From Pseudonocardia sp. T1-2H (GTDB lineage: Bacteria; Actinomycetota; Actinomycetes; Mycobacteriales; Pseudonocardiaceae), in NCBI RefSeq assembly GCF_038039215.1, contig NZ_JBBPCL010000001.1:4030001-4094000 (forward strand): a stretch of DNA of 64,000 nt. Direction: 5' to 3'. The notes below the pieces were generated by a model. It was not told the DNA's origin. It searched no databases and worked only from the letters and a program-made list of their open reading frames with translations. Each line of letters opens with the position of its first letter. Positions within the stretch are counted from its first letter, which is position 1. The translations under genes and the position numbers were made by a program. This document shows positions 1 to 64,000 of this stretch, one piece after another.

Positions 1-528
1 CTCAGCGCGCCGTCGATGATCGTGAACTGGCTGTCGCTCCCCACCGGCGTCGGCGAGTTCGTGCACACCGCCATCGGCGGGATCGCGACGCTGCCCAAGC
101 AGCCGTTCATCAACGTCGCCCGCGTGATCGGCGGGATCGGCCTCGCCGCGATCTTCGTCGTCCAGTGGTGGCGTTCCCGCGAGGGCGGGCCGGACGCGAT
201 CCGCCGGGCCGGCATCGTGCTCGTCGCCGTCGCCCTGCTCTCCCCCGCGACGCTGCCCTGGTACCTGAGCTGGGGCATGGCCCTGCTGGCGATGACGGCG
301 TGGAGCGCGCGCGGGCTGCAGTGGCTGGTCTTCGGCTCGCTGTGGCTGGTGATCGTCTACTACCCCAACGGCGAGGCGGGCCTCTACAACTGGGGCTACC
401 TGGCCGTCTGCGCGGTACTGGCCGCCCTGGCCTCGGTGTCCCTGCTCCGGCCGGACCCCCTCGGGCTGGGCCGCTCCCGGGCCGTCCCGGCCGAACCCGC
501 GCCCGCGCGTGCCGACGCGGCAGGCTGA
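1..528 (+). CDS. mptA: Alpha-(1->6)-mannopyranosyltransferase, MptA-like, C-terminal part (5' end outside window)
   Basis: This is the last 175 residues of a polytopic membrane glycosyltransferase; the frame is open to base 1. Known family role: polyprenyl-phosphomannose-dependent extension of the alpha-1,6-mannan core of lipomannan on the outer face of the membrane. Visible are hydrophobic segments such as [20 protein letters not shown], a segment rich in W and Y ([17 protein letters not shown]) and a short Ala/Pro-rich tail. The assignment rests on this C-terminal pattern and on context: the next genes match the Rv2174-Rv2175c-pknL order of Mycobacterium tuberculosis, where Rv2174 is mptA. 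MptB is a possible alternative paralogue. The stop overlaps the start of the next gene by 20 nt, suggesting co-transcription. Confidence 0.75.
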
Positions 529-1444
529 GCTCGACGCCGCCGGGATCACGGATCCGGCGCTGCGGGCCGCGTACACGACCTGCCGCGCGCTGAACTCCGC
601 CCACGGGCGCACGTACTTCCTCGCCACCCGCCTGCTGTCCCCGGACCGCCGGCCGGCGATCCACGCGTTGTACGGCTTCGCGCGGTACGCGGACGAGATC
701 GTCGACGACCTGTCCGACGGCCGGGACGCCGAGGCGCGGGCCGAGGCGCTCGAGGACCTGGGCGTCGACCTCGTGGCCGCGTTCGACGGGGCGGCCGTCG
801 AATCGCCGGTGATCACCGCTGTCGCGGACACCGTGCGCCGCTACGGGATCGACCGGGCCCTCTTCGCGGCGTTCCTCTCGTCGATGCGGATGGACACGCA
901 CGTCACCGGCTACCCGACCACCGCCCACCTGGGCCGCTACGTGTACGGCTCCGCGGCGGTGATCGGCCTGCAGGTGCTCCCGGTGCTCGGGACCGTGGTC
1001 CCCCGGACGGAGGCCGAGGGCCCCGCCGCGGCCCTCGGCGTCGCCTTCCAGATGACGAACTTCCTCCGCGACGTCGGCGAGGACCTGGACCGCGGCCGCG
1101 TCTACCTACCGGCGGACGAGCTGGCCGCGTTCGGCGTGGACCGGGAGCTGTTGCTGTGGTGCCGGCGCACCCGGCGCACGGACCGCCGCGTCCGCCGGGC
1201 GCTGGCCCACCTCGTCGCGACGACGCGGGCGACCTACCGCCGGGCCGCGCCGGGTGTCGCGATGCTGCATCCGGCATCGCGGGACTGCGTGGCCTGCGCG
1301 TTCACCCTCTACGGCGACATCCTGGACGAGATCGTGGCCGCGGACTACGCCGTGGTGAACCGTCGGGTCGTCGTGCCGGACCGGCGGCGGGCGGCCGTGG
1401 CGCTGCCCCGGCTGGTCCGCGCCCTCGGCGCCCGTGCGCGGTAG
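509..1444 (+). CDS. Phytoene/squalene synthase family protein
   Basis: A 311-residue trans-isoprenyl head-to-head synthase, starting at a GTG inside the 3' end of the mannosyltransferase gene. Both Asp-rich, Mg-diphosphate-binding motifs are present: YADEIVDDL near residue 70 and [14 protein letters not shown] near residue 190. Also seen are the [13 protein letters not shown] entry region ([11 protein letters not shown]) and the second-helix segment NFLRDVGED. Members condense two prenyl diphosphates into phytoene or squalene-type products. No desaturase or other carotenoid gene is adjacent, so the product is unknown. In M. tuberculosis the corresponding neighbour of mptA is a prenyl diphosphate synthase (idsA2), so isoprenoid supply next to the lipoglycan gene is a shared theme, but with a different enzyme. 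Confidence 0.8.
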
Positions 1445-1502
1445 GTCGCCCGCGGGGCACCACCTGACGCCCACGAGCGGCGGAGGGGCGGCTGGGACAG
1501 CC

Positions 1503-1874
1503 CTAGAACGCCATCGCCTGCGCGCGGCGCTTGATCTCGCGGTGCCGGCCCTCCACGAGGGCGTCGATCGGCGCGCCGGGCAGCGTCTCGTCCGCCTGGA
1601 ACAGCCAGCGCAGGATGTCCGGGTCCGAGTAGCCGCCGTCGCGCAGCACGGTGATCGTGCCCGGCAGGCCCTTCACCACCTCGGCCTCGACGAGGAACGC
1701 CGCCGGGATCACCGCGGTGCCGTCCTTCTTGAACGACAGCAGCTGGCCGTCCCGCACCAGCTGGTGGACCCGGGTCACAGGGATCCCCATCGTGGCGGCG
1801 ACGTCCGACACGGGGATGGTCTCGATCTCGTCGGGCAGAACCGACGCGGATGTCGATGAAGAAACCTCACTCAC
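1503..1874 (-). CDS. Rv2175c-like DNA-binding protein (PknL substrate family)
   Basis: A 123-residue protein with an N-terminal winged-helix segment (VSDVAATMGIPVTRVHQLVRDGQLLSFKKDG) and a C-terminal alpha-helical half (GYSDPDILRWLFQADETLPG). It matches the actinobacterial family of Rv2175c, which in M. tuberculosis is phosphorylated by PknL and binds DNA; the divergent pknL next door supports this. The GTG at 1874 is preferred: GGAAGG lies about 12 nt upstream and the family begins close to this point. The frame stays open to 1967, but the extra 31 residues are basic and look like translated intergenic DNA. The Ser/Thr-rich N-terminus (SEVSSSTSASV) is a plausible phosphorylation region, by analogy only. 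Confidence 0.85.
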   Translation of the reverse strand: MSEVSSSTSASVLPDEIETIPVSDVAATMGIPVTRVHQLVRDGQLLSFKKDGTAVIPAAFLVEAEVVKGLPGTITVLRDGGYSDPDILRWLFQADETLPGAPIDALVEGRHREIKRRAQAMAF

Positions 1875-1935
1875 ACGGGACAGCCTTCCACAGCACCGCA
1901 GGCGACGGGAGCCACCGGGCAGGGCGATAACCGCG

Positions 1936-1953
1936 CGACGGTACCGTCGAGGG
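1936..1953 (+). promoter_or_regulatory. Perfect 14-nt palindrome carrying the pknL -10 element
   Basis: CGACGGTACCGTCG (1936-1949) is a perfect palindrome. It contains TACCGT at 1942-1947, six bases before the pknL GTG, so the transcript is probably leaderless. The palindrome sits in the 79-bp gap between pknL and the divergent Rv2175c-like gene, which makes it a candidate operator. Binding by the Rv2175c-like protein is inference. Confidence 0.5.
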
Positions 1954-3707
1954 GTGAACGCCCCCACCGGTTCGGCAGGAGCGCTGCTGGACGCGCGCTA
2001 CCGTCTGGGCCCGGTGATCGCCCGCGGCGGCATGTCCACGGTGTACCGCGGGACGGACACCCGGCTGGACCGCCCGGTGGCGATCAAGATCATGGATCCG
2101 CGGATGGCGGCCGATCCCGCCTTCCGCACCCGGTTCGAGCGCGAGGCCCGCTCCGCCGCCCGGATCGACCATCCCTGCGTCGTCGACGTCCACGACCAGG
2201 GCCGCTTCGAGCCCCCGGGCGCCGATCCCACGCTCTTCCTCGTCATGGAGCTCGTGGAGGGCGGCACGCTGCGGGACGTGCTGCGCCGGCGCGGCGCCCT
2301 CGGCGTCCCCGCGGCCGTGGCGGTGATGGAGCCGGTCCTCGCCGGCCTCGCCCAGGCCCACCTCCTCCACATGGTGCACCGGGACGTCAAACCGGAGAAC
2401 GTGCTCATCTCGCGCGCCGGCGAGGTCAAGGTCGCGGACTTCGGGCTGGTCACCGCGGCCGCGGAGGCGGGCGTGAGTCACGCGGGGATGATCCTCGGGA
2501 CGATGGCCTACCTCTCGCCCGAGCAGGTCACCACGGGCCAGGCGGACGCCCGCAGCGACGTCTACGCCGCCGGGGTGCTGTTCTACGAGCTCCTGACGGG
2601 CGCGCCGCCCTACTCCGGGGACCACGCGCTCTCCGTCGCCTACCGGCACGTGAACGACGACGTGCCGCCGCCGTCCGCGATCGCCACCGAGGTCCCGCCC
2701 GAGCTCGACGAGCTGGTCCGCCGGGCGACGTCCCGCGACCCCGCGCTGCGGCCACCGGACGCGGGGGCGTTCCTCGCCGAGCTGGGGCACGTCCGCCGGC
2801 TGCTGGCGATCCCCCGGGTGCCGGTCCCGCAGCCGCCGCCCCCACCCGTCGAGGAGCAGGACACCGTTCCCGCGGCGTCCCGTCCTGCCGGCCCCGGGCC
2901 GGGAGGCACCCGGGCCATGAGCCGCGAGGTGCCGGCGCCGGCCGCCACCGGGACGTCGGTCGCCCCACGGCCCGAGGTCCTGGGGGACCACCGGATCGCC
3001 CGGCGCCGCAGCCGCCGGGTGTTCGCGCTCTGGATCGTGGTCGTGCTGCTCCTCGGGCTCGCCGTCGGCACGGCCGCGTGGTGGCTCGGCAGCGGCCGCT
3101 GGACGGCCATGCCGTCGGTGGTCGGGCTGGACCGGACCGCGGCCGAGCAGGTGCTCGCCGAGGCGGACCTGGTCGTCTCGGTCACCGAGGTGCACCGGGA
3201 CGACGTGGCCGCGGACGTCGTCGCGGAGACCACCCCCGGCGCCGCGGCCCGGCTGCTGCGGGGCAGCCCCGTCACGCTGACCGTGTCGAGCGGACGCCCG
3301 GTCGTGCCCGCCATCGCGCCCGGGGTGACCGTCGCGGCCGCCGAGCAGACCGTCCGGGACGCCGAGCTCACGCCCGTCCGGTCCACTGCGGCCGCCGAGT
3401 TCAGCGAGACCGTGCCCGAAGGGGCCGTCGTCCGGACGGATCCGGCGGCGGGAGCCGCGCTGCCGATCGGCGGCACGGTGACGCTCGTGGTCAGCAAGGG
3501 CGTCCCGCCGCCCCCCGAGGTGCGGGTGCCCCAGGTGACCGGCGAACGCCTCGACGACGCCCGCGCCGCCCTCGCAGACGCCGGCCTGGACGTCGAGGTC
3601 GAGAAGCGCTTCCCGTTCGGCCGCCGCAACGGGATCGTGGTGGACCAGAGCCCCGGCTCGGGGAGTCCGTCGAGCCGGGGACCACGGTCACGCTCTCGGT
3701 CTTCTAG
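1954..3707 (+). CDS. pknL: Ser/Thr protein kinase PknL with three PASTA domains (apparent frameshift near 3660)
   Basis: Cytoplasmic kinase domain (residues about 10-280) with a Gly-rich loop (ARGGMSTVYRG), lysine in AIKIMD, HRD loop (VHRDVKPENVLI, about 140) and DFG (about 161). A Pro-rich linker, one membrane helix (ALWIVVVLLLGLAVG, about 360) and three extracellular PASTA repeats (about 385-445, 447-514, 520-585) follow. The M. tuberculosis PknL is shorter and, as I recall, lacks PASTA repeats. The frame is lost inside the third PASTA repeat at a G run (3660-3663): adding one G restores GESVEPGTTVTLSVF and a stop at 3705-3707, so an assembly error is the likeliest cause. The start is the GTG at 1954, six bases after a -10 hexamer. 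The frame extends upstream, but that part overlaps the divergent gene. Confidence 0.85.
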
Positions 3708-3844
3708 CCGCCCTCGAGCGGCGACGGGGCGCCGGCCGGGCCGGCACGGCGATCATGGGCAGCGGGTCGCTCCGACCGCCGATCGAGCGGCCCTTCGCCC
3801 GTGATCAACCCGGGATCCGCCCCGGCCGGACGAACCTCGAAGCC

Positions 3845-5490
<1,646 letters not shown>

Positions 5491-5493
5491 CGG

Positions 5494-5982
5494 CTACGGG
5501 GTGGGGACGCTTGCCTCGATGGTCTGCCAGCGGCGGAGGTTGAGGCGGGCGTCCGCGAGGGCGTCGTGGGCGTCCGACGACGGGGGCGGGAGCGGGGGCT
5601 TCCCCGCCTCCTCCCAGCGCTGGCGCAGCTCCCGGGTGAAGCGGGGCAGCGCGCGGGGCAGGGCCGGCATCGCTCCCCAGAGCTGGCACAGCGCGACGTG
5701 GTCGTACGCGGCGATCCACGCCCACAGCTCGACCTCGCCGGGGGCGGAGGTGAGGAAGCGCAGCAGGTCCCGCTTGATCGCGTCCCGGGAACGCCAGGCC
5801 GGATCGGCGGGCGACGGCAGCTTGGGCAGCACATTGGCGCGCACCCACGCCCCGGCCCGCCCGGGGTCGAACTCCGTGGAGACCGCGTAGAACTCACGGC
5901 CGTCCTCGCCGACGACACCGATCGACACCAGCTCGATCGTCGTACCGTCCTCGATGAACTCGGTGTCGTAGAAGAAGCGCAT
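5494..5982 (-). CDS. 3'-5' exoribonuclease, Rv2179c-like (RNase T fold)
   Basis: A 162-residue protein starting MRFFYDTEFIEDG, which carries the first DEDD acidic pair (D6, E8). Further acidic residues occur in AAYDHVALCQLWG and DAHDALADARLNL, where the histidine precedes the last catalytic Asp as expected for DEDDh-type enzymes. Size and motifs match the actinobacterial family of Rv2179c, described as a 3'-5' exoribonuclease, and the gene keeps its position just upstream of aroG. The start is ATG 5982. The two genes are separated by the inverted 22-bp arrays, so co-transcription is uncertain. Confidence 0.85.
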   Translation of the reverse strand: MRFFYDTEFIEDGTTIELVSIGVVGEDGREFYAVSTEFDPGRAGAWVRANVLPKLPSPADPAWRSRDAIKRDLLRFLTSAPGEVELWAWIAAYDHVALCQLWGAMPALPRALPRFTRELRQRWEEAGKPPLPPPSSDAHDALADARLNLRRWQTIEASVPTP

Positions 5983-6099
5983 GCCAACCCTTTCCGACCA
6001 GCCCGGATGCTACGACGAGCTGCGACGGGGCGGCGCACCGGACGCGCCCGGGAGTGACGCAGTCGAGCCGATCGGGGGTATCAGCGGTCCCGCGGAGCC

Positions 6100-6540
6100 C
6101 ACCGCGACCACGACGACGGTCGCCGTGCGGCTCCGGGACGCCCAGGTCGCCCAGGCCTACGCCGAGTCCTTCGCCGAGTTCTCCCGGCGGAACCCGGACG
6201 TGACGTCGCCCTGGACGTCGTGCCGTTCGCGGACTACTTCCCGACCCTGCCGGACACGCTCGCCGGCGGCACCGCGGAGACGTGTTCTGACCGAACTCCT
6301 CCTACCCCGGCGAAGGACACGCTGCTGCCGGCCGCCCAGCAGGGCTTCTTCGACCACCGGCAGGGCCGCGGCGTCGACACGCGCTGGTTCGGCGAGGCCG
6401 GCGGCACCGCGACGGCCGAGGCCCCGACGGGCCCGCGGTTCGGCGCCGGGGCGAAGGCGTTCCAGCCCGTGCCGGCCGGACGCCCGTCGGCCCGGGCCTG
6501 CAGGCCGCGCAAGAGCGGCCGACGGGGCGATCCGGTAGGG
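6100..6540 (+). pseudogene. Decayed extracellular solute-binding protein (sugar ABC transporter type)
   Basis: Two pieces can be read. One frame gives VAVRLRDAQVAQAYAESFAEFSRRNPDV. After a single-base slip near 6203, another gives VVPFADYFPTLPDTLAGGTAE. Together they resemble the mature N-terminus of family 1 sugar-binding proteins. After about 6280 the sequence jumps to a short C-terminal-like stretch (TLLPAAQQGFFDHR, then TRWFGEAGGTATAEAPTG), so most of the middle is missing. No signal peptide or start codon is present and no transporter genes are nearby. I read it as a remnant; the family label comes from the N-terminal motif only. Confidence 0.5.
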
Positions 6541-6542
6541 CC

Positions 6543-7271
6543 TCAGCTCGCCTTGGTGTCCGGCAGCCGGGCCGCCTCCTCCGCCTTCGCGGCCTTCGCG
6601 GCCTTCTCCTTCACCGAGGCGGCGTAGAGGTCCACATAGGTCTGCCCGGACAGCTCCATCAGCGAGTACATGATCTCGTCCGTCATCGACCGCTCGATGA
6701 ACCGGTCTCCCGCCATGCCCTCGTAGCGGCTGAAGTCCAGCGGCTGACCGATCTTGACGTGTACGTGGTGCGGCCGCCACATCCGGGAGCCGATCGGGTT
6801 GACCTCGTCGGTACCGATCATCGCCACCGGGATCACCGGGACGCCGGCCTCCAGGGCCATCCGGGCCACGCCGGTCTTGCCCTTGTAGAGCCGCCCGTCC
6901 GGCGAGCGCGTGCCCTCCGGGTAGATCCCGAGCAGCTTGCCCTCCTTCAGCAGCCGGATGGCGGTGTCCATGGCGGCCTGGGCCGCGGACCCCCCGGACC
7001 GGTCCACCGGGACCTGCCCGACGCCGGTGAAGAAGATCTTCTTGAGCCGGCCGAGGATCCCGGGCTCGGTGAAGTACTCCCGCTTCGCCAGGAAGGTGAT
7101 CCGCCGCGGCACCTGCAACGGCAGGAAGAACGAGTCCGCGACGGCGAGATGGTTGCTGGCCAAGATCGCCCCACCCTGCGCGGGGACGTGTTCGAGCCCC
7201 TCGATGGTGGGACGGCAGTAGAGCCGGAGGAGCGGACCCAGCAGCACGAACTTGGACCACCAGTACAGCAC
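6543..7271 (-). CDS. 1-acyl-sn-glycerol-3-phosphate acyltransferase (PlsC family, Rv2182c-like)
   Basis: A 242-residue membrane-associated acyltransferase that would acylate lysophosphatidate or a related glycerolipid. The NHx4D motif is SNHLAVADS (about residue 40), the substrate-binding EGTRS motif is in YPEGTRSPDGR (about 120), and VPVIPVAMIGTDEV matches the usual fourth block. The C-terminus ends in a Lys/Ala/Glu-rich helix (VKEKAAKAAKAEEAAR). The GTG at 7271 (VLYWWSKFVLLGPLLRL) is chosen because it begins at the conserved hydrophobic start; the longer frame to 7394 adds an Arg-rich, unlikely extension. Position matches Rv2182c. Confidence 0.88.
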   Translation of the reverse strand: MLYWWSKFVLLGPLLRLYCRPTIEGLEHVPAQGGAILASNHLAVADSFFLPLQVPRRITFLAKREYFTEPGILGRLKKIFFTGVGQVPVDRSGGSAAQAAMDTAIRLLKEGKLLGIYPEGTRSPDGRLYKGKTGVARMALEAGVPVIPVAMIGTDEVNPIGSRMWRPHHVHVKIGQPLDFSRYEGMAGDRFIERSMTDEIMYSLMELSGQTYVDLYAASVKEKAAKAAKAEEAARLPDTKAS

Positions 7272-7527
7272 AGTCCGCTGCCTCCTCACCGCGTGAACGG
7301 CAAGCCTACGGACGCCGCGCCCGAAGGGACAACGGGGGCGTTGGACGGCGTGCCTTCGGCCGTCCGGCGCTGGCGCGGACCGATTCGTGAGCAAGGTCTG
7401 CCGCGGTGTGGGCCGACGTGTCAGGATGAAAGGACGCCGTCGCCGACGGCAGTTCCCCGGGAGGATCCATGCGCCTCGACGTGGCCGCGGCAGCGCTGCC
7501 GGTTACCGGACGAGGGGGGGCTGCCGG

Positions 7528-8157
7528 ATGAGCGCCGACGAGGAACGCCGCCCCGGCGCCGGCGAGCCCGGTATCCCCGCGGACGCGTTCGACCGGATCG
7601 TCGAGCAGTGGATGGCCGAGGGCACGGTCCCGGACTGGCCCGCCGACGCCGCCCCGGAGGACCGGGACGCCGACGACCACGAGCTCGAGCACGGGGCCGC
7701 CGAGGACGAGCCCGGGAGCCGCTGGCAGCCCGACCGGTCGCTCGTCGAGTGGTCCACCGAGGAGCTCTTCCGCGAGGAGGAGCGCCGGCGCAACCGGCCC
7801 GAACCGGAGACCCCCGCGCCGCTGCCGCCGGTGACCCACGAGTTCGTCGTCCCGGAGCCGCCACCCAGGGCCCGGCCCCCGCTGCCCGCCGAGGAGGACG
7901 ACCACTTCGTCCCACCCGAGCCGCCGCCGCTGCCCCCGATGGGCCCACCCATCGTGATCGGGCTGGCGCTGATCGTCCTGGGCCTGCTGCTGATCATCCG
8001 GCCGACCTGGATCGGGCTCGGCTCGATCTACGGGCTGCCGCTGGGCCTGCTGTCCCTCGCCGCCGGCCTGAGCTGGCTGGTGCTGCGGCTCTGGAACGGC
8101 GGCCGGTCCGAGGAGACCGCCGACGGCGACGGCCCGGACGACGGGGCCGTCCTCTAG
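7528..8157 (+). CDS. Acidic, proline-rich protein with two C-terminal membrane helices
   Basis: A 209-residue protein of unknown function. Residues 1-130 are charged, rich in Glu, Asp and Pro, and include repeated PPP runs (PEPPPLPPMGPP). Two hydrophobic helices follow (IVIGLALIVLGLLLIIRP and GLPLGLLSLAAGLSWLVLRLW), then an acidic tail. It would sit in the membrane with a long disordered cytoplasmic arm, judging by composition. The start is ATG 7528 with a G-rich Shine-Dalgarno tract (GAGGGGGG) upstream; the frame continues to 7387 but with Arg-rich, non-protein-like sequence. It is convergent with the following sugar kinase gene. Confidence 0.65.
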   Translation: MSADEERRPGAGEPGIPADAFDRIVEQWMAEGTVPDWPADAAPEDRDADDHELEHGAAEDEPGSRWQPDRSLVEWSTEELFREEERRRNRPEPETPAPLPPVTHEFVVPEPPPRARPPLPAEEDDHFVPPEPPPLPPMGPPIVIGLALIVLGLLLIIRPTWIGLGSIYGLPLGLLSLAAGLSWLVLRLWNGGRSEETADGDGPDDGAVL

Positions 8158-8167
8158 CCGGACGCGG

Positions 8168-9138
8168 CTAACGCCGGATCGTCCGCACCGCGGCCACCTG
8201 CTCCCGGGCCAGCTCCGCCGCCCCGACCACCGCGGCGGCGTCCCCGAGCTGCGCGGTCCGGATCCGCGCGAGCGGCCGGTTCCCGGCCCCGGTGACGATC
8301 GACGCGTAGTGCTCGCGGGCCTCGTCGAGGAACAGCGGTGACGACGCGGACACCCCGCCCCCGATCACGACCAGCTCCGGGTCGAACACGTCCGCGACCA
8401 GGGCCAGGCCCTCGCCGAGCCAGCGTCCCATGTCGGCCACCGCGCGCCGGGCGAGCTTGTCCCCCTCGCGCGCGGCGGACGCGACCCGCTGCCCGGTGAC
8501 CCGGCCGGGATCGAGCGCGGCGTCCCGGGCCAGCACCGAGTTCGTGGCGGCGTTGGTCCCGCTCGCCAGCATCTCCGTCGCGGTCGTGGCCAGCGCGGTC
8601 CCGCTGCAGTACCGCTCCCAGCAGCCGCGCTTGCCGCACGCGCAGGGTCGTCCGTCCGGCACCAGCCGGAGGTGGCCCAGCTCGGGGGCGACGCCGTAGG
8701 CGCCCCGGTAGAGCTTTCCGTCGACGAGCAGGGCGCCGCCGATCCCGGTGCCCAGCGCCACGAAGACGACGACCCGGCCGCCGGCGGCCGCGCCGTAGCG
8801 GCGCTCGGCCAGGGCGGCGGCGTTGGCGTCGTGCTCGACGACGACCGGCGTCGCCACCCGTGCGGCGATCCGCTCGGCGACGGGCGCGTCCCGCCACGAG
8901 AGGTGCGGCGCGTACCGCACGAGCCCGCGGTCCGCGTCGATGAAGCCGGCCAGTGCGAGCCCGACGGCCGCGACGGGATGCCGGCCGGCCAGCTCGCCGA
9001 TGCAGCCGACGATGGCGTCCTCGAGAGCGTCGTCGCTGTGCGGGGTGGGCGCCCGGCTGGTGTCCAGCACCTCCCCGGTGGCGTCGACGAGGCCCGCCCG
9101 CACGCTCGTCCCCCGACATCGACCCCGACGGTCAGCAC
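8168..9138 (-). CDS. ROK-family glucokinase (apparent frameshift near 9112)
   Basis: A ROK sugar kinase of about 323 residues. After the frame break the protein is continuous: VVEHDANAAALAER, ALGTGIGGALLVDGKLYRGAYGVAPELGHLRL and the zinc motif CACGKRGCWERYCSG (Cys-rich ROK signature CxCGxxGCxE). The first phosphate-binding motif, VGVDVGGT, is interrupted: VLTVGVDVGG lies in one frame and SVRAGLVDATGEV in the next. One extra G in the G5 run at 9110-9114 rejoins them. The GTG at 9138 is the likely start. Known role of such enzymes: ATP- or polyphosphate-dependent glucose phosphorylation. It has no counterpart at this place in the mycobacterial order. Confidence 0.82.
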
Positions 9139-9166
9139 CTCACACCCGGCTTCCGGCACCCGGCGA

Positions 9167-9511
9167 TCATGCACGGGTCACCGGGATCCGCTGCACGGTA
9201 CGTCCCGGGGGTCGCGGCGGCGTGGGCTGCTCCTCCTGCTCCAGCACCGAGCGCAGCACCGTGAGCAGCCCGGACGTGTGCTCGGCCAGCCGGACGGCGA
9301 GCTCCGGCCGCTCGCCCCGCAGGGCCGCGAGGACCGCGCACACCGGGCAGGTCGTGCAGCTCGCGGGCGTCCCGCCCGTCGCGCCCTCGTCCCGCAGCTT
9401 CTCGACGACGGGCTGGAGCCGGTCCAGCACGGTCAGCGCCAGCTCGCGCAGCTCGTCGCCGAGGTCACCGGAACCGAACCCGTGACCAGGGCAGCTCTCG
9501 TCCGAGGTCAT
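9167..9511 (-). CDS. Conserved actinobacterial protein with CxxCxxC motif, coupled to the ArsA-like ATPase
   Basis: A 114-residue protein whose ATG overlaps the stop of the ArsA-like gene by 4 nt (ATGA), so the two are probably translationally coupled. It has a helical N-terminal part (LGDELRELALTVLDRLQPVVEKLRDEG), a cysteine cluster CTTCPVC near residue 52 that could bind metal, a second helix (LAVRLAEHTSGLLTVLRSVL) and a basic, Pro-rich tail. I do not recognise a characterised family; small proteins of this type are commonly found beside the ArsA-like gene in actinobacteria. Confidence 0.7.
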   Translation of the reverse strand: MTSDESCPGHGFGSGDLGDELRELALTVLDRLQPVVEKLRDEGATGGTPASCTTCPVCAVLAALRGERPELAVRLAEHTSGLLTVLRSVLEQEEQPTPPRPPGRTVQRIPVTRA

Positions 9512-10764
9512 CGCATCCACACCGCGGGATCGGGCGCGAACACGACGACCAGGTCCGTCGCGTGGCCCTCGCCCTCCAGCCGCGCGGAGGTGACCGCGCA
9601 GCGGCGCAGCACCGACGGCAAGCTCACCAGCCGCCGCGTCACCCCGACCGAGACGACGAGCTCGTCGCCCACCCGGGAGAGGTCGAGCGGGCCGTCCGCG
9701 GCCCCGGGCAGGCGTAGGACCAGCTCGAACTCGGAGTCCTTGGACGTGCCCTCCCCCGCGACCCGGCGCACGGTCAGCGCGGGCGGGGCGTCCCGTCCGG
9801 GGCGGGCGACGGGGTCGACGCCCGGCGGGTACAGCGCCGCGGCCAGCTCCAGCAGCGCCGGGACGCCGGTCGGCTCGACCGCCGCGTAGGCCACCGTCTC
9901 GACCGGCAGCGTCCCCGCGCACTCGGCGCGCACCTCGGCGAGGACGGCCTGCTGCTCGGCGTGCCGCTCACGCAGCCAGCGCGCCGTCGGGCCGCGCAGG
10001 GACGGCGGCGGCGCGGGCATGACCCGGTTGGCGACCAGTCCGTCCACGCGCAGGTCGTGCAGGGCGAGCGCGGTCAGCGTGCGGCGGGTCTCGGCCGCGA
10101 CCACCCGCTCGGGCGTCGTCACGAGCCGGATGCTCGTCCGGTCGCGGTCGGCGAGCAGGGCCCGCAGGCCCGTGAGCTGCGCGGCGAGCTGGTCCAGGGC
10201 GTCGATCGTGCGGTCCCAGCCGGCGGCGGTCGGGCTGCCCGGCCGGCCCCCGGCGAGCCCGGCGAGCATCCCGCGTACGGCGCGGCGGTGGGCGGGGAAG
10301 AGCCGTTCGAGGTACCCGGCGAGCGCCTCGGGCAGGCCGAGCAGGCGCAGGGTCTCGGCGGTGGGGCCGCAGTCCACGACCACGACGTCCCAGAGGCCGG
10401 TCTCGGCGAGCCGGCGGATCTCGGCCAGTGCCAGCAGGTCCTCGACGCCGGGCAGCACGGTCAGCTCGTCCGCCATCAGCTCGTCGACGCCGGCGCCGGC
10501 GAGCATCGTCCGCAGGTGGCCCTGCAGATCGGTCCACGCGCCGTCGACCAGGGCCCGGGTGTCGACGTGGGCGGCGAACAGGCCGCCCTCGAGCTCGCCG
10601 GGCTCACCGTCCAGGTCCGCGCCCAGCGCGTCCCCGAGGGAGTGTGCCGGATCCGTGGAGACCACCAGGGACTTGCGGCCGGCGCGGGCGAGATGGGCAG
10701 CCGTGGCCGCGGCCAGGGTCGTCTTGCCGACGCCCCCCTTGCCGGTGAACAGCACCACGCGCAC
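9508..10764 (-). CDS. ArsA/GET3-like P-loop ATPase (Rv2184c-like)
   Basis: A 418-residue ATPase with a deviant Walker A motif at the very N-terminus (TGKGGVGKTTLAAATAAHLA), a switch I-like STDPAHSLGDAL and a VVDCGPTAETLRLL switch II region. The C-terminal part resembles the small all-beta domain added to actinobacterial ArsA-like proteins (FELVLRLPGA, VGDELVVSVGVTRRLVSLP). No ars or tail-anchor partner is nearby, so arsenite transport is unlikely; the substrate is unknown. GTG 10764 (VRVVLFTGKGGVGK) is the start; the frame runs further upstream but overlaps unrelated sequence. Position equals Rv2184c. Confidence 0.88.
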   Translation of the reverse strand: MRVVLFTGKGGVGKTTLAAATAAHLARAGRKSLVVSTDPAHSLGDALGADLDGEPGELEGGLFAAHVDTRALVDGAWTDLQGHLRTMLAGAGVDELMADELTVLPGVEDLLALAEIRRLAETGLWDVVVVDCGPTAETLRLLGLPEALAGYLERLFPAHRRAVRGMLAGLAGGRPGSPTAAGWDRTIDALDQLAAQLTGLRALLADRDRTSIRLVTTPERVVAAETRRTLTALALHDLRVDGLVANRVMPAPPPSLRGPTARWLRERHAEQQAVLAEVRAECAGTLPVETVAYAAVEPTGVPALLELAAALYPPGVDPVARPGRDAPPALTVRRVAGEGTSKDSEFELVLRLPGAADGPLDLSRVGDELVVSVGVTRRLVSLPSVLRRCAVTSARLEGEGHATDLVVVFAPDPAVWMR

Positions 10765-10820
10765 CGGCGGAGCGTAACCGTCGGGACGGTGTGGAGGGTG
10801 CAGGGACCCGCTGGCCGGGA

Positions 10821-11261
10821 TCAGCCGCGTTCGACCCGGCGCTTGAGCCCCTTGAGCGCGGTGTCGATGATCACCTTCTCCGCCTTCCGGCGGAGCATGC
10901 CGATCATCGGGATGTTGAGGTCGACGGCGAGGCTGTAGGTCACGGTCGTCGGGCCGGCGGCGCCCGCGGAATCCAGGGTGTACGAGCCGGTCTGCGCCTT
11001 CTGGATCTGACCCTTGACCAGGACCCAGCTCACGGAACGGTCGTCGTCGGCCCAGTCGTAGTCCAGGGTGTAGCTGTCCTTGATCGGGCCGGCGTCCATG
11101 GAGAACTTCACGCGCTCGGCCCGGCGCTTGCCGGGCTCGACGACCTCGACGGTCTTCACCTGGTCCGCCCATTCCGGGTAGGCCTCGAAGTCCGCGATCA
11201 CCGCCATCACCGCCTCCGGGGCGGCGTCGATGGTGATCGAGGAGGTCGTCGCGTCGGCCAT
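10821..11261 (-). CDS. SRPBCC (polyketide cyclase/dehydrase-like) lipid-binding protein, Rv2185c/TB16.3-like
   Basis: A 146-residue START/Bet v1-type protein, MADATTSSITIDAAPEAVMA at the start. Residues follow the helix-grip pattern: ADFEAYPEWADQVKTVEVV after the first helix, then beta strands ending TVTYSLAVDLNIPMIGMLRRKAEKVIIDTALKGLKRRVE. Family members bind hydrophobic ligands in a central cavity; the ligand here is unknown. It lies 56 bp upstream of the ArsA-like gene on the same strand and keeps the Rv2185c position. The start is ATG 11261. Confidence 0.85.
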   Translation of the reverse strand: MADATTSSITIDAAPEAVMAVIADFEAYPEWADQVKTVEVVEPGKRRAERVKFSMDAGPIKDSYTLDYDWADDDRSVSWVLVKGQIQKAQTGSYTLDSAGAAGPTTVTYSLAVDLNIPMIGMLRRKAEKVIIDTALKGLKRRVERG

Positions 11262-11290
11262 GGGCGGGAGGTTACCGTCCGATGACGTGA

Positions 11291-12103
11291 TCACCAGCAT
11301 GGATCTACGCGGGGGTCGAGCTCCAGCACGTAGGGCCGCTCGGTCAGGCGGAAATGACCGACGTTGACGCACTCGGTCCGCCCGAGGCGCACCCGCCGAG
11401 CCAGCGGCTGGTGCACGTGCCCGAAGAACGCCTTCCGCGGCCGGTCCCGGGCGATGACGTCCAGCAACGCGTCCGCCGCGAACTCCTGCCGGCGGGACAC
11501 GACGTCGTAGGCGAGGTCCGGGACGGACGGCGGCGCGTGGCTGCAGAGCAGGTCGATCTCGGTGAGCCCGGCGACGGCGTCCGCGTAGTCCTCGGCGGCC
11601 AGCAGGTGCGGGCGCCACGGCCCGCCGTTGCGGGGCGCCACCCCGGGCGGCAGCGGGACGCCCCCGACGAACCCGACGCGCAGCCCGCCGATCTCCACGA
11701 CCTTGCCGTCCGGCAGGTGCACGCCGGGCCGGGCGTAGTCCGGCCAGAGCTCGGGGAGGTCGACGTTGCCGGGGATCGCCCACGTGGGGTCCGGCATGAC
11801 CGCGAACAGGGCGGCGTACTGCTCCCGCACGGCGTCGGTGACGACGGCGGCCGGGTTCTCGAGCCGCCCCCAGGCCTGCTTCGCGAACGCGATCAGCTCA
11901 CCCGGGCCGCCCGAGGCGCGCAGCCGGCCGAACTCGGCGCTGACCTCCGGGCCGAGCACCCGGCCGAGGATGCCGCGGGTGGGGTCGCGGTAGTCGACGA
12001 AGTCCACGAGGTCCCCGAGCACGATCATCGCGTCGCAGCCCTCGGCCGCCCTGGCCAGGGCGTCGGCGTTGCCGTGCACGTCGGACACCACATGCACGCG
12101 CAT
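11291..12103 (-). CDS. Calcineurin-like metallophosphoesterase
   Basis: A 270-residue predicted phosphoesterase with the usual metal-ligand order: SDVHGN (about residue 8), LGDLVDF (about 30), GNVD (after IPG), LCSHAPP and FGHVHQPLARRV. The two-metal site therefore looks complete. Substrate cannot be told from sequence. The ATG at 12103 is preceded by TAGCGT with 7 nt spacing, a leaderless arrangement; a GTG three codons upstream is the alternative. It follows the second SRPBCC gene on the same strand with a 26-bp gap. Confidence 0.8.
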   Translation of the reverse strand: MRVHVVSDVHGNADALARAAEGCDAMIVLGDLVDFVDYRDPTRGILGRVLGPEVSAEFGRLRASGGPGELIAFAKQAWGRLENPAAVVTDAVREQYAALFAVMPDPTWAIPGNVDLPELWPDYARPGVHLPDGKVVEIGGLRVGFVGGVPLPPGVAPRNGGPWRPHLLAAEDYADAVAGLTEIDLLCSHAPPSVPDLAYDVVSRRQEFAADALLDVIARDRPRKAFFGHVHQPLARRVRLGRTECVNVGHFRLTERPYVLELDPRVDPCW

Positions 12104-12129
12104 GACCCGCACGCTACCGGGCGATCACG

Positions 12130-12546
12130 TCACGGTCGCGCGGCCTCGGTCACAGGCAGTGGCGGTTCGCCGGGGCCGCGGCCCGCCTCGAGCCGGTCCT
12201 TCAGGCCGAACGCGATCCGCTTGGCCGCGCGTTGCCGGCGCCGGGCCTCGGCGGCGGCACGGCGCACGGGCCAGGCGGTGGGCAGGCCGTCGCCGGCCGC
12301 GGGGTCCGCGCGGAGGAAGTAGTGCAGCACCGTGCCGTCCAGGACCGGCTCCAGCCAGACCTCCATGCTCCCCACGAGCGCGCCCGCGATCGTCCAGCGC
12401 ATGCCCTGCGGGCCCCGGTCCGTGATCACCTCGAGCCGCAGGTCCGGCCACAGCGCGGGCCAGCGGGCGGGGTCGGCGAACTCCGGGGCGAGGATCTCCC
12501 GCGGCACGGCGAGGAATGTCTCGTCCACCACGTCGACGGTCGGCAC
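12130..12546 (-). CDS. SRPBCC-like protein, Rv2186c-type
   Basis: A 138-residue protein starting MPTVDVVDETFLAVP. It has alternating beta-strand character (RLEVITDRGPQGMRWTIAGALVGSMEVWLEPVLDGTVLHYFLRAD) and an Arg/Ala-rich C-terminal helix (RRAAAEARRRQRAAKRIAFGLKDRLEAG). Fold and place in the gene order point to the START/polyketide-cyclase-like family of Rv2186c. Function unknown. The gene is divergent from fadD15, with 167 bp between them. Confidence 0.75.
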   Translation of the reverse strand: MPTVDVVDETFLAVPREILAPEFADPARWPALWPDLRLEVITDRGPQGMRWTIAGALVGSMEVWLEPVLDGTVLHYFLRADPAAGDGLPTAWPVRRAAAEARRRQRAAKRIAFGLKDRLEAGRGPGEPPLPVTEAARP

Positions 12547-12713
12547 AGGGCCACTGTGCCACGCCGGTACCGTGCGCCGACCAGCGGTTGCTCCGATTCG
12601 CCTCCCTCCGACACCGGACCAAACGGACGTGAGACAGGCGGCAGCCGGACGCGCTATCTTGACTCGTCAGTAACTTCTTACGACCTGCCCATGTCGGCCA
12701 GGAGGTCTTCCCC

Positions 12714-14554
12714 GTGCGTGAGTTCAGCGTGCCCGCTACCGACGTCGTCGGCGCGGACGACACCCTCGTCGACGCCGTCTACGCGGCCGCGTCGGACCAC
12801 CCGGACGCGGTGGCGTTCCGCCGCCGGGGCGTCGACGGCGCGTGGAGCGAGGTGACGGCCGGCGAGTTCGCCGCGCAGGTCACCGCGGTCGCCCGCGGCC
12901 TCGTCGCGGCCGGCGTCGGCCCCGGGGACCGCGTCGCCCTGCTGTCCCGGACACGCTACGAGTGGACGCTGGTCGACTACGCGATCCTCGCCTCCGGCGC
13001 GGTGACCGTGCCGATCTACGAGACCTCGTCCGCCGAACAGGTCAGCTGGATCCTGTCGAACTCCGGTGCCGTCGCGATCGTGGTCGAGAACGAGGGACAC
13101 GCCGCGCTCGTCGCCCAGGTCCGGGACGACCTCGCGGACCTGCGGCTCGTCTGGCAGATCGAGCCCGCGGCGGCCTCCCCGGAACCCCGGGCGCCATCGA
13201 GCAGATCACCGCGCTCGGCACGGACACCCCCGACGACGAGGTGCACGCCCGCCGTCACGCGGTGAAGGCGGACGACCTCGCCACGCTGATCTACACCTCG
13301 GGCACCACCGGGCGACCCAAGGGCTGCGAGCTCACCCACCGCAACCTCCTCAGCGAGATCTCGGCCACCACCGCGGTGCTCGGCCAGCTGATGACGCGCG
13401 GCGCCTCGACGCTGCTGTTCCTGCCGCTGGCGCACGTGTTCGGCAAGGTCATCCAGTGCGGGTCGCTGGCGAACGGCGTGGTCATCGGACACACCCCGGA
13501 CACCTCGACGCTGCTGCCGGACCTGCAGGAGTTCCGCCCGACCTTCCTGCTCGCGGTGCCGCGGGTGTTCGAGAAGGTCTACAACGGAGCGCGGCAGAAG
13601 GCGCACGACAGCGGCAAGGGCAAGATCTTCGACGCGGCCACCGACGTCGCGATCGCGTGGAGCCGCGCCCAGGACACCGGCGGCCCGTCGTTCGTCCTGA
13701 AGGCCAAGCACGCACTGTTCGACAAGCTCGTCTACGGCAAGCTGCGGGAGGCCGTCGGCGGCCGGGTCGTGGCCGCGGTGTCCGGCAGCGCGCCGCTCGG
13801 CGAGCGCCTCGGGCACTACTTCCGCGGCATCGGCCTGCCGATCCTCGAGGGCTACGGCCTGACCGAGACCAGCGCCGGGATCACCGTCAACGCGATCGGC
13901 GCCCAGCGGGTCGGCTCCGTCGGTCGGCCGGTCCCCGGGCACTCCGTCCGGATCGCGGACGACGGCGAGATCATGCTCCGCGGCGACATCGTCTTCTCCC
14001 GGTACTGGAAGAACCCGGACGCCACCGCGGAGGCCATCAGCGACGGCTGGTTCCACAGCGGGGACATCGGCGAGCTCGACGACGCCGGCTACCTCAGCAT
14101 CACCGGCCGCAAGAAGGAGATCCTGGTGACCGCGGGCGGCAAGAACGTGGCCCCCGCCGTGCTGGAGGACCGGCTGCGCGCGCACCCGCTGGTGGGGCAG
14201 TGCATGGTCGTCGGGGACGGGCAGCCCTTCATCGGGGCGCTCATCACGATCGACCCGGAGGCTCTGCCCACCTGGCGGGAGCGCAACGGCAAGACCACCA
14301 CGGGGGACCCGAGCTCGGCGGCGGACCTCGTCGACGACCCGGAGCTGCGCGGGGAGATCGCCGCCGCGGTCGAGGACGCGAACCAGGCGGTCTCGCGGGC
14401 GGAGCGGATCCGCAAGTTCCGGATCCTGCCGCACGACTTCTCCGAGGCGGGCGGGGAGATGACACCGACGCTGAAGGTCAAGCGGAACGTGGTCGCGAAG
14501 ATGTACTCCGACGACATCGCGAAGATCTACGACGGCAGCAAGCAGCACGCCTGA
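12714..14554 (+). CDS. fadD15: Long-chain fatty-acid-CoA ligase FadD15 (apparent frameshift near 13167)
   Basis: An ANL-superfamily enzyme of about 613 residues activating fatty acids via acyl-AMP. The P-loop is [18 protein letters not shown] (about residue 190); other signatures are [15 protein letters not shown], the adenine-binding [13 protein letters not shown] region ([11 protein letters not shown]), the hinge [20 protein letters not shown] and the C-terminal lysine region [11 protein letters not shown]. The first about 150 residues and the rest lie in different frames. Adding one G near 13167 (CCCG to CCCGG) gives [17 protein letters not shown] and heals the gene. The GTG at 12714 has a strong AGGAGG 8 nt upstream. 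It matches Rv2187 in order, with pimB convergent downstream. Confidence 0.92.
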
Positions 14555-14569
14555 GCGCGGCGCTCACCC

Positions 14570-14622
14570 GGCGCTCGAGTGGCTCGAGCGGCGTCCACCG
14601 ACGCTCGAGCCACTCAAGCGTC
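14570..14622. terminator. Bidirectional hairpin between convergent fadD15 and pimB
   Basis: Two 21-nt arms (14570-14590 and 14602-14622) match at 19 positions around an 11-nt loop, with core CTCGAGTGGCTCGAG. The right arm includes the pimB stop codon (14614-14616). There is no T tract, which is common for actinobacterial terminators. Confidence 0.7.
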
Positions 14623-15756
14623 GGACGCCTGTCCGGTGAGCAGGCCCTGCAGGCGCTCCACCTGGGTCTTCCAGGTCCAGTCCTGCTGCATCCACGCCCG
14701 TCCCGCGGCGCCCATCTCGCGCGCTCGGGCGGGCTCGCTCAGCAATCCCGCCAGCGCGTCGACGAGGGCGGCGGCGTCCCGGCCCCCCACGACGTGACCC
14801 GTCCGGCCCTCGCGCACGGTCTCCGGCGCGCCACCCGAGTCCCCCGCGACCACCGGCACCCCGCAGGCGGACGCCTCGAGGAGCACGATCCCCAGCCCCT
14901 CGACGTCCAGTCCCCCGCCGCGGGTGCGGCACGGCAGGGCGAACACGTCCCCGACGGCCTGGTGCGCCGCCAGCTCGTCCGCCGGGACCGGCCCGGAGAA
15001 GACGACGTGCTCGGCCATCCCGCGGTCGGCCGCGAGCCGGTGCAGATGCCGGCGGTACGGCCCGTCGCCGACGATCAGCAGCCGCGCCCCGGGCACCCGC
15101 CGGCGCAGCGCCGGCAGCGCCTCGATCAGCGAGTCCTGTCCCTTGCGCGCCACCAGCCGGGACAGGCACGTCACGACGGGGGCGTCCGCCAGCCCGTAGC
15201 GGCGCCGTAGCGCCGCGCGGGCCGCCGGATCGGGCCGGAAGACGTCCGTGTCGATGCCGGACGGCACGTGCTCCAGCGGCGCCTGCGGGCCGAACGCGGC
15301 GGCGAACCGGCCGCGGGTGTACAGCGAGATCACTGTGAGGGCGTCCGCGTCGTCCCCGATCCGGCGCAGCGCCTGCCGCGCGCCCGGGAGCATGGACCAC
15401 CCGACCTCGTGCCCGTGCGTGCTCGCGACGACGCGGCGGATCCCGGCGTGGCGGCGCAGCCGAGGGCCGAGCAGGGCGAGCGGGGCCGCCGCCCCGAACC
15501 AGACGGTCGACGCCCCGTGCCGGCGGGCGAGCGCGGCGGCACGCCGGGCCACGTCGGGGGTCGGGAGCATCAGCGAGGTGGGGTGTCGGTGCACGGGGTA
15601 ACCGAGCTCCGCGTCGAACTCCTCAGCGCCCTCCCACTGCGGGGCGTAGACGGCGAGCTCGCCCGGGGGCAGCCGGTCCGCGAGGGCCCGAAGGTAGTTC
15701 TGGATCCCGCCGCGCCGGGGCGGGAAGTCGTTCGTCACCAGGAGCGTGCGGGCCAC
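14614..15756 (-). CDS. pimB: GDP-mannose-dependent phosphatidylinositol monomannoside mannosyltransferase (PimB'-like, GT4)
   Basis: A 380-residue GT-B glycosyltransferase adding the second mannose during phosphatidylinositol mannoside synthesis in mycobacteria. Seen are the N-terminal FPPRRGGIQNYL loop, STHGHEVGW, TVISLYTRGRF, HVPSGIDTDVF, SRLVARKGQDSLIEALP, LLIVGDGPYR and the GT4 donor-site E-x7-E motif within EGLGIVLLEASACGVPVV. GTG 15756 lies 7 nt after TACCGT (minus strand, 15769-15764), again leaderless in style. Order matches Rv2188c. The product fits the mannosyltransferase at the left edge of the window: both act on lipomannan precursors. Confidence 0.9.
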   Translation of the reverse strand: MARTLLVTNDFPPRRGGIQNYLRALADRLPPGELAVYAPQWEGAEEFDAELGYPVHRHPTSLMLPTPDVARRAAALARRHGASTVWFGAAAPLALLGPRLRRHAGIRRVVASTHGHEVGWSMLPGARQALRRIGDDADALTVISLYTRGRFAAAFGPQAPLEHVPSGIDTDVFRPDPAARAALRRRYGLADAPVVTCLSRLVARKGQDSLIEALPALRRRVPGARLLIVGDGPYRRHLHRLAADRGMAEHVVFSGPVPADELAAHQAVGDVFALPCRTRGGGLDVEGLGIVLLEASACGVPVVAGDSGGAPETVREGRTGHVVGGRDAAALVDALAGLLSEPARAREMGAAGRAWMQQDWTWKTQVERLQGLLTGQASDA

Positions 15757-15894
15757 CGGGGCGACGGTAACGGGGCCCCGGAGACGAGTGAGCGGCGGCC
15801 GGTGTCTGCCCGCGCGGGGCGGGGAGCACATCGACCGCCGCTCGACCCTGGGGAGCGGACGAGGTCCGGTACTGCGGTGGGCCCGGGAGTCCTG

Positions 15895-17025
15895 TCAGGA
15901 GACGCGGCGGGCGCCGCTGAAGGCGTCCGCGGAGACCGTCTGGTACTTCACGACGTCGCCGCTCTGCGGCGCGTTGATCATCTTGCCGCCGCCCGCGTAG
16001 ATGCCGACGTGGCTGACCGGCGAGTAGTAGAAGACCAGGTCACCGGGCTGCATGTCGCTCCAGGAGACGGACCTGCCGACCGTCGACTGCGCACTGCTCG
16101 AGCGCGGCAGGGTGACCCCCACCCGGTTGAACGCCCACGAGGTGAGCCCGGAGCAGTCGAAGGAGTTCGGGCCGCTCGCGCCCCAGACGTAGGGCTTACC
16201 GAGCCTGGTGGCCGCCGCGCGCAGGGCCTCGACGCCGGCGCCGGTGCCGACGATGTCGACGGGGCCGTCCTCGCCAGGGCCGTTGTACGCGTCCCGCTCC
16301 TCGGGGCTGAGCTCGCGGAGGAGCTTCTCGACGTCGTCGATCCGCTTGTCCGCGTCCGCCTTGCGGGCCGCGATGTCGTCCGCGGCCTTGTGGGCGTCGT
16401 CCGCCGCGGCCTGGGCGCGGGCGGTGGCGTCGTCCGCGTCCGCCTTGGTGCGGTCCGCCTGGCGGACCTTGTCCAGCAGGTCGTCGAGCTGTGTCGCCTG
16501 CTCCGCGGACAGCGACTCCAGCGCGGACATCTGGTCCAGGTAGTCCTGGGGCGAACTGCTGGCGAGGAACGCGTTGAACTGGTCCAGCTTGCCGTTCTCG
16601 ACGAAGGTCAGCGCCAGCCCGTCGATCTGGGTCCGAAAGCCCTCCTCGTCCGCGCGGGCCTGGTCCGCGGCGGCGCGCGCCGGGTCCACCGCCGCCCGGA
16701 GCCGGTCCGCCTCGGCCTGTTTCGCCGTGAACTCGTCCGTGGCCGCGTGCCACTGCTCGGTCAGCGCCTCGGCCTCGTGCTGGGCCTGCCGTAGCTGCTC
16801 GCGGGCGTCCGCGGGCGTCGGCGGCGCGGGCTGGGCCGCCGCGGGCACCGCAGCGAGCGCAACGGTCAGGACGCCGGCGACCAGCAGCGGGAGCATCCGC
16901 AGGCCGAAGCGTCGTCCCGGGCCTCCGGGCCGCCACCGCCGCGACCCGCCGTCCGTTCCACCGCCTGCACCGTCGTCTTCCGTACGAGCACCGGACTGCC
17001 GGATCGTGATCCGAGGCGCCACCAC
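15895..17025 (-). CDS. Secreted NlpC/P60 peptidoglycan endopeptidase (RipC-like, Rv2190c)
   Basis: A 376-residue exported cell-wall hydrolase. A charged N-terminal stretch precedes the signal peptide (MLPLLVAGVLTVALAAVPAAAQ, about residues 45-66), followed by a long coiled coil (about 75-235) and an NlpC/P60 domain (about 255-376). The catalytic Cys is in FDCSGLTSWAF, His in SHVGIYAG, and the third polar residue region is MINAPQ. Such enzymes cleave D-Glu-mDAP stem-peptide bonds and are usually regulated by their coiled coil. GTG 17025 has GAGGAGGGAG about 10 nt upstream. A long leader precedes it. Confidence 0.88.
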   Translation of the reverse strand: MVAPRITIRQSGARTEDDGAGGGTDGGSRRWRPGGPGRRFGLRMLPLLVAGVLTVALAAVPAAAQPAPPTPADAREQLRQAQHEAEALTEQWHAATDEFTAKQAEADRLRAAVDPARAAADQARADEEGFRTQIDGLALTFVENGKLDQFNAFLASSSPQDYLDQMSALESLSAEQATQLDDLLDKVRQADRTKADADDATARAQAAADDAHKAADDIAARKADADKRIDDVEKLLRELSPEERDAYNGPGEDGPVDIVGTGAGVEALRAAATRLGKPYVWGASGPNSFDCSGLTSWAFNRVGVTLPRSSSAQSTVGRSVSWSDMQPGDLVFYYSPVSHVGIYAGGGKMINAPQSGDVVKYQTVSADAFSGARRVS

Positions 17026-17347
17026 GCGGACGTGACTCCCTCCTCGCGCCCGCCCACGCAGGCACGGCGCGACGGGCCCCGTGCCGGGGAGCACGGGCGG
17101 CCGGAGGATCGACACGCTTCGGGGGCGCGCCGGTGGCCTCGGGCCCGGGGCACATCGCGCGGGGTCCGCGGGGAGCGGTGACCCTGCGTCGCCGCTCCGG
17201 ACGAGCGGCCGTCGTTCCACAAGGTCTCGCGGAGATTACGAGGAGACGGTGACGGCGTCCACAACAGGGCTCGGCCACGCGCCGAACGGTCCGAGGCGCC
17301 GAAGAGTTGCCGAGAGTGACCGATATCGGTCCGATAACGACGAATCG
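17026..17347 (-). promoter_or_regulatory. Long leader region upstream of the NlpC/P60 gene, with 14-nt palindrome
   Basis: No gene is seen in these 322 bp. The region is GC-rich with several self-complementary stretches. A perfect palindrome, GACCGATATCGGTC, lies at 17318-17331 and includes TATCGGT, a possible -10 on the minus strand. Transcription from there would give an approximately 290-nt 5' leader. I could not match it to a named riboswitch. Confidence 0.4.
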
Positions 17348-17617
17348 TCACACAGCGTCCCGGTGTGGGCCGGGCTCCGGCCCAGCACCCGTCACGTTGC
17401 GCGAGCGAGTGGACACCAGCCGCAACCGCGGGACCAGTCCTTGATCGGCCAGCACGGCCAGGGCGTGCTGTTCCGGTGCGTCGAGCTGTACCGGTGACGC
17501 GCCGGACGGCAGGGGTTCCCCTTCCGCGCGCACTTCGGGCATGCCCAGCAGCACCCCGATCACGCAGTCCCCACAGGCGTTGCCGCGGACCTCGCAGCTG
17601 TCGCAGTCGATGATCAT
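17348..17617 (-). CDS. Small protein with two CxxC motifs
   Basis: An 89-residue protein starting MIIDCDSCEVRGNACGDCVIGVLLG. It has CDSC (residues 5-8) and CGDC (15-18), an arrangement suited to binding zinc or an Fe-S cluster, then a low-complexity linker and a helical segment (LDAPEQHALAVLADQGLVPRLRLV). ATG 17617 is preceded by GAGGGAG at about 10 nt. The frame extends upstream to 17680 without support. Homologues beside NlpC/P60 genes are frequent in actinobacteria; function is unknown to me. Confidence 0.7.
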   Translation of the reverse strand: MIIDCDSCEVRGNACGDCVIGVLLGMPEVRAEGEPLPSGASPVQLDAPEQHALAVLADQGLVPRLRLVSTRSRNVTGAGPEPGPHRDAV

Positions 17618-17743
17618 TTCCGCTCCCTCGACGACGGGTTCTTCCCTGTCGGCGCGGACGTTAGGGACACCCACCGACAATTTCCGGGCCGCCGGCCGCG
17701 GAATCCCTGGAACACGTCGCCGGCCGGCCGGGAGAAGGGCGGA

Positions 17744-19124
17744 TCAGCCGCGCAGACGGGCGAGCAGCACCGACGAGGGCAGGGCGTGCGCCCCGCTGCG
17801 TCGCACCGAGGCCACCACGGCCCGGTCCGACGTCGCGACCAGCACGGGACGCCCCTCGGGCTCGGCCGCGACCAGGGCCCGGATCACGTCGTCCGCGATC
17901 ACCCCGGGGTCGCTGAACAGCACCCGGACCCCGCGGGTGCCGCGGGTGGGCGCGGCGACGACCGCAGCGCCGTCGAACACCACCGTGACCTCGACGCCGG
18001 TGCGCGCGGCGAGCGCGCCGAGCTGCCCGACGAGCCGGGTCCGCTGGTCCGCCAGCGGCAGCTCCGGATAGCCCGTCTTGCTGACGTTGTACCCGTCGAC
18101 CACGAGGTGGACGGCCGGCATCGCCAGCAGCGCGTCGAGCGCCGCGAGGTTGTCCACGGGGGCCCCGCTGCGCACCGCGCCGGCTCCGCGCACCAGGTCC
18201 GCGGGCCGCGGCCCCCCGCCGCCGAGGGAGAAGCTCCCGGCGCAGGCCCGACAATGCGCCGCCGAGGGTGTCCAGCAGCAGGCCGAGGCGCACCTCGTCC
18301 CCCTGCCGGGCCTCCTTGGCCGCCTGCCGGGCCGCCGCCACCTCGGCCTGGGCCCGGGTGGCGCGGCGGTGCTCGTGCTCGGCGCGCTCCCGCTCGCGGT
18401 CCCGCTCGGCGACGACCTCCGCCAACCGCTCGTCCGCGCCGCTGCGCAGCAGGGCGACGGTGCGTTCCAGCTGGCTGCGGGCCTCGGCGGCGGACCGCAG
18501 GGCGCTGCCCTGCTCGGAGACCTTGCGGCGCAGCTTCTGGTACTCGGCCTCGCGTTCGGCGAGCGCGGTGCGTGTCTGCTCCCGGGCCTCGGCCAGCTCG
18601 GCGCGCATCCGCTCGAGCTCGACGGTCAGCTTGTCCACCCGCGAAAGCGCCTCGTCCCGTTCGGCCCGCAGCTCGGTGGTCTCCCCGCGGCGGGCGACGG
18701 CGGCGACCGCGACGCCGGCACCGGGCGCGCCGGTGAGCACGGCCGCGGCCGCGGCCGTCAGCGGCTCGTCCGGCCCCGCCCCCAGCTCACCCGGCCGGTG
18801 CTCGTCCCACCAGGCGACGACGGCCGACCGGAACGCCGAGGAGTCCCGCAGCTCCGCGACGAGCGCGGCGCCACCGAGGCGGGCCCGCTTGGCCGGGGTG
18901 AACCTGGAGAAGCGGCGCAGGCCGGCCGGGACGTCCGTCGCGGGCATCCCCCCGAGCGCGGCCGAGGCCACCTCGGCGAGGCGGGCGCGCACGGGGTCCG
19001 GCAGCACGTCCCAGTCCGGGGCGGTCTCCTGCGCGGCGCCCCGGTCGGGCGTACACGGCGCGCCGGACGCGGGCCCCGCAACGGCGGGATCCGCGTCCGG
19101 GGAACCGGACGCCTCGGGGTACAT
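17744..19124 (-). CDS. Coiled-coil protein with C-terminal NYN/PIN-type RNA-binding domain (apparent frameshift near 18214)
   Basis: The N-terminal 300 residues contain a helical segment (LPDPVRARLAEVASAALGGM), then a long coiled coil with heptads of Glu, Arg and Ala (ERMRAELAEAREQTRTALAE). The C-terminal domain reads VHLVVDGYNVSKTGYPELPLADQR, VEVTVVFDG and VLVATSDRAVVASVRRSGA. This is the NYN (YacP-like) pattern with the Asp-rich nuclease pocket. The halves lie in different frames; removing one G from the run of six at about 18214-18219 joins them. Actinobacterial homologues are annotated as RNA-binding proteins. It is divergent from the UvrC-like gene. Confidence 0.75.
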
Positions 19125-19329
19125 CCGTCAAGGCTAGCCCGACTTCGCCGACCGGCCACGACGTAGCACCGCAGACACCCGGAACGACCGTGTCCCGGTC
19201 CCGAGGGCAACCCGGCCGCGGGGAACCGGGACATGATCCGCGCCGAAGCGCGGGGCTCGGCCCGGTCCCCGGGCCCAGGTTCGCCGGACGGGATGCAGCG
19301 GCGGCTGCGCCGGGCGGACCGTGCACCAC

Positions 19330-19610
19330 GCTGCGGGGCCGTGACCACCTGATCACCGCGGACGGCCGTGAGGTCACCACGTTCAGCGCCTCCTGGTGGA
19401 CCTCCGTGGCCCGTTCGCGCTCGACGGCCGCGAGTACGAGGTCCGCACGAACCTGGGGGCCGCCGCTACGGGATGGCGGGCGCGCGCCTGGCGGGGCGGC
19501 GCGGTGGCGGACCTGCCCGGCCTGACGTCACGGTGCAGGTCTTCGTGGTCACCGTCGTCCTCACGATGTGGGCCCGGGCGAGCGCGGCGGCCGCCTCCGG
19601 TCGGGCGCCG
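19330..19610 (+). pseudogene. Probable remnant of a LURP-one/scramblase-like protein gene
   Basis: Fragments in three frames look protein-like: [13 protein letters not shown], then [14 protein letters not shown], then [11 protein letters not shown] running into a frame with [13 protein letters not shown]. These resemble the start, middle and end of a small actinobacterial beta-barrel protein of the LURP-one/tubby-like type, with most of the interior deleted. The label is from memory of the conserved DLPGL...VQVFV..VVLTMW ending. Nothing else is seen between the NYN gene and the next start. Confidence 0.35.
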
Positions 19611-19650
19611 TGCGAAGAACTGTCGGCCCCCTCCCCTAGCGTCCGGCGGC

Positions 19651-21485
19651 GTGACGGCATCCGCTCCCCAGCTCCCGTCGGAAACCCGGCTCCCGCCGCA
19701 GACACAGCTGTCGTTCGACGAGCTCGGCACTCCCCTGCGCGAGGTCACGTTCGTCGTGCTGGACCTCGAGACCACCGGCGGCAGCGCCGAGCGGGACTCC
19801 ATCACCGAGATCGGCGCGGTGAAGGTGCGCGGCGGCGAGCAGATCGGCGAGATCGGCACGCTCGTGGACCCGGGCGTCGGCATCCCGCCGAACATCGTGG
19901 CGCTCACCGGGATCACCAGCGCGATGGTCGCCCGGGCGCCCCGGCTGCCCGCCGTGCTGCCGAGCGTGCTCGAGTTCCTGTCCGGCTCGGTCCTGGTCGC
20001 CCACAACGCGCCGTTCGACGCCGGTTTCCTCCGCTCCGCGTGCGAGCGGCACGGCCAGCACTGGCCCCACCCGCCGGTCCTGTGCACCGCACGTCTCGCC
20101 CGGGCGGTCCTCTCCCGGGCCGAGGCACCGAGTGTCCGGCTCGGCGCGCTCGCCCAGCTGTTCGGCACCCGCACCACCCCGGACCACCGTGCCCTGCACG
20201 ACGCGCGCGCCACGGTCGAGGTGCTGCACCACCTGCTCGAGCGCATCGGCAACCTCGGCGTGCAGAGCCTGGAGGAGCTGCTCGCGCTCGCCCGGACGTC
20301 GTCCCCGCACCGGCCCACGCAGCGCCAGCGCCAGCAGCGGCACCTCGCCGAGCAGGTTCCGTCCGCTCCGGGCGTCTACCTCTTCCGCGGCCCGCGGGAC
20401 GAGGTTCTCTACGTCGGTACCAGCGGCGACCTGCGCCGGCGGGTGCGCAGCTACTTCACCGCGGGCGAGCGGCGCCGCCGGATCCGGGACATGGTGGCCC
20501 TCGCCGAACGGGTGGACTCCGTGGTGTGCGCGCACGCGCTGGAGGCCGGCGTCCGGGAGCTGCGGCTGCTCGCCGCGCACAAGCCGAAGTACAACCGGCG
20601 CTCACGGAACCCGGACCGGGCCTGGTGGGTCGTGCCGACGGCGGAGACCTTCCCCGGCTGTCCGTGGTGACCGGTGCCCGCGACGACGCCCTGGGCCCCT
20701 TCCGCTCGCACCGCTCGGCCGTCGAGGCCCTCGAGACGCTGCAGGAGGCCGTGCCGCTACGCCGCTGCACCCAGCGGATTCCCCTTCGGAACCCCTCGGC
20801 CACCCCGTGTCTGCTGCACGAGCTGGGCCGGTGTGCCGCCCCGTGCGCGGGCCTGCAGTCCGCGGACGAGTACGCCCCGGCCGTCGCGGCGCTGCGGGAC
20901 CTCGTCGACGGCCGGGAGGACGCCGCGCTGCGCGCACTGGCCGGGAGCGTGGACGAGCTGGCCGCGAAGGAGCACTACGAGCGGGCCGCGGAGCGCCGGG
21001 ACCGGCTCGCCGGCCTGATCGAGGTCCTGGAGCGCCGGCAGAGCCTCGCCGCCCTGGCCGCGCAGCCCGAGCTCGTCGGCGCCCGACCGGACGGTCGCGG
21101 GGGCTGGGAGCTGGCGGTGGTCCGCTACGGGCGGCTCGCGGCGGCGGACGTCGCGCGCCGGGGCGTCGCCCCGATGCCCGTGGTCGGGGCGCTGCGGGTG
21201 GGAGCGCAGACGATCCTGCCCGGGGACGGGCCGTTGCGCGGTGCCCCGGCCGAGGAGACCCGGCTGATCTACCGGTGGCTGACCGGCGGCGGGACGCGGC
21301 TCGTGCACTGCGACCCGCCCTGGGGCGAACCCGCGCGCGGCGCGGCGGGCTGGGGCGCGTGGGCGCGCCGGGCACGGGAGGGCACGGACGCCGGCCGGAC
21401 CGCGGTGGCCGAGGTGTCGCCGTCGGAACGCCTGCTGCCGCGCACCGAGCCCGTGCCGTCCACGACGAGGCCGTGGCTGCACTAA
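19651..21485 (+). CDS. DEDDh exonuclease fused to UvrC-type GIY-YIG nuclease (Rv2191-like; apparent frameshift near 20656)
   Basis: A two-domain nuclease of about 611 residues. The N-terminal DnaQ-like exonuclease shows [22 protein letters not shown] and [14 protein letters not shown]. The GIY-YIG domain begins APGVYLFRG and [17 protein letters not shown] UvrC-like middle follows, with [16 protein letters not shown] and a UVR-like helix ([17 protein letters not shown]). The frame breaks in a C4 run at about 20655; adding one C gives [16 protein letters not shown] and completes the gene. Order and domain layout match Rv2191. The GTG at 19651 lies 8 nt after TAGCGT (19637-19642). A role in DNA repair is inferred from the domains. 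Confidence 0.88.
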
Positions 21486-21532
21486 CGTCCACCCCGGTCC
21501 TCGCGCCCGGGGACCGAGGAGGAGGTAACCCT

Positions 21533-21811
21533 GTGATCACCGCGATCGTCCTGGTCCACACCGCCGCAGACCGCATCCCGGAGACCGCCCAGGCGATCGC
21601 GAACCTGAAGGGCGTCGACGAGGTCTACTCCTGCGCCGGGGACGTCGACCTGATCGCCGTCGTGAAGGTCCGGGAGCACGAGGAGCTCGCGGAGGTCATC
21701 GCGGGCGGGGTGAGCAAGGTCGAGGGCGTCCGACGCACGGACACCCACATCGCCTTCCGCTCCTACTCCCGCGCGGACACGGAGGCGACCTTCTCGGTCG
21801 GCCTGGACTGA
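21533..21811 (+). CDS. Stand-alone Lrp/AsnC ligand-binding (RAM) domain protein
   Basis: A 92-residue protein, VITAIVLVHTAADRIPETAQ onward, with the beta-alpha-beta-beta-alpha-beta pattern of the regulator-of-amino-acid-metabolism domain: AIANLKGVDEVYSCAGDVDLIAVVKV, then EELAEVIAGGVSKVEGVRRTDTHIAFRSY. No DNA-binding domain is attached. Such proteins assemble as dimers to octamers and bind amino acids, modulating full-length Lrp partners in known cases. The GTG at 21533 has an excellent GAGGAGGAGG site. Before the IS insertion it would have been the convergent neighbour of trpD. Confidence 0.88.
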   Translation: MITAIVLVHTAADRIPETAQAIANLKGVDEVYSCAGDVDLIAVVKVREHEELAEVIAGGVSKVEGVRRTDTHIAFRSYSRADTEATFSVGLD

Positions 21812-21954
21812 CCCACCGCCGGCTCTCGCGCCCCGCAGCCCCCTGGGCTCGCGGCCCGGGGCCTGCGCTCGCGTCCGGACACGCGCGGAGACACCCGAGC
21901 GCGAGCGGTTCCCCGAGGAGGGTGCAGGGCCGAGTCGTTCAGCGCCCTCCTAGC

Positions 21955-23056
21955 TGTAGCGACCCATCACGTTGTTGACGGTGGTTGACGGCGTGTTGGC
22001 TTGATCGAGGGGAAGGCCTCCGGCGGAGTGGGTGTGTCTGACGCACCTGCTCGAACCCGGAGGCCTTCCGTGTCGCACCGTAACGCCCGCACCACTGTCC
22101 ACGGGCGCAGGCTCATCATCGAACGTTGGCGAGCCGGTTGGCCGGCTGCGCGGATCGCCGAGCAACTCGGGATCTCCCGGGCCACCGTGCACAAGTGGAT
22201 CCGCCGGTTCCGCGAAGAAGGTTGGGGCGGCCTGGAAGACCGCTCCTCACGCCCGCGCACCAGCCCGACCCGCACTCCCGCGCTCGTGGAGGCCCAGATC
22301 CTGGCGCTTCGCGACTCCCAGCGTCGCGGCCCGGTCTATCTGGCCGGGCAGCTGCAACTGGTGGCGTCCACCGTCGGGCGGGTGCTGCGTCGTCACGACG
22401 TTGCCCCGCTGGCGGCGATCGACCCGACCACCGGAGAACCGGTACGCCGCCACTCCGGGATCCGCTACGAACGCCGCGCACCCGGAGACCTCCTACACAT
22501 CGACGTGAAGAAGCTCGGGCGGGTACCCGACGGCGGTGGCTGGCGGCTCCTCGGCCGCGACGCCACCATCGCCCACCGGCACAAGCCAGTCCGGATCGGC
22601 TTCGACTACCTCCACGTCGCCGTGGACGACCACACCCGGCTGGCCTACGTCGAAGCGTTGCCCGATGAACGCGACGCCACCTGCGCAGGGTTCCTGCACC
22701 GGGCCGTGGCCTCGTTCCGTTCCCGAGGAGTGCGGGTGCTGCGGATCCTCACTGACAACGCCCTGGTCTACCGACGCGGATCCCTCTGGCAGGCCGTCTG
22801 CGTCGCTGCGGGACTGCGGCGCCGGTTCACCAAGCCCGGCTGCCCCTGGACGAACGGGAAGGCTGAGCGGTTCAACCGGACCCTGCTCAGCGAGTTCGCC
22901 TACGCCCGCCCCTGGCTGTCCAACACCGATCGACTCGCCGCCCTCGACAGCTGGGTCGATCACTACAACACTCGACGCGCCCACTCCGCCATCGGCGGCC
23001 GGCCCCCGATCACCCGACTCGCCGCGTGACCGTCAACAAGGTCTCGGGTCACTACA
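21955..23056 (+). mobile_element. IS481-type insertion sequence with 6-bp target duplication
   Basis: A complete 1102-bp element. The left end TGTAGCGACCCATCACGTTG and the right end read in reverse, TGTAGTGACCCGAGACCTTG, share most positions over about 26 bp and both run into TTGACG. CCTAGC flanks both sides (21949-21954 and 23057-23062), a 6-bp target-site duplication. The right copy contains the trpD stop codon, so the element landed exactly at the end of trpD without changing its product. Intact ends and transposase suggest recent insertion. Confidence 0.93.
22070..23029 (+). CDS. IS481-family transposase
   Basis: A 319-residue DDE transposase. The N-terminal helix-turn-helix reads ARIAEQLGISRATVHKWIRRF (about residues 25-45), followed by the integrase catalytic core. 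The three acidic residues are in DLLHIDVKKLG, LRILTDNALVY and GKAERFNRTLLSEF. The C-terminal YNTRRAHSAIGGRPPITRL is typical of the family. GTG 22070 has GGAGG 6 nt upstream; an in-frame start at 22001 would reach into the terminal region and is less likely. The gene fills nearly the whole insertion sequence. Confidence 0.95.
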   Translation: MSHRNARTTVHGRRLIIERWRAGWPAARIAEQLGISRATVHKWIRRFREEGWGGLEDRSSRPRTSPTRTPALVEAQILALRDSQRRGPVYLAGQLQLVASTVGRVLRRHDVAPLAAIDPTTGEPVRRHSGIRYERRAPGDLLHIDVKKLGRVPDGGGWRLLGRDATIAHRHKPVRIGFDYLHVAVDDHTRLAYVEALPDERDATCAGFLHRAVASFRSRGVRVLRILTDNALVYRRGSLWQAVCVAAGLRRRFTKPGCPWTNGKAERFNRTLLSEFAYARPWLSNTDRLAALDSWVDHYNTRRAHSAIGGRPPITRLAA

Positions 23057-23057
23057 C

Positions 23058-24113
23058 CTAGCCCTTGAGGCGGGTCGCCACACTCGCCCAGCGTGCGAGC
23101 AGCGCCGCGGCGTCCCCGGAGTCCACCGCGGCGGCGGCGCGTTCCAGTCCCTCCCCGATCGCGGACGTCAGGTCCGCGGGCGGGCCGCCGGTGATGCCGG
23201 CGTAGGCGGCGAGGGCGCCGGCGGCGTTGAGCAGCACGGCGTCCCGCACCGCGCCCTTCGTCCCCGCGAGCAGCTCGTGGACCACGGTGGCGTTCGCGGC
23301 GGCGTCCCCGCCCCGCAGGTCCTCGCGGGAGGCGGCCGGGATCCCGAGGGCGGCCGGGTCGAACCGCTCCGCGCGGACCTCGCCGCCGCCGGCGACCCAC
23401 ACCGCGCTCGTCGTGGTCGTCGTCAGCTCGTCCAGGCCGTCGTCACCCCGGACGACCAGCACGGACTTCCCGCGCCCGGCGAACACGTCGGCCAGCACGG
23501 GCGCCAGCCGCGCGTCCGCGCAGCCGACCAGGCCGGCGGGCGGCTGGGCCGGGTTGGTGAGCGGGCCGAGCAGGTTCATCGCGGTCGGGATGCCGATCTC
23601 GCGGCGCACCCCGCCCGTGTGCCGCATCGCCGGGTGGAACACCGGGGCGAAGCAGAAGCAGATGCCGGCCTCGGCGACACACTCCGCGACCTGGGCCGGG
23701 GACAGGTCGATGGTGATCCCCAGCGCCTCCAGCACGTCCGCCGCCCCCGAAGCCGAGGACGCGGCCCGGTTGCCGTGCTTGACGACGGGCACCCCGGCGG
23801 CCGCGACGACGATCGCCGCCATCGTGGAGATGTTCACCGTGTTCGCCTGGTCCCCGCCGGTCCCGACGACGTCCACGGACGGCCCGTTGATCGTGACCAG
23901 GTTCGCGTGTCCGAGCATCGCCTGCGCGAGCCCGGAGATCTCCGCGGAGGTCTCGCCCTTGGACCGCAGCGCGACGAGGAACCCGGCGAGCTGCGCCGGG
24001 GTGGCCTCGGCGGACAGGACGCGGTCCATCACCCATGCGGTGTCCTCCGCACCCAGGTCGGTCCGGGCGACGAGACGGCCGAGGACGCCGCGCCAGCCGA
24101 GCGTGTCCGCCAC
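23058..24113 (-). CDS. trpD: Anthranilate phosphoribosyltransferase
   Basis: A 351-residue enzyme of tryptophan synthesis that transfers phosphoribose to anthranilate. Signatures: [28 protein letters not shown] (GTGGD, PRPP site), [33 protein letters not shown] and [12 protein letters not shown]. The length is normal and the stop codon is intact although an IS abuts it: TAG lies within the 6-bp duplication. The likely start is GTG 24113, two bases after the stop of the receiver-like gene, so the two are probably one transcript. Equivalent to Rv2192c, next to ctaE. Confidence 0.95.
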
Positions 24114-24115
24114 GG

Positions 24116-24565
24116 TCAACGGACGACCGGGGCGTCCGCGGCCGCGGCGGCCCGGAGCACCTCCGCAACGGTCTCCGCGGCGCCGACCGGGTCCAGCGGG
24201 TGCACCAGCACGGCGTCCGCCTGCGACCAGGTGGCGAGCCACCGGTCGTCGCGGCGGCGCACGGTCACCACGATCGGAGGGCAGTCGTCGATCTCGTTCT
24301 TCAGCTGGCGGGACAGGCCCATGCCCCCGGTCGGCTGGGCCTCGCCGTCGAGGATCGCCAGGTCGACGCGGCCGGCGTCGCAGGCGGCGAGGACCTCGGC
24401 GATGCCGCCGGCCTCCTCGAACACCACCCGGCCGAGGTCCGGTGCGGGGCGACGCCCGACGGCCATGACGATGCCCTCGCGCACCTCGGGGCGGTGGCTG
24501 AAGACGAGGACCCGCCAGGTGCGGGACGGGTCGGCGGGGCCGCTGACGCTACCTGCGCTGCTCAC
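24116..24565 (-). CDS. Response-regulator receiver-like protein lacking parts of the phosphorylation pocket
   Basis: A 149-residue single receiver-type domain with no output domain. The segment [13 protein letters not shown] corresponds to beta-1, where the usual acidic pair is replaced by His/Arg; [20 protein letters not shown] carries the probable phospho-acceptor Asp; the usual Lys near the end is not obvious ([11 protein letters not shown]). It may therefore be a pseudo-receiver acting by protein contact. The GTG at 24565 lies 7 nt after TAGTAT (minus strand, 24578-24573). It directly precedes trpD with a 2-nt gap. Confidence 0.75.
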
Positions 24566-24705
24566 CTGTCGGATACTAGTCACCGGGGTCACAGTGCGGG
24601 CCAGGGCCGGGAACCCGGCGCGCCTTCCCGCCGTTGGAGGCGCGGGTGACGAACCCGAAGGCGGCTGATCGGTATCCCGACAGGCTGTAGAAGTTCGCGT
24701 GGGGT

Positions 24706-24711
24706 CATAAT
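24706..24711 (+). promoter_or_regulatory. -10 element of the ctaE-qcrCAB operon
   Basis: CATAAT is six bases before the ctaE GTG, so the operon transcript would begin at or very near the start codon. It is the best match to a consensus -10 hexamer in the gap between the divergent receiver-like gene and ctaE. Confidence 0.5.
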
Positions 24712-24717
24712 GCCCGG

Positions 24718-25320
24718 GTGACGACAGCGGCTCCCAACATCAGCGCGCGGATCCACTCGCTGAACCGACCGAACCTGGTCAGCATCGGCACGATCGTCTG
24801 GCTCTCCAGCGAGCTGATGTTCTTCGCCGGGCTGTTCGCGATCTACTTCACCGCGCGCGCGCAGAACGTCGGTGAGTGGCCTCCACCGCCGATCGAACTC
24901 GACGTGCCCTACGCACTCGTCGTGACCATCGTCCTCGTCGCCTCCTCCTTCACCTGCCAGTTCGGCGTGTTCGCGGCCGAGCGTGGCGACGTGTTCGGGC
25001 TGCGGCGCTGGTACCTGGCCACCCTGGCGATGGGCACGTTCTTCGTGCTCGGCCAGATCAACGAGTACCGGAACCTGGTGACCCACGAGGGCCTCACCCT
25101 GGCGTCGAACGCGTACGGCACCGTCTTCTACATGGCCACCGGCTTCCACGGCCTGCACGTGACGGGCGGCCTGCTGGCGTTCGTCTACCTGCTGATCCGG
25201 ACGAAGCTCAGCAAGTTCACCCCGGCCCAGGCCACCGCCGCGATCGTCGTGTCCTACTACTGGCACTTCGTCGACGTCGTGTGGATCGGCCTGTTCGCCG
25301 TCATCTACTTCATCCGCTAG
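24718..25320 (+). CDS. ctaE: Cytochrome c oxidase subunit III (aa3 type)
   Basis: A 200-residue membrane protein with five hydrophobic helices. Family features include [53 protein letters not shown] and [21 protein letters not shown]. Subunit III supports the terminal oxidase that receives electrons from the cytochrome bcc complex through the diheme QcrC, forming the bcc-aa3 supercomplex in actinobacteria. It is first in the operon ctaE-qcrCAB, as in M. tuberculosis. A probable leaderless promoter sits just upstream. Confidence 0.96.
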
Positions 25321-25374
25321 ACCCCGTTGCTTCCCGGACTTCACCGCCACGACCGTGAGGGTTAGACGCCGACC

Positions 25375-26235
25375 ATGACGAGTCAGACGACCGAATCCAG
25401 CCCGCCACCCGCGCCCCGGAACCAGCGGCCGCACGGCAAGTTCCGCCGCCGGTTCGCGGGCGCGCTCGCCATCGGGATCGGCCTGCTCGCCGTCGGCGTC
25501 GGCTACGACGTCGTCAAGCCGGAGCCCCAGCAGGCGGTCGCGCAGGACAATGCGGCACTCGTGGCCCAGGGCCAGGAGCTCTACTACAACAACGCGTGCA
25601 TCACCTGCCACGGCGCGAACCTGCAGGGCGTGGAGAACCGCGGCCCGAGCCTCATCGGCGTCGGTGACGCGGCCACGTACTTCCAGGTCTCCACCGGCCG
25701 CATGCCGCTGGCCCGCCAGGAGGCCCAGGCGACGCGCAAGCCGCCGCTGCCGCAGTTCGACCCGAACACCGAGGAGGGCCGGCACAACCTCGACGCCCTC
25801 GGTGCCTTCGTCGACGCCAACGGCGGCGGCCCGCGGGTCCCGGCCCAGACCGGCGTCGCCCTGCGCGGCGACGACCCGGCCCGCGGCGGCCAGCTCTTCC
25901 GGCTCAACTGCTCGTCCTGCCACAACTTCGTCGGGGTGGGCGGCGCGCTGTCCTCGGGCAAGTACGCCCCCTCGCTCGACCCGGCGTCGGAGGAGCAGAT
26001 CTACACCGCGATGCTCACCGGCCCGCAGAACATGCCGAAGTTCGCGGACCGGCAGCTCACGCCGGACGAGAAGAAGGACATCATCGCCTACGTCAAGTCG
26101 GTGACGAACGGCAACAACAACCCGGGCGGCAACCCGCTCGGAGGCCTCGGCCCGACGTCCGAGGGAGTCATCATCTTCGTCGTCGGCCTGACCGCGGTCA
26201 TCGGTTTCGCAATGTGGTTGGGAGCGAAGAATTGA
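25375..26235 (+). CDS. qcrC: Diheme cytochrome c subunit of cytochrome bcc reductase
   Basis: A 286-residue protein: N-terminal membrane helix ([21 protein letters not shown]), two extracytoplasmic cytochrome c domains with CITCHG (about residue 75) and CSSCHN (about 180), the Met-ligand regions near GRMPL and GPQNMPKF, and a C-terminal helix ([20 protein letters not shown]). This fused diheme replaces a soluble cytochrome c in actinobacteria. It follows ctaE by 54 bp, and its stop overlaps the qcrA start (TTGA). Confidence 0.96.
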
Positions 26236-27359
26236 GCGCCTCGAGCGACAGCGGCCCCCGCACCCCCTCCCAGGAGGAACTGGATGCGATGACGCCGGAG
26301 CAGCTCGCCCGCCTGGCGGCTGAGCTGGACGACGTCGAGATCGTCCACAACGGGGACAAGTGGCCCGTCAAGGGCACCCGGGCGGAGAAGCGGGCCGAGC
26401 GGACCGTCGCGGCCTGGTTCGTGCTGTCGGCGCTGGCGGGCCTCGGCTTCGTCGTCGCGTTCATCGCGTGGCCGCACGAGTACGTCAGCCCCTTCAAGCC
26501 CGGCTACACGATGTACTCGCTGTACACGCCGGTCGTCGGGTTCCTGTTCGGCCTGGCCGTGCTGGCGCTGGGCATCGGCGTCGTCGCGTACGTCAAGAAG
26601 TTCTTCCCGGACGAGGTGTCGGTCCAGCAGCGGCACGACGGCCGCTCCCCCGAGGTGGACCGGCGCACCGTGATGGCGCAGATCACCGCGGCGGGCAAGG
26701 ACACCGGCATCGGCCGGCGCAAGCTCATCACCCGTTCCGCGGGCGCGGCGGCCGGCCTGTTCGGCCTCGGGCTCGGCGTCGCGGCCCTGGGCCCGATGAT
26801 CCGCAACCCGTGGAAGGGCGGCGCCGACGCGGCGCTGTGGACGACGGGCTGGAAGCCGCAGAACGGCGAGACCGTCTACCTGCGCCGGGACACCGGAATC
26901 CTGGGCGAGATCTCCCGGGTCCGCCCCGAGGACATGGAGCCGGGCGCGATGGAGACCGTGTTCCCGTTCCGCGAGTCGGAGCGGGGCAACGAGGAGGCCC
27001 TCCTGCACGCGCAGCGCGCCTCGGACGCCCCGGTCATGCTGATCCGCCTGCGCCCCGGCACGCCGACCGTCAAGCGGGCCGGCCAGGAGGACTTCAACTA
27101 CGGGGACTTCTACGCGTTCTCGAAGATCTGCAGCCACCTCGGCTGCCCCACCTCGCTGTACCAGGCGCAGGACAACCGAATCCTGTGCCCGTGCCACCAG
27201 TCGCAGTTCCTCGCGACCGAGTACGCGCGCCCGGTCTTCGGGCCGGCCACGCGCCCCCTCGCCCAGCTGCCGATCACGGTGGACTCCGAGGGCTACTTCG
27301 TGGCACGCAGTGACTTCATCGAAGCCGTCGGACCGGCATTCTGGGAGCGGAGGCCATGA
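26232..27359 (+). CDS. qcrA: Rieske iron-sulfur subunit of cytochrome bcc reductase
   Basis: A 375-residue actinobacterial Rieske protein with three membrane helices (about residues 60-80, 98-120 and 172-192), as opposed to one in proteobacteria. The 2Fe-2S ligands are in CSHLGC (about 300) and CPCHQSQF (about 319). A TTG at 26232, overlapping the qcrC stop by 4 nt and preceded by GGGAG, is my choice; GTG 26214 is possible but lies inside qcrC. Its stop overlaps the qcrB ATG, so the subunits are translationally coupled. Confidence 0.94.
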
Positions 27360-29044
27360 GCGCCCTCACCACATCCACCACGCCGTCGGCCGGAATGGCC
27401 GGCAGGGCCGCCGCCGGCCTCGACGAGCTGGACCAGCGCCTGCACCCCGCCGCCGGCCTGCGTCGGCAGTTCAACAAGGTCTTCCCGACGCACTGGTCGT
27501 TCATGCTCGGGGAGGTCGCGCTCTACAGCTTCATCATCCTGCTGGTCTCGGGCACGTACCTCGCGCTGTTCTTCGACCCGTCGATGGTCGAGGTCGTCTA
27601 CGACGGCCCGTTCGACAACCTGCGCGGCGTCCACATGTCCAGGGCGTACGAGAGTGCCCTGCAGATCTCCATGGAGGTCCGGGGCGGGCTGTTCGTCCGG
27701 CAGGTGCACCACTGGGCGGCGCTGCTGTTCGTCGCCTCGATGGTCGCCCACATGTTCCGGACGTTCTTCACCGGCGCGTTCCGCAAGCCCCGCGAGACCA
27801 ACTGGGTCATCGGCATCCTGCTGATCTTCATGGGCATGATGGAGGGCTTCACCGGCTACTCGCTGCCGGACGACCTGCTCTCCGGCATCGGCCTGCGGAT
27901 CGCCTCGGGCTTCATCCTGTCGATCCCGGTGATCGGCACCTGGGCGCACTGGCTGCTCTTCGGCGGCGAGTTCCCGGGTACGGAGATCATCCCGCGGCTC
28001 TACATCGTCCACGTGTTCCTGCTGCCGGGCATCCTGCTCGCGCTGATCGGCGTGCACCTGGGCCTTGTCTGGTACCAGAAGCACACCCAGTACCCCGGCC
28101 CCGGCCGCACCGAGAACAACGTGGTCGGCGTCCGGATCCTCCCGGCGTTCGCGGCCAAGGGCGGTGCGTTCTTCGCCGTCACCGCCGGTGTCGTCGCGAT
28201 GCTGGGCGGCCTCTTCCAGATCAACGGCATCTGGAACCTCGGCCCCTACGACGCGGCGCACGTCTCGGCGGGTTCGCAGCCGGACTGGTACATGCTCTTC
28301 AGCGAGGGCATGGCGCGCATCTTCCCGCCGTGGGAGATCTACCTGTTCGGCCGCTACACGATCCCGGCGGCGTTCTGGGCCACGGTCGCGTTCCTCCCGG
28401 TGCTGTTCGTCGTCGCCGCGATGTACCCGGCGATCGAGCGGAAGATGACCGGGGACAACGCGCTGCACAACCTGCTGCAGCGCCCGCGTGACGTCCCGGT
28501 GCGCACCTCGCTCGGCGTCATGGGCATCACCTTCTACACCTGGCTGGTGCTCTGCGGCATCAACGACTGGGTCGCGTACTTCTTCCACATCTCGCTCAAC
28601 GCGACGACGTGGGCGGGCCGCATCGGGATCCTGGTGCTGCCGCCGATCGCCTACTGGGTGACCTACCGGCTCTGCATCGGTCTGCAGAGGGCGGACCGCG
28701 CGGTCCTGGAGCACGGCATCGAGACGGGCGTCATCAAGCGGCTGCCGCACGGCGAGTTCATCGAGGTGCACCAGCCCCTCGGCGGCGTCGACGAGCACGG
28801 GCACGCGATCCCGCTCGAGTACCAGGGCGCCCCGGTGCCCAAGCGGATGAACCAGCTCGGCTCCGGCGGCGCTCCCGTCGAGGGCTCGCTGGTCGGGCCG
28901 GACCCGCTGGAGGAGACCGCGGCGCTGGCGAAGGCCCGTGCCGAGATCCACCACGAGGAGCTCGAGGCGCTCAGGGCGCGCCAGGAGCGGCTCGAGCTGG
29001 CCGGCCGCCCCGAGGCGGGCCGGCCGAAGGACAGCACGGACTGA
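27356..29044 (+). CDS. qcrB: Cytochrome b subunit of cytochrome bcc reductase
   Basis: A 562-residue cytochrome b with an extended charged C-terminus. Helix B carries heme-ligand histidines in [22 protein letters not shown]; helix D has [23 protein letters not shown]. The quinol-site segment reads SLPDDLLSG and the ef-loop region has [11 protein letters not shown] in place of the classical PEWY context. It oxidises menaquinol in the membrane. The last about 130 residues are hydrophilic and cytoplasmic by prediction. A strong terminator follows. Confidence 0.96.
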
Positions 29045-29060
29045 CGCTCCCACCCGAGCG

Positions 29061-29097
29061 GAGAGGGCCCCACCGGCAGCGCCGGTGGGGCCCTCTC
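29061..29097 (+). terminator. Rho-independent-type terminator of ctaE-qcrCAB
   Basis: A perfect 17-bp stem (GAGAGGGCCCCACCGGC, 29061-29077, paired with 29081-29097) with the 3-nt loop AGC, starting 16 nt after the qcrB stop and followed by TCGTT. It is the strongest simple hairpin in the window. Confidence 0.9.
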
Positions 29098-29150
29098 TCG
29101 TTCCGGCGCGAGATTCCTACCCGCCGGTACCGCTCCGGAGTGATCGCTGC

Positions 29151-29163
29151 TACAGTCGGACGC
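29151..29163 (+). promoter_or_regulatory. -10 element for the leader peptide
   Basis: TACAGT (29151-29156) ends seven bases before the GTG of the 20-codon leader ORF, so the leader would begin at the 5' end of its mRNA. No clear -35 was seen. Confidence 0.5.
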
Positions 29164-29226
29164 GTGCGACGTCGTGAGCTTCTCCTTACGCGTGCCGGGG
29201 CGGTAGTAGCCCGGCGCGCCGGTTGA
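29164..29226 (+). CDS. Putative leader peptide rich in Leu and Val (attenuator type)
   Basis: Twenty codons read MRRRELLLTRAGAVVARRAG. The run LLL is encoded CTT CTC CTT and VV is GTA GTA, codons that are rare in this GC-rich sequence; Arg codons are also frequent. A short, probably leaderless ORF with adjacent rare Leu and Val codons is the classic design of ribosome-mediated control by branched-chain amino acids. Its stop is 107 nt before the next ATG. A possible stem joins AGCCAGG (29225-29231) and CCTGGCT (29287-29293), but I see no T-rich terminator. Control could therefore act on translation or Rho. Function is inferred. Confidence 0.55.
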   Translation: MRRRELLLTRAGAVVARRAG

Positions 29227-29333
29227 GCCAGGCCACCGTCGCGCCCGTCGCCCTCCCCGAGGCGGCCCTCACCACCTTTCGAGACCTGGCTCGTGAGCCC
29301 TTTCGCGCCCGAGCCCTTCTGGAGCACCCCGCC

Positions 29334-29612
29334 ATGAGCATCACCCTGGACCAGCCCCGCACGAGCGACATCGCCGCGCGGATCCTGCGCCGGCACACCA
29401 TCGTCGCCTCGGACGGCATGAACGGCGCCCTCTGCGTCGCCGCGGAGCTGCAGAGCTGCGGACACCTGGTCCGCGAGTTCGCCGTCGACGTCCGGGAGGG
29501 CGTCACCTACAGCACGGTCACCTGCACGGTCTCGATGACGGCGTTCGAGGCGGACGCGTTCGCCGCCCAGCTCCGCGCGCTCGCGCCGGTCGTCTCGGTC
29601 GACCCGTACTAG
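29334..29612 (+). CDS. ACT-like small regulatory protein downstream of the leader peptide
   Basis: A 92-residue protein, MSITLDQPRTSDIAARILRR at the start. The pattern of an N-terminal helix, then strands REFAVDVREGVTYSTVTCTVSMT, helix AFEADAFAAQLRAL and final strand VVSVDPY suggests an ACT/RAM-like alpha-beta fold, as in acetolactate synthase small subunits. I cannot prove this from sequence alone. ATG 29334 has GGAG 9 nt upstream. A TTG at 29223 overlaps the leader-peptide stop and would add 37 residues; it is an alternative if translation re-initiates there. Confidence 0.6.
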   Translation: MSITLDQPRTSDIAARILRRHTIVASDGMNGALCVAAELQSCGHLVREFAVDVREGVTYSTVTCTVSMTAFEADAFAAQLRALAPVVSVDPY

Positions 29613-29645
29613 ATCGTCCCGACCTCGGCCCTGCCGAACCCCACC

Positions 29646-29680
29646 GGAGCCCCCGCCCGACTCGATCTGGCGGGGGTTCC
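29646..29680. terminator. Hairpin between convergent genes
   Basis: GGAGCCCCCGCC (29646-29657) pairs with GGCGGGGGTTCC (29669-29680), allowing one G-T pair, around an 11-nt loop. It lies between the ACT-like gene and the end of the ferredoxin reductase gene and could serve both strands. Confidence 0.7.
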
Positions 29681-29712
29681 GTGTGTCCGGGTTCCCTGGT
29701 GCGGTGACCGCA

Positions 29713-31103
29713 CTAGCGGACGGCCGCGCTCCGGCACGCGTCGAGCATCGCGTCGAGCCCGGCGACCTTGACCCGCTCCGCTCCCCCGCGCACCTCGCCG
29801 AGCCGGATCTCCTCCGCGTCGAGATTGAGCCAGTCGTCCCAGGTCACCGGTTCGACGCCGTACTCGGCGAACCGCTCGAAGATCGCGTCCCGGTCCGGGT
29901 ACCGGGTCTCCGGCAGGTCCGCCAGGTCCTCCAGCAGCTTCCCGACGGTCTCGACGGCGTCGTGCTTGTTGGTCCCGATCACCCCGGTCGGCCCGCGCTT
30001 GATCCATCCCGTGACGTAGGACCCCGGCACCGGGACCCCGTCCCGGACGACCCGGCCGCCGTCGTTGGGCACGATCCCGTTCTCGTCGTCGAAGGGCAGG
30101 CCCGGGATGGGCTCGCCGCTGTAGCCGATGGCCCGGACGACCAGCCCGGCGTCGACCGTCTCCTGCTCGCCGGTGCCGAGGACCTTCCCGTCGCGGACCT
30201 CGTTGCGCTCCAGGACGACGTGCTCGACCCGGCCGTCCGCGCCCTCCAGCCGCACGGGCGAGCGCAGGAAGTGCAGGTGGATGCGGCGGCTCGCCGTCCC
30301 GGGCTCGTTCCCGGCCCACGCCGTCAGCATCTCCAGGTTCTGCTTCTGCCGGCGGTCCTCGGGCTCCTCGACCCCGGCCGCGAGAACGCCGTCGTCGTGC
30401 ACCAGGACGTCGACGTCGTCGAGCTCCCCGATCTGCCGGAGCTCGGCCGGGGTGAAGCGCACGTGCTGCGGGCCGCGGCGGACCACGACGTGCACGTCGC
30501 GGACGGCGCTGCGCCGGAGCGTGGCGAGCACGTGCTCGGGGACGTCCGTGGTGGCCATCTCGGCGGGCCCGCGGGCCAGCACGCGCGCGATGTCCAGGGC
30601 GACGTTGCCCGCGCCCACCACGACCACGCCCGGGCTGTCCAGCAGCGGCTCCAGCAGCGTGGCGTCGGGGTGGCCGCAGTACCAGCTGACGAACGCGCCG
30701 GAGCCGTGGCTGCCCGCGAGCTCCTCCCCGGGATGCCGAGGTCCCGGTCCAGCGAGCTCCCCGTGGCGTGGACGACGGCGTGGTAGTGCTCACGCAGGAC
30801 GTCCAGCGGGATGCCGTTCTCACCCACCGCGGCGTTCCCGAGGAACCGGACCCTGGACCCGTCGGCGAAGGGCCGCTGCAGCACCCGGATCACGGACTTC
30901 ATCTTCACGTGGTCGGGCGCGACGCCGTACCGGACCAGGCCGTACGGCGCGGGCAGGCGGTCGAGCACGTCGACGTCGACGGGGCCGACGTCCGAGGCGA
31001 GCAGCGCCGCCGCCGCGTAGAGGCCTGAGGGCCCGGCGCCGATCACCGCCACCCGGGGCCGTTCGGGCGGGGTGTTCGGGGTCGGGGGCGGCGATGACGT
31101 CAA
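29713..31103 (-). CDS. Ferredoxin/adrenodoxin-type NADP+ reductase, FprA-like (apparent frameshift near 30727)
   Basis: An approximately 463-residue flavoprotein moving electrons between NADPH and ferredoxin. The FAD site is VAVIGAGPSGLYAAAALL near the N-terminus, followed by RLPAPYGLVRYGVAPDH, a hallmark of adrenodoxin-reductase-like enzymes. The NADP site is VVVVGAGNVALDIARVLARG. The C-terminal GWIKRGPTGVIGTNKHDA is also conserved. The frame breaks at a C4 run (30726-30729): adding one base restores LGIPGEELAGSHG. The TTG at 31103 is preferred, with AGGAG 5 nt upstream. The partner could be the P450 at 40105, but that is speculation. Confidence 0.88.
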
Positions 31104-31242
31104 TGGTCGCTCCTCACGTCGCGTGACGTGCGCGCCGCGAGGGCCGGCCTCGGGGTGTCGACCTGCGTCGCGGCGGTGGTGGTGGGTGCGCGTCGATCTG
31201 TTCTGCTGTGGTGTCTCCTGTCGGGCGATTATCACCCGCCGA

Positions 31243-32148
31243 TCAGTCGTTCGGGAGTACCACGACCGTTCCGGTGGCCGTGGCGGCGATCTTCCCGTCG
31301 TCGCGGACCAGCTCGGTGCGGACCGTCCGGAAGCGCCGACCGTCCCGGACGACGGTCGAGCGGCAGGTCAGCTCGCCGCTCAGCGGGACCGGGCGCAGGT
31401 AGTCGACGGTGGTCGTCAGCGGACGGCACGGGGCCGGGTGGGCGGCCGCGAGGCGCGCCTGGGCCGCGTGGGCGATCGCCATGACCATGCCGCCGTGGAC
31501 GTCGCCGCGCAGGTTCGCGATCGACGGGCTCAGCGGGAGGCGCAGCTCGGTCGGGTCCGTGCTGGTGGTTGTGCCGTCCAGGCCGGGCGGGAGGGCCGTG
31601 AGATCGAGCTTCGGAACGCCGGTGAAGTCCTTCCAGATCCCGCGGTGCTGCCCGATCGGCAACGGGTCGACGACCATCGTGCCGGCGGCGTGCGCGATGA
31701 GGGTGCCGAGATCGTCCCGGACCGAGACATGGCCGACGCCGCAGGTCCGGTCCTCGTGGACGCCGACGCCCTCGACGAGCAGGCAGCTCGCCCCGGCCGC
31801 GGGCCGCGCGTGGTGGTCGACGCGCAGTTCCACGGTGGGCCCGCCGGACCGCGTCGAGGTGAACGTGTGCACGGCGATGCCGAGCGCGGTGTCGACGGCG
31901 ACCGAGGTCACCAGGGTGCTGACGCGGCCGGTCGAGTCGAGCGTGCCGGGGCCGAGCGGGACCCGGAGCAGCACCCGGCCGCGGTCGATCTCGACCACGG
32001 ACAGTCCCGTGCCGCCCTCGACGGGCGAGCGGGCGAACCGCGACGAGAGCAGCGGGACGTCGTCGAAGCCGTCGCGCGCAGAGGCGGCCGGCTCGTCGAG
32101 CGCGGCGTGAGGGGCCGGCGGCAGTGCCGTCCCGACGTCGTGTTCCAT
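31243..32148 (-). CDS. Tandem hotdog-fold thioesterase (PaaI-like)
   Basis: A 301-residue protein with two hotdog domains. The C-terminal one has the PaaI-like signature LRGDVHGGMVMAIAHAAQARLA, TTTVDYLRPVPLSGELTCRSTVVRDGRRFRTVRTELVRDDGKI and a final strand ATATGTVVVLP. The N-terminal half (LLRVPLGPGTLDSTGRVSTLVTSVAVDTALG) is a divergent copy. Such enzymes hydrolyse acyl-CoA thioesters. The start is ATG 32148. It lies downstream of the AraC-type regulator on the same strand (52 bp), so it may be its target. Confidence 0.75.
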   Translation of the reverse strand: MEHDVGTALPPAPHAALDEPAASARDGFDDVPLLSSRFARSPVEGGTGLSVVEIDRGRVLLRVPLGPGTLDSTGRVSTLVTSVAVDTALGIAVHTFTSTRSGGPTVELRVDHHARPAAGASCLLVEGVGVHEDRTCGVGHVSVRDDLGTLIAHAAGTMVVDPLPIGQHRGIWKDFTGVPKLDLTALPPGLDGTTTSTDPTELRLPLSPSIANLRGDVHGGMVMAIAHAAQARLAAAHPAPCRPLTTTVDYLRPVPLSGELTCRSTVVRDGRRFRTVRTELVRDDGKIAATATGTVVVLPND

Positions 32149-32200
32149 CCGGCCATCCTGCGACACCGCGCCCCACGAGCCGGGCACGACATGCCGCGCG

Positions 32201-33181
32201 TCACGCCGGGAGCGCGTCCCGTTCGCTGCTGCGGAAGGTGCGCCGGTAGTCCGCCGGCGCGACGCCGACGACCTTGCGGAAGTGGTGGCGCAGCAAGGTC
32301 GCCGAGCCGAACCCGCAGCGTGCGGCGACGGCGTCGACCCCGAGATCGGTGTCCTCCAGCAGCCGACGGGCATGCAGGACGCGCTGGCGGGTGAGCCAGC
32401 GGTGCGGCGTCGTGCCGGTCTCGGTGGTGAAGCGACGGGCGAAGGTCCGCTCGGACATCGCGGCGCGGCGGGCGAGGTCCGCGACGGAGTGCTCGACGTC
32501 GAGGTGGGTGAGCATCCAGTCGAGGACCGGGCCGAGGGAGTCCGCCGAGCACTTCGGGATCGGGCGCTCGATGAACTGCCGCTGCCCGCCCTCGCGCTGC
32601 GGTGGGACCACCATCCTGCGGGCGATCCCGTTCACCACGGCGCTGCCGAGCTCCCGGCGGACGAGGTGCAGGCACGCGTCGATGCCCGCGGCGGTACCGG
32701 CGCTGGTGATCAGGTTCCCGTCGTCCACGTAGAGGACGTCCGGGTCGACGGTGATCTGCGGATAGCGGGCGCGCAACTCGTCGACGCTGTACCAGTGCGC
32801 GGTGCACTTGCGGCCGTCGAGGATGCCCGCCGCGGCCAGCACGAAGACGCCGGAGCAGACCGTGAGCAGCGTCGCGCCGTCCGCCTCGGCCTGCCGCACC
32901 GCGTTGAGGACCTCCTCGGGGAACTCCCGCATCCGGGTGGCAGGGATGGCGACGAGATCAGCCCCGCGCAGCCCGTCGAGCCCGTACTTCGGCGTGACGT
33001 CGACACCGGCCGTGGTGCTGATCGGCTCGCCGGCGACCTGCCCGCACACCCGGAAGTCCAGGACCGGGAGGCCGTCGTCCGAGCGGTCCAGGCCGAAGAC
33101 CTCGCACAGCACGCCGAACTCGAACACGGCGAGGTCGGGCAGGATGAGCACGGCGACGCTTCGCAACATGGGCGTCAGCAT
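32201..33181 (-). CDS. GlxA-type AraC regulator (DJ-1/PfpI-like sensor domain plus HTH)
   Basis: A 326-residue regulator. The N-terminal DJ-1/PfpI-like domain (residues 5-190) starts RSVAVLILPDLAVFEFGVLCEVFGLDR and has the Cys-elbow TVCSGVFVLAAAGILDGRKCTAHW. The C-terminal part has two AraC helix-turn-helix motifs, VADLARRAAMSERTFARRF and VDAVAARCGFGSATLLRHHF, ending VVGVAPADYRRTFR. Ligand unknown. Start: ATG at 33181, or the internal ATG at 33169. An array of four CTGGCAG/CTGCCA half-sites lies immediately upstream, a candidate self-regulatory operator shared with the divergent small membrane protein. Confidence 0.9.
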   Translation of the reverse strand: MLTPMLRSVAVLILPDLAVFEFGVLCEVFGLDRSDDGLPVLDFRVCGQVAGEPISTTAGVDVTPKYGLDGLRGADLVAIPATRMREFPEEVLNAVRQAEADGATLLTVCSGVFVLAAAGILDGRKCTAHWYSVDELRARYPQITVDPDVLYVDDGNLITSAGTAAGIDACLHLVRRELGSAVVNGIARRMVVPPQREGGQRQFIERPIPKCSADSLGPVLDWMLTHLDVEHSVADLARRAAMSERTFARRFTTETGTTPHRWLTRQRVLHARRLLEDTDLGVDAVAARCGFGSATLLRHHFRKVVGVAPADYRRTFRSSERDALPA

Positions 33182-33182
33182 A

Positions 33183-33256
33183 CTGGCAGAATCTTTTCGC
33201 AGGGCGACTTCTCTGCCACTGCTGGCAGGAAGTGGATGAGCGGAAACTTACTGCCA
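33183..33256. promoter_or_regulatory. Operator-like array of four CTGGCAG/CTGCCA half-sites
   Basis: CTGGCAG occurs at 33183-33189 and 33222-33228, and its inverse CTGCCA at 33213-33218 and 33251-33256. This gives two units of the same layout, CTGGCAG-N23-CTGCCA and CTGGCAG-N22-CTGCCA, 38-39 bp apart. The array spans the gap between the divergent AraC-type regulator and the small membrane protein and touches both start codons. Confidence 0.6.
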
Positions 33257-33489
33257 TGACCACAACGGTTCTCGCCCTCGCCGCCGTCGCCCTCCTCGTC
33301 TTCCTCGCCATCAGGGGCCACCGCACCGGTCGCCGCCCCTTCCGCCTCGACCAGTTCCGTCCGGCGGCGTCCCTCGGAGGCGTGTTCGCCGGACCGGCTC
33401 CCGTCGACATGGACCGGGAACGCCTGGTCGCGGACCTGCGGGCGCTGCCCGACTCGCCGGCCGACGTCGAGTACCGGCTGCGCGTGTAG
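33256..33489 (+). CDS. Small single-helix membrane protein
   Basis: A 77-residue protein: MTTTVLALAAVALLVFLAIRG is an N-terminal membrane helix, then a basic stretch (HRTGRRPFRLDQFRP) and a polar C-terminus with VDMDRERLVADLRALPDSPADVEYRL. No known family comes to mind. The ATG at 33256 overlaps the last half-site of the operator array, so a bound regulator would block translation start or a leaderless promoter. Divergent placement suggests joint control with the AraC-type gene. Confidence 0.6.
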   Translation: MTTTVLALAAVALLVFLAIRGHRTGRRPFRLDQFRPAASLGGVFAGPAPVDMDRERLVADLRALPDSPADVEYRLRV

Positions 33490-33493
33490 CCCT

Positions 33494-33533
33494 GTGCGCG
33501 TGGAACCTCGCTAGAACGAGGTTCCACGCGCAC
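33494..33533. repeat. CTAGAA-loop hairpin, copy 1 (17-6-17)
   Basis: The arms 33494-33510 (GTGCGCGTGGAACCTCG) and 33517-33533 are perfect 17-bp reverse complements around the 6-nt loop CTAGAA. It begins four bases after the stop of the small membrane protein. Copies with the same geometry and loop but different stems are at 52827-52866 and 54828-54867. Confidence 0.85.
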
Positions 33534-33675
33534 GACCCGCGGTGACCTGTGGAGACGCAACCAGGCCTGCACGCCCGCCTGCCCGCCCGCGCGGGAGCAG
33601 CGCACGGGCTCGGGCCGGCGCCGGCCGAGGCTGACCCGGATCGAACGGGGGCACGGGGGCGTGGCCCCTCCGCGC

Positions 33676-33744
33676 GCCATGATCGCCCCGCCGGACGAAT
33701 TCGGTCGTGTCCGGCTGGAACCGGCCCGCCGTGGTGATCATGGC
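33676..33744. repeat. Dispersed CATGATC...GATCATG intergenic repeat, copy 1
   Basis: Ends GCCATGATC (33676-33684) and GATCATGGC (33736-33744) are inverted. Inside are GCCGGAC, TTC and GGCTGGAACCGGCCC. A second copy with the same order of blocks lies at 52407-52472. The 281-bp stretch from 33534 to 33814 holds no gene; it also has a GACTCGCGGGG motif at about 33808, like the unit of the array at 5337. Confidence 0.55.
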
Positions 33745-33814
33745 GAGGCGATCCGACGCGGACGTCGCGCTCCACTCCGCGACTCGGTGAACCAGGAACG
33801 CCGACTCGCGGGGA

Positions 33815-35114
33815 TCAGGTGGGATACGGGAGGGCGAGGTGGTCCCGCAGGGTGGGGCCCGAGTACTCGGTGCGATAGCTGCCCCGGTCCTGGAGCTCCG
33901 GGATCACGGTGTCCACGAACACGTCCAGGCCCGTCGGGACGAGGTGCGGGATCAGGATGAAGCCGTCGCTCGCGTCCGCCTGGACCGCCTCGTCGATCTG
34001 CTCCGCGACCTGCTTCGGCGTCCCGACGAACGAGTGCCGCGCCGTCGTCTCGACGATGAGCTTCTCGGATCGAGAGGTTCTTGGACTCGGCAAGCCCCCG
34101 CCACTCCCGCGCGAGCTTCGCCGTGTCCCGCTCGTGCCGCACCCGGCCGCGGGTGATGTTCACGTTCTCCGGGTCCGGGTCGACGTCCGGGAGCGGGCCG
34201 TCCGGGTCGTAGGCCGAGAGGTCCCGGCCCCAGACCTGCTCGAGAAACGCGATCGCCGTCTGTGGGGAGACCTGCTCGTGCCGGATCCGCTCGGCGTTCT
34301 CCGCCGCGTCCGCCGGGGTGTCCCCCAGGACGAACGTCGCGGCGGGCAGGATCGTCAGGTCCGTGTCGACGCGGCCGTACCGCGGCAGCCGGTCCTTCAT
34401 GTTCCGGTAGAACTCCCGGCCGGCCTCGATCGTGCTGTGCCGGGAGAAGATCGCGTCCGCGGTGGCGGCGCCGAACTCGCGGCCCTGCTCCGAGTCCCCG
34501 GACTGGATCAGCACCGGATGCCCCTGCGGGCTGCGCGGCACGGAGAACCGGCCGCGGAAGGAGAACTGGCTGCTCGCGTACTCGACGACCGGCGCCTCGC
34601 TCCCGACCTCCGCGCCACGGCTGAGCCACAACGCCTTCGCGGCCTCGAGCATCTCCCCCGCCCGCTCGTAGCGCTGCTCCGGCTTCAGGAACCCGCCGCG
34701 CCGGAAGTTCTCCCCGGTGAACGCGTCCGAGCTGGTCACGAGGTTCCACGCCGAGCGGCCGCCGGAGAGGTGGTCCAGCGAGGCGAACTGGCGGGCGAGC
34801 TCGTAGGGCTCGTTGAACGTCGTGTTGATCGTCCCGGCGAGCCCGACCCGCTCGGTGACGGCGGCGAGCGCGTTGAGCACGGTGAGCGTGTCCGGCCGCC
34901 CGACGACGTCGAGGTCGTGGATCCTCCCGCGGTGCTCACGGAGCCGGAGGCCCTCGGCGAGGAAGACGAAGTCGAACAGGCCGCGTTCGGCGGCCTGCGC
35001 GAAGTGCACGAACGAGGCGAAGTCCGTCTGGCTGCCGGACTCCGGGTCGCTCCAGACGGTGGTGTTGTTGACGCCCGGGAAGTGGGCGGCGAGATGGACC
35101 TGCTTGCGGCTCAT
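33815..35114 (-). CDS. FMN-dependent NtaA/SnaA/DszA-type monooxygenase (apparent frameshift near 34070)
   Basis: A bacterial luciferase-like flavin monooxygenase of about 433 residues. It starts KQVHLAAHFPGVNNTTVWSDPESGSQTDFASFVHFAQAAERGLFDFVFLAEG and contains SGGRSAWNLVTSSDAFTGENFRRGG and SPQGHPVLIQSGDSEQGREFGA, typical of the NtaA/SnaA/DszA/SoxA group, which oxidises chelators, sulfones or polyketides with FMNH2 supplied by a partner reductase. A one-base slip near 34065-34080 separates the last about 85 residues (HSFVGTPKQVAEQIDEAV). Substrate unknown. ATG 35114 overlaps the stop of the upstream monooxygenase (ATGA). Confidence 0.85.
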
Positions 35115-36262
35115 GCCCGCACCTCCGGGGCGTGGCGGTTGGCGGGCCGGCGCAGCCCGAACCGTTCCCGCAGTGTGCCGGAGCTCGGCGTCCCGGGCCG
35201 CGCGCCCGCCCCGACCAGCAGCGGGACCACCCCGTCGACGATCGCGTCCAGGCCGCTCGGCAGGGCCAGCGGCACGAAGGTCACGCCGTCCGCGGCGTGC
35301 GCCCGCACGACCTCCCCGACCAGCGCGGCCAGCCCCTCGGGGGTCCCGACGTGCCGGATCCCCTCCGGACCGGGACCCGGCGTGAGCGCCTCCAGCCGGG
35401 CGAGCTCGTCCCGGGCTCCGGCGTCCGTCTCCCCGAGCAGGACCTCGACGTCCAGCAACACGCTGATCCCCGACGGGTCCCGGCCCGCCTCGGCGGCCGC
35501 GGCCTGGACGTCGAGCCGGGCGGTGGCGGCCTGCGCGATGCCCGGCGCCGAGATCCGCACGACGTCCGCGTGCCGCGCCGCGACGACCAGGGCCTCCGGA
35601 TCGTCCGCCCGCACGACGACCAGCGGCTGGCCCTGCGGCGAGCGCGGGGTGATCGACGGGCCCTTCACCGAGAAGAACTCGCCCTCGAAATCCACGTAGT
35701 GCAGCTTGTCCCGGTCCACGTACCGGCCGGTGACCGCGTCACGGATCACCGCGTCGTCCTCCCACGAGTCCCACAGCAGCCGGACGGCCTCGATCACCTC
35801 GGCCGCCTCGAGCCACAGCTCGGACACGGGCGCGGCGCTCCGGCGGCCGAACAGATCGGCCTCCTCGGGTGTCCGGGAGACGGCGACCTCCCAGCCTGCG
35901 CGACCGGACGACACGAGGTCCAGCGTCGCGATCGCCTTCTGCACGTGGAAGGGCTCGGTGTGGGTGACCGTGACGGCCGGGACCAGCCCGATCCCCGGGA
36001 CGACCGGGGCGACCCGCGCGGCGATCGCCACCGCGTCGAGGGAGTCCCCCAGCTCGTCCGGATCTCCCGAGGGCGGGACGAACGAGTCCCTGAACGCGAC
36101 CAGGTCCAGCCCACCCCGGGCCGCCGTCTCGACGAGCCGGACGTGGTGCTCTGCGTCGACCAACCCCGGCACGTCCGCGTCGGGCAGCCGCCACGCCCCG
36201 GGATGACGGCCCGCACCGCCGATCTCCACCGCGAGGTGCAGGGGTGTCCCGGGGCTGCTCAT
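35111..36262 (-). CDS. LLM-class FMN-dependent monooxygenase, second paralogue
   Basis: A 383-residue member of the same superfamily, more divergent than the first. Recognisable blocks are LVETAARGGLDLVAFRDSFVPP, VTHTEPFHVQKAIATLDLVSSGRAGWEVAVSRTPEEADLFGRR, FSVKGPSITPRSPQGQPLVVVRADDPEAL, and IRHVGTPEGLAALVGEVVRAHAADGVTFVPLALPSGLDAIVDGVVPLL. Start ATG 36262 overlaps the stop of the NTF2-like gene by 4 nt. Two such enzymes side by side suggest sequential oxidations or a heterodimer; which one is unknown. Confidence 0.83.
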   Translation of the reverse strand: MSSPGTPLHLAVEIGGAGRHPGAWRLPDADVPGLVDAEHHVRLVETAARGGLDLVAFRDSFVPPSGDPDELGDSLDAVAIAARVAPVVPGIGLVPAVTVTHTEPFHVQKAIATLDLVSSGRAGWEVAVSRTPEEADLFGRRSAAPVSELWLEAAEVIEAVRLLWDSWEDDAVIRDAVTGRYVDRDKLHYVDFEGEFFSVKGPSITPRSPQGQPLVVVRADDPEALVVAARHADVVRISAPGIAQAATARLDVQAAAAEAGRDPSGISVLLDVEVLLGETDAGARDELARLEALTPGPGPEGIRHVGTPEGLAALVGEVVRAHAADGVTFVPLALPSGLDAIVDGVVPLLVGAGARPGTPSSGTLRERFGLRRPANRHAPEVRA

Positions 36263-36717
36263 AGGTGTCCGTTCGTGGGATGCAGGGCGCTCCGTTCGGA
36301 TCCGGGGACCGAGTACCCCCGGTCGGCGTAGGGGAAGCCGTCGAGCTCGGTCGTCCCCGGACGTTGCTGATAGTAGGAGCGGATCTCGTGGATCAGCCCG
36401 TCGGCGACGGTGAACCACTCGGCGCCGCGGGTCGCGACCCGCTCCGTGGATCCTTCCGGACGCCAGAACATCGTCCACTCGATCACGGCCTCGGCCGGGC
36501 CGGTGAGCGCGTGGTCGACCACCCAGCGGGCGTCGATCATGGATTGGACCTTCCGCCAGTACCGGGCCAGGTGCTCGCCCCCGCGGACCGGCGCCGAGCC
36601 GACGTTCGGTGCCAGGAACCAGTGCACGACCTCCGGATGCAACGTGGAGACCATCAGCTCGACGTCCCCGGTGCTGCAGCCGTCGTAGTACCGGGTGATC
36701 AGGTCCAGCTCGTTCAC
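36259..36717 (-). CDS. SnoaL/NTF2-like protein
   Basis: A 152-residue cone-shaped alpha-beta-barrel protein: ITRYYDGCSTGDVELMVSTLHPEVVHWF, GGEHLARYWRKVQSMIDARWVVDHAL, EAVIEWTMFWRPEGSTERVATRGAEWFTVADGLIHEIRSYY. The family includes ketosteroid isomerase-like, cyclase and ligand-binding members. GTG 36717 overlaps the PcaB-like stop, and its own stop overlaps the next ATG, so it is embedded in a strictly coupled operon. An isomerase or hydratase step between the lyase and the monooxygenases is possible. Confidence 0.8.
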   Translation of the reverse strand: MNELDLITRYYDGCSTGDVELMVSTLHPEVVHWFLAPNVGSAPVRGGEHLARYWRKVQSMIDARWVVDHALTGPAEAVIEWTMFWRPEGSTERVATRGAEWFTVADGLIHEIRSYYQQRPGTTELDGFPYADRGYSVPGSERSALHPTNGHL

Positions 36718-37844
36718 CGCGCCCCCAGGACCCGGTCCACCAGCTCGCCCGCGTGGTGCGGGGCCTCCGCCGGCGAGGTCAGCGCCAGGTTCCGCGCCAT
36801 CGCGTCGGGGTGGACGGCCAGTCCCTCCAAGCAGACCCGCAGGCGCGAGGCCGCGCCACCGGTGGCGCGCAGCAGGTCCGTGAGCGTCTGCCACTCCGCG
36901 TGCCACGGCCCGGCGGCCCGCTGGTGCTCGTGGTCCATCGCGGCCAGCAGCGTCGCCACCAGCCCCGGCGCCCGCCGCGCGGACGCCCGTGCCGTCACCG
37001 CCGCGATCGGGTTCCGCTTGTGCGGCATGGACGACGAGTCCCCCGGCGCCGCCTCGGAGACCTCCCCCAGCTCGGTTCCGGCCAGCAGTACGACGTCCGT
37101 CGCGGGCTTGGCGCACGCCCCCGCCGCGACGCCGAGCGCCCCGGCCAGCTCCCCGACCCGGGTGCGTTCGGTGTGCCACGGGACGCCCTGCCGGGCCAGG
37201 CCGAGCGCGTCCGCCAGGGAGTCCGCGACGGCCGGTCCGTGGGGGTGCAGCGCCGCGAGCGTGCCGGCGGCCCCGCCGAACTGCACCGGCAGCCCCTCGA
37301 CGACCGCGCGCAGCCGCGCCCGGGCCCGGTCCAGCCCGGCGCACCACCCGGCCGCGACCAGGCCGAACGTGCTCGGCAACGCCTGCTGGCCCAGCGTGCG
37401 CGCGATCATCGGGGTGTCCCGGTGCGCGGCGGCGAGCCGGGCGGCGGCGTCCGCGGCGGCCCGGAGGTCCTCCAGCACGACCTCCGACGCCCGGCGGACG
37501 AGCAGCACCAGCGCGCTGTCCATGACGTCCTGGCTGGTGGCGCCCGGGTGCACGGCCTTCGCCACGTCCCCTCCGGCGGCGGACCGCAGGAGCCGGGCCA
37601 GCGGGATCACCGGGTTCCCGCCCTCGACCGCGGCCGCGCCCAGCTCGTCGACGTCGATCTTCAGGTCCCCGGCCGCCGCGGCGATCACCTCGGCGTGCGC
37701 GAGCGGGACCGCTCCGTGCTCTGCGGCGGCGCGGGACAGCGCGATCTCGACGTCGAGCAGCGCCCGGACCCAGGCCGCGTCGTCGAGGGTCCGGTCGACC
37801 CGGTCCGCACCGAAGAGCGGCCCGAAGAGGGTGGTGCTGGTCAT
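36714..37844 (-). CDS. PcaB-like lyase (fumarase/adenylosuccinate lyase superfamily)
   Basis: A 376-residue member of the aspartase/fumarase superfamily, closest in feel to 3-carboxy-cis,cis-muconate cycloisomerase: NPVIPLARLLR, AVHPGATSQDVMDSALVLLVRR, the superfamily signature loop PGDSSSMPHKRNP and MDHEHQRAAGPWHAEW. Length is shorter than usual PcaB (about 450). TACGGT lies six bases before the ATG, again leaderless. It heads the four-gene operon. No protocatechuate dioxygenase or decarboxylase is present, so the true substrate may be another dicarboxylate or amide. Confidence 0.8.
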   Translation of the reverse strand: MTSTTLFGPLFGADRVDRTLDDAAWVRALLDVEIALSRAAAEHGAVPLAHAEVIAAAAGDLKIDVDELGAAAVEGGNPVIPLARLLRSAAGGDVAKAVHPGATSQDVMDSALVLLVRRASEVVLEDLRAAADAAARLAAAHRDTPMIARTLGQQALPSTFGLVAAGWCAGLDRARARLRAVVEGLPVQFGGAAGTLAALHPHGPAVADSLADALGLARQGVPWHTERTRVGELAGALGVAAGACAKPATDVVLLAGTELGEVSEAAPGDSSSMPHKRNPIAAVTARASARRAPGLVATLLAAMDHEHQRAAGPWHAEWQTLTDLLRATGGAASRLRVCLEGLAVHPDAMARNLALTSPAEAPHHAGELVDRVLGAR

Positions 37845-37896
37845 GGAAGGACCGTACGACACCGGTCCGACAGTCCGGTTCGGGGAGAATGCGCCC

Positions 37897-38535
37897 GTGA
37901 CAAGAACTGTGTTCCTCGACCTCGACGGCACCCTCGTCGACTCCGCCCCCGGCATCCTCGGCACCCTCGAGGAGTCCTTCGACGAGCTCGGCCTCACCTG
38001 GCCCGGCGACGCGATCGGCACGAAGCTCCTGGGCCCGCCCCTCTACGAGTCCCTCCCGCCGATCGTCGGCGAGGAGGCGGCCGCGCGGGTCCTGTCCGTC
38101 TACCGGCAGCGCTACCGCGAGCACGGCCTCCTGAAGTCCACGCCCTACCCCGGCATCGAGGAACTGCTCCGCGCGCTGGTCGCCGCGGGGACGCGCCTGG
38201 CGCTGGCCACCAGCAAGGCCGAGCCGTCCGCCCGCGCCATCCTCGAGAACCAGGGCTGGACCGAGCTCTTCGAGACGATCACCGGGGACACGGTCGACGC
38301 GCAGCGCCCCTCCAAGGCCGCGGTGGTCGGCGAGGCCGTGCGCCGGCTCGGCGGGGCGTCGCCGGACGCGGTGATGGTGGGCGACCGGCTGCACGACGTC
38401 GTCGGATCCCGCGCGCACGGGCTCCCCTGCCTCGGCGCGGGCTGGGGTTACGGCGAGCCGGGTGAGCTGATCGGCGCAGGCGCGGCGGCGGTTTGCGACA
38501 CTCCGGGAGACCTGCGGGCCGCCCTGCTCGGGTGA
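37897..38535 (+). CDS. HAD-superfamily phosphatase (Gph/PpaX-like)
   Basis: A 212-residue HAD hydrolase: motif I VFLDLDGTLVDS, motif II RLALATSKAE, motif III lysine in RPSKAAVV, motif IV VMVGDRLHDVVGSRAHG. The cap-insertion pattern is that of phosphoglycolate phosphatase-like enzymes, but substrate cannot be assigned. The GTG at 37897 shares a 52-bp divergent gap with the PcaB-like gene. That gap holds an ACCGG-N9-CCGGT inverted repeat (about 37861-37880), a possible shared control site. Confidence 0.85.
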   Translation: MTRTVFLDLDGTLVDSAPGILGTLEESFDELGLTWPGDAIGTKLLGPPLYESLPPIVGEEAAARVLSVYRQRYREHGLLKSTPYPGIEELLRALVAAGTRLALATSKAEPSARAILENQGWTELFETITGDTVDAQRPSKAAVVGEAVRRLGGASPDAVMVGDRLHDVVGSRAHGLPCLGAGWGYGEPGELIGAGAAAVCDTPGDLRAALLG

Positions 38536-38642
38536 CGGGGGACGTCGCTCACACGGCGTCCGGTCTGGCTCACGATTCGTTGTCCCTGGCTGACCGCCCC
38601 CGTAGCCTCTGTTCGAATTCAGCCCCGGAGTGTGGAGCGGCG

Positions 38643-39401
38643 ATGATGGACAAGGTTGTGGCGTCGGCCGCCGAGGCCGTCGCGGACATCGGCGACGGGA
38701 AGTCGCTCGCCGTCGGCGGGTTCGGCATGGTGGGCGTGCCCACGGTACTGATCGACGCGTTGATCGCGCAGGGCGCGACGGATCTCGAGACGATCAGCAA
38801 CAACCTGGGCGTCGACGGGTTCGGCCTCGGCAAGCTGCTCGAGGCGGGCCGGATCCGCCGGACGATCGGCTCCTACGTGGGCAACAACAAGGAGTTCGCG
38901 CGGCAGTACTTCGCCGGCGAGATCGAGCTGGAGCTGGCGCCGCAGGGCACCCTGGCCGAGCGGCTGCGCGCCGGCGGCGCAGGCATCCCGGCCTTCTACA
39001 CCCCGGCCGGTGTCGGCACGCTGATCGCGGACGGCGGGCTCCCGTGGCGTTACGGCCCCGGCGGCGAGGTCCTCGTCGAGTCCCCGGCGAAGGAGGTCCG
39101 CGAGTTCAACGGCGTGCAGTACGTCCTCGAGGCCGCGCTGACCCCGGACTACGCGCTGGTCCACGCCTGGAAGGGCGACCGGCACGGCAACCTCGTCTAC
39201 CGCAGCAGCGCGCGGAACTTCAACCCCGCCTGCGCCGCCGCCGGGCGGATCACCATCGCCCAGGTCGAGCACCTGGTCGAGCCGGGCGAGATCGACCCGG
39301 ACTCCGTGCACACCCCCGGCATCCACGTCCAGCGCGTCGTGCACGTCCCGGACGTCGAGAAGCCCGTCGAGTTCCGGACCGTGAAGGAGAACAAGGCGTG
39401 A
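38643..39401 (+). CDS. scoA: 3-oxoacid CoA-transferase subunit A
   Basis: A 252-residue alpha subunit: [27 protein letters not shown], the glycine-rich GGFG and [74 protein letters not shown]. It pairs with the beta subunit downstream to move CoA from succinyl-CoA to a 3-oxoacid such as acetoacetate. PcaI-type 3-oxoadipate transferase is an alternative, and would fit the nearby PcaB-like gene. ATG 38643 (or 38646) follows GGAG. The stop overlaps the next start (GTGA). Confidence 0.9.
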
Positions 39402-40024
39402 GTCTGACCAGAGACCAGCTCGCCAAGCGGGTCGCGGACGAGCTGCCCGACGGTTCCTACGTCAACCTCGGCATCGGCATGCCGACCCTGGTCCCCGGGC
39501 ACATCCCGGCGGACCGCACGGTCGTCCTGCACTCCGAGAACGGCATCCTCGGCGTCGGACCCTACCCGGACGCCGACAAGGTCGACCCGGACCTGATCAA
39601 CGCCGGCAAGGAGACCGTCACGGTCCTCCCCGGCTCCAGCTACTTCGACTCCTCGGACAGCTTCGGCATGATCCGCGGCGCCCACCTGGACGTCGCCGTG
39701 CTGGGCGCGATGGAGGTCAGCGCCACCGGCGACCTGGCGAACTGGGCCATTCCCGGCAAGATGATCAAGGGGATGGGCGGCGCGATGGACCTCGTGCACG
39801 GCGCCCGCAAGGTGATCGTGATGATGGACCACGTGTCCAAGGACGGCACCCCCAAGATCGTCGAGAAGTGCTCGCTGCCGATCACGGGACTCGGTTGCGT
39901 CACCCGGATCATCACCGACCTCGCGGTCATCGACGTGACGGAGGACGGCCTCAAGCTCGTCGAGACCGCCCCGGGCGTCACCGAGGACGAGGTCCGCGAG
40001 AAGACGGGCGCGCCGCTCGCGTAG
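39398..40024 (+). CDS. scoB: 3-oxoacid CoA-transferase subunit B
   Basis: A 208-residue beta subunit with the catalytic glutamate in [14 protein letters not shown] (about residue 50), preceded by [19 protein letters not shown]. Other conserved blocks: [29 protein letters not shown] and [31 protein letters not shown]. Together with subunit A it forms a complete transferase. GTG start in a 4-nt overlap. A large inverted repeat follows, which may terminate transcription. Confidence 0.92.
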
Positions 40025-40037
40025 CTGCACCCCGACC

Positions 40038-40090
40038 TGCAGGAACGGCACTCTCGCTCGGGCCTACCGCGCGAGAGTGCCGTTCGTGCA
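40038..40090. terminator. Large inverted repeat between convergent scoB and P450
   Basis: Arms of 20 nt (40038-40057 and 40071-40090) begin and end TGCA and share AACGGCACTCTCGC with one mismatch elsewhere; the spacer is 13 nt. It lies between the scoB stop and the P450 stop, so a bidirectional terminator is the simplest reading. Confidence 0.65.
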
Positions 40091-40104
40091 TTCGGTGGCG
40101 GCGC

Positions 40105-41310
40105 TCAGCCGCGGGGGCCCAGGGTCACGGGGAGCTGCGTCAGCCCCCGCACCAGGATGCTCGTGCGGTGGGTCAGCTCCGCCGGCTCCACCGCCAGGGC
40201 CAGCTCCGGGCGGTCCGCGAGCAGGGCGCCGATCGCGACCTCGCCCTCCGTGCGCGCGAGCTGCGCGCCCAGGCAGTGGTGCAGGCCGTAGCCGAACGCG
40301 ACGTGCCCGCCGGCGTCCCGCGTGACGTCGAGCGTGTCCGGCTCCGGGTACCTCTCCCCGTCCCGGTTCGCCGCGGACAGCCCGAGCATGACGACCGCGC
40401 CCTCGGGGATCGTCACTCCCCCGATCTCGACGTCCTCCGCCGCGAACCGCACCGGCGCCGTCTGCACGGGCGAGTCCCAGCGCAGGAACTCCTCGACCGC
40501 GTTGCCGATCAGCTCGGGCTTCGCCCGCAACGTCGCCAGCTGGTCGGGGTGGGTGAGCAGGCCCAGGACGCCGTTGCCGATCAGGTTCACCGTGGTCTCG
40601 TGCCCGGCGATGAGCAGCAGCATCGCCATCGCGACGAGCTCCTCCTGCGAGAGCCGGTCCCCGTCGTCCTCCGCCACCTGCGTCAGGGCGCTGAGCAGGG
40701 CGTCGTCCGGCTCGGCGCGCTTGCGCCCGATCAGCTCGGCGAGGTAGCCGCCGAGCGTGGCGCTCGCCTCGTGCTTCGCCTCCTGCGGCGACTCGTCGAT
40801 CATGGTCGAGGACCAGGCGCTGAACTCGTCCCGGTCCGCGCTCGGGACGCCCAGCAGCTCGCAGATGACCTGCACGGGCAGCAGGAAGGCGTAGCGCGCC
40901 ATGAGGTCGACGGTGCCGACGTCGGGCAGGGCGGCCAGCAGCTCCCGGGCGATCTCCTCGACCCGCGGCTTCAGCTCGGCCATCCGCCGCACGGTGAACG
41001 AGCGGCTGACCAGCTTGCGCAGCCGGGTGTGGTCCGGCGGGTCCATCAGCAGCATCATCGGCGTCGGCGCGGCCGGCATGGCGTCACGCTGCTCGGGCGG
41101 CAGCGTGTAGCGCCAGTCCTTGCTCAACCTCGCGTCGACGAACGCCGCGCGGACGTCGTCGTACCGGCTGATCAGCCACATCGGGCCGTCCGGCAGGTCG
41201 AGCCGGCGCACCGGCTCGTCGGCGCGGAGCTCCGCGTAGGCGGGATGGGGGTCGCTCCAGAACGCCCCGTCGAAGAGGTCACGGCCGGAGGTGGTGGTGG
41301 GCGCAGCCAT
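40105..41310 (-). CDS. Cytochrome P450 (bacterial class I type)
   Basis: A 401-residue soluble P450: MMLLMDPPDHTRLRKLVSRSFT (helix C), I-helix AMLLLIAGHETTVNLIGNG with the oxygen-activating AGHETT, K-helix EEFLRWDSPVQTAPVRFA with ExxR, and the heme loop FGYGLHHCLGAQLAR with the cysteine ligand. Needs ferredoxin and reductase, which are not adjacent; the reductase at 29713 could serve. Its ATG is 7 nt after TACAGT, and that -10 lies inside a TetR-like palindrome (41320-41337), so a repressor probably controls it separately from the upstream oxidase. Substrate unknown. Confidence 0.93.
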   Translation of the reverse strand: MAAPTTTSGRDLFDGAFWSDPHPAYAELRADEPVRRLDLPDGPMWLISRYDDVRAAFVDARLSKDWRYTLPPEQRDAMPAAPTPMMLLMDPPDHTRLRKLVSRSFTVRRMAELKPRVEEIARELLAALPDVGTVDLMARYAFLLPVQVICELLGVPSADRDEFSAWSSTMIDESPQEAKHEASATLGGYLAELIGRKRAEPDDALLSALTQVAEDDGDRLSQEELVAMAMLLLIAGHETTVNLIGNGVLGLLTHPDQLATLRAKPELIGNAVEEFLRWDSPVQTAPVRFAAEDVEIGGVTIPEGAVVMLGLSAANRDGERYPEPDTLDVTRDAGGHVAFGYGLHHCLGAQLARTEGEVAIGALLADRPELALAVEPAELTHRTSILVRGLTQLPVTLGPRG

Positions 41311-41317
41311 GCCCCTC

Positions 41318-41337
41318 ACTGTAAGCGGCTGCTTACA
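41318..41337 (-). promoter_or_regulatory. P450 promoter embedded in a TetR-like operator
   Basis: TGTAAGC-GGCT-GCTTACA (41320-41337) is a 7-4-7 inverted repeat of the type bound by TetR-family repressors. On the minus strand TACAGT (41323-41318) overlaps it and ends 7 nt before the P450 ATG. The TAA stop of the FAD oxidase also lies within the palindrome. No tetR gene is in this window. Confidence 0.65.
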
Positions 41338-42453
41338 TCTGTGCGCGCACCGGCGCGACCTGATCCGCACCCAGCGCGATGTCCGCGGGCACGGGCGTCC
41401 CGGTGACGACCGCGGCGCCCAGCGCGGCCAGCGCCGGTGACGACTCGACGCCCGATCCACCCTGCCCGGCGAAGAAGTGGAACCCGGGATGCTCCGGCCA
41501 CGGACCGACGACGGGGCTGCGGTCCGGCGCGAAGGTGCGCAGGCCCGCCCAGGCCGTCCGGACCGACCGCAGGCCCAGCCCGGTGACCTCCTCGACGCGT
41601 TCGAGGCCCAGGGCGACGTCCAGCTCGTCCGGCTTCGGGTCGCCCGGTGCGAGCGGGGTCTCGTCCCCGGCGAGAGCAGCAGCGTCGTCCCCGCGGGGTC
41701 CTCGTTCTTGAAGTAGAAGCGCTCCGCCGGGTCGCTGACCATGGGCAGCGGGCCCGTCGGCCTCGGAACCGGAACGATCGCGATGGTGCGCCGGTAGGCC
41801 TGGAAGCCGACCGGCGGCACCCCGGCCAGCCCGGCGACGACGTCCGCCCACGCGCCCGCGGCGTCGACGACGTCGGGCACGGTGAGCTCGTCGCCACCGG
41901 CCGTGCGGACCCGCCAGTCCTGGCCGGACCGTTCGATCCCCGCGATCCGGGCGCCGGTACGGACCTCGCCCCCGCGCCGTCTCAACCCCCGGACGAACGC
42001 CTGGTGCAGACCCATCACGTTGATGTCGGCACCGTTCTCGGTCAGCGCCCCCGCCCGGGGTTCGCGCAGCACCGGGCAGAGCCGCCGGGCCTGGGCGGAC
42101 GTGAGCCGGGCCGGGACGTCGGGTTCGCCCGCGCGCTCGGCGAGCATCAGCTCCAGCTCGCGCTCGCCGTCGTCGTCGAACGCGGCCCAGAGCACCGCCC
42201 GCGGGCTGAGGAACGGCGGCGCGTCCAGCTCGTCCGCCAGCGCGGTGAAGCGCGGTCCGCTGGCGGTGGTCAGCGCGCGGAAGGCGGCGGTGCCGTGCCC
42301 GGGGATCCAGGTCGCCGCGGACCGGGCCGTGGTGTGCGTGGCCAGCGCGGACTCGGCCTCGAGCAGGACGACGGAACGGTGGGCGGCGATCTCGTAGGCG
42401 ATCGAGGCGCCGGCGATGCCGCCCCCGATCACGACGACGTCGGGAGTGCGCAC
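41333..42453 (-). CDS. FAD-dependent amine/D-amino-acid oxidase-like oxidoreductase (apparent frameshift near 41670)
   Basis: A DAO-family flavoenzyme of about 373 residues. The dinucleotide motif is VVVIGGGIAGASIAYEIAAH at the N-terminus; other regions are ARSAATWIPGHG, DVVDAAGAWADVVAGLAG and, in the second frame, AGLRTFAPDRSPVVGPWPEHPGFHFFAGQGGSGVESSPALAALGA. The latter matches the C-terminal FAD-binding region. One extra G in the G4 run at about 41669 joins LLLSPG with DETPLAPGDPKPDELD. It precedes the P450 by 22 bp on the same strand. Substrate unknown. Confidence 0.82.
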
Positions 42454-42520
42454 GGGCCCACGCTAACCGGGCCGGAGATCGTCGCGGTCAATTCGGTGGC
42501 GGGGACCGCGGACACCGTCC

Positions 42521-42551
42521 TACGGTTCCGGCCGTGAAGTTCTTCCTCTGA
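42521..42551 (+). promoter_or_regulatory. -10 element plus five-codon micro-ORF (MKFFL)
   Basis: TACGGT (42521-42526) lies seven bases before GTG AAG TTC TTC CTC TGA (42534-42551). The 5' end of the mRNA would therefore be this micro-ORF. The following 150 nt are GC-rich, with an inverted pair GAGACC (42550-42555) and GGTCTC (42599-42604), and lead to the small basic protein gene. A regulatory leader is likely; what it senses is unknown. Confidence 0.45.
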
Positions 42552-42700
42552 GACCCCGGGGCCCCGCCCCGCTCGCGGCCGCGCGTTCTGCGCCGCCGCG
42601 GTCTCGTCCGACGTCCCGTGTCCGTCCCGGCCGTCGTCGTGGTCATCCGCCCGGCTCGTCGCCGAACGACCCCCCGCGGCCACACACTCGGAGGTACCTC

Positions 42701-42892
42701 ATGCGAACCACCCCAGTCGAATCCCAGGCCGATCAGGCGGCTCCGGCGAACCGCGCCGCCCGACGGGCCGCCGCCAAGGGCAAGGACGTCCCCGGCACCC
42801 CGGGGCTCCTTCCCCACCGGCGCACGACCGGACGCAGCAGCACCAAGCCCGCGCACGCCCGCGCGGACTTCGCGGCCCGCCGCAGCGGCTGA
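42701..42892 (+). CDS. Small basic protein behind a structured leader
   Basis: A 63-residue, strongly basic, low-complexity protein (MRTTPVESQADQAAPANRAARRAAAKGK, ending RADFAARRSG). It has no membrane helix and no cysteine. Composition suggests nucleic-acid or ribosome binding, but that is only a guess from charge. The ATG has GGAGG 9 nt upstream. The leader of about 150 nt with a micro-ORF upstream and the hairpin directly downstream argue that this is a real, separately transcribed gene. Confidence 0.6.
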   Translation: MRTTPVESQADQAAPANRAARRAAAKGKDVPGTPGLLPHRRTTGRSSTKPAHARADFAARRSG

Positions 42893-42898
42893 CCCGGC

Positions 42899-42934
42899 GC
42901 AGGAGGGTCGTTCCCCCGGGAAGCGACCTTCCTG
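42899..42934 (+). terminator. Terminator hairpin of the small basic protein gene
   Basis: AGGAGGGTCG (from 42901) pairs with CGACCTTCCT, extended by TTCCC/GGGAA with a one-base bulge. It starts about 8 nt after the stop codon and lies before the phosphopantetheinyl transferase gene. Confidence 0.6.
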
Positions 42935-42967
42935 CCGTCCCGGGTCCGGTGTGGAAGGCTGGGCGAC

Positions 42968-43681
42968 GTGTCGGAGTGCGACGTCTGGTGGGCCCGCCCG
43001 ATCGACCCCGAGGGGGCGGCCGCGCTGGTCTCCCTCCTCGACGATCACGAGTCGGCACGGCTGCGCGCCTTCCGCAAGGAGATCGACCGCGGCCGCTACC
43101 TCGCCGCCCACGCCCTCGCCCGGATCGTCCTCGGCGAGCACGTCGGCGCCGATCCGGCGGCGCTCACGCTGGATCGGACCTGCCGCTGCGGCAAGCCGCA
43201 CGGCAAACCGCGCCTCGCCGGCGGCGGGCCCGAGTTCTCCTTGACGCACTCCGGCGAGCGGGTCGGGGTCGCGGTGTCCGCGGACGGGCCGGTCGGCCTG
43301 GACGTCGAGCAGCTTCGGCCGCTCCCGGACCTCGACGGCCTCGCCGGGCACGCCCTCTCCCCCGCCGAGCTCCGCGCGCATCCCCCCGCGGACCCGGCCG
43401 CCTTCCTCACCACCTGGACCCGCAAGGAAGCCCTGCTCAAGGCCACCGGCGAGGGGCTCTCCAGCCCGATGTCGTCGATCACCCTGAGCCCCGCGGACGG
43501 CCCCGCCGCGGTCCGCGAGTGGACCGGCGGGGACGCGCCGGACGGCCCGCTCTGGCTCGTCGACCTCCTCCCGGACCCGGAGCATCCCGGCGCCCTCGCC
43601 GGGTTCGGCGCGGCCGCCCCGCGGATCCGGATGCACGACGGGGACGCGCTCCTCCGCGGCCTGATCGTCGCCGGCCCGTGA
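42968..43681 (+). CDS. 4'-phosphopantetheinyl transferase (Sfp type)
   Basis: A 237-residue Sfp/Gsp-type enzyme transferring phosphopantetheine from CoA to carrier proteins of polyketide or peptide synthases. Motifs: FSLTHSGERVGVAVS (P1-P2 region), VGLDVEQLRPLPD with the Mg-binding D and E, and FLTTWTRKEALLKATGEGL (W/KEA motif). The GTG at 42968 has GGAAGG upstream. No carrier-protein gene is in the window. It is translationally coupled to the next gene by a GTGA overlap. Confidence 0.92.
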   Translation: MSECDVWWARPIDPEGAAALVSLLDDHESARLRAFRKEIDRGRYLAAHALARIVLGEHVGADPAALTLDRTCRCGKPHGKPRLAGGGPEFSLTHSGERVGVAVSADGPVGLDVEQLRPLPDLDGLAGHALSPAELRAHPPADPAAFLTTWTRKEALLKATGEGLSSPMSSITLSPADGPAAVREWTGGDAPDGPLWLVDLLPDPEHPGALAGFGAAAPRIRMHDGDALLRGLIVAGP

Positions 43682-44568
43682 CCCCTGCCGCGGAACGCGC
43701 CGCCTCGGACCAGGCCCGGCTCGTCGCGCGACTGGGCCTGGAGACCGACCCGCTGGAACTCGCCCTCCCGGACCTCGGCGTCGTCCGCGGATTCGCCACC
43801 CGCGGCACCGGCACCCCGCTGGTCCTCCTGCACGGCGCCACCCTCTCCGCCGCCTGGTGGCTCCCGCTCCTGCCACATCTGACGGGCCGGACCGTCGTCG
43901 CGCTCGACGCCCCCGGTCACGGGCTCTCCGACGGCCTGCCCGACGAGGACTTCTCCCTCCGCGAGGTCCTGGTCACGCTGACGACGGCCGCGGTCCGCGC
44001 GACGGGCTCGGAGCGGGCGGTGCTGGTCGGCAACGCGCTGGGCGGCATGGCCGCCGCGTGGACCGCGATCGACGCACCCGCCCTGGTCGAACGGCTGGTG
44101 CTCGTCGGAGCACCCGGCGTCGCGTTCTCCGGCGGCCGGGCGGACGCGCTGCTCGGCGCCCTGGCCGTCCCGGCGACCGCGCGGGTGCTGCTCACCAGCC
44201 CGACACCACCGGCCTGGTACACCTCCCGCCTGCGCAGGTCCCTCGCCGAACCGGCCCTGGACGACTGGCCGGAGCTCGGCGACCTGGCCTACCACGCCTC
44301 GCGGCGGTCGGGGTTCCGGCACACGGTGCCGCGGATGCTCCAGCAGCTGCTGGACTTCCGCACGCCGCGTCCGAACATGGCGCTCACCGCCCCCGAGCTG
44401 CACGCCCTGCCGCCCATGACGTACCTGCACGGCCGGGACGAGGCGTTCCTCCCCTACGTCGCGGCCCGGGTCGCGCTCGCGGTGATCCCGGAGGCGGAGG
44501 GCAAGCAGGTCGACGGCGGCCATGTCCCCTGGCTCACGGACCCCACCCCGCTCGTCGCGGCGCTCTGA
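43678..44568 (+). CDS. Alpha/beta-hydrolase-fold protein with the nucleophile serine replaced
   Basis: A 296-residue protein of clear alpha/beta-hydrolase pattern: TPLVLLHGATLSAAWWLPLLPHL (oxyanion HG), VVALDAPGHGLSDG, LPPMTYLHGRDEAFLP (acid) and KQVDGGHVPWL (His). At the nucleophile elbow, where G-x-S-x-G is expected, it reads VLVGNALGGMAA: Ala stands in place of Ser. Unless this is a sequencing error (a TCG to GCG change), the protein cannot use the usual mechanism and may be non-catalytic. Its GTG overlaps the transferase stop, so a role linked to carrier-protein chemistry is plausible. Confidence 0.82.
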   Translation: MTPAAERAASDQARLVARLGLETDPLELALPDLGVVRGFATRGTGTPLVLLHGATLSAAWWLPLLPHLTGRTVVALDAPGHGLSDGLPDEDFSLREVLVTLTTAAVRATGSERAVLVGNALGGMAAAWTAIDAPALVERLVLVGAPGVAFSGGRADALLGALAVPATARVLLTSPTPPAWYTSRLRRSLAEPALDDWPELGDLAYHASRRSGFRHTVPRMLQQLLDFRTPRPNMALTAPELHALPPMTYLHGRDEAFLPYVAARVALAVIPEAEGKQVDGGHVPWLTDPTPLVAAL

Positions 44569-44635
44569 CGCCCGTGTCACTCCCAGCCCGCGCCATGGCT
44601 CCACGACGCGAATCCCGGGATCCGCGCGGGCGGGA

Positions 44636-45970
44636 TCAGTCGACGGGTCGCCAGGGGCGCGGGGGCAGGACCGGGAGCCCGCTCGGCGAGCACTGGCCGC
44701 CCCGCTCCCCCGCCACCCGGAAGACCAGCCAGCCGAGGAGCGCCGCCAGGATCGAGCCGGCGAGGATGCCGATCTTCGCCTCGCTCTGCAGCAGCGGGTC
44801 CTTCAGGGCGAGCTCGGTGACGAACAGCGCCACGGTGAAGCCGATCCCGGCGAGCGTCGCACCACCCGCGAGCTGGCCCCACCGCAGCGTGTCCGGCAAC
44901 CGGCCGATCCGGGCTCGTAGCGCGATCCAGGTTCCCAGCGTCACGCCGATCGGCTTGCCGACCACGAGGCCGACGACGATCCCCCACGTGATCGGCGAGC
45001 CGAGCGCCGCCGTCAGCGTCGTCCGGTCGAGCACCACGCCGGCATTGGCCAGCACGAACATCGGGACGATCACATAGCTGCTCCACGGCTGGATCCTCAG
45101 CTGCAGCCGCTCGTTCGGCGAGACCGCCTCGGTCACGGCCGCCTGCGCCGCCAGGGCGCGCGTGGGCGTCGGGTCGACCAGGAAGCTCTTGCCCGCCAAC
45201 AGCGCGCGGCGCATGTCCTGCCGGCGCGGCGCGTAGGCGTTGACCAGCAGACCGAGCGCGACGCCGACGACGCTCGGATGCACCCCGGACGCCAGGACCG
45301 CCACCCACATCACGACGCCGATGGCCGCGTAGAACGGCGTCCGCCAGAACCGCACGAAGCGCAGACCGAGCAGCGCGGCGAACAGCACCAGCGCTCCCAT
45401 GAGCGCGGCCACGTTCACCCGCTCGGTGTAGAAGAACGCGATCGCGAGGACGGCGCCGATGTCGTCGACGATCGCCAGGGCCAGCAGGAACACCCGCAGC
45501 TGGTCCGGGCACCGCGGCCCGACGAGGGCGAGCACGCCGAGCAGGACGGCGGTGTCCGTGGAGATCGCGATGCCCCACGCGTTCTGGCCCTCGCCGCCGT
45601 AGTTGAACAGCAGGAAGAGCAGCGCGGGCACGCACAGGCCGCCGACCGCTGCCATCGCCGGGGTCGCGACGGCGCGGAAGCCCCGCAGCTCGCCGAGCGT
45701 CATCTCCCGGGAGATCTCCAGGCCGACGCTGAAGAAGAACAGCACCATCAGCCCGTCGTTGACCCAGTGCCGCAGGTCGAGCGCGAGCTCGGCGCCACCC
45801 AGGGCCATCGCGAGCCGGGTGTGCCAGAACTCCTCGTAGGACGGACCGAGGTTCGCCCACACCAGCGCGAACGCGGCCGCGCTGATCAGGAGCACCGCCG
45901 ACCCGGATTCGGTGCGCAGGAACTGCCGCGCGGCACGAGACAGCTCCCCGCGCTCCGTTAATGTCGTCAC
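44636..45970 (-). CDS. nhaA: Na+/H+ antiporter NhaA
   Basis: A 444-residue antiporter with about 12 helices. The paired aspartates of the transport site are in LALAIVDDIGAVLAIAFF; other hallmarks are NDGLMVLFFFSVGLEISREM, WGIAISTDTAVLLGVLALVG and IGFTVALFVTELALKD. Some actinobacterial NhaA proteins carry a C-terminal thioredoxin/DsbA-like domain; here that type of domain is encoded by the separate divergent gene next door. I place the start at about GTG 45970 (VTTLTERGELSRAARQFL). The upstream frame is probably not translated. Confidence 0.9.
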   Translation of the reverse strand: MTTLTERGELSRAARQFLRTESGSAVLLISAAAFALVWANLGPSYEEFWHTRLAMALGGAELALDLRHWVNDGLMVLFFFSVGLEISREMTLGELRGFRAVATPAMAAVGGLCVPALLFLLFNYGGEGQNAWGIAISTDTAVLLGVLALVGPRCPDQLRVFLLALAIVDDIGAVLAIAFFYTERVNVAALMGALVLFAALLGLRFVRFWRTPFYAAIGVVMWVAVLASGVHPSVVGVALGLLVNAYAPRRQDMRRALLAGKSFLVDPTPTRALAAQAAVTEAVSPNERLQLRIQPWSSYVIVPMFVLANAGVVLDRTTLTAALGSPITWGIVVGLVVGKPIGVTLGTWIALRARIGRLPDTLRWGQLAGGATLAGIGFTVALFVTELALKDPLLQSEAKIGILAGSILAALLGWLVFRVAGERGGQCSPSGLPVLPPRPWRPVD

Positions 45971-46046
45971 CACGGCCACCGCGACATCGTGCCCCACCGC
46001 CGCCGGTCGCCGGGCCCGCCGACCCGACGAGTGCGAGGAGCCCACG

Positions 46047-46569
46047 ATCAGCAGTCAGCTGGACCCGCAGATCGGGCCCTACGACCACCTGCAGGGTGAG
46101 GCGGGCGCCGAGCTTCTCCCTCGTCGAGTACGGGGACTTCGAGTGCCCCTACTGCCGCGAGGCCGCACCCGTGATCGAGAAGGTGCGCGAGGAGCTGGGC
46201 GACCGGCTGATGTTCGCCTTCCGGCACTTCCCGCTGTTCGAGCTGCATCCGCACTCCCTCGCGGCGGCGTGCGCGGCCGAGGCGGCGTCGGTCTACGGGC
46301 GCTTCTGGCCGATGCACGCCCGCCTCTACGCCCCGGGCCCGCCCCGGCTGACCCAGCGGGACCTGCGCGAGCATGCCGAGGCGATCGGGATGGACAACCC
46401 GGACAAGGCGATCTGGCCCGCCAGCCAGAACTTCGAGGACCGGGTGGAGGCGGACTTCAACTCGGGCGTGCGCAGCGGCGTGCGCGGGACGCCCACCCTG
46501 TTCGTCAACGGCGAGCAGTACCGCGGCCCCGTCTCCGTCGACGCCCTGCTGGACGCGCTCACCTCCTGA
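46047..46569 (+). CDS. DsbA/thioredoxin-like oxidoreductase domain protein (frameshift near 46112; no standard start codon)
   Basis: A 173-residue thioredoxin-fold protein with active site EYGDFECPYCREA (CPYC), cis-Pro region RGTPTLFVNGEQYRGP, and helical insert between them. No signal peptide is visible, so it acts in the cytoplasm or was once part of NhaA. SSQLDPQIGPYDHLQG, before the break, lies in another frame; removing one base near 46112 fuses it to FSLVEYGDF. The expected ATG after a good GAGGAG site (46035-46040) reads ATC (46047-46049), suggesting either an unusual start or a base error. Confidence 0.7.
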
Positions 46570-46605
46570 ACCCGGACTGTCGGTCCCCCGGTGAAGAATG
46601 GGTCC

Positions 46606-47967
46606 GTGCGGTGGGTGTTGCATCTCGACATGGACGCGTTCTTCGCGTCGGTCGAGCAGCTGACCCGCCCGACGCTCGCGGAGCGGCCCGTCCTCGTCGG
46701 CGGCACCGGCGGGCGCGGCGTCGTCGCCGGAGCGAGCTACCAGGCGCGGGTGTTCGGGGTGCGCTCGGCGATGCCGATGGGCCAGGCCCGGCGGCGCTGC
46801 CCGCACGCCACCGTCCTCCCGTCCCGGTTCGAGCTCTACAAGACGATCTCCGGCGAGGTCATGGCCGTCCTCGGCGAGGCCGCCCCGGTGCTCGAGCCGG
46901 TGTCCCTGGACGAGGCGTTCCTGGAGCCTCCCGCCCTGGTCGGGGCCTCACCGGCGGAGGTGCGCGAGTTCGGCACGGCGCTGCGGGCGGCGGTGCGCGA
47001 GCGGACCGGGCTGCCCGCGTCCGTCGGGGCGGGCTCGGGCAAGCAGGTCGCCAAGATCGCGTCCGAGCTGGCGAAGCCGGACGGGCTGCGGGTCGTCGCG
47101 GCCGAGGAGGAACGCGCGGTGCTCGACCCGCTGCCGGTGCGGTCACTCTGGGGCATCGGGCCGGTGGCCGAGGCGTCGCTGCGCAAGGTCGGCGTCGAGA
47201 CGATCGGTGGCCTCGCGGCGATGGACCTGCGCGAGGTCACGGGCGTGCTCGGCTCCGCGGTGGGCACCGAGCTGCACCGGCTCGCCCGCGGGATCGACGA
47301 GCGGCCGGTCGCGCCGCGCGGCGCCGCCAAGCAGATCAGCGCGGAGACCACCTTCGAGCACGACCTGACGGCGATGCGCGACGTCCTGCACCATGTCGCC
47401 CGGATGACGGCGGCGGCGCACCGCAGGCTGGTCGTCGACGGGCGGGCGGCGCGCACGGTCACGGTGAAGGCCCGCAACGCGGACTTCACCACCGCCAGCC
47501 GCTCGGAGACCACGGCCTACGCCAGCACGGACCTGGGCGCGCTCACCGCCGTCGCGCAGCGGCTGGCCGAGGCCGCGGTGCCCGAGGGCGGTGTCCGGCT
47601 GGTCGGGGTGTCGCTGTCCGGGCTGGGCGAGACTCCCCCGCCGACGCTGTTCGAGGCGCTCCCGGCGTTCGAGGGGCCGCCGGTGAACGACCCGGACGAG
47701 GCCGGGGACGTGCCGGTGACCGTCGACGAGCCCGGGGTGGCGCCCGGCGGGCGGCACGCCCCGCCGGATCCGGACGCGCCCTGGCGGGCGGGCGACGACG
47801 TGGCGCACGCCGAGTACGGGCACGGCTGGGTGCAGGGCGCCGGGCACGGCCGGGTCACCGTCCGGTTCGAGACGCGGGCCACGGGGCCGGGGCCGGCCCG
47901 GACGTTCGCGTCGGACGATCCCGCGCTGAGCCGGGCGGACCCGCACGCGAGCTGGCGGACGGACTGA
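46606..47967 (+). CDS. dinB: DNA polymerase IV (Y family)
   Basis: A 453-residue translesion polymerase. Catalytic residues: LHLDMDAFFASVEQ (motif I) and PVSLDEAFLE (motif III). Also VVAGASYQARVFGVRSAMPMGQARRRCPHA, and the helix-hairpin-helix LWGIGPVAEASLRKVGVETIG. The little-finger domain follows, with a C-terminal extension (WRAGDDVAHAEYGHGWVQGAG) found in actinobacterial DinB. GTG 46606 follows a possible -10 (AAGAAT); GTG 46591 is the alternative. No LexA-type box was identified upstream. Confidence 0.92.
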   Translation: MRWVLHLDMDAFFASVEQLTRPTLAERPVLVGGTGGRGVVAGASYQARVFGVRSAMPMGQARRRCPHATVLPSRFELYKTISGEVMAVLGEAAPVLEPVSLDEAFLEPPALVGASPAEVREFGTALRAAVRERTGLPASVGAGSGKQVAKIASELAKPDGLRVVAAEEERAVLDPLPVRSLWGIGPVAEASLRKVGVETIGGLAAMDLREVTGVLGSAVGTELHRLARGIDERPVAPRGAAKQISAETTFEHDLTAMRDVLHHVARMTAAAHRRLVVDGRAARTVTVKARNADFTTASRSETTAYASTDLGALTAVAQRLAEAAVPEGGVRLVGVSLSGLGETPPPTLFEALPAFEGPPVNDPDEAGDVPVTVDEPGVAPGGRHAPPDPDAPWRAGDDVAHAEYGHGWVQGAGHGRVTVRFETRATGPGPARTFASDDPALSRADPHASWRTD

Positions 47968-48019
47968 GCTCGTCGGCCCGACCGGCCGCAAACCGCGGCG
48001 GCGCCCGGACCGGCGAGGC

Positions 48020-48532
48020 TCAGGCGGAGAGGCGTCCGTCGAGCCGTTCCCCCGCCGGCACGGCCTCGGTGCTCCGCGGAACGGGCAGCGGGATCGCCGG
48101 TGTGGGCCCGGTGATCTCCGCGGCCACGGCGGCGAGCCGCGAGCCGTCGCACCAGGGTGCCCCCACCCGCAGCGTCGTGAGCGCGAGCGCCACGCCCGAG
48201 GCCGAGGCGATCGCGCCGCAGCGTTCGAGCAGCTCGGCCCGGGCCCGGTCCCCGGCGCACCAGGCGGTGGCGAGGGTCCGCGCGAGCCGGACGAAGCCCT
48301 GCAGGTCCGCGGTCTCGCCAGGGACCGACGAGGGCAGCAGGGAGGGCTCCCGCAGCCAGACCCGGCCGTCGCAGCCGATCACGACCGCCGCGGGCCCGAC
48401 GGCACCGTGCACCGTGCCGTCCGCCTGCCGCGCCAGCAGATCCCGCCCGACCGCACGCAGCACGACCGCGGCCTCACCCGCACCGAGCACCGGCCCCCGG
48501 GCCAGCAGGCGCTCGAGCACCACACCGTTCAT
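48020..48532 (-). CDS. Kinase-C-lobe-like protein without catalytic residues
   Basis: A 170-residue protein. The stretch VLGAGEAAVVLRAVGRDLLARQADGTVHGAVGPAAVVIGCDGRVWLREPS has the shape of a protein-kinase helix-E and catalytic-loop region, with HGAVGP where HRDVKP is expected and REP where DFG is expected. Helices without kinase motifs follow. There is no ATP-binding N-lobe. It looks like a degenerate or pseudokinase domain; this reading comes from pattern only. ATG 48532 has GAGGGAG 8 nt upstream, so it is a normal gene in expression terms. Confidence 0.55.
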   Translation of the reverse strand: MNGVVLERLLARGPVLGAGEAAVVLRAVGRDLLARQADGTVHGAVGPAAVVIGCDGRVWLREPSLLPSSVPGETADLQGFVRLARTLATAWCAGDRARAELLERCGAIASASGVALALTTLRVGAPWCDGSRLAAVAAEITGPTPAIPLPVPRSTEAVPAGERLDGRLSA

Positions 48533-48602
48533 GACCGATCTCCCTCGCCTTCGAGAGGTTCTCGAACGTCCGAGGTGAGATGTTACCGGGCGGTATGGGA
48601 GG

Positions 48603-50333
48603 TCAGGCGTCCTTGTCCGCGACGCCCGCCGCGTCGAAGGTCGCGACGTCCGCGAGCGCCCGCGCCGCGCCCTGCACGACGGGCAGCGCGAGCAGGGCGC
48701 CCGTGCCCTCGCCCAGGCGCATCCCGAGGTCGAGCAGCGGGGTGAGCCCGAGGTGCGCGGTGGCGAGCCGGTGGCCGGGCTCGGCAGACCTGTGACCGGC
48801 GACACAGTAGCCGATCGAGTGCGGCGCGAGGACCGAGGCGACGAGTGCCGCCGCGCCGGCGTTGACGCCGTCGAGGATCACCGGGACCCGCAGCGCCGCG
48901 CCGCCCAGGATCAGCCCGGCGAGGCCCGCGTGCTCGAGCCCACCGAACGCGGCGAGCAGCCCCATCCCGTCGGTGGGGTCCGGGCCGTGTCGTTCCAGGG
49001 CCCGGCGCACGACGTCGGTCTTGCGGGTGAGCGTCTCGTCGTCGATCCCGGTGCCGCGGCCGGTCGCCTCGGCGGGATCGGCGCCGGTGACCGTGCAGAT
49101 CAGCGCGGCCGCGGCGGTGGTGTTCGCGATGCCCATGTCCCCGGTGACGAGGCAGCGGTTGCCCGCGGCGACGAGGTCCCGGGCGGTCTCGATGCCGGCC
49201 TCGACGGCCTGTCGCGCCTGCTCGCGGGTCAGCGCCGGGCCTGCCGTCATGTCCGCGGTGCCCCGGGCGACCTTGCGCGGCAGCAGGCCGGGCACGGGGT
49301 CCAGGTCCGCGGCCACCCCGACGTCGACGACGCAGACCTCGGCCCCGAGCTGCCGCGCGAACGCGTTCACGACGGCCCCGCCGGCCAGGAAGTTCGCCAC
49401 CATCTGCCCGGTGACCTCCTGTGGCCACGGCGTGACGCCCTGGGCGTGGACGCCGTGGTCCCCGGCGAACACGGCGACGGCCGCGGGCTCCGGAACGGGC
49501 GGCGGGCAGCTGCCCGCGATCCCCGCGAGGTCGACGGCCAGGTCCTCGACCCTGCCGAGCGAGCCGCGCGGCTTGGTCATCCGGTCCAGTCGGTCCCGGG
49601 CCGCCGCGCGCGCCTCGGCGTCCGGCGGCCGGATCGCGGCGACCGTCTCCTCGAGCAGGTCCACCGGCTCCTCGCCGGGCAGCGCACGGTGCCCGAAGCG
49701 CTCCGAGTGCACCGCCCAGGCCAGCGGGCGGCGCCGCGCCCAGCCGGCCGTCGCGAGCTCGGGCTCGTCCGGGAACTCGCGGACGTGCCCGAGGCACAGG
49801 TACGCGATGACGTCGAGGTGCGCCGGGATGCCGAGCAGCGTGCGCAGCTCGCCGAGCCCGGCGTCGTCGAAGAAGCTGACCCAGCCGACCCCGAGGCCCT
49901 CGGCCCGCGCGGCGAGCCACAGGTTCTGCACGGCGAGCGCCGCGGAGTACGGGCCCATCGTCGGCTGGGTGAAGCGGCCGAGGGTGTGCCGGCCGCCGCG
50001 CGTCGGGTCGCAGGTGACGACGACGTTGACCGGGGTGTCCAGGATCGCCTCGATCTTCACCGTGCGGAACGCCTCGGCGCGGGCCCGGGGCAGCGACGCG
50101 GCGTAGGCGTCGCGCTGGGCGGCGACGAGGGCGTGCACCCGCTCGCGGACGCCGCGGTCCCGGACGAGCAGGAAGTCCCAGGGCTGGGAGAAGCCGACGC
50201 TCGGGGCGGCGTGCGCGGCCTGCAGCACCCGGTGCAGGGCCGCGTCGTCGACCGGCTCGTCGGGGAGGAACCCGGTGCGGACGTCGCGGCGGCCGTTGAC
50301 GACGTCGTAGAAGTTCGGCACGTCGGCGGTCAC
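48603..50333 (-). CDS. BluB-CobT fusion: DMB synthase plus nicotinate-nucleotide-DMB phosphoribosyltransferase
   Basis: A 576-residue fusion. Residues 1-215 are a nitroreductase-fold BluB that fragments FMNH2 to 5,6-dimethylbenzimidazole (FYDVVNGRRDVRTGFLP, SQPWDFLLVRDRGVRERV, GVGWVSFFD). Residues about 225-576 are CobT, which attaches ribose phosphate to DMB (DRMTKPRGSLGRVEDLAVDLAGI, AVFAGDHGVHAQGVTPWPQEVT, GDMGIANTTAAAAL, EHAGLAGLILGGAAL, DGVNAGAAAL). Thus synthesis and activation of the lower ligand of cobalamin are in one chain. GTG 50333 overlaps the previous stop (GTGA). Confidence 0.94.
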   Translation of the reverse strand: MTADVPNFYDVVNGRRDVRTGFLPDEPVDDAALHRVLQAAHAAPSVGFSQPWDFLLVRDRGVRERVHALVAAQRDAYAASLPRARAEAFRTVKIEAILDTPVNVVVTCDPTRGGRHTLGRFTQPTMGPYSAALAVQNLWLAARAEGLGVGWVSFFDDAGLGELRTLLGIPAHLDVIAYLCLGHVREFPDEPELATAGWARRRPLAWAVHSERFGHRALPGEEPVDLLEETVAAIRPPDAEARAAARDRLDRMTKPRGSLGRVEDLAVDLAGIAGSCPPPVPEPAAVAVFAGDHGVHAQGVTPWPQEVTGQMVANFLAGGAVVNAFARQLGAEVCVVDVGVAADLDPVPGLLPRKVARGTADMTAGPALTREQARQAVEAGIETARDLVAAGNRCLVTGDMGIANTTAAAALICTVTGADPAEATGRGTGIDDETLTRKTDVVRRALERHGPDPTDGMGLLAAFGGLEHAGLAGLILGGAALRVPVILDGVNAGAAALVASVLAPHSIGYCVAGHRSAEPGHRLATAHLGLTPLLDLGMRLGEGTGALLALPVVQGAARALADVATFDAAGVADKDA

Positions 50334-50725
50334 CAGGGCAGCGGGGTCAGGCGCGGGGGCACGATGGACACCCCGGGGACGGTACGGACCGTGAGCCCGG
50401 GGACCGCGACCCGCAGGCCGTCCGCGACCGCGGTGAACGCCGGATGGTCCGCCGGGTCGCCGGGGACGGCGAGCACGGCCGTCGAGCCGGGGCTCAGGCG
50501 GAACCAGTCCTCGATCACCGGCACCGACCCGGCGAGACCGGTAATACGCTCGACCCGCCAGGCCTCGGTGTAGAAGAAGAGCGTCGACTCCGCCGGCACC
50601 GCCGGGACGAACACGACGTCCGCCGCGGCCAGCACGTCCGCCGCCTCCGGGGCGAGCGACTCGGGCTCCCCGGGTCCGACGCCCAGCACCACCAACACAG
50701 CATTGTTCCGACCGTCGCCGGTCAT
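50330..50725 (-). CDS. Truncated tetrapyrrole-methylase-like domain protein under riboswitch control
   Basis: A 131-residue protein. LVVLGVGPGEPESLAPEAADVLAAADVVFVPAVPAES strongly resembles the N-terminal SAM-site segment of precorrin methylases such as CobI or CobF (GxGPGdpe...ADvVf). After VLAVPGDPADHPAFTAVADGLRVAVPGLTVRTVPGVSIVPP, which matches the next conserved region, the protein simply ends, lacking the C-terminal domain. The stop is genuine in frame because the following start overlaps it. It is first behind a cobalamin riboswitch and has a GAGGAGG site. Role unknown. Confidence 0.75.
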   Translation of the reverse strand: MTGDGRNNAVLVVLGVGPGEPESLAPEAADVLAAADVVFVPAVPAESTLFFYTEAWRVERITGLAGSVPVIEDWFRLSPGSTAVLAVPGDPADHPAFTAVADGLRVAVPGLTVRTVPGVSIVPPRLTPLPW

Positions 50726-50759
50726 CCTGGCCTCCTCGAGGGTCCGCGCCCTCCTCCGT

Positions 50760-50925
50760 CGACACCGTGCGACGGCCGGAGTGTCCTGGCTCCCGGATCG
50801 GCGTCTCGTCCCCGGCCTTCCCGCCGGTGTTGCGGCAGTGGCCACGCAGGTGGGGACGCACTCCCCGGTGACAGTGGCGGGACCGCCCCGGACTCGCACC
50901 GGGTTCCTCCACTGCCGTCGTGCGT
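50760..50925 (-). ncRNA. Cobalamin riboswitch upstream of the methylase-like/BluB-CobT operon
   Basis: On the minus strand the core elements appear in order: GGAACCCGGTGCGAGTCC, then CGGTCCCGCCACTGTCACC, GCCACTGCCGCAACACCGGC, GGGAAGGCCGGGGACGAGACG and the B12-box-like GGGAGCCAGGACAC. The gene start follows after about 30 nt. Boundaries are approximate. Confidence 0.85.
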
Positions 50926-50960
50926 CGAGACCATCACGCGGACGGCCCGGGGTCAAGCCG

Positions 50961-52172
50961 TCAGGCCCCCGCGGTGAGCCCCGCCACCGGCCCGATGACC
51001 ACGATCGCGGGCGGGCTGATCTCGTGCTCCGCGACCTGCTGCGCCACGGTGGCGAGCGTCGCCCGGACCGTCCGCTGGATGCGCGTGGTGCCGTCCTGGA
51101 TCACCGCGACCGGGGTGTCCGCGGGGCGCCCGTGCTCCACCAGTGACGCCGCGAAGAGCCCGATCCGCTCGACCGCCATCATCAGCACGACCGTGCCCTT
51201 CATCCGGCCGAGAGCGGGCCAGTCCACGAGGCTGCGCGGGTCGTCCGGGGCGACGTGCCCGGACACCACGACAATCTCGTGCGCGACGCCGCGGTGGCTG
51301 ACCGGGATCCCGGCGACGGCCGGCGCGGCGAACGCGCTGGTGATGCCGGGGACGACCGTGACGGGCACCCCGGCCTCGCTGCAGGCGATGACCTCCTCGA
51401 AGCCGCGGCCGTAGACGAACGGGTCCCCGCCCTTGAGCCGGACGACGAACCTCCCGGCCCTGGCGTGCTCGACCAGCAGCTCGTTGATCCGCTGCTGGGC
51501 CATCGCGCGGCCGTAGGGGATCTTGGAGGCGTCGATGACCTCGACGTGCGGGCCCAGCTCGTCGAGCAGGTCCCGCGGGCCGAGCCGGTCCGCGACGACG
51601 ACGTCCGCGCGGGACAGCAGCCGCCGGCCGCGGACGGTGATCAGCTCCGGGTCGCCGGGGCCGCCGCCGACCAGCGCGACGCCGGGCAGCACCGGGTCCG
51701 CGGAGTCGTTCACGACCCCGGACTGCAGCGCCTCGACCAGCGCGGTGCGCACGACGGACGAGCGGCGGTGCCGGCCGCGGGCGAGGACGCCGACGGTCAG
51801 CCCGTCGAACTCGCCGGTGGCGGGGGTGACGGCGGTGCCCTTCGACCCGTCGTCCGCGCGGACGCAGAAGATCCGGTTGCGCTCGGCCTCCGCGCCGACG
51901 GCCAGGTTCACCGTCGGGTCGTTCGTGCAGGCGACGACGTACCAGGCGCCGTCGAGGTCCCCGACCTCGTAGCGGCGCTCGGTCCAGGTGAGCTCCCGGG
52001 CGGACGCCATGCCCTCGACCGCCGGGGTGACCTCGGGCGACACGACCTCGACGACGGCGCCGGCCGCGATCAGCCGGGTGACGCGGCGTTGCGCGACCTG
52101 CCCACCCCCGACCACGACGACGCGGCGTCCGGCCAGGTCGAGGCCGACGAGGTACTGGTCGTGCTCGCTCAC
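50961..52172 (-). CDS. cysG: Siroheme/precorrin-2 synthase CysG-CobA type (dehydrogenase plus uroporphyrinogen-III C-methyltransferase)
   Basis: A 403-residue bifunctional protein. The N-terminal part (1-145) is a precorrin-2 dehydrogenase Rossmann domain, VVVVGGGQVAQRRVTRLIAAGAVVEVVSPEVTP with the asparagine segment VACTNDPTVN. The rest is the SAM-dependent SUMT, VALVGGGPGDPELITVRGRRLLSRADVVVADRL, VRLKGGDPFVYGRGFEEV, VVPGITSAFAAPAVAGIPVSHRG. It makes precorrin-2, the branch point to cobalamin or siroheme. GTG 52172 has GGAAGGA upstream and a second cobalamin riboswitch lies ahead. The ferrochelatase function is not obvious. Confidence 0.94.
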   Translation of the reverse strand: MSEHDQYLVGLDLAGRRVVVVGGGQVAQRRVTRLIAAGAVVEVVSPEVTPAVEGMASARELTWTERRYEVGDLDGAWYVVACTNDPTVNLAVGAEAERNRIFCVRADDGSKGTAVTPATGEFDGLTVGVLARGRHRRSSVVRTALVEALQSGVVNDSADPVLPGVALVGGGPGDPELITVRGRRLLSRADVVVADRLGPRDLLDELGPHVEVIDASKIPYGRAMAQQRINELLVEHARAGRFVVRLKGGDPFVYGRGFEEVIACSEAGVPVTVVPGITSAFAAPAVAGIPVSHRGVAHEIVVVSGHVAPDDPRSLVDWPALGRMKGTVVLMMAVERIGLFAASLVEHGRPADTPVAVIQDGTTRIQRTVRATLATVAQQVAEHEISPPAIVVIGPVAGLTAGA

Positions 52173-52199
52173 ATCAGGTCCTTCCCGGGTGTCCACGCC

Positions 52200-52335
52200 C
52201 GGTTCGCGGGGGATGTCTCCGCCGGTGCGGGGGTCCGACTCCCGGATGCGCCCCTCGGTGGGCGCCCGGTCACGGTGGCGGGACCGTCCCGGTGTCGCAC
52301 CGGGTTCCGCCGCGCCGACTGGGGAGATTCTATCG
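52200..52335 (-). ncRNA. Cobalamin riboswitch upstream of cysG
   Basis: The minus strand reads GGCGGAACCCGGTGCGACAC, CGGGACGGTCCCGCCACCGTGACC and, further on, GGGAGTCGGACCCCC as a divergent B12 box. The order and spacing match the aptamer at 50760-50925. It ends about 30 nt before the cysG start. Boundaries are approximate. Confidence 0.75.
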
Positions 52336-52406
52336 GCGCTGCTCCGGTGGCCGGAACCCGAACGGCGGAGCGGAAGGAGTGAGCCCGCTGACGTGCCCCG
52401 CCCGCT

Positions 52407-52472
52407 CATGATCACTACGCCGGACCGGTTCCGGCCGCAGGTGGCCGGTACCGGTCCCTCGCGCCGATCATC
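52407..52472. repeat. Dispersed CATGATC...GATCAT repeat, copy 2
   Basis: CATGATC at 52407-52413 and GATCAT at 52466-52471 bracket GCCGGAC, TTC and GGCCGGTACCGGTCC, the same order and nearly the same spacing as in the copy at 33676. The right end overlaps the stop codon of the CobE/CbiG-like gene. Confidence 0.55.
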
Positions 52473-52866
52473 GCCCGGCGACCGCGACGGCGACCGTCAC
52501 CCCGTCGCCCCTCGTCTTGGGCACCACCAGCACGGCCCCGGCACCGGCCGTGACCAGCGCGGCGGCCTCGGCGACGCTGGGCGTCCCGACCGCCTCCTCG
52601 ACCCGTCCGCTGGGCGAGGGCACGACGCAGGCGGCGAGGAGCGGCGCGGGGTGCAGCCGCAGCACCGCCGGCGCGATCGCCTCCCGGATCCCCGGCTCGT
52701 CCTTGCCCTCGACGCTCGCGAACAGCGCGTCCCGCAGATCCAGCCCGTACTCGCCCGCGACCTGCTCCAGCACCGCCCGCACCGCCGCCGCGCTCACCCC
52801 CCGCCGCGCCCCGATCCCCACCACCTGTGCGCGGCGTTTCGCGCTAGAACGCGAATCGCCGCTCAC
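52468..52866 (-). CDS. CobE/CbiG C-terminal-domain protein
   Basis: A cobalamin-pathway protein of 132 residues if GTG 52866 is used. VVGIGARRGVSAAAVRAVLEQV (the GIG.R.G signature), SVEGKDEPGIREAI, VPSPSGRVEEAVGTPSVAEAAALVTAGAGAVLVVPKTRGDGVTVAVA match the CbiG C-terminal/CobE family, which helps ring opening at precorrin-5. The first 14 residues (SGDSRSSAKRRAQ) coincide with a hairpin repeat, so the true start could be GTG 52824. The GTG at 52866 overlaps the CobB stop (GTGA). Confidence 0.82.
   Translation of the reverse strand: MSGDSRSSAKRRAQVVGIGARRGVSAAAVRAVLEQVAGEYGLDLRDALFASVEGKDEPGIREAIAPAVLRLHPAPLLAACVVPSPSGRVEEAVGTPSVAEAAALVTAGAGAVLVVPKTRGDGVTVAVAVAGR
52827..52866. repeat. CTAGAA-loop hairpin, copy 2 (17-6-17)
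   Basis: Arms 52827-52843 (GTGCGCGGCGTTTCGCG) and 52850-52866 pair with two mismatches around CTAGAA (52844-52849). It lies at the boundary between CobB and the CobE/CbiG-like gene. The outer ends are GTG and CAC as in the other copies. Confidence 0.8.
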
Positions 52867-54190
52867 GACCCCACCTGAGCTGCGGCGACGAACCTCGCGA
52901 CGGCACCGGGGTTGCCGGCGGGATGCGTGTGCAGGAACGACGCGTGGGCCCCGCCGTGGACGAAGCCCTCCGGTTCGGCGCCCCGCCAGCCCCAGGCCGG
53001 CCGCTCGCCGGCGCGGGGCGTGACCGCGCAGTGGTGGAACTCGTGCCCGCTCACCCGCTCGCCCGCCGCGAACAGCGCGGACCCGGTGAGCGCGACGGCC
53101 TCGCGGTAGCCGAGCGTCAGCCGTCCGGTCATCGCGGCGGAGGCCGGCAGGACGTCGCACATCTCGACGCCGTCGAGGTCCCGGCACAGGTAGAGCAGGC
53201 CGCCGCACTCCGCGTGGATCGGCGCGCCCGTCGCGGCGAGCTCGCGGATCGCGGTGCGCAGCGGGGCGTTCCCCCGAGCGCGACGACGTGCTCCTCCGGG
53301 AACCCGCCGGGCAGGACCAGCGCGGACGTGCCGTCGGGGAGCTTCTCGTCCCGCAGCGGATCGACGAGGACGACGTCGGCCCCCGCCGCGTCCAGCAGCT
53401 CGACGTGCTCGGCGTACCCGAAGCTGAACGCCGCCCCACCGGCCATCGCCACGACCGGGCGGCGGCCCTGCGGTTCACCGGTTCCCGGTGACCACACCTC
53501 GCCGCCCGGGAGCGGCTCGGCCACCGCGAGCACCGCGTCGAGGTCGACGTGCTCGGCCACCAGCTCGGCCATCGCGTCCACCGCCGACGTCGCGGCGACC
53601 CCGTGCTCCGCGGCGGTCACGAGGCCCAGGTGCCGGGACGGGACCGCCAGCTCCGTGCGCCGGGGCAGTACGCCGAGGACCGGGAGCCCGACCTCGGCGC
53701 AGGCGGCACGCAGGACCTCGGCGTGCCGCTCGCTCCCGACCCGGTTCAGCACCACCCCGGCGATCCGGACGGTCGGGTCGAACGAGCGGAACCCGTGCAG
53801 CAACGCCGCGACGCTGCGCGACTGCCCCTTGCAGTCCACGACCAGCACCACCGGCGCCCCGACCATCGCCGCGACCTGCGCCGTCGAGCCGTAGCCGTCG
53901 GAGACCCGGCCGTCGAAGAGCCCCATGACGCCCTCGATCACCGCGATCTCCGCCCCGCGCGCGCCGTGCCGGACGAGCGGCCCGATCCGCTGCTCCCCGA
54001 CGAGCACGGGATCGAGGTTCCGCCCCGGGCGGCCGGCGGCGAGGGTGTGGTAGCCGGGGTCGATGTAGTCCGGCCCGATCTTGAACGGCGCGACGGCGGT
54101 GCCGCGGCGGGCGAGGGCGGCCATCAGCCCGGTGGCCACGGTGGTCTTCCCCGAGCCGGAGGCCGGCGCGGCGATGACCACGGCTCTCAC
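52863..54190 (-). CDS. cobB: Cobyrinate a,c-diamide synthase CobB (apparent frameshift near 53273)
   Basis: A glutamine-dependent amidase-ligase of about 442 residues that amidates the a and c side chains of hydrogenobyrinate or cobyrinate. N-terminal ATPase domain: VVIAAPASGSGKTTVATGLMAAL, PFKIGPDYIDPGYH, IEGVMGLFDG. The C-terminal GATase-1-like domain includes VVLPGGFPEEH (ALVLPGGFPEEHV) and, after the break, the catalytic-Cys region. The C5 run at 53271-53275 lacks one base; restoring it gives LGGNAPLRTAIREL and leads to HAECGGLLYLCRDLDGV and MCDVLPASAAMT. GTG 54190 overlaps the cobO stop (GTGA). Confidence 0.9.
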
Positions 54191-54801
54191 CACTCGATCC
54201 CCCGCTGGCCCTTCTGCCCGGCGTCCATCGGGTGCTTGATCTTCGTCGTCTCCATGACCAGATCCGCGGCCTCGATCAGCTCGGGCGCGGCGTCCCGCCC
54301 GGTGATGATCACGTGCTGACGGCCCTCGCGGGCGTCCAGCACCGCGACGACCTCGTGCACGTCGATCCACCCCCACTTGATCGGGTAGGTGAACTCGTCG
54401 AGCACGTAGACCTCGTGGACCTGGTTCTCGATCCGCCGCCTGATCTCCGCCCAGCCCTCGACGGCCGCGGCGGCGTGGTCCTCCTCGGTGCCGGCCTTCT
54501 TCGACCAGCTCCAGCCGGCACCCATCTTGTGCCACTCGACGGGGCCGCCCTCGCCGGTCTGCTCGTGGACGCGGCCGAGCGCGCGGAACGCCTCCTCCTC
54601 GCCGACCTTCCACTTCGCGGACTTGACGAACTGGAACACCCCGATCGACCAGCCCTGGTTCCAGCCGCGCAGCGCGAGCCCGAACGCGGCCGTGGACTTG
54701 CCCTTCATCGCGCCCGTGTGGACGACGAGGAGCGGGCGGTTGCGGCGCTGACGCGTGGTCAGGCCGTCCTGCGGCACGGTGGTCACCTGGCCCTGAGGCA
54801 T
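54187..54801 (-). CDS. cobO: Cob(I)yrinate a,c-diamide adenosyltransferase (CobO/CobA type)
   Basis: A 204-residue ATP:corrinoid adenosyltransferase. The P-loop is VVHTGAMKGKSTAAFGLALR (about residue 30); other family residues are GVFQFVKSAKWKVGEEEAF, YVLDEFTYPIKWGWIDV and RQHVIITGRDAAPELIEAADLVMETTKIKHPM. Acts on the cobalt-corrinoid before side-chain amidation is finished. The start is ATG 54801, and GTGA overlaps couple it to CobB. The upstream gap to the chelatase gene contains a CTAGAA-loop hairpin. Confidence 0.95.
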   Translation of the reverse strand: MPQGQVTTVPQDGLTTRQRRNRPLLVVHTGAMKGKSTAAFGLALRGWNQGWSIGVFQFVKSAKWKVGEEEAFRALGRVHEQTGEGGPVEWHKMGAGWSWSKKAGTEEDHAAAAVEGWAEIRRRIENQVHEVYVLDEFTYPIKWGWIDVHEVVAVLDAREGRQHVIITGRDAAPELIEAADLVMETTKIKHPMDAGQKGQRGIEW

Positions 54802-54827
54802 GACGTTCTCCCTGGTCGGTCGGGGTC

Positions 54828-54867
54828 GTGAGTGCCTGGCCTCGCTAGAACGAGGCTAGGCACTCAC
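54828..54867. repeat. CTAGAA-loop hairpin, copy 3 (17-6-17)
   Basis: Arms 54828-54844 (GTGAGTGCCTGGCCTCG) and 54851-54867 pair with one G-T-type mismatch around CTAGAA (54845-54850). The right arm includes the TAG stop of the chelatase gene (54856-54858). Confidence 0.85.
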
Positions 54868-56947
54868 AGCGGCGGTGAGGGACTCCGCGGTGAGGTCGTC
54901 GATGGTGAGCGGGAGGGTGCCCGCGGCCCGCGCGACCTTCCCGGCGAGCCCGAGCCGGACGAAGCCGGACTCGCAGTCGACGACGATCGTGTGTGTCCCG
55001 TCCGCGGCGAGCAGGCCCGCGGCCCGGCACGCGTCCTCGACGGGGTCGTTGCCCGGCCTGGCGGCGACCGTCGCGCGGCCGTCGGTCAGCAGGACGACGA
55101 GCGGGCGGCGCCGGGGGTCCCGGATCCGCTCCACCGCGAGGGTGCGCCGGGCGAGCAGCAGCCCGTCCGCGAGCGGGGTGCGGCCCCCGGTGCGGACGCC
55201 GGCCATCCTGACCTGCGCGGTGGGGACACTGGTCGTCGGCGGGAGGACGAGCTCGGCGCCGGACGCCCGGAACGTCACCAGCCCGACCTTGTCCCGCCGC
55301 TGGTAGGCGTCCCGCAGCAGCGCCAGCACCGCGCCGGACACCGCGGACATCCGCTTGCGCGCGGCCATCGAACCGGACGCGTCCACGACGAAGAGCACGA
55401 GGTTCCCCTCGCGGCCCTCGCGCAGGGCGGCGCGCAGGTCGGCGCGCTGCAGCAGCAGACCCGGACCGGTTCGGCCGCGGGCGCGTTGCGACGGCGCCGC
55501 GGCGGCGATCGTCGCGGCGAGGTGCAGGTCCGCGGCCTTGCGCGCCGTCTCGCCGGACGGGCGGACGATCCGGCCCGCATCGGTCCGCGCGCGGGACCGG
55601 CGGCCGGGGGCACCGGCGCCCACGCCGGGGATCTCGAACCGGCGCACGGCGACGCGGCTGAGTCTCGCGGGGGTGCCGATCGGCATCGCGGTGCCGGGGC
55701 CGTCGGCGCTCGGGCGTTCCTCCCCGGACGGGCCGCTCGGGGCGTCGGCGGGGGACGCCGAACCGTCCGAGGCGGGCGGCCGGGTCGCCTCGGACGCGCC
55801 GTTCGACGGCTCCCGGTCCGGCCCGGTGTCCCGGTCCGGCCCGGCTTCCAGGTCCGTGCCGCCCTCGGACGGGTCCGCGCCACCGCCCGGGGGCTCGGGA
55901 TCCGGCTCGTCGTCACCGTCGTCCAGGTCCTCCGCGGCGTCCCGCAGGGCGTCGTCGAGGTCCTTCTCGTCGATCCCCGGCTCGTCGAACGGGTCCCGGC
56001 GGCGGCGGTGCGGAAGGGCGAGCCGGGCCGCGACCCGCACGTCCTCCTCCTCGACGGCCGGGGCACCCCGCCAGGCGGCGTGCGCGACCGCGGCCCGCGC
56101 GATCACCAGGTCCGCCCGCATGCCGTCGACGTCGAAGCGGGCGCAGACCGACGCGATCCGGCGGAGCTCCCGGTCGTCGAGCGTCACGGAACCGACCCGC
56201 TGCTGCGCCTCGGCGATCCGCGCCGCGGTCCCGGCCTCGTCGCCGGCGAAGCGCGCGGCGAAGCCGGCCGGGTCGTTCTCGAACGCCATCCGCCGCCGGA
56301 CGACCTCGACGCGGGTCTCGACGTCCCGCGCGGCCCGGACCTCGACGGTCAGCCCGAACCGGTCCAGCAGCTGCGGCCGGAGCTCGCCCTCCTCCGGGTT
56401 CATCGTCCCGACCAGCAGGAACCGCGCCGCGTGCGAGACGGACACCCCGTCCCGCTCGACGTTCGCGCGGCCCATCGCGGCCGCGTCCAGCAGGAGGTCG
56501 ACGAGGTGGTCGTGCAGGAGGTTGACCTCGTCGACGTAGAGCACGCCGCGGTGCGCGTCCGCGAGCAGCCCCGGCTGGTAGGCCCGGACGCCCTCGGACA
56601 GCGCCCGTTCCAGGTCCAGCGAGCCGACGAGCCGGTCCTCGGTCGCGCCGACGGGCAGCTCGACGAGCCGCGCGGCACGCGCCTCCCCGGGGGCGCCGGC
56701 GGGATGCGGACCGTCGGGGCAGGACGGATCCGGATCGGCCGGGTCGCAGCCGAACCGGCAGCCCCGCACCACGTCGAGGCCGGGCAGCAGCGCCGCGAGC
56801 GCACGGACCGCCGTCGACTTCGCGGTGCCCTTCTCCCCGGACCAGCACGCCGCCGACACCGGGGTGCACGGCGTTCAGGACGAGGGCGAGGCGCAGGTCG
56901 TCGTGGCCGACGACCGCCGAGAAGGGGAACCGCGGGGTCGTACTCAC
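54856..56947 (-). CDS. ChlI/ChlD-type (BchI-BchD) chelatase ATPase with VWA domain, probable cobaltochelatase partner (frameshift near 56836)
   Basis: About 697 residues: AAA+ domain ([78 protein letters not shown]), an acidic and Pro-rich linker (about 330-430), and a C-terminal VWA/MIDAS domain ([32 protein letters not shown]). The genome context points to cobalt insertion together with a CobN subunit, which is not in this window. The Walker A (GEKGTAKST) is split by one missing G in a C4 run at 56835-56838. GTG 56947 overlaps the CobQ stop (GTGA). Confidence 0.88.
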
Positions 56948-58476
56948 GGGCGCGACTCTGCCAGACCGGACGCCACGACCGGCAGCTCCGGAGCCGCACC
57001 GTGTCGGATCACATGTTCAAGTGAGGACGTGTCGAGGTGCTGTTCGACGAGGTCGCCGAGCAGGTCGAGCTGCCGCGCCCGCTCGTGTGCGAAGGACGTG
57101 GCCGGCGCGACCCGGAAGCCGTCCCGGCCCGCCTGCGCGGCGAGCCGGGTCAGCAGGGTCCGCCGGAAGTCGTCGTTCTCCAGCAGCCCGTGCCAGTGCG
57201 TGCCGAGCACGACACCGGCGTCCGAGCCCTCCCCGTCCAGCAGGAACGGGTCCCCGGAACGTACGACCCGGCCGTGGTGGATCTCGTACCCGCGCACGGG
57301 GTGCCCGAGGGCCGTTCCGGTCGGGTTCCCGAGGTGCTTGTCCCCGTCGAACGCGATCTCCAGGTCCAGCAGCCCGAGCCCCGGCACGTCCGCCCCGCCC
57401 GGCACCTCCACGCCGGCCGGGTCCACGATCCGTCGCCCAAGCATCTGGTACCCGCCGCAGATCCCGAGCACCGGCTTCCCCGCCGCGGCGTGCGCCAGCA
57501 CCCCGTCCGCCAGCCCGGACGACCGCAGCCACGCCAGGTCGCTCACTGTCGCCTTCGAGCCGGGCAGCACGACCACGTCCGTGTCCAGCAGCCGCGACGG
57601 CTCGGTCACGTACCGCACGGCGACGCCCGGTTCGCAGGCCAGCGCCTCGGCGTCGGTGGCGTTGGAGATCCTCGGCAACCGGACGACCGCGATCCGCAGC
57701 CACTGCGCCCCGTGCGGCGGCGACGGCCGGCCCAGCACGCCGTCCGGGACCGCGGAGAGCGAGTCCTCGGCGTCCAGCCAGAGGCCGTCGGACCAGGGCA
57801 CGACGCCGAGCGTCGGCCGGCCGGTCAGCGTGCGGAGGCGGTCGAGGCCCGGCGCGAGCAGGGCCGGGTCCCCGCGGAACTTGTTGATCACGAAGCCGGC
57901 GATGCGGGCCTGGTCCGCCCGGTCCAGCACCGCGACGGTCCCGAAGAGGTGGGCGAGGACGCCGCCGCGGTCGATGTCCCCCACCACCACGACGGGCAGG
58001 TCCGCGGCCTGCGCAAGCCCCATGTTCGCGATGTCGGTGGCCCGCAGGTTGATCTCCGCCGGCGAGCCGGCGCCCTCGCAGATCACCACGTCGTACCGGG
58101 AGCGCAGCTCGGCCAGCGTCTCGGTGACGACCTCGAGCAGCGCGGCCTTGCGCGAGCGGTAGGACATCGCCGACACCTGCCCGGACGCTCGCCCGCGCAC
58201 CACGACCTGCGACGTCCGGTCGCTCCCCGGCTTGAGCAGCACCGGGTTGAAGGCGACGCTCGGCGCCAGCCCGCACGCGTGCGCCTGCATCGCCTGCGCC
58301 CGGCCGATCTCCCCGCCGTCGGCCGTCACCACCGAGTTGTTGCTCATGTTCTGCGCCTTGAACGGCGCGACGGACACCCCGCGGCGGACGAGCCAGCGGC
58401 AGATCCCGGCCACCAGCGCGCTCTTGCCGGCGTCGGACGTCGTTCCCGCCACCAGCAGGGCGCCCCGGAGATCCAT
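56944..58476 (-). CDS. cobQ: Cobyric acid synthase
   Basis: A 510-residue complete enzyme amidating four side chains of adenosyl-cobyrinate diamide. Motifs: [22 protein letters not shown] (P-loop), [77 protein letters not shown] (GATase Cys) and [14 protein letters not shown] (His). ATG 58476 follows GATACT by six bases (minus strand), a leaderless arrangement. It heads a run of cobalamin genes in the minus direction. Confidence 0.97.
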
Positions 58477-58578
58477 CGGGCCAGTATCGGGTCACCGGCG
58501 CCCGAAGAGCCCCGTCGGGGTGCTCCGGATCTCGATGTCCGGGCACAGGGTCCGCGGCGCGGCCGCGGCCGGGGCGCA

Positions 58579-58584
58579 TACCGT
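58579..58584 (+). promoter_or_regulatory. -10 element of the SURF1 gene
   Basis: TACCGT ends six bases before the SURF1 ATG, the same hexamer and spacing as at pknL. Confidence 0.5.
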
Positions 58585-58590
58585 AGGGGC

Positions 58591-59439
58591 ATGCGTTTCC
58601 TGCTGCGTCCGGGCTGGCTGGCCTTCATCGCGGTCGTGCTCGGGTTCGTCGCCGTCTGCTACACGGTGCTGGCGCCGTGGCAGTTCGACCGGGAGGACCA
58701 GCGGGAGGCCCAGCAGGCACAGATCGACCGCGCCCTGAACGTCGCGCCGGTGCCGGTGTCCGATCTCGTCCCCGGGGCCGCGGTTGACCCGGGCGACGAG
58801 TGGCGCCAGGTCACCCTGACCGGCGAGTACCTGCCCGAGGACGAGGCGCTGGTCCGGCTCCGGGTGGTCGACGGCAGGCCGGCCTTCGAGGTCATGACCC
58901 CGATGCGGCTCACCGACGGCCGCACCGTCGCGGTCGACCGCGGGTCGGTCGCCGCCCCGGACGGCCAGGCGATCCCGGAGTTCGCCCCCGCACCCGCCGG
59001 CACCGTCACCGTGACCGGGCGGCTGCGGGTCAACGAGACGGACACCAGCGGCCGCCCCTCCTTCGACGCCGGCGGGCACCGCCAGATCTACGCCGCGGAC
59101 TCGCGGGCCCTGGCCACCGCCACCGGCGTCCAGATGGTCGACGGGTACGCGCAGCTCGTCGCCGGACAGCCCGGGGTGCTCGACGTCCTGCCGGTCGAGC
59201 CGCCGGTGAGCGGCGCGCCGTTCACGAACTTCTCCTACGCGCTGCAGTGGATCACCTTCGGCGCCATCGCCGTGGTCGCGCTCGGCCTGTTCATCCGGCT
59301 GGAACTGCTCCAGCGCCGGGGGAAGCGGGAGACCCGGACGTCGATCCGGGACGCGCTGTCCGGCCGGGACGGCGGCGTCGACGGGCCCGCGGCGAAGGTC
59401 CCCGCCCGCACCGCTCCCGAGGACGACCCGGGAGCCTGA
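58591..59439 (+). CDS. SURF1-like cytochrome oxidase assembly protein
   Basis: A 282-residue protein of the SURF1 type: N-terminal helix (PGWLAFIAVVLGFVAVCYTVLAPWQFDRED), a soluble middle with DEWRQVTLTGEYLPEDEALVRLR, RTVAVDRGSVAAPDG and GTVTVTGRLRVNETD, then a C-terminal helix (FSYALQWITFGAIAVVALGLFIRLELLQRR). SURF1 helps heme a insertion into cytochrome aa3. It is the only non-cobalamin gene between CobQ and CobD and is transcribed oppositely to both. It fits functionally with ctaE-qcrCAB. Confidence 0.9.
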   Translation: MRFLLRPGWLAFIAVVLGFVAVCYTVLAPWQFDREDQREAQQAQIDRALNVAPVPVSDLVPGAAVDPGDEWRQVTLTGEYLPEDEALVRLRVVDGRPAFEVMTPMRLTDGRTVAVDRGSVAAPDGQAIPEFAPAPAGTVTVTGRLRVNETDTSGRPSFDAGGHRQIYAADSRALATATGVQMVDGYAQLVAGQPGVLDVLPVEPPVSGAPFTNFSYALQWITFGAIAVVALGLFIRLELLQRRGKRETRTSIRDALSGRDGGVDGPAAKVPARTAPEDDPGA

Positions 59440-59448
59440 GCCGCGTCG

Positions 59449-60375
59449 TCAGCCGCGTCGGGCGAGCCCGGTCGCCACGACGACCGCCACCGCGGCCGAC
59501 GCCACCCCGACCAGCCGGGACAGCCGCGTCGCCCGGGCCAGGTCGGCCACCACGGGCGCCGGACCGCGCCCCAGGACCGCGCGTTCCTCGACGCCGTACG
59601 CGTACTCCGTGCGGCCGCCCAGCCGGACCCCGAGTGCGCCTGCCGCGGACGCCTCGACCGGCCCGGCGTTGGGGCTCGGGTGCCCGCCCGCGTCCCGCCG
59701 CCACGCGGCCAGCGCGTCCCGCGGACGCCCCCCGACGGCCGGCGCGGCGAGCGCGAACAGCGTGGCCGCGAGCCGGGCCGGGACCAGGTTCGCGACGTCG
59801 TCGAGGCGCGCGGAGGCCCAGCCGAACCGCAGGTGCCGGGGCGAGCGGTAGCCCACCATGGCGTCGAGGGTGTTGACCGCGCGGTACCCGAGCAACCCGG
59901 GCACGCCCGCGACCGCGCCCCAGAACAGCGGGGCGACCACGGCGTCGGACGTGTTCTCCGCCACCGACTCCAGCCCCGCCCGCGCCATCCCGTCGGAATC
60001 CAGGAGCTCGGGATCGCGGGCACAGAGGTGTGGGATCCGGGCGCGGGCGGCTGCGGCGTCCCCTGCCTCCAGGGACGCCCCGAGCGCCGCGACCTCCCGG
60101 ACGAGCGACGTCCCGCCGAGCACCGCCCACGTGGCGAGCGCGGTCCCGAGCACCCGCGGCAGCACCCGCTCGACCGCGACCCCGAGCGCGACGGTGCCCC
60201 CCACCAGCGCCGCGGTGTACCCGACGCCGGCGGCGCGGGAGTCCGCGTAGACCCGTCGCTCCAGCGCCGAGGCCACCGAGCCGAACCCGGCGACCGGATG
60301 GAACCGGTGCGGATCCCCGAACACCGCGTCCGCGAGAACCCCCACGAGCAGCCCGCAGGCACGCGCACCCAGCAC
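59449..60375 (-). CDS. cobD: Adenosylcobinamide-phosphate synthase CobD (CbiB)
   Basis: A 308-residue polytopic membrane protein: FGDPHRFHPVAGFGSVASALERRVYADSR at the start, SVAENTSDAVVAPLFWGAVAGVPGLLGYRAVNTLDAMVGYRSPRHLRFGWASARLDDVANLVPARL as the strongest signature, and APNAGPVEAS-like HPSPNAGPVEASAAGALGVRLGG. It attaches the aminopropanol arm to cobyric acid. GTG 60375 lies six bases after TACGGT. It converges with SURF1 (9-bp gap between the stops). Confidence 0.95.
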   Translation of the reverse strand: MLGARACGLLVGVLADAVFGDPHRFHPVAGFGSVASALERRVYADSRAAGVGYTAALVGGTVALGVAVERVLPRVLGTALATWAVLGGTSLVREVAALGASLEAGDAAAARARIPHLCARDPELLDSDGMARAGLESVAENTSDAVVAPLFWGAVAGVPGLLGYRAVNTLDAMVGYRSPRHLRFGWASARLDDVANLVPARLAATLFALAAPAVGGRPRDALAAWRRDAGGHPSPNAGPVEASAAGALGVRLGGRTEYAYGVEERAVLGRGPAPVVADLARATRLSRLVGVASAAVAVVVATGLARRG

Positions 60376-60401
60376 GCGCCCACCGTAACCACCCCGCTCG
60401 G

Positions 60402-60461
60402 GCACGGGTTCGCGAGCCGGCGCACAGCTTCCACCCTGTGTGCCGGCTCGCGAACCCGTGC
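60402..60461. repeat. 60-bp inverted repeat between divergent genes
   Basis: Arms of 26 nt (60402-60427 and 60436-60461) contain GGTTCGCGAGCCGG and match with one mismatch around an 8-nt spacer. It lies between the start of cobD and the start of the flavin reductase gene, 27 bp and 32 bp away, so it cannot be an ordinary terminator for either. Confidence 0.75.
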
Positions 60462-60492
60462 GCGACCGCGCGCGGCACGGGAGGATCACCCC

Positions 60493-61131
60493 ATGCGCAA
60501 GGACATCGACCCCGACGAGATGGGCCACGGCCCGTTCTACAAGGTGCTGAACTCCGTGGTGGTGCCGCGCCCGATCGCCTGGGTCTCCACCCGGTCCGCG
60601 GACGGCGTCGACAACCTGGCGCCGCACTCGTTCTTCACCGTCTCGTGCGTCGACCCGCCGATGGTGCAGTTCACCTCGGTCGGCAAGAAGGACTCGCTCC
60701 GCAACGCGACGGAGACGGGCGAGTTCGTCGTCTGCCTGGCGAACGAGCCGATGTTCGAGCGGATCAACGCCACCGGCACGGACTTCCCCGCCGAGGTCAG
60801 CGAGTTCTCCGCGGTGGGCCTGACCGGCGAGAAGAGCGCGAAGGTGACGCCGTTCCGGGTCGCCGAGTCCCCCGTCGCGCTGGAGTGCACGCTGCACCGG
60901 GCCCTCGAGCTGGGCGACTCGACCGTCGTCATCGGGCGGGTGGTGCACGCCGCGATCGACGACGACGTCTTCACCACCGACGAGCGCGGCAACAGCCTCC
61001 CGGCCGTCGAGCGGCTGCGCCCGCTGGCCCGGCTGGGCCGCAACGAGTGGTCGACGATCGGCGAGGTCCTGGACATCACCCGGATCCCCTACAAGCACTG
61101 GCCCGGGCACTACACCCCGCCCGAGGCCTGA
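60493..61131 (+). CDS. Flavin reductase-like (FMN-binding split-barrel) protein
   Basis: A 212-residue protein of the flavin-reductase-domain family: LNSVVVPRPIAWVSTRSADGVDNLAPHSFFTVSCVDPPMVQFTSV, KKDSLRNATETGEFVVCLANEPM and the conserved RPLARLGRNEWSTIG near the C-terminus. Such proteins reduce flavins or bind FMN as pyridoxamine-oxidase-like folds. A distant FMN-dependent monooxygenase pair (33815-36262) needs FMNH2, but no linkage is shown. ATG 60493 has GGAGG upstream. Confidence 0.82.
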   Translation: MRKDIDPDEMGHGPFYKVLNSVVVPRPIAWVSTRSADGVDNLAPHSFFTVSCVDPPMVQFTSVGKKDSLRNATETGEFVVCLANEPMFERINATGTDFPAEVSEFSAVGLTGEKSAKVTPFRVAESPVALECTLHRALELGDSTVVIGRVVHAAIDDDVFTTDERGNSLPAVERLRPLARLGRNEWSTIGEVLDITRIPYKHWPGHYTPPEA

Positions 61132-61169
61132 GCTCGCCCGAACGTCGGTCCGTCCGAGCGCCGGTCCCG

Positions 61170-61391
61170 TCAGAGCTTGGCGCGGCCCCGCTCGGCGGCC
61201 ACCGCGCGGGCCTGCGTGGCGATCTGCGCGAGCGTGCAGGGCCAGCGCGTCCCGGAACCGTTGGCGCCGCACGCCCTGCAACGGCCCAACCGGTCCGGGA
61301 CGTGCTCCTCGAGCAGTCGGCTGACCACCTCGGGCATCCCGGACATCACCATCGCCATCGGCCCTGCCCCCGGCACGTACTCCCCCACCAC
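61170..61391 (-). CDS. Small Cys-containing protein (C-x2-C...C type)
   Basis: A 73-residue protein. LEEHVPDRLGRCRACGANGSGTRWPCTLAQIATQARAV includes CRACG and WPC, a pattern of three cysteines with a conserved HVP.R.GRCRAC context that I have seen in many short actinobacterial proteins of unknown role. The ATG at 61391 is used; an internal Met (MAMVMSGM...) could also be the start. Metal binding is possible. Confidence 0.55.
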   Translation of the reverse strand: MVGEYVPGAGPMAMVMSGMPEVVSRLLEEHVPDRLGRCRACGANGSGTRWPCTLAQIATQARAVAAERGRAKL

Positions 61392-61436
61392 CTGCAGGAC
61401 GTTACCCGCCCATCACCACAGAGTGGTCGCCCGGTC

Positions 61437-63134
61437 TCAGAGCGTGAACTCCCCCGACGGCGTCGCCTCCGGATCGGCGTGCAGCTCGCCCTCGCGGCCC
61501 CGCAGCTCCACCCGACGGATCTTCCCGGAGATCGTCTTGGGCAGCTCGAAGAACTCCAGGCGACGGATCCGCTTGTAGGGCGCGAGGTTGTCCCGCGCGA
61601 ACTCCAGGATCGCCGTGGCCGTCTCCTGCGTGGGCTCGTAGCCGTCGGCCAGCACGACGTAGGCCTTCGGGACGGCCAGGCGCACCGGGTCCGGCGACGG
61701 CACGATCGCCGCCTCCGCGACGGCCGGGTGCTCGATCAGCACGCTCTCCAGCTCGAAGGGGCTGATCCGGTAGTCGCTGGCCTTGAACACGTCGTCGGCC
61801 CGGCCGACGTAGGTGATGTAGCCCTCGGAGTCCCGCGAGCCGACGTCGCCCGTGTGGTAGTAGCCGTCCGCCATGGCCTCGGCGTTGCGCTCGGGGTCCC
61901 CGTGGTAGCCGACCATCAGGCCGACCGGGCGCTTCGACAGGTCCAGGCAGATCTCGCCCTCGTCGGCCTTCTCCCCGGTCGCCGGGTCGATCAGCTCGAC
62001 GGCGAACCCGGGCATCGGCCGGCCCATGGAACCGGGCTTGATCGGCTGGCCGGGCGGGTTCGCGATCTGCACGCTGGACTCGGTCTGCCCGAAGCCGTCC
62101 CGGATCCGCAGACCCCACGCCTTCTCGACCTGGTCGATGACCTCGGGGTTCAGCGGCTCGCCCGCGCCGACGACCTTCTTCGGCGGCGTCGCCAGCCCGG
62201 AGAGATCGGCCTGGATCAGCATGCGCCACACCGTGGGCGGGGCGCAGAAGCTCGTCACGCCACAGCGGTCCAGCACCTCGAGCAGGTTCTCGGCGGAGAA
62301 CTTCGAGTAGTTCATCACCAGCACGGTCGCCTCGGCGATCCACGGCGCGAACACGTTCGACCACGCGTGCTTGGCCCAGCCGGGAGAGGAGATGTTGAGG
62401 TGGACGTCCCCCGGCTCCAGGCCGATCCAGTACATCGTCGACAGGTGGCCCACCGGGTAGGACTGGTGGGTGTGCTCGACGAGCTTCGGCTTCGCCGTGG
62501 TGCCGGAGGTGAAGTAGAGCAGCAGCGTGTCGGTCGCCTTGGTGGGCGCCTCCGGCACGAAGACGGCCGACGCCGCGTACGCGTCCGTGTAGTCGTGCCA
62601 GCCCTCGGGGGCCCCGCGGACGGAGATCTTGGTGTAGTCGCCCTCGACGTCGTCGAACTTGCCGGCGTCCGCCGCCCCGACGATCACGTGCTTCGCGTTC
62701 CCGCGCTCCACACGGTCCCGCAGGTCGTCCGTGGTGAGCAGCGTCGTCGCCGGGATGACGACCGCGCCGATCTTCATCGCCGCGAGCAGCGTCTCCCACA
62801 GCTCCAGCTGGTTGCCGAGCATCAGGATGATCCGGTCCCCGCGGCCGACGCCGCGGTCCCGCAGCCAGTTCGCCACCCGGTTCGAGCGCTCGGCCAACTC
62901 GGCGAAGGTCCAGTGGGCCTCGCTGCCGTCCGACTCGACGATCCACAGCGCGCGCCGGGCACCCCGCTCCGGGTCCGCCGCGACCACATCGAAGTGTTCC
63001 AGCGCCCAGTTGAACTCGTCGAGCTCGGGCCAGCGGAAGTCCCGCAGCGCCGTGTCGTAGTCCTCCCGGTTCTTCAGGAGGAAGTCTCGCGCGGCGTAGA
63101 ACGCCGTGCTGCCTGCAGTCATCTCGCCGGACAT
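61437..63134 (-). CDS. AMP-binding acyl-CoA synthetase (medium-chain/benzoate-ligase-like)
   Basis: A 565-residue ANL enzyme: MTAGSTAFYAARDFLLKNREDYDTALRDFRWPELDEFNWALEHFD, P-loop LLLYFTSGTTAKPKLVEHTHQSYPVG, RDGFGQTESSVQIANPPG, CLDLSKRPVGLMVGYHG, GDVGSRDSEGYITYVGRADDVFKASDYRISPFE, and the C-terminal lysine in KTISGKIRRVELR. Its relationship to ACSM/benzoate-type ligases is from memory of N-terminal blocks. ATG 63134 is chosen; GTG 63170 twelve codons upstream is possible. Substrate unknown; no neighbours suggest one. Confidence 0.9.
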   Translation of the reverse strand: MSGEMTAGSTAFYAARDFLLKNREDYDTALRDFRWPELDEFNWALEHFDVVAADPERGARRALWIVESDGSEAHWTFAELAERSNRVANWLRDRGVGRGDRIILMLGNQLELWETLLAAMKIGAVVIPATTLLTTDDLRDRVERGNAKHVIVGAADAGKFDDVEGDYTKISVRGAPEGWHDYTDAYAASAVFVPEAPTKATDTLLLYFTSGTTAKPKLVEHTHQSYPVGHLSTMYWIGLEPGDVHLNISSPGWAKHAWSNVFAPWIAEATVLVMNYSKFSAENLLEVLDRCGVTSFCAPPTVWRMLIQADLSGLATPPKKVVGAGEPLNPEVIDQVEKAWGLRIRDGFGQTESSVQIANPPGQPIKPGSMGRPMPGFAVELIDPATGEKADEGEICLDLSKRPVGLMVGYHGDPERNAEAMADGYYHTGDVGSRDSEGYITYVGRADDVFKASDYRISPFELESVLIEHPAVAEAAIVPSPDPVRLAVPKAYVVLADGYEPTQETATAILEFARDNLAPYKRIRRLEFFELPKTISGKIRRVELRGREGELHADPEATPSGEFTL

Positions 63135-63306
63135 CCGGTCCCCAATTCGAAGATCAGCCGCTCTGCTCACCGCACCCTAATGAACTCGGGCGGTTCTGCC
63201 ACAGGTCCGGTCGGGCAGGTGCGGCCCCGCCGCCCCGGCGCAGGCACCCGGACGTGGCCGCGCGTCACCCTCCCCGCCGCGACCTGGGAGAACTAGCGTC
63301 TCCCGG

Positions 63307-63867
63307 ATGAGAGGTGTGCGGGGGCACGGGTCGGTCCGCAGAACGGCGGCGGCCCTGGTGACGACGGGCGTGGCGGTGGCGGTGCTGGCCGGGTGCGGTG
63401 ATGCAGCGGCGGAGCTGACGCCGGGGCCCGCGCCGCAGAGCAGCAGCACCTCCCCCACGCCGAGCCCCGAGACGACGACCAGCGCCGCCCCGACGACCAC
63501 CGTCCCGGCGCCGACGACCCGCGCCCACGGCACGACGGCCCCGCACCCCGTGACGCCCTCGCCCACGGCCGGGGCGCAGGCGGCGGCCCCGGCCATGATC
63601 TGGCCCGTGACGGACGCGGCCGCGGCGAGGCAGTTGCAGGCCGACGTCGACGGCGGCTCGCAGCCCTGGCTGCTGGATCCGCAGGAGGTCGCGCTGAGCT
63701 ACACGTCGTCGGTCTACGGCTGGACCTCGCCGGAGACCACCCCGGCCGGCGACGGGACCGTGCAGGTCCAGGACGCGCAGGGCGGCCGCGCGACCGTGCA
63801 CCTCGTCCAGCCCGTCCGCTCCGGGGCCGGCGGGATCTGGGTCGTCGACGCCGCCGAGCGCACATAG
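63307..63867 (+). CDS. Lipoprotein of unknown function
   Basis: A 186-residue secreted lipoprotein. The signal peptide ends with lipobox VLAGC (Cys at about residue 30), followed by a Thr/Ser/Pro-rich linker (residues 35-90) and a C-terminal domain of beta character (EVALSYTSSVYGWTSPETTPAGDGTVQVQDAQGGRATVHLVQPV). No family recognised. TAGCGT (63294-63299) is 7 nt before the ATG, so a leaderless message is likely. Confidence 0.75.
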   Translation: MRGVRGHGSVRRTAAALVTTGVAVAVLAGCGDAAAELTPGPAPQSSSTSPTPSPETTTSAAPTTTVPAPTTRAHGTTAPHPVTPSPTAGAQAAAPAMIWPVTDAAAARQLQADVDGGSQPWLLDPQEVALSYTSSVYGWTSPETTPAGDGTVQVQDAQGGRATVHLVQPVRSGAGGIWVVDAAERT

Positions 63868-63987
63868 ACCCGGCTCACCCGTTGTGGTGAAGACTCGCGA
63901 AGAGTGCAGCATTCCGGGGCCCGGCTCCGATGTTCCCCATGACGCTGCCGACAACGGCAGCACGCGAAGCGCCAGGGAGCGACAGTG

Positions 63988-64000
63988 ATGACGAGCGACT
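63988..64000 (+). CDS. Start of a gene running off the window
   Basis: An ATG at 63988, preceded by AGGGAG at about 9 nt, begins MTSD before the window ends. A GTG three bases earlier is in frame. The 120 bp before it contain a GCTGCCG-ACAA-CGGCAGC hairpin (63944-63961) and no other gene. Confidence 0.35.

Follow-up and report, generated by a model that had tools for sequence, protein, structure and literature searches.

A palindromic repeat family of fixed 17-6-17 geometry behind stop codons in Pseudonocardia and related genera

The MIRU elements of mycobacteria are small intergenic repeats that overlap stop codons in operons, and the hairpins described here are likened to them by description only. 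Published sources are cited below for individual sections. Mycobacterial intrinsic terminators of the I-shaped, U-less type have a stable GC-rich hairpin close behind the stop codon, and the review of mycobacterial terminators also cites work in which a U-tract is required (PMC12288462). According to the cited part of a REP survey, which refers to earlier work, REPs within 15 nt of a stop codon stall ribosomes (PMC12306157). Homogenisation of the arms and inversion of the spacer are known products of replication template switching, as set out in the sections cited (PMC8604942, PMC8794818).

The window, i.e. the whole stretch of 64,000 nt that was analysed, belongs to a 7.0 Mb Pseudonocardia genome (labelled G000). 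Three hairpins can be read in its sequence where a preliminary description had placed them, each with arms of 17 nt, the six-base loop CTAGAA, a closing CG and outer ends GTG...CAC. The gene contexts given there also agree with ours, copy 2 lying between CobB-type and CbiG_C genes, copy 3 between an Mg-chelatase-like gene and CobO, and copy 1 behind a small reading frame, here of 77 aa. Gene calls were made with a custom codon-usage predictor, and the features are as follows.

33256..33489, plus strand, 77-aa ORF without Pfam match, upstream of copy 1
33491..33556, plus strand, whole repeat unit of copy 1 (bounds from the 48-copy profile)
33494..33533, plus strand, hairpin copy 1, arms 17/17 paired, loop CTAGAA
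52468..52824, minus strand, CbiG C-terminal domain protein (CbiG_C, PF01890), downstream of copy 2
52824..52889, plus strand, whole repeat unit of copy 2 (48-copy profile and sequence)
52827..52866, plus strand, hairpin copy 2, 15/17 paired, two mismatches
52863..54181, minus strand, cobB-like gene (CbiA and GATase_3, from Pfam)
54187..54801, minus strand, CobO/BtuR adenosyltransferase (PF02572), downstream of copy 3
54805..54870, minus strand, whole repeat unit of copy 3 (48-copy profile and sequence)
54828..54867, minus strand, hairpin copy 3, 16 Watson-Crick pairs and one G-T
54856..56859, minus strand, Mg-chelatase-like AAA/VWA protein (domain match), upstream of copy 3

The TAG stop of the small ORF is followed 4 nt later by copy 1, whose unit runs in the order CCT, hairpin, GACCCG and tail TGACCTGTGGAGAC (33543-33556). 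An arm of copy 2 contains the minus-strand stop (52863-52865) of the cobB-like ORF; its flanks and its tail TGAGCTGCGGCGAC (52876-52889) run opposite to the cob genes, with an overlap between the tail and the end of the cobB-like ORF. The cobB-like gene reads as two ORFs owing to a one-base gap near 53274 relative to G042, the nearest relative. The 5' arm of copy 3 contains the TAG stop of the chelatase-like gene. The tail of this copy, CGACCAGGGAGAAC (54805-54818), matches the consensus tail loosely and stops 3 nt short of the cobO start codon, where from its sequence it looks like the Shine-Dalgarno region of cobO. Predicted RNA energies of copies 1, 2 and 3 are -37.6, -28.2 and -34.2 kcal/mol (z of -6.4, -3.0 and -6.8). 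The only Rfam matches at gathering score in the window are to the cobalamin riboswitch, with none at the hairpins, and there is no terminator-like call at either cob copy (positions 50000-60000).

The decamer CGCTAGAACG occurs three times in the window versus 0.06 times in shuffles. Genome-wide it has 29 sites, 27 of which are full hairpins of the 17-6-17 type, and the 24 congeners listed carry 0-6 each. When the abundance of CTAGAA hairpins was checked, the hairpins were upheld and the motif itself was not: genome-wide over-representation of the decamer was rejected, with 29 sites versus 40 (17+23) for the reversed control. Searching the whole genome with a covariance model (R1) reveals a dispersed family at no fewer than 84 places, of which 79 are intergenic; a few of these places are weak or misregistered (e.g. 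570581 and 4556169), and a further 24 given by a second model (R2) fall outside the set analysed. Model matches are found in 30 of 46 sampled genera of Pseudonocardiaceae, and all copy counts per genome are lower bounds.

The repeat unit of G000, as profiled from 48 copies, is about 66 bp long with sharp ends, and its conserved flanks are CCT and RACCCC (48 A copies). In 38 of 62 A copies a 14-nt tail is found at a single, fixed offset; in the opposite direction it scores equally in 14 of the 62 at any offset. The tail was rejected as a solo element, exact TGASCTGCGGAAAC occurring only five times in the G000 genome; three of these sites adjoin family elements, and the surrounding sequence shown for the other two (L355 and L358) contains no adjacent hairpin. 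Five inverted pairs, 89-101 nt apart, are present in G000, the other family places not being so paired. Matches of the 18-mer ACCTCGCTAGAACGAGGT in Gulosibacter and in an Eremiobacterota bin, with 12/17 and 9/17 pairs, were taken as chance; the other 14 loci belong to one Pseudonocardia bin and all have at least 13/17 pairs, the left arm of L166 being 2 nt shorter.

Copies are concentrated at the ends of genes. A stop codon lies within -25 to 300 nt of 80 of the 84 copies in G000 (itself a minimum number), and 61 of the 80 start no more than 8 nt from the stop codon or overlap it, most lying between -12 and +9. In 46 roomy intergenic gaps, 29 copies sit at the stop versus 9.2 expected under uniform placement. 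The gene pairs around copies are 35 convergent, 48 co-directional and 1 divergent, versus 35, 125 and 35 among all background pairs (Fisher P = 7e-5 for the convergent enrichment and 2e-5 for the lack of divergent pairs); compared with gaps of at least 50 nt (19/113 convergent), the convergent enrichment has P = 2e-4. In contiguous 200-kb samples, all copies of G067 (nine) and G129 (six) are intergenic and lie -14 to +23 nt from a stop.

No U-tract follows the hairpins, the 10 nt behind them containing a mean of 1.0 and 1.1 T on the two strands and at most 4/10 (84 copies), and a canonical intrinsic terminator was rejected on this ground. The earlier view that the hairpins do not form a simple terminator family therefore stands as far as canonical terminators are concerned. 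It is weakened in its wider sense by other, mostly U-less hairpins behind stop codons and by the U-less I-shaped terminators described in the cited sections of PMC12288462. Long hairpins of the same genomes that do not belong to the family also sit behind stop codons, so that location is not peculiar to the family; of those at -45 to 60 nt from the stop, 2/39 have five or more T in the next 10 nt.

That the arms change together was confirmed with 27 copies picked by the loop motif only: the covariation score is 0.276 versus 0.096 in shuffled data, 0 of 500 shuffles score as high, and sliding the partner arm abolishes the signal. Covariation under R2 is partly circular, as that model was built from sequences picked by R1. 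The preliminary description was right about a structural, dispersed hairpin family. Covariation is real, yet it does not prove selection. Selection on the fold, also proposed there, is not established, since changes between G000 and G042 are mostly uncompensated (of 340 stem pairs 33 differ, 1 by a double change, 7 by a one-sided change that leaves the pair intact and 25 by a change that breaks or gains a pair, so that 25/33 are uncompensated) and the loop can point either way relative to the flanks (35 same, 18 flipped), as template switching predicts. Stem divergence between the two genomes is 5.0%, compared with 7.0% for other intergenic DNA and 7.6% for third codon positions, so constraint is weak.

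At larger distance, 33/52 changed outer pairs at 11 orthologous sites of G000 and G041 have changed on both sides and still pair in both genomes. Because the G041 sites were located through their apex, which forces the inner 5 pairs, the count rests on the outer 12. The 11 were taken from 15 listed sites, leaving out 404336 (13 pairs, dissimilar), 1515133 (the same G041 hairpin as 1515032), and 3867477 and 4642188 (no G041 hairpin shown). Stem changes are therefore mostly uncompensated relative to the nearest relative and largely compensated further away, which makes covariation alone unsafe as proof of RNA function. Sequence turns over at constant position: it is replaced and the hairpin kept in G041, G047 and G068 at one site and in G000 and G042 at 4627790. 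The idea, raised by the two cob sites, that the outer stem is conserved by locus was rejected as a general rule (likeness of the outer 22 nt at the 11 G000/G041 sites 15.8 versus 15.2 for shuffled pairs, P = 0.15).

Size is kept more strictly than sequence. Palindromes with GTGMGYG...CRCKCAC ends are exactly 40 nt long at 66/73 loci of G000, 23/25 of G042 and 41/42 of G041, all of them loci fetched with a motif or model and hence biased towards the standard form. In the contiguous 200-kb samples the palindrome core is exactly 40 nt in 15/15 cases (6/6 in G129 and 9/9 in G067), and unselected G000 stretches totalling 153 kb contain a single GTGMGYG-ended palindrome, of 30 nt. The terminal GTG, G11 and G13 are invariant across 38 aligned sequences. 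The apex TGCCC-CTnnnG-GGGCA occurs 39 times in G041 and is absent from five congeners. The strict geometry and the species-specific apex (inner stem and loop) are new points.

With slightly less than even confidence, we favour the reading that these hairpins belong to a REP-like palindromic repeat of Pseudonocardiaceae that works as a U-less 3'-end element of mRNAs and whose copies have spread and become homogenised within genomes. As soon as the stop codon is transcribed, a 17-bp hairpin of high stability would form. Having no U-tract, it could make the polymerase pause or terminate, hold off 3'-to-5' exonucleases, or both; it would work in both directions where genes converge, and in operons such as cob its effect would be partial. 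Some copying process would spread and homogenise the copies, and the arms would stay complementary through two influences, repair of the palindrome by template switching and selection for having a hairpin there. Several points count against this 3'-end reading. A terminator needs no exact conservation of size, the 14-nt tail of the G000 unit has no role in it, and most of 30 genus genomes, inspected by eye and score, lack such a hairpin at both cob ends. Of the 28 co-directional copies that lie within 30 nt of a stop, 14 are followed by a start codon no more than 60 nt from the hairpin, which is hard to reconcile with strong termination. The mycobacterial polymerase is also said to require a U-tract (reportedly Czyz et al. 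2014), which counts against termination without one.

Part of the same evidence would suit a non-autonomous mobile palindrome, a REP- or MITE-like parasite that some enzyme acting on its hairpin would insert or copy and that would survive mainly behind stop codons, insertions elsewhere being lost. Such mobility, already raised in the preliminary description and supported in part, seems to us a possible but rather unlikely explanation. It is favoured by the discrete unit with its sharp ends and fixed tail offset, by the inverted pairs, and by near-identical copies at 20 score-picked loci of G020, with the loop in both orientations. G020 and another hairpin carrier, G022, are among the 5/62 genus genomes with a match to the Y1 transposase (PF01797). 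Presence also varies among close relatives: a hairpin stands between two convergent genes of G041, and in G068 and G047 the same genes have 6 nt between them. On the other side, no target-site duplication was noticed at this one clean site, the Y1 transposase gene is absent from 57/62 genus genomes and from G000, G042, G041, G023 and G067, so that mobilisation of the RAYT type was rejected for G000, and 21/23 compared sites are common to G000 and G042 (a count biased towards sharing, as the stretches of G042 were selected around the copies of that genome). Copies crowd at the stop even in roomy gaps, which tolerance by itself would not produce. The strict 40-nt, 17-6-17 geometry across many genera despite sequence turnover may point to a dedicated factor that would read the hairpin by its size and its GTGMGYG end motif, copy or maintain it behind stops and co-evolve with the genome-specific apex. 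We hold this to be improbable; if true, Pseudonocardiaceae would have a hairpin-handling system, so far undescribed, for installing 3'-end signals.

Also improbable is a size-measuring protein that recognises the 40-bp hairpin or cruciform by the same geometry and ends, as an architectural, recombination or processing site. The exact lengths, the invariant positions and the G041 apex agree with it, but there is no candidate protein, the loci picked by motif or model favour the standard form, and other sizes can stand in (at one orthologous site a hairpin of 35 nt in G068 and of 39 nt in G047, besides the 30-nt one in G000). The closeness to stop codons in 61/80 copies and the ribosome stalling reported for stop-proximal REPs (PMC12306157, section cited) would fit an element acting on translation, in which ribosomes would be slowed, and expression reduced, by a hairpin no further than about 15 nt from the stop, as reported for some E. 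coli REPs. We give this little credence, as 5/11 score-picked copies of G129 are 19-24 nt away from the stop, the excess in convergent gaps speaks for transcription, and hairpins outside the family share the position. Hardest to credit is a wholly neutral origin, with covariation and persistence arising from copying and replication template switching only: the G000/G042 changes, the stem divergence and the flipped loops are as it would have them, but not the strong position bias, the near lack of copies in divergent gaps and the recurrence of this geometry in other genera.

The 3'-end reading bears on how transcripts end in high-GC actinobacteria, where U-tracts are scarce, which is debated. 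The family provides standard hairpins that can be counted and studied as one class, their size and position being fixed and their sequence free, and it allows selection to be told apart from template switching as the source of "compensatory" change.

Of the known systems, going by the sections cited, the family resembles REPs and their RAYTs in being a short, many-copy, species-specific extragenic palindrome, with some copies near stops and perhaps also in its few inverted pairs (PMC2817692, PMC3733652, PMC12306157). Membership of the RAYT-type REPs fails on the missing transposase gene in G000 and on the tag, as neither GTAG nor CGTC is found in the conserved flanks of the 48 A copies; the stem is also longer, 17 bp with a 6-nt loop compared with 6-13 bp (GTAG) or 8-9 bp (CGTC) for REPs (PMC3733652). 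Inverted repeats maintained by template switching show the same arm homogenisation and spacer inversion in the sections cited (PMC8604942, PMC8794818), but template switching is a mutation process and not an element, and explains the arms and the loop orientation, not the position, size or copy number. With the I-shaped terminators the family shares a stable, GC-rich, U-less hairpin within 50 bp of the stop; these are not described in the sections cited as a fixed-size dispersed repeat with a shared tail (PMC12288462), and for the family termination is a prediction. Inverted repeats at bacterial gene ends are likewise enriched downstream of stop codons, but in the section cited they peak at +50 to +80 bp (PMC13155455), whereas the G000 family lies mostly at -12 to +9.

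The three hairpins of the preliminary description are present in the window at 33494-33533, 52827-52866 and 54828-54867, with arms pairing at 17 of 17, 15 of 17, and 16 of 17 positions plus one G-T pair. The window has three occurrences of their motif CGCTAGAACG, where 0.06 would be expected. Genome-wide the bare motif is not enriched: the 6,998,239 bases (three contigs, the window being C1:4030001-4094000) contain it 29 times, below a reversed control (17+23), but 27 of the 29 are hairpins of the 17-6-17 form. Congeners carry zero to six copies of the motif each (24 genomes), and an 18-mer from the hairpin matches 16 loci among named genomes, 14 of them in Pseudonocardia sp. bin RYN_114 and the remaining two without the full hairpin.

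A covariance model of the family (R1), built from 27 copies, finds at least 84 distinct places in the genome. These were divided by sequence motif, an imperfect split, into type A (63 of 84; apex CCTCG-CTAGAA-CGAGG and variants) and type B (21 of 84; loop mostly CCAGGG, stem often longer). Another 24 places on C1, found only by a second model, R2 (e.g. 5573903, 5619536 and 77461), are further members; position counts cover the 84 R1 places without them. Across 48 well-flanked A copies the repeated unit is sharply bounded, running from -3 to about +62 as counted from the first base of the hairpin, with the conserved layout CCT-hairpin-RACCCC-nnn-TGASCTGCGGAAAC. Among 62 A copies, 38 carry a tail that matches at 9 or more of 13 positions at a single fixed offset; allowing any offset gives 43, versus 14 in the opposite direction. 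Of the 53 A copies with a common loop, 35 have it CTAGAA-like relative to the flanks and 18 have it reversed.

According to gene calls made in this analysis, 79 of the 84 copies are intergenic (A, 59 of 63; B, 20 of 21). A stop codon lies within -25 to 300 nt of 80 copies, of which 61 start at most 8 nt from the stop or overlap it, the usual arrangement being TGA-C(2-5)-TGTG or a stop inside the hairpin arm. Where the gap is roomy (n = 46), 29 copies sit at the stop versus 9.2 expected. The surrounding gene pair is convergent for 35 copies, co-directional for 48 and divergent for 1, versus 35, 125 and 35 background pairs; among background gaps of at least 50 nt the numbers are 19, 59 and 35 (convergent excess, P = 2e-4). 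For co-directional copies with a stop within 30 nt (n = 28), the next start is at most 60 nt from the hairpin in 14, and we infer that the tail of the unit at cobO is probably the Shine-Dalgarno region. Few T residues follow the hairpins on either strand (means of 1.0 and 1.1 in 10 nt, maximum 4).

Long hairpins outside the family are intergenic in 25 of 28 cases in a sample of genome G129 and in 13 of 17 in a sample of the congener G067; most of these intergenic hairpins are about 50 nt or less from a stop, and the U-tract is mostly absent. In G129 (C4:1000001-1200000), stretches L359-L368 hold more repeated 3'-end hairpins, GTGAAGGCCTCCTTCCC...GGGAAGGAGGCCTTCAC, without a U-tract, behind stop codons. 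Further features of the window are:

14568-14624, long hairpin outside the family (17-25 bp)
29061-29097, long hairpin outside the family (17-25 bp)
40038-40090, long hairpin outside the family (17-25 bp)
60402-60461, long hairpin outside the family (17-25 bp)
50757-50950, minus strand, cobalamin riboswitch RF00174 (78.6 bits)

Two of these hairpins, those beginning at 29061 and 40038, follow a gene end by about 14-17 nt according to the same gene calls. In the minus-strand cobB-like gene, a C run at 53274 differs by one base from that of the nearest relative, G042, dividing the gene into overlapping ORFs 52863-53162 and 53129-54181; this is either a sequencing error or a true frameshift.

The hairpin geometry recurs beyond this genome. 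R1 matched 37 of 60 genus genomes, this one included (E <= 0.1), R2 matched 77 of 150 genomes of the Pseudonocardiaceae, the family of Pseudonocardia, in 30 of 46 genera (E <= 0.01), and in a wider order sample 30 of 298 genomes were matched (E <= 1e-4), 18 within the family and 12 outside. Eleven of these 12 have 1-2 matches and one, G344 (family f8, same order; best E 5e-11), has 13, possibly through horizontal spread or an older origin. At model-picked loci elsewhere both loops (CTATAA, TTAGAA, CTACAG, CCATGG and others) and stems vary, and the 17-6-17 form recurs with ends GTGAGTG, GTGAGCG or GTGCGCG. A less biased scan of 200 contiguous kb each from G129 and G067 (stems scoring at least 13, loops of 3-10, then the end motif; the G067 contig was picked because it carries copies) found that the members of the hairpin family, 6 of 6 in G129 and 9 of 9 in G067, have a 40-nt core; all are intergenic and sit at -14 to +23 nt relative to a stop. 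Of 25 palindromes with the end motif in the stretches fetched from G042, 23 measure 40 nt; 153 kb of unselected stretches of the own genome hold a single one, of 30 nt. At L293 and L300 (G129), site-specific complementary flanks lengthen the stems outward past the 17-bp core, for which template switching or selection could be the source.

The two arms do change together, as first noticed: in 27 own-genome copies selected by loop motif only, the covariation score is 0.276 versus 0.096 when shuffled, with 95.2% of stem cells paired and double changes at 8 of 17 pairs. A genus-wide set of 38 sequences, found with a paired model, gives 0.601 versus 0.155. Of 23 sites comparable with G042, 21 are common to both genomes, another is common apart from a short deletion that leaves a hairpin, and the last (4627790) carries a hairpin of a different kind. 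The shared fraction is biased upward because G042 was sampled in stretches around its own copies. Over 340 pairs (20 gap-free sites), 307 are the same, 1 is a paired double change, 7 are one-sided and paired, and 25 break or regain pairing. Divergence is 5.0% in stems, 16.7% in loops, 7.0% in other intergenic sequence and 7.6% at third codon positions.

At 11 of 15 sites listed against the congener G041, the outer 12 pairs comprise 80 same, 33 paired double changes, 5 one-sided and 14 unpaired, pairing of the inner five in G041 being forced by the search motif. The apex TGCCC-CTnnnG-GGGCA has 39 forward matches in G041 and none in the own genome, G042, G047, G068 or G067. The best R1 match among those listed for G041 scores 51.9 bits (most standard-loop copies of the own genome, 60-77). 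The flanks are the same in G041 and the tail is retained at many sites; sequence has therefore been replaced at a constant place. The cobO of G041 is 97.4% identical to that of G068 and 95.9% to that of G047, and the cob hairpins are absent from both. Two of four G041 elements in stretch L329 can be aligned with these genomes: the first is a hairpin of 35 nt in G068 and 39 nt in G047, and at the second only 6 nt separate two convergent genes in both, where G041 has its hairpin. A 2.3-kb stretch of G041 with two hairpins (L329:795-3138) is absent from G047, with one breakpoint just past the hairpin at 3085; recombination at the repeats is a possible cause. Among 30 genomes, GTG...CAC hairpins between chelatase and cobO occur in G000 (the own genome), G042, G041, G076, G022, G075 and weakly G020, which does not outscore chance hairpins elsewhere. 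Visual inspection shows degenerate GTG..CAC sequences in G049 and G013. The cobB-end hairpin occurs only in the first four.

Selection on the fold, proposed from the paired arms, is not established: the arms covary, but we do not count covariation by itself as a sign of selection, because template switching gives a like outcome and stem changes against the nearest relative are mostly uncompensated. Arm homogenisation and loop inversion are given as products of template switching in the available sections of PMC8604942 and PMC8794818. A role at message ends is better supported by the position bias, the convergent enrichment, the near-absence from divergent gaps and the lower divergence of stems than of loops. 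That the place stays constant and the replaced arms largely pair speaks for the hairpin at the gene end as what is kept. A strong canonical terminator is spoken against by the missing U-tract and the copies inside operons, in line with the initial doubt about a simple terminator family; a U-less terminator, a pause or a 3' barrier fits. The strict size is the part that this message-end reading does not account for, and on it is based the proposal of a factor that may read size.

In word and letter searches of the literature, with subscription papers mostly outside their reach, none of the titles and abstract openings listed described this repeat. Known elements for comparison are the REPs (PMC2817692, PMC3733652, PMC12306157; the latter two do not mention Pseudonocardia), inverted repeats at gene ends (PMC13155455, which mentions neither Pseudonocardia nor Amycolatopsis) and the mycobacterial terminators (PMC12288462).
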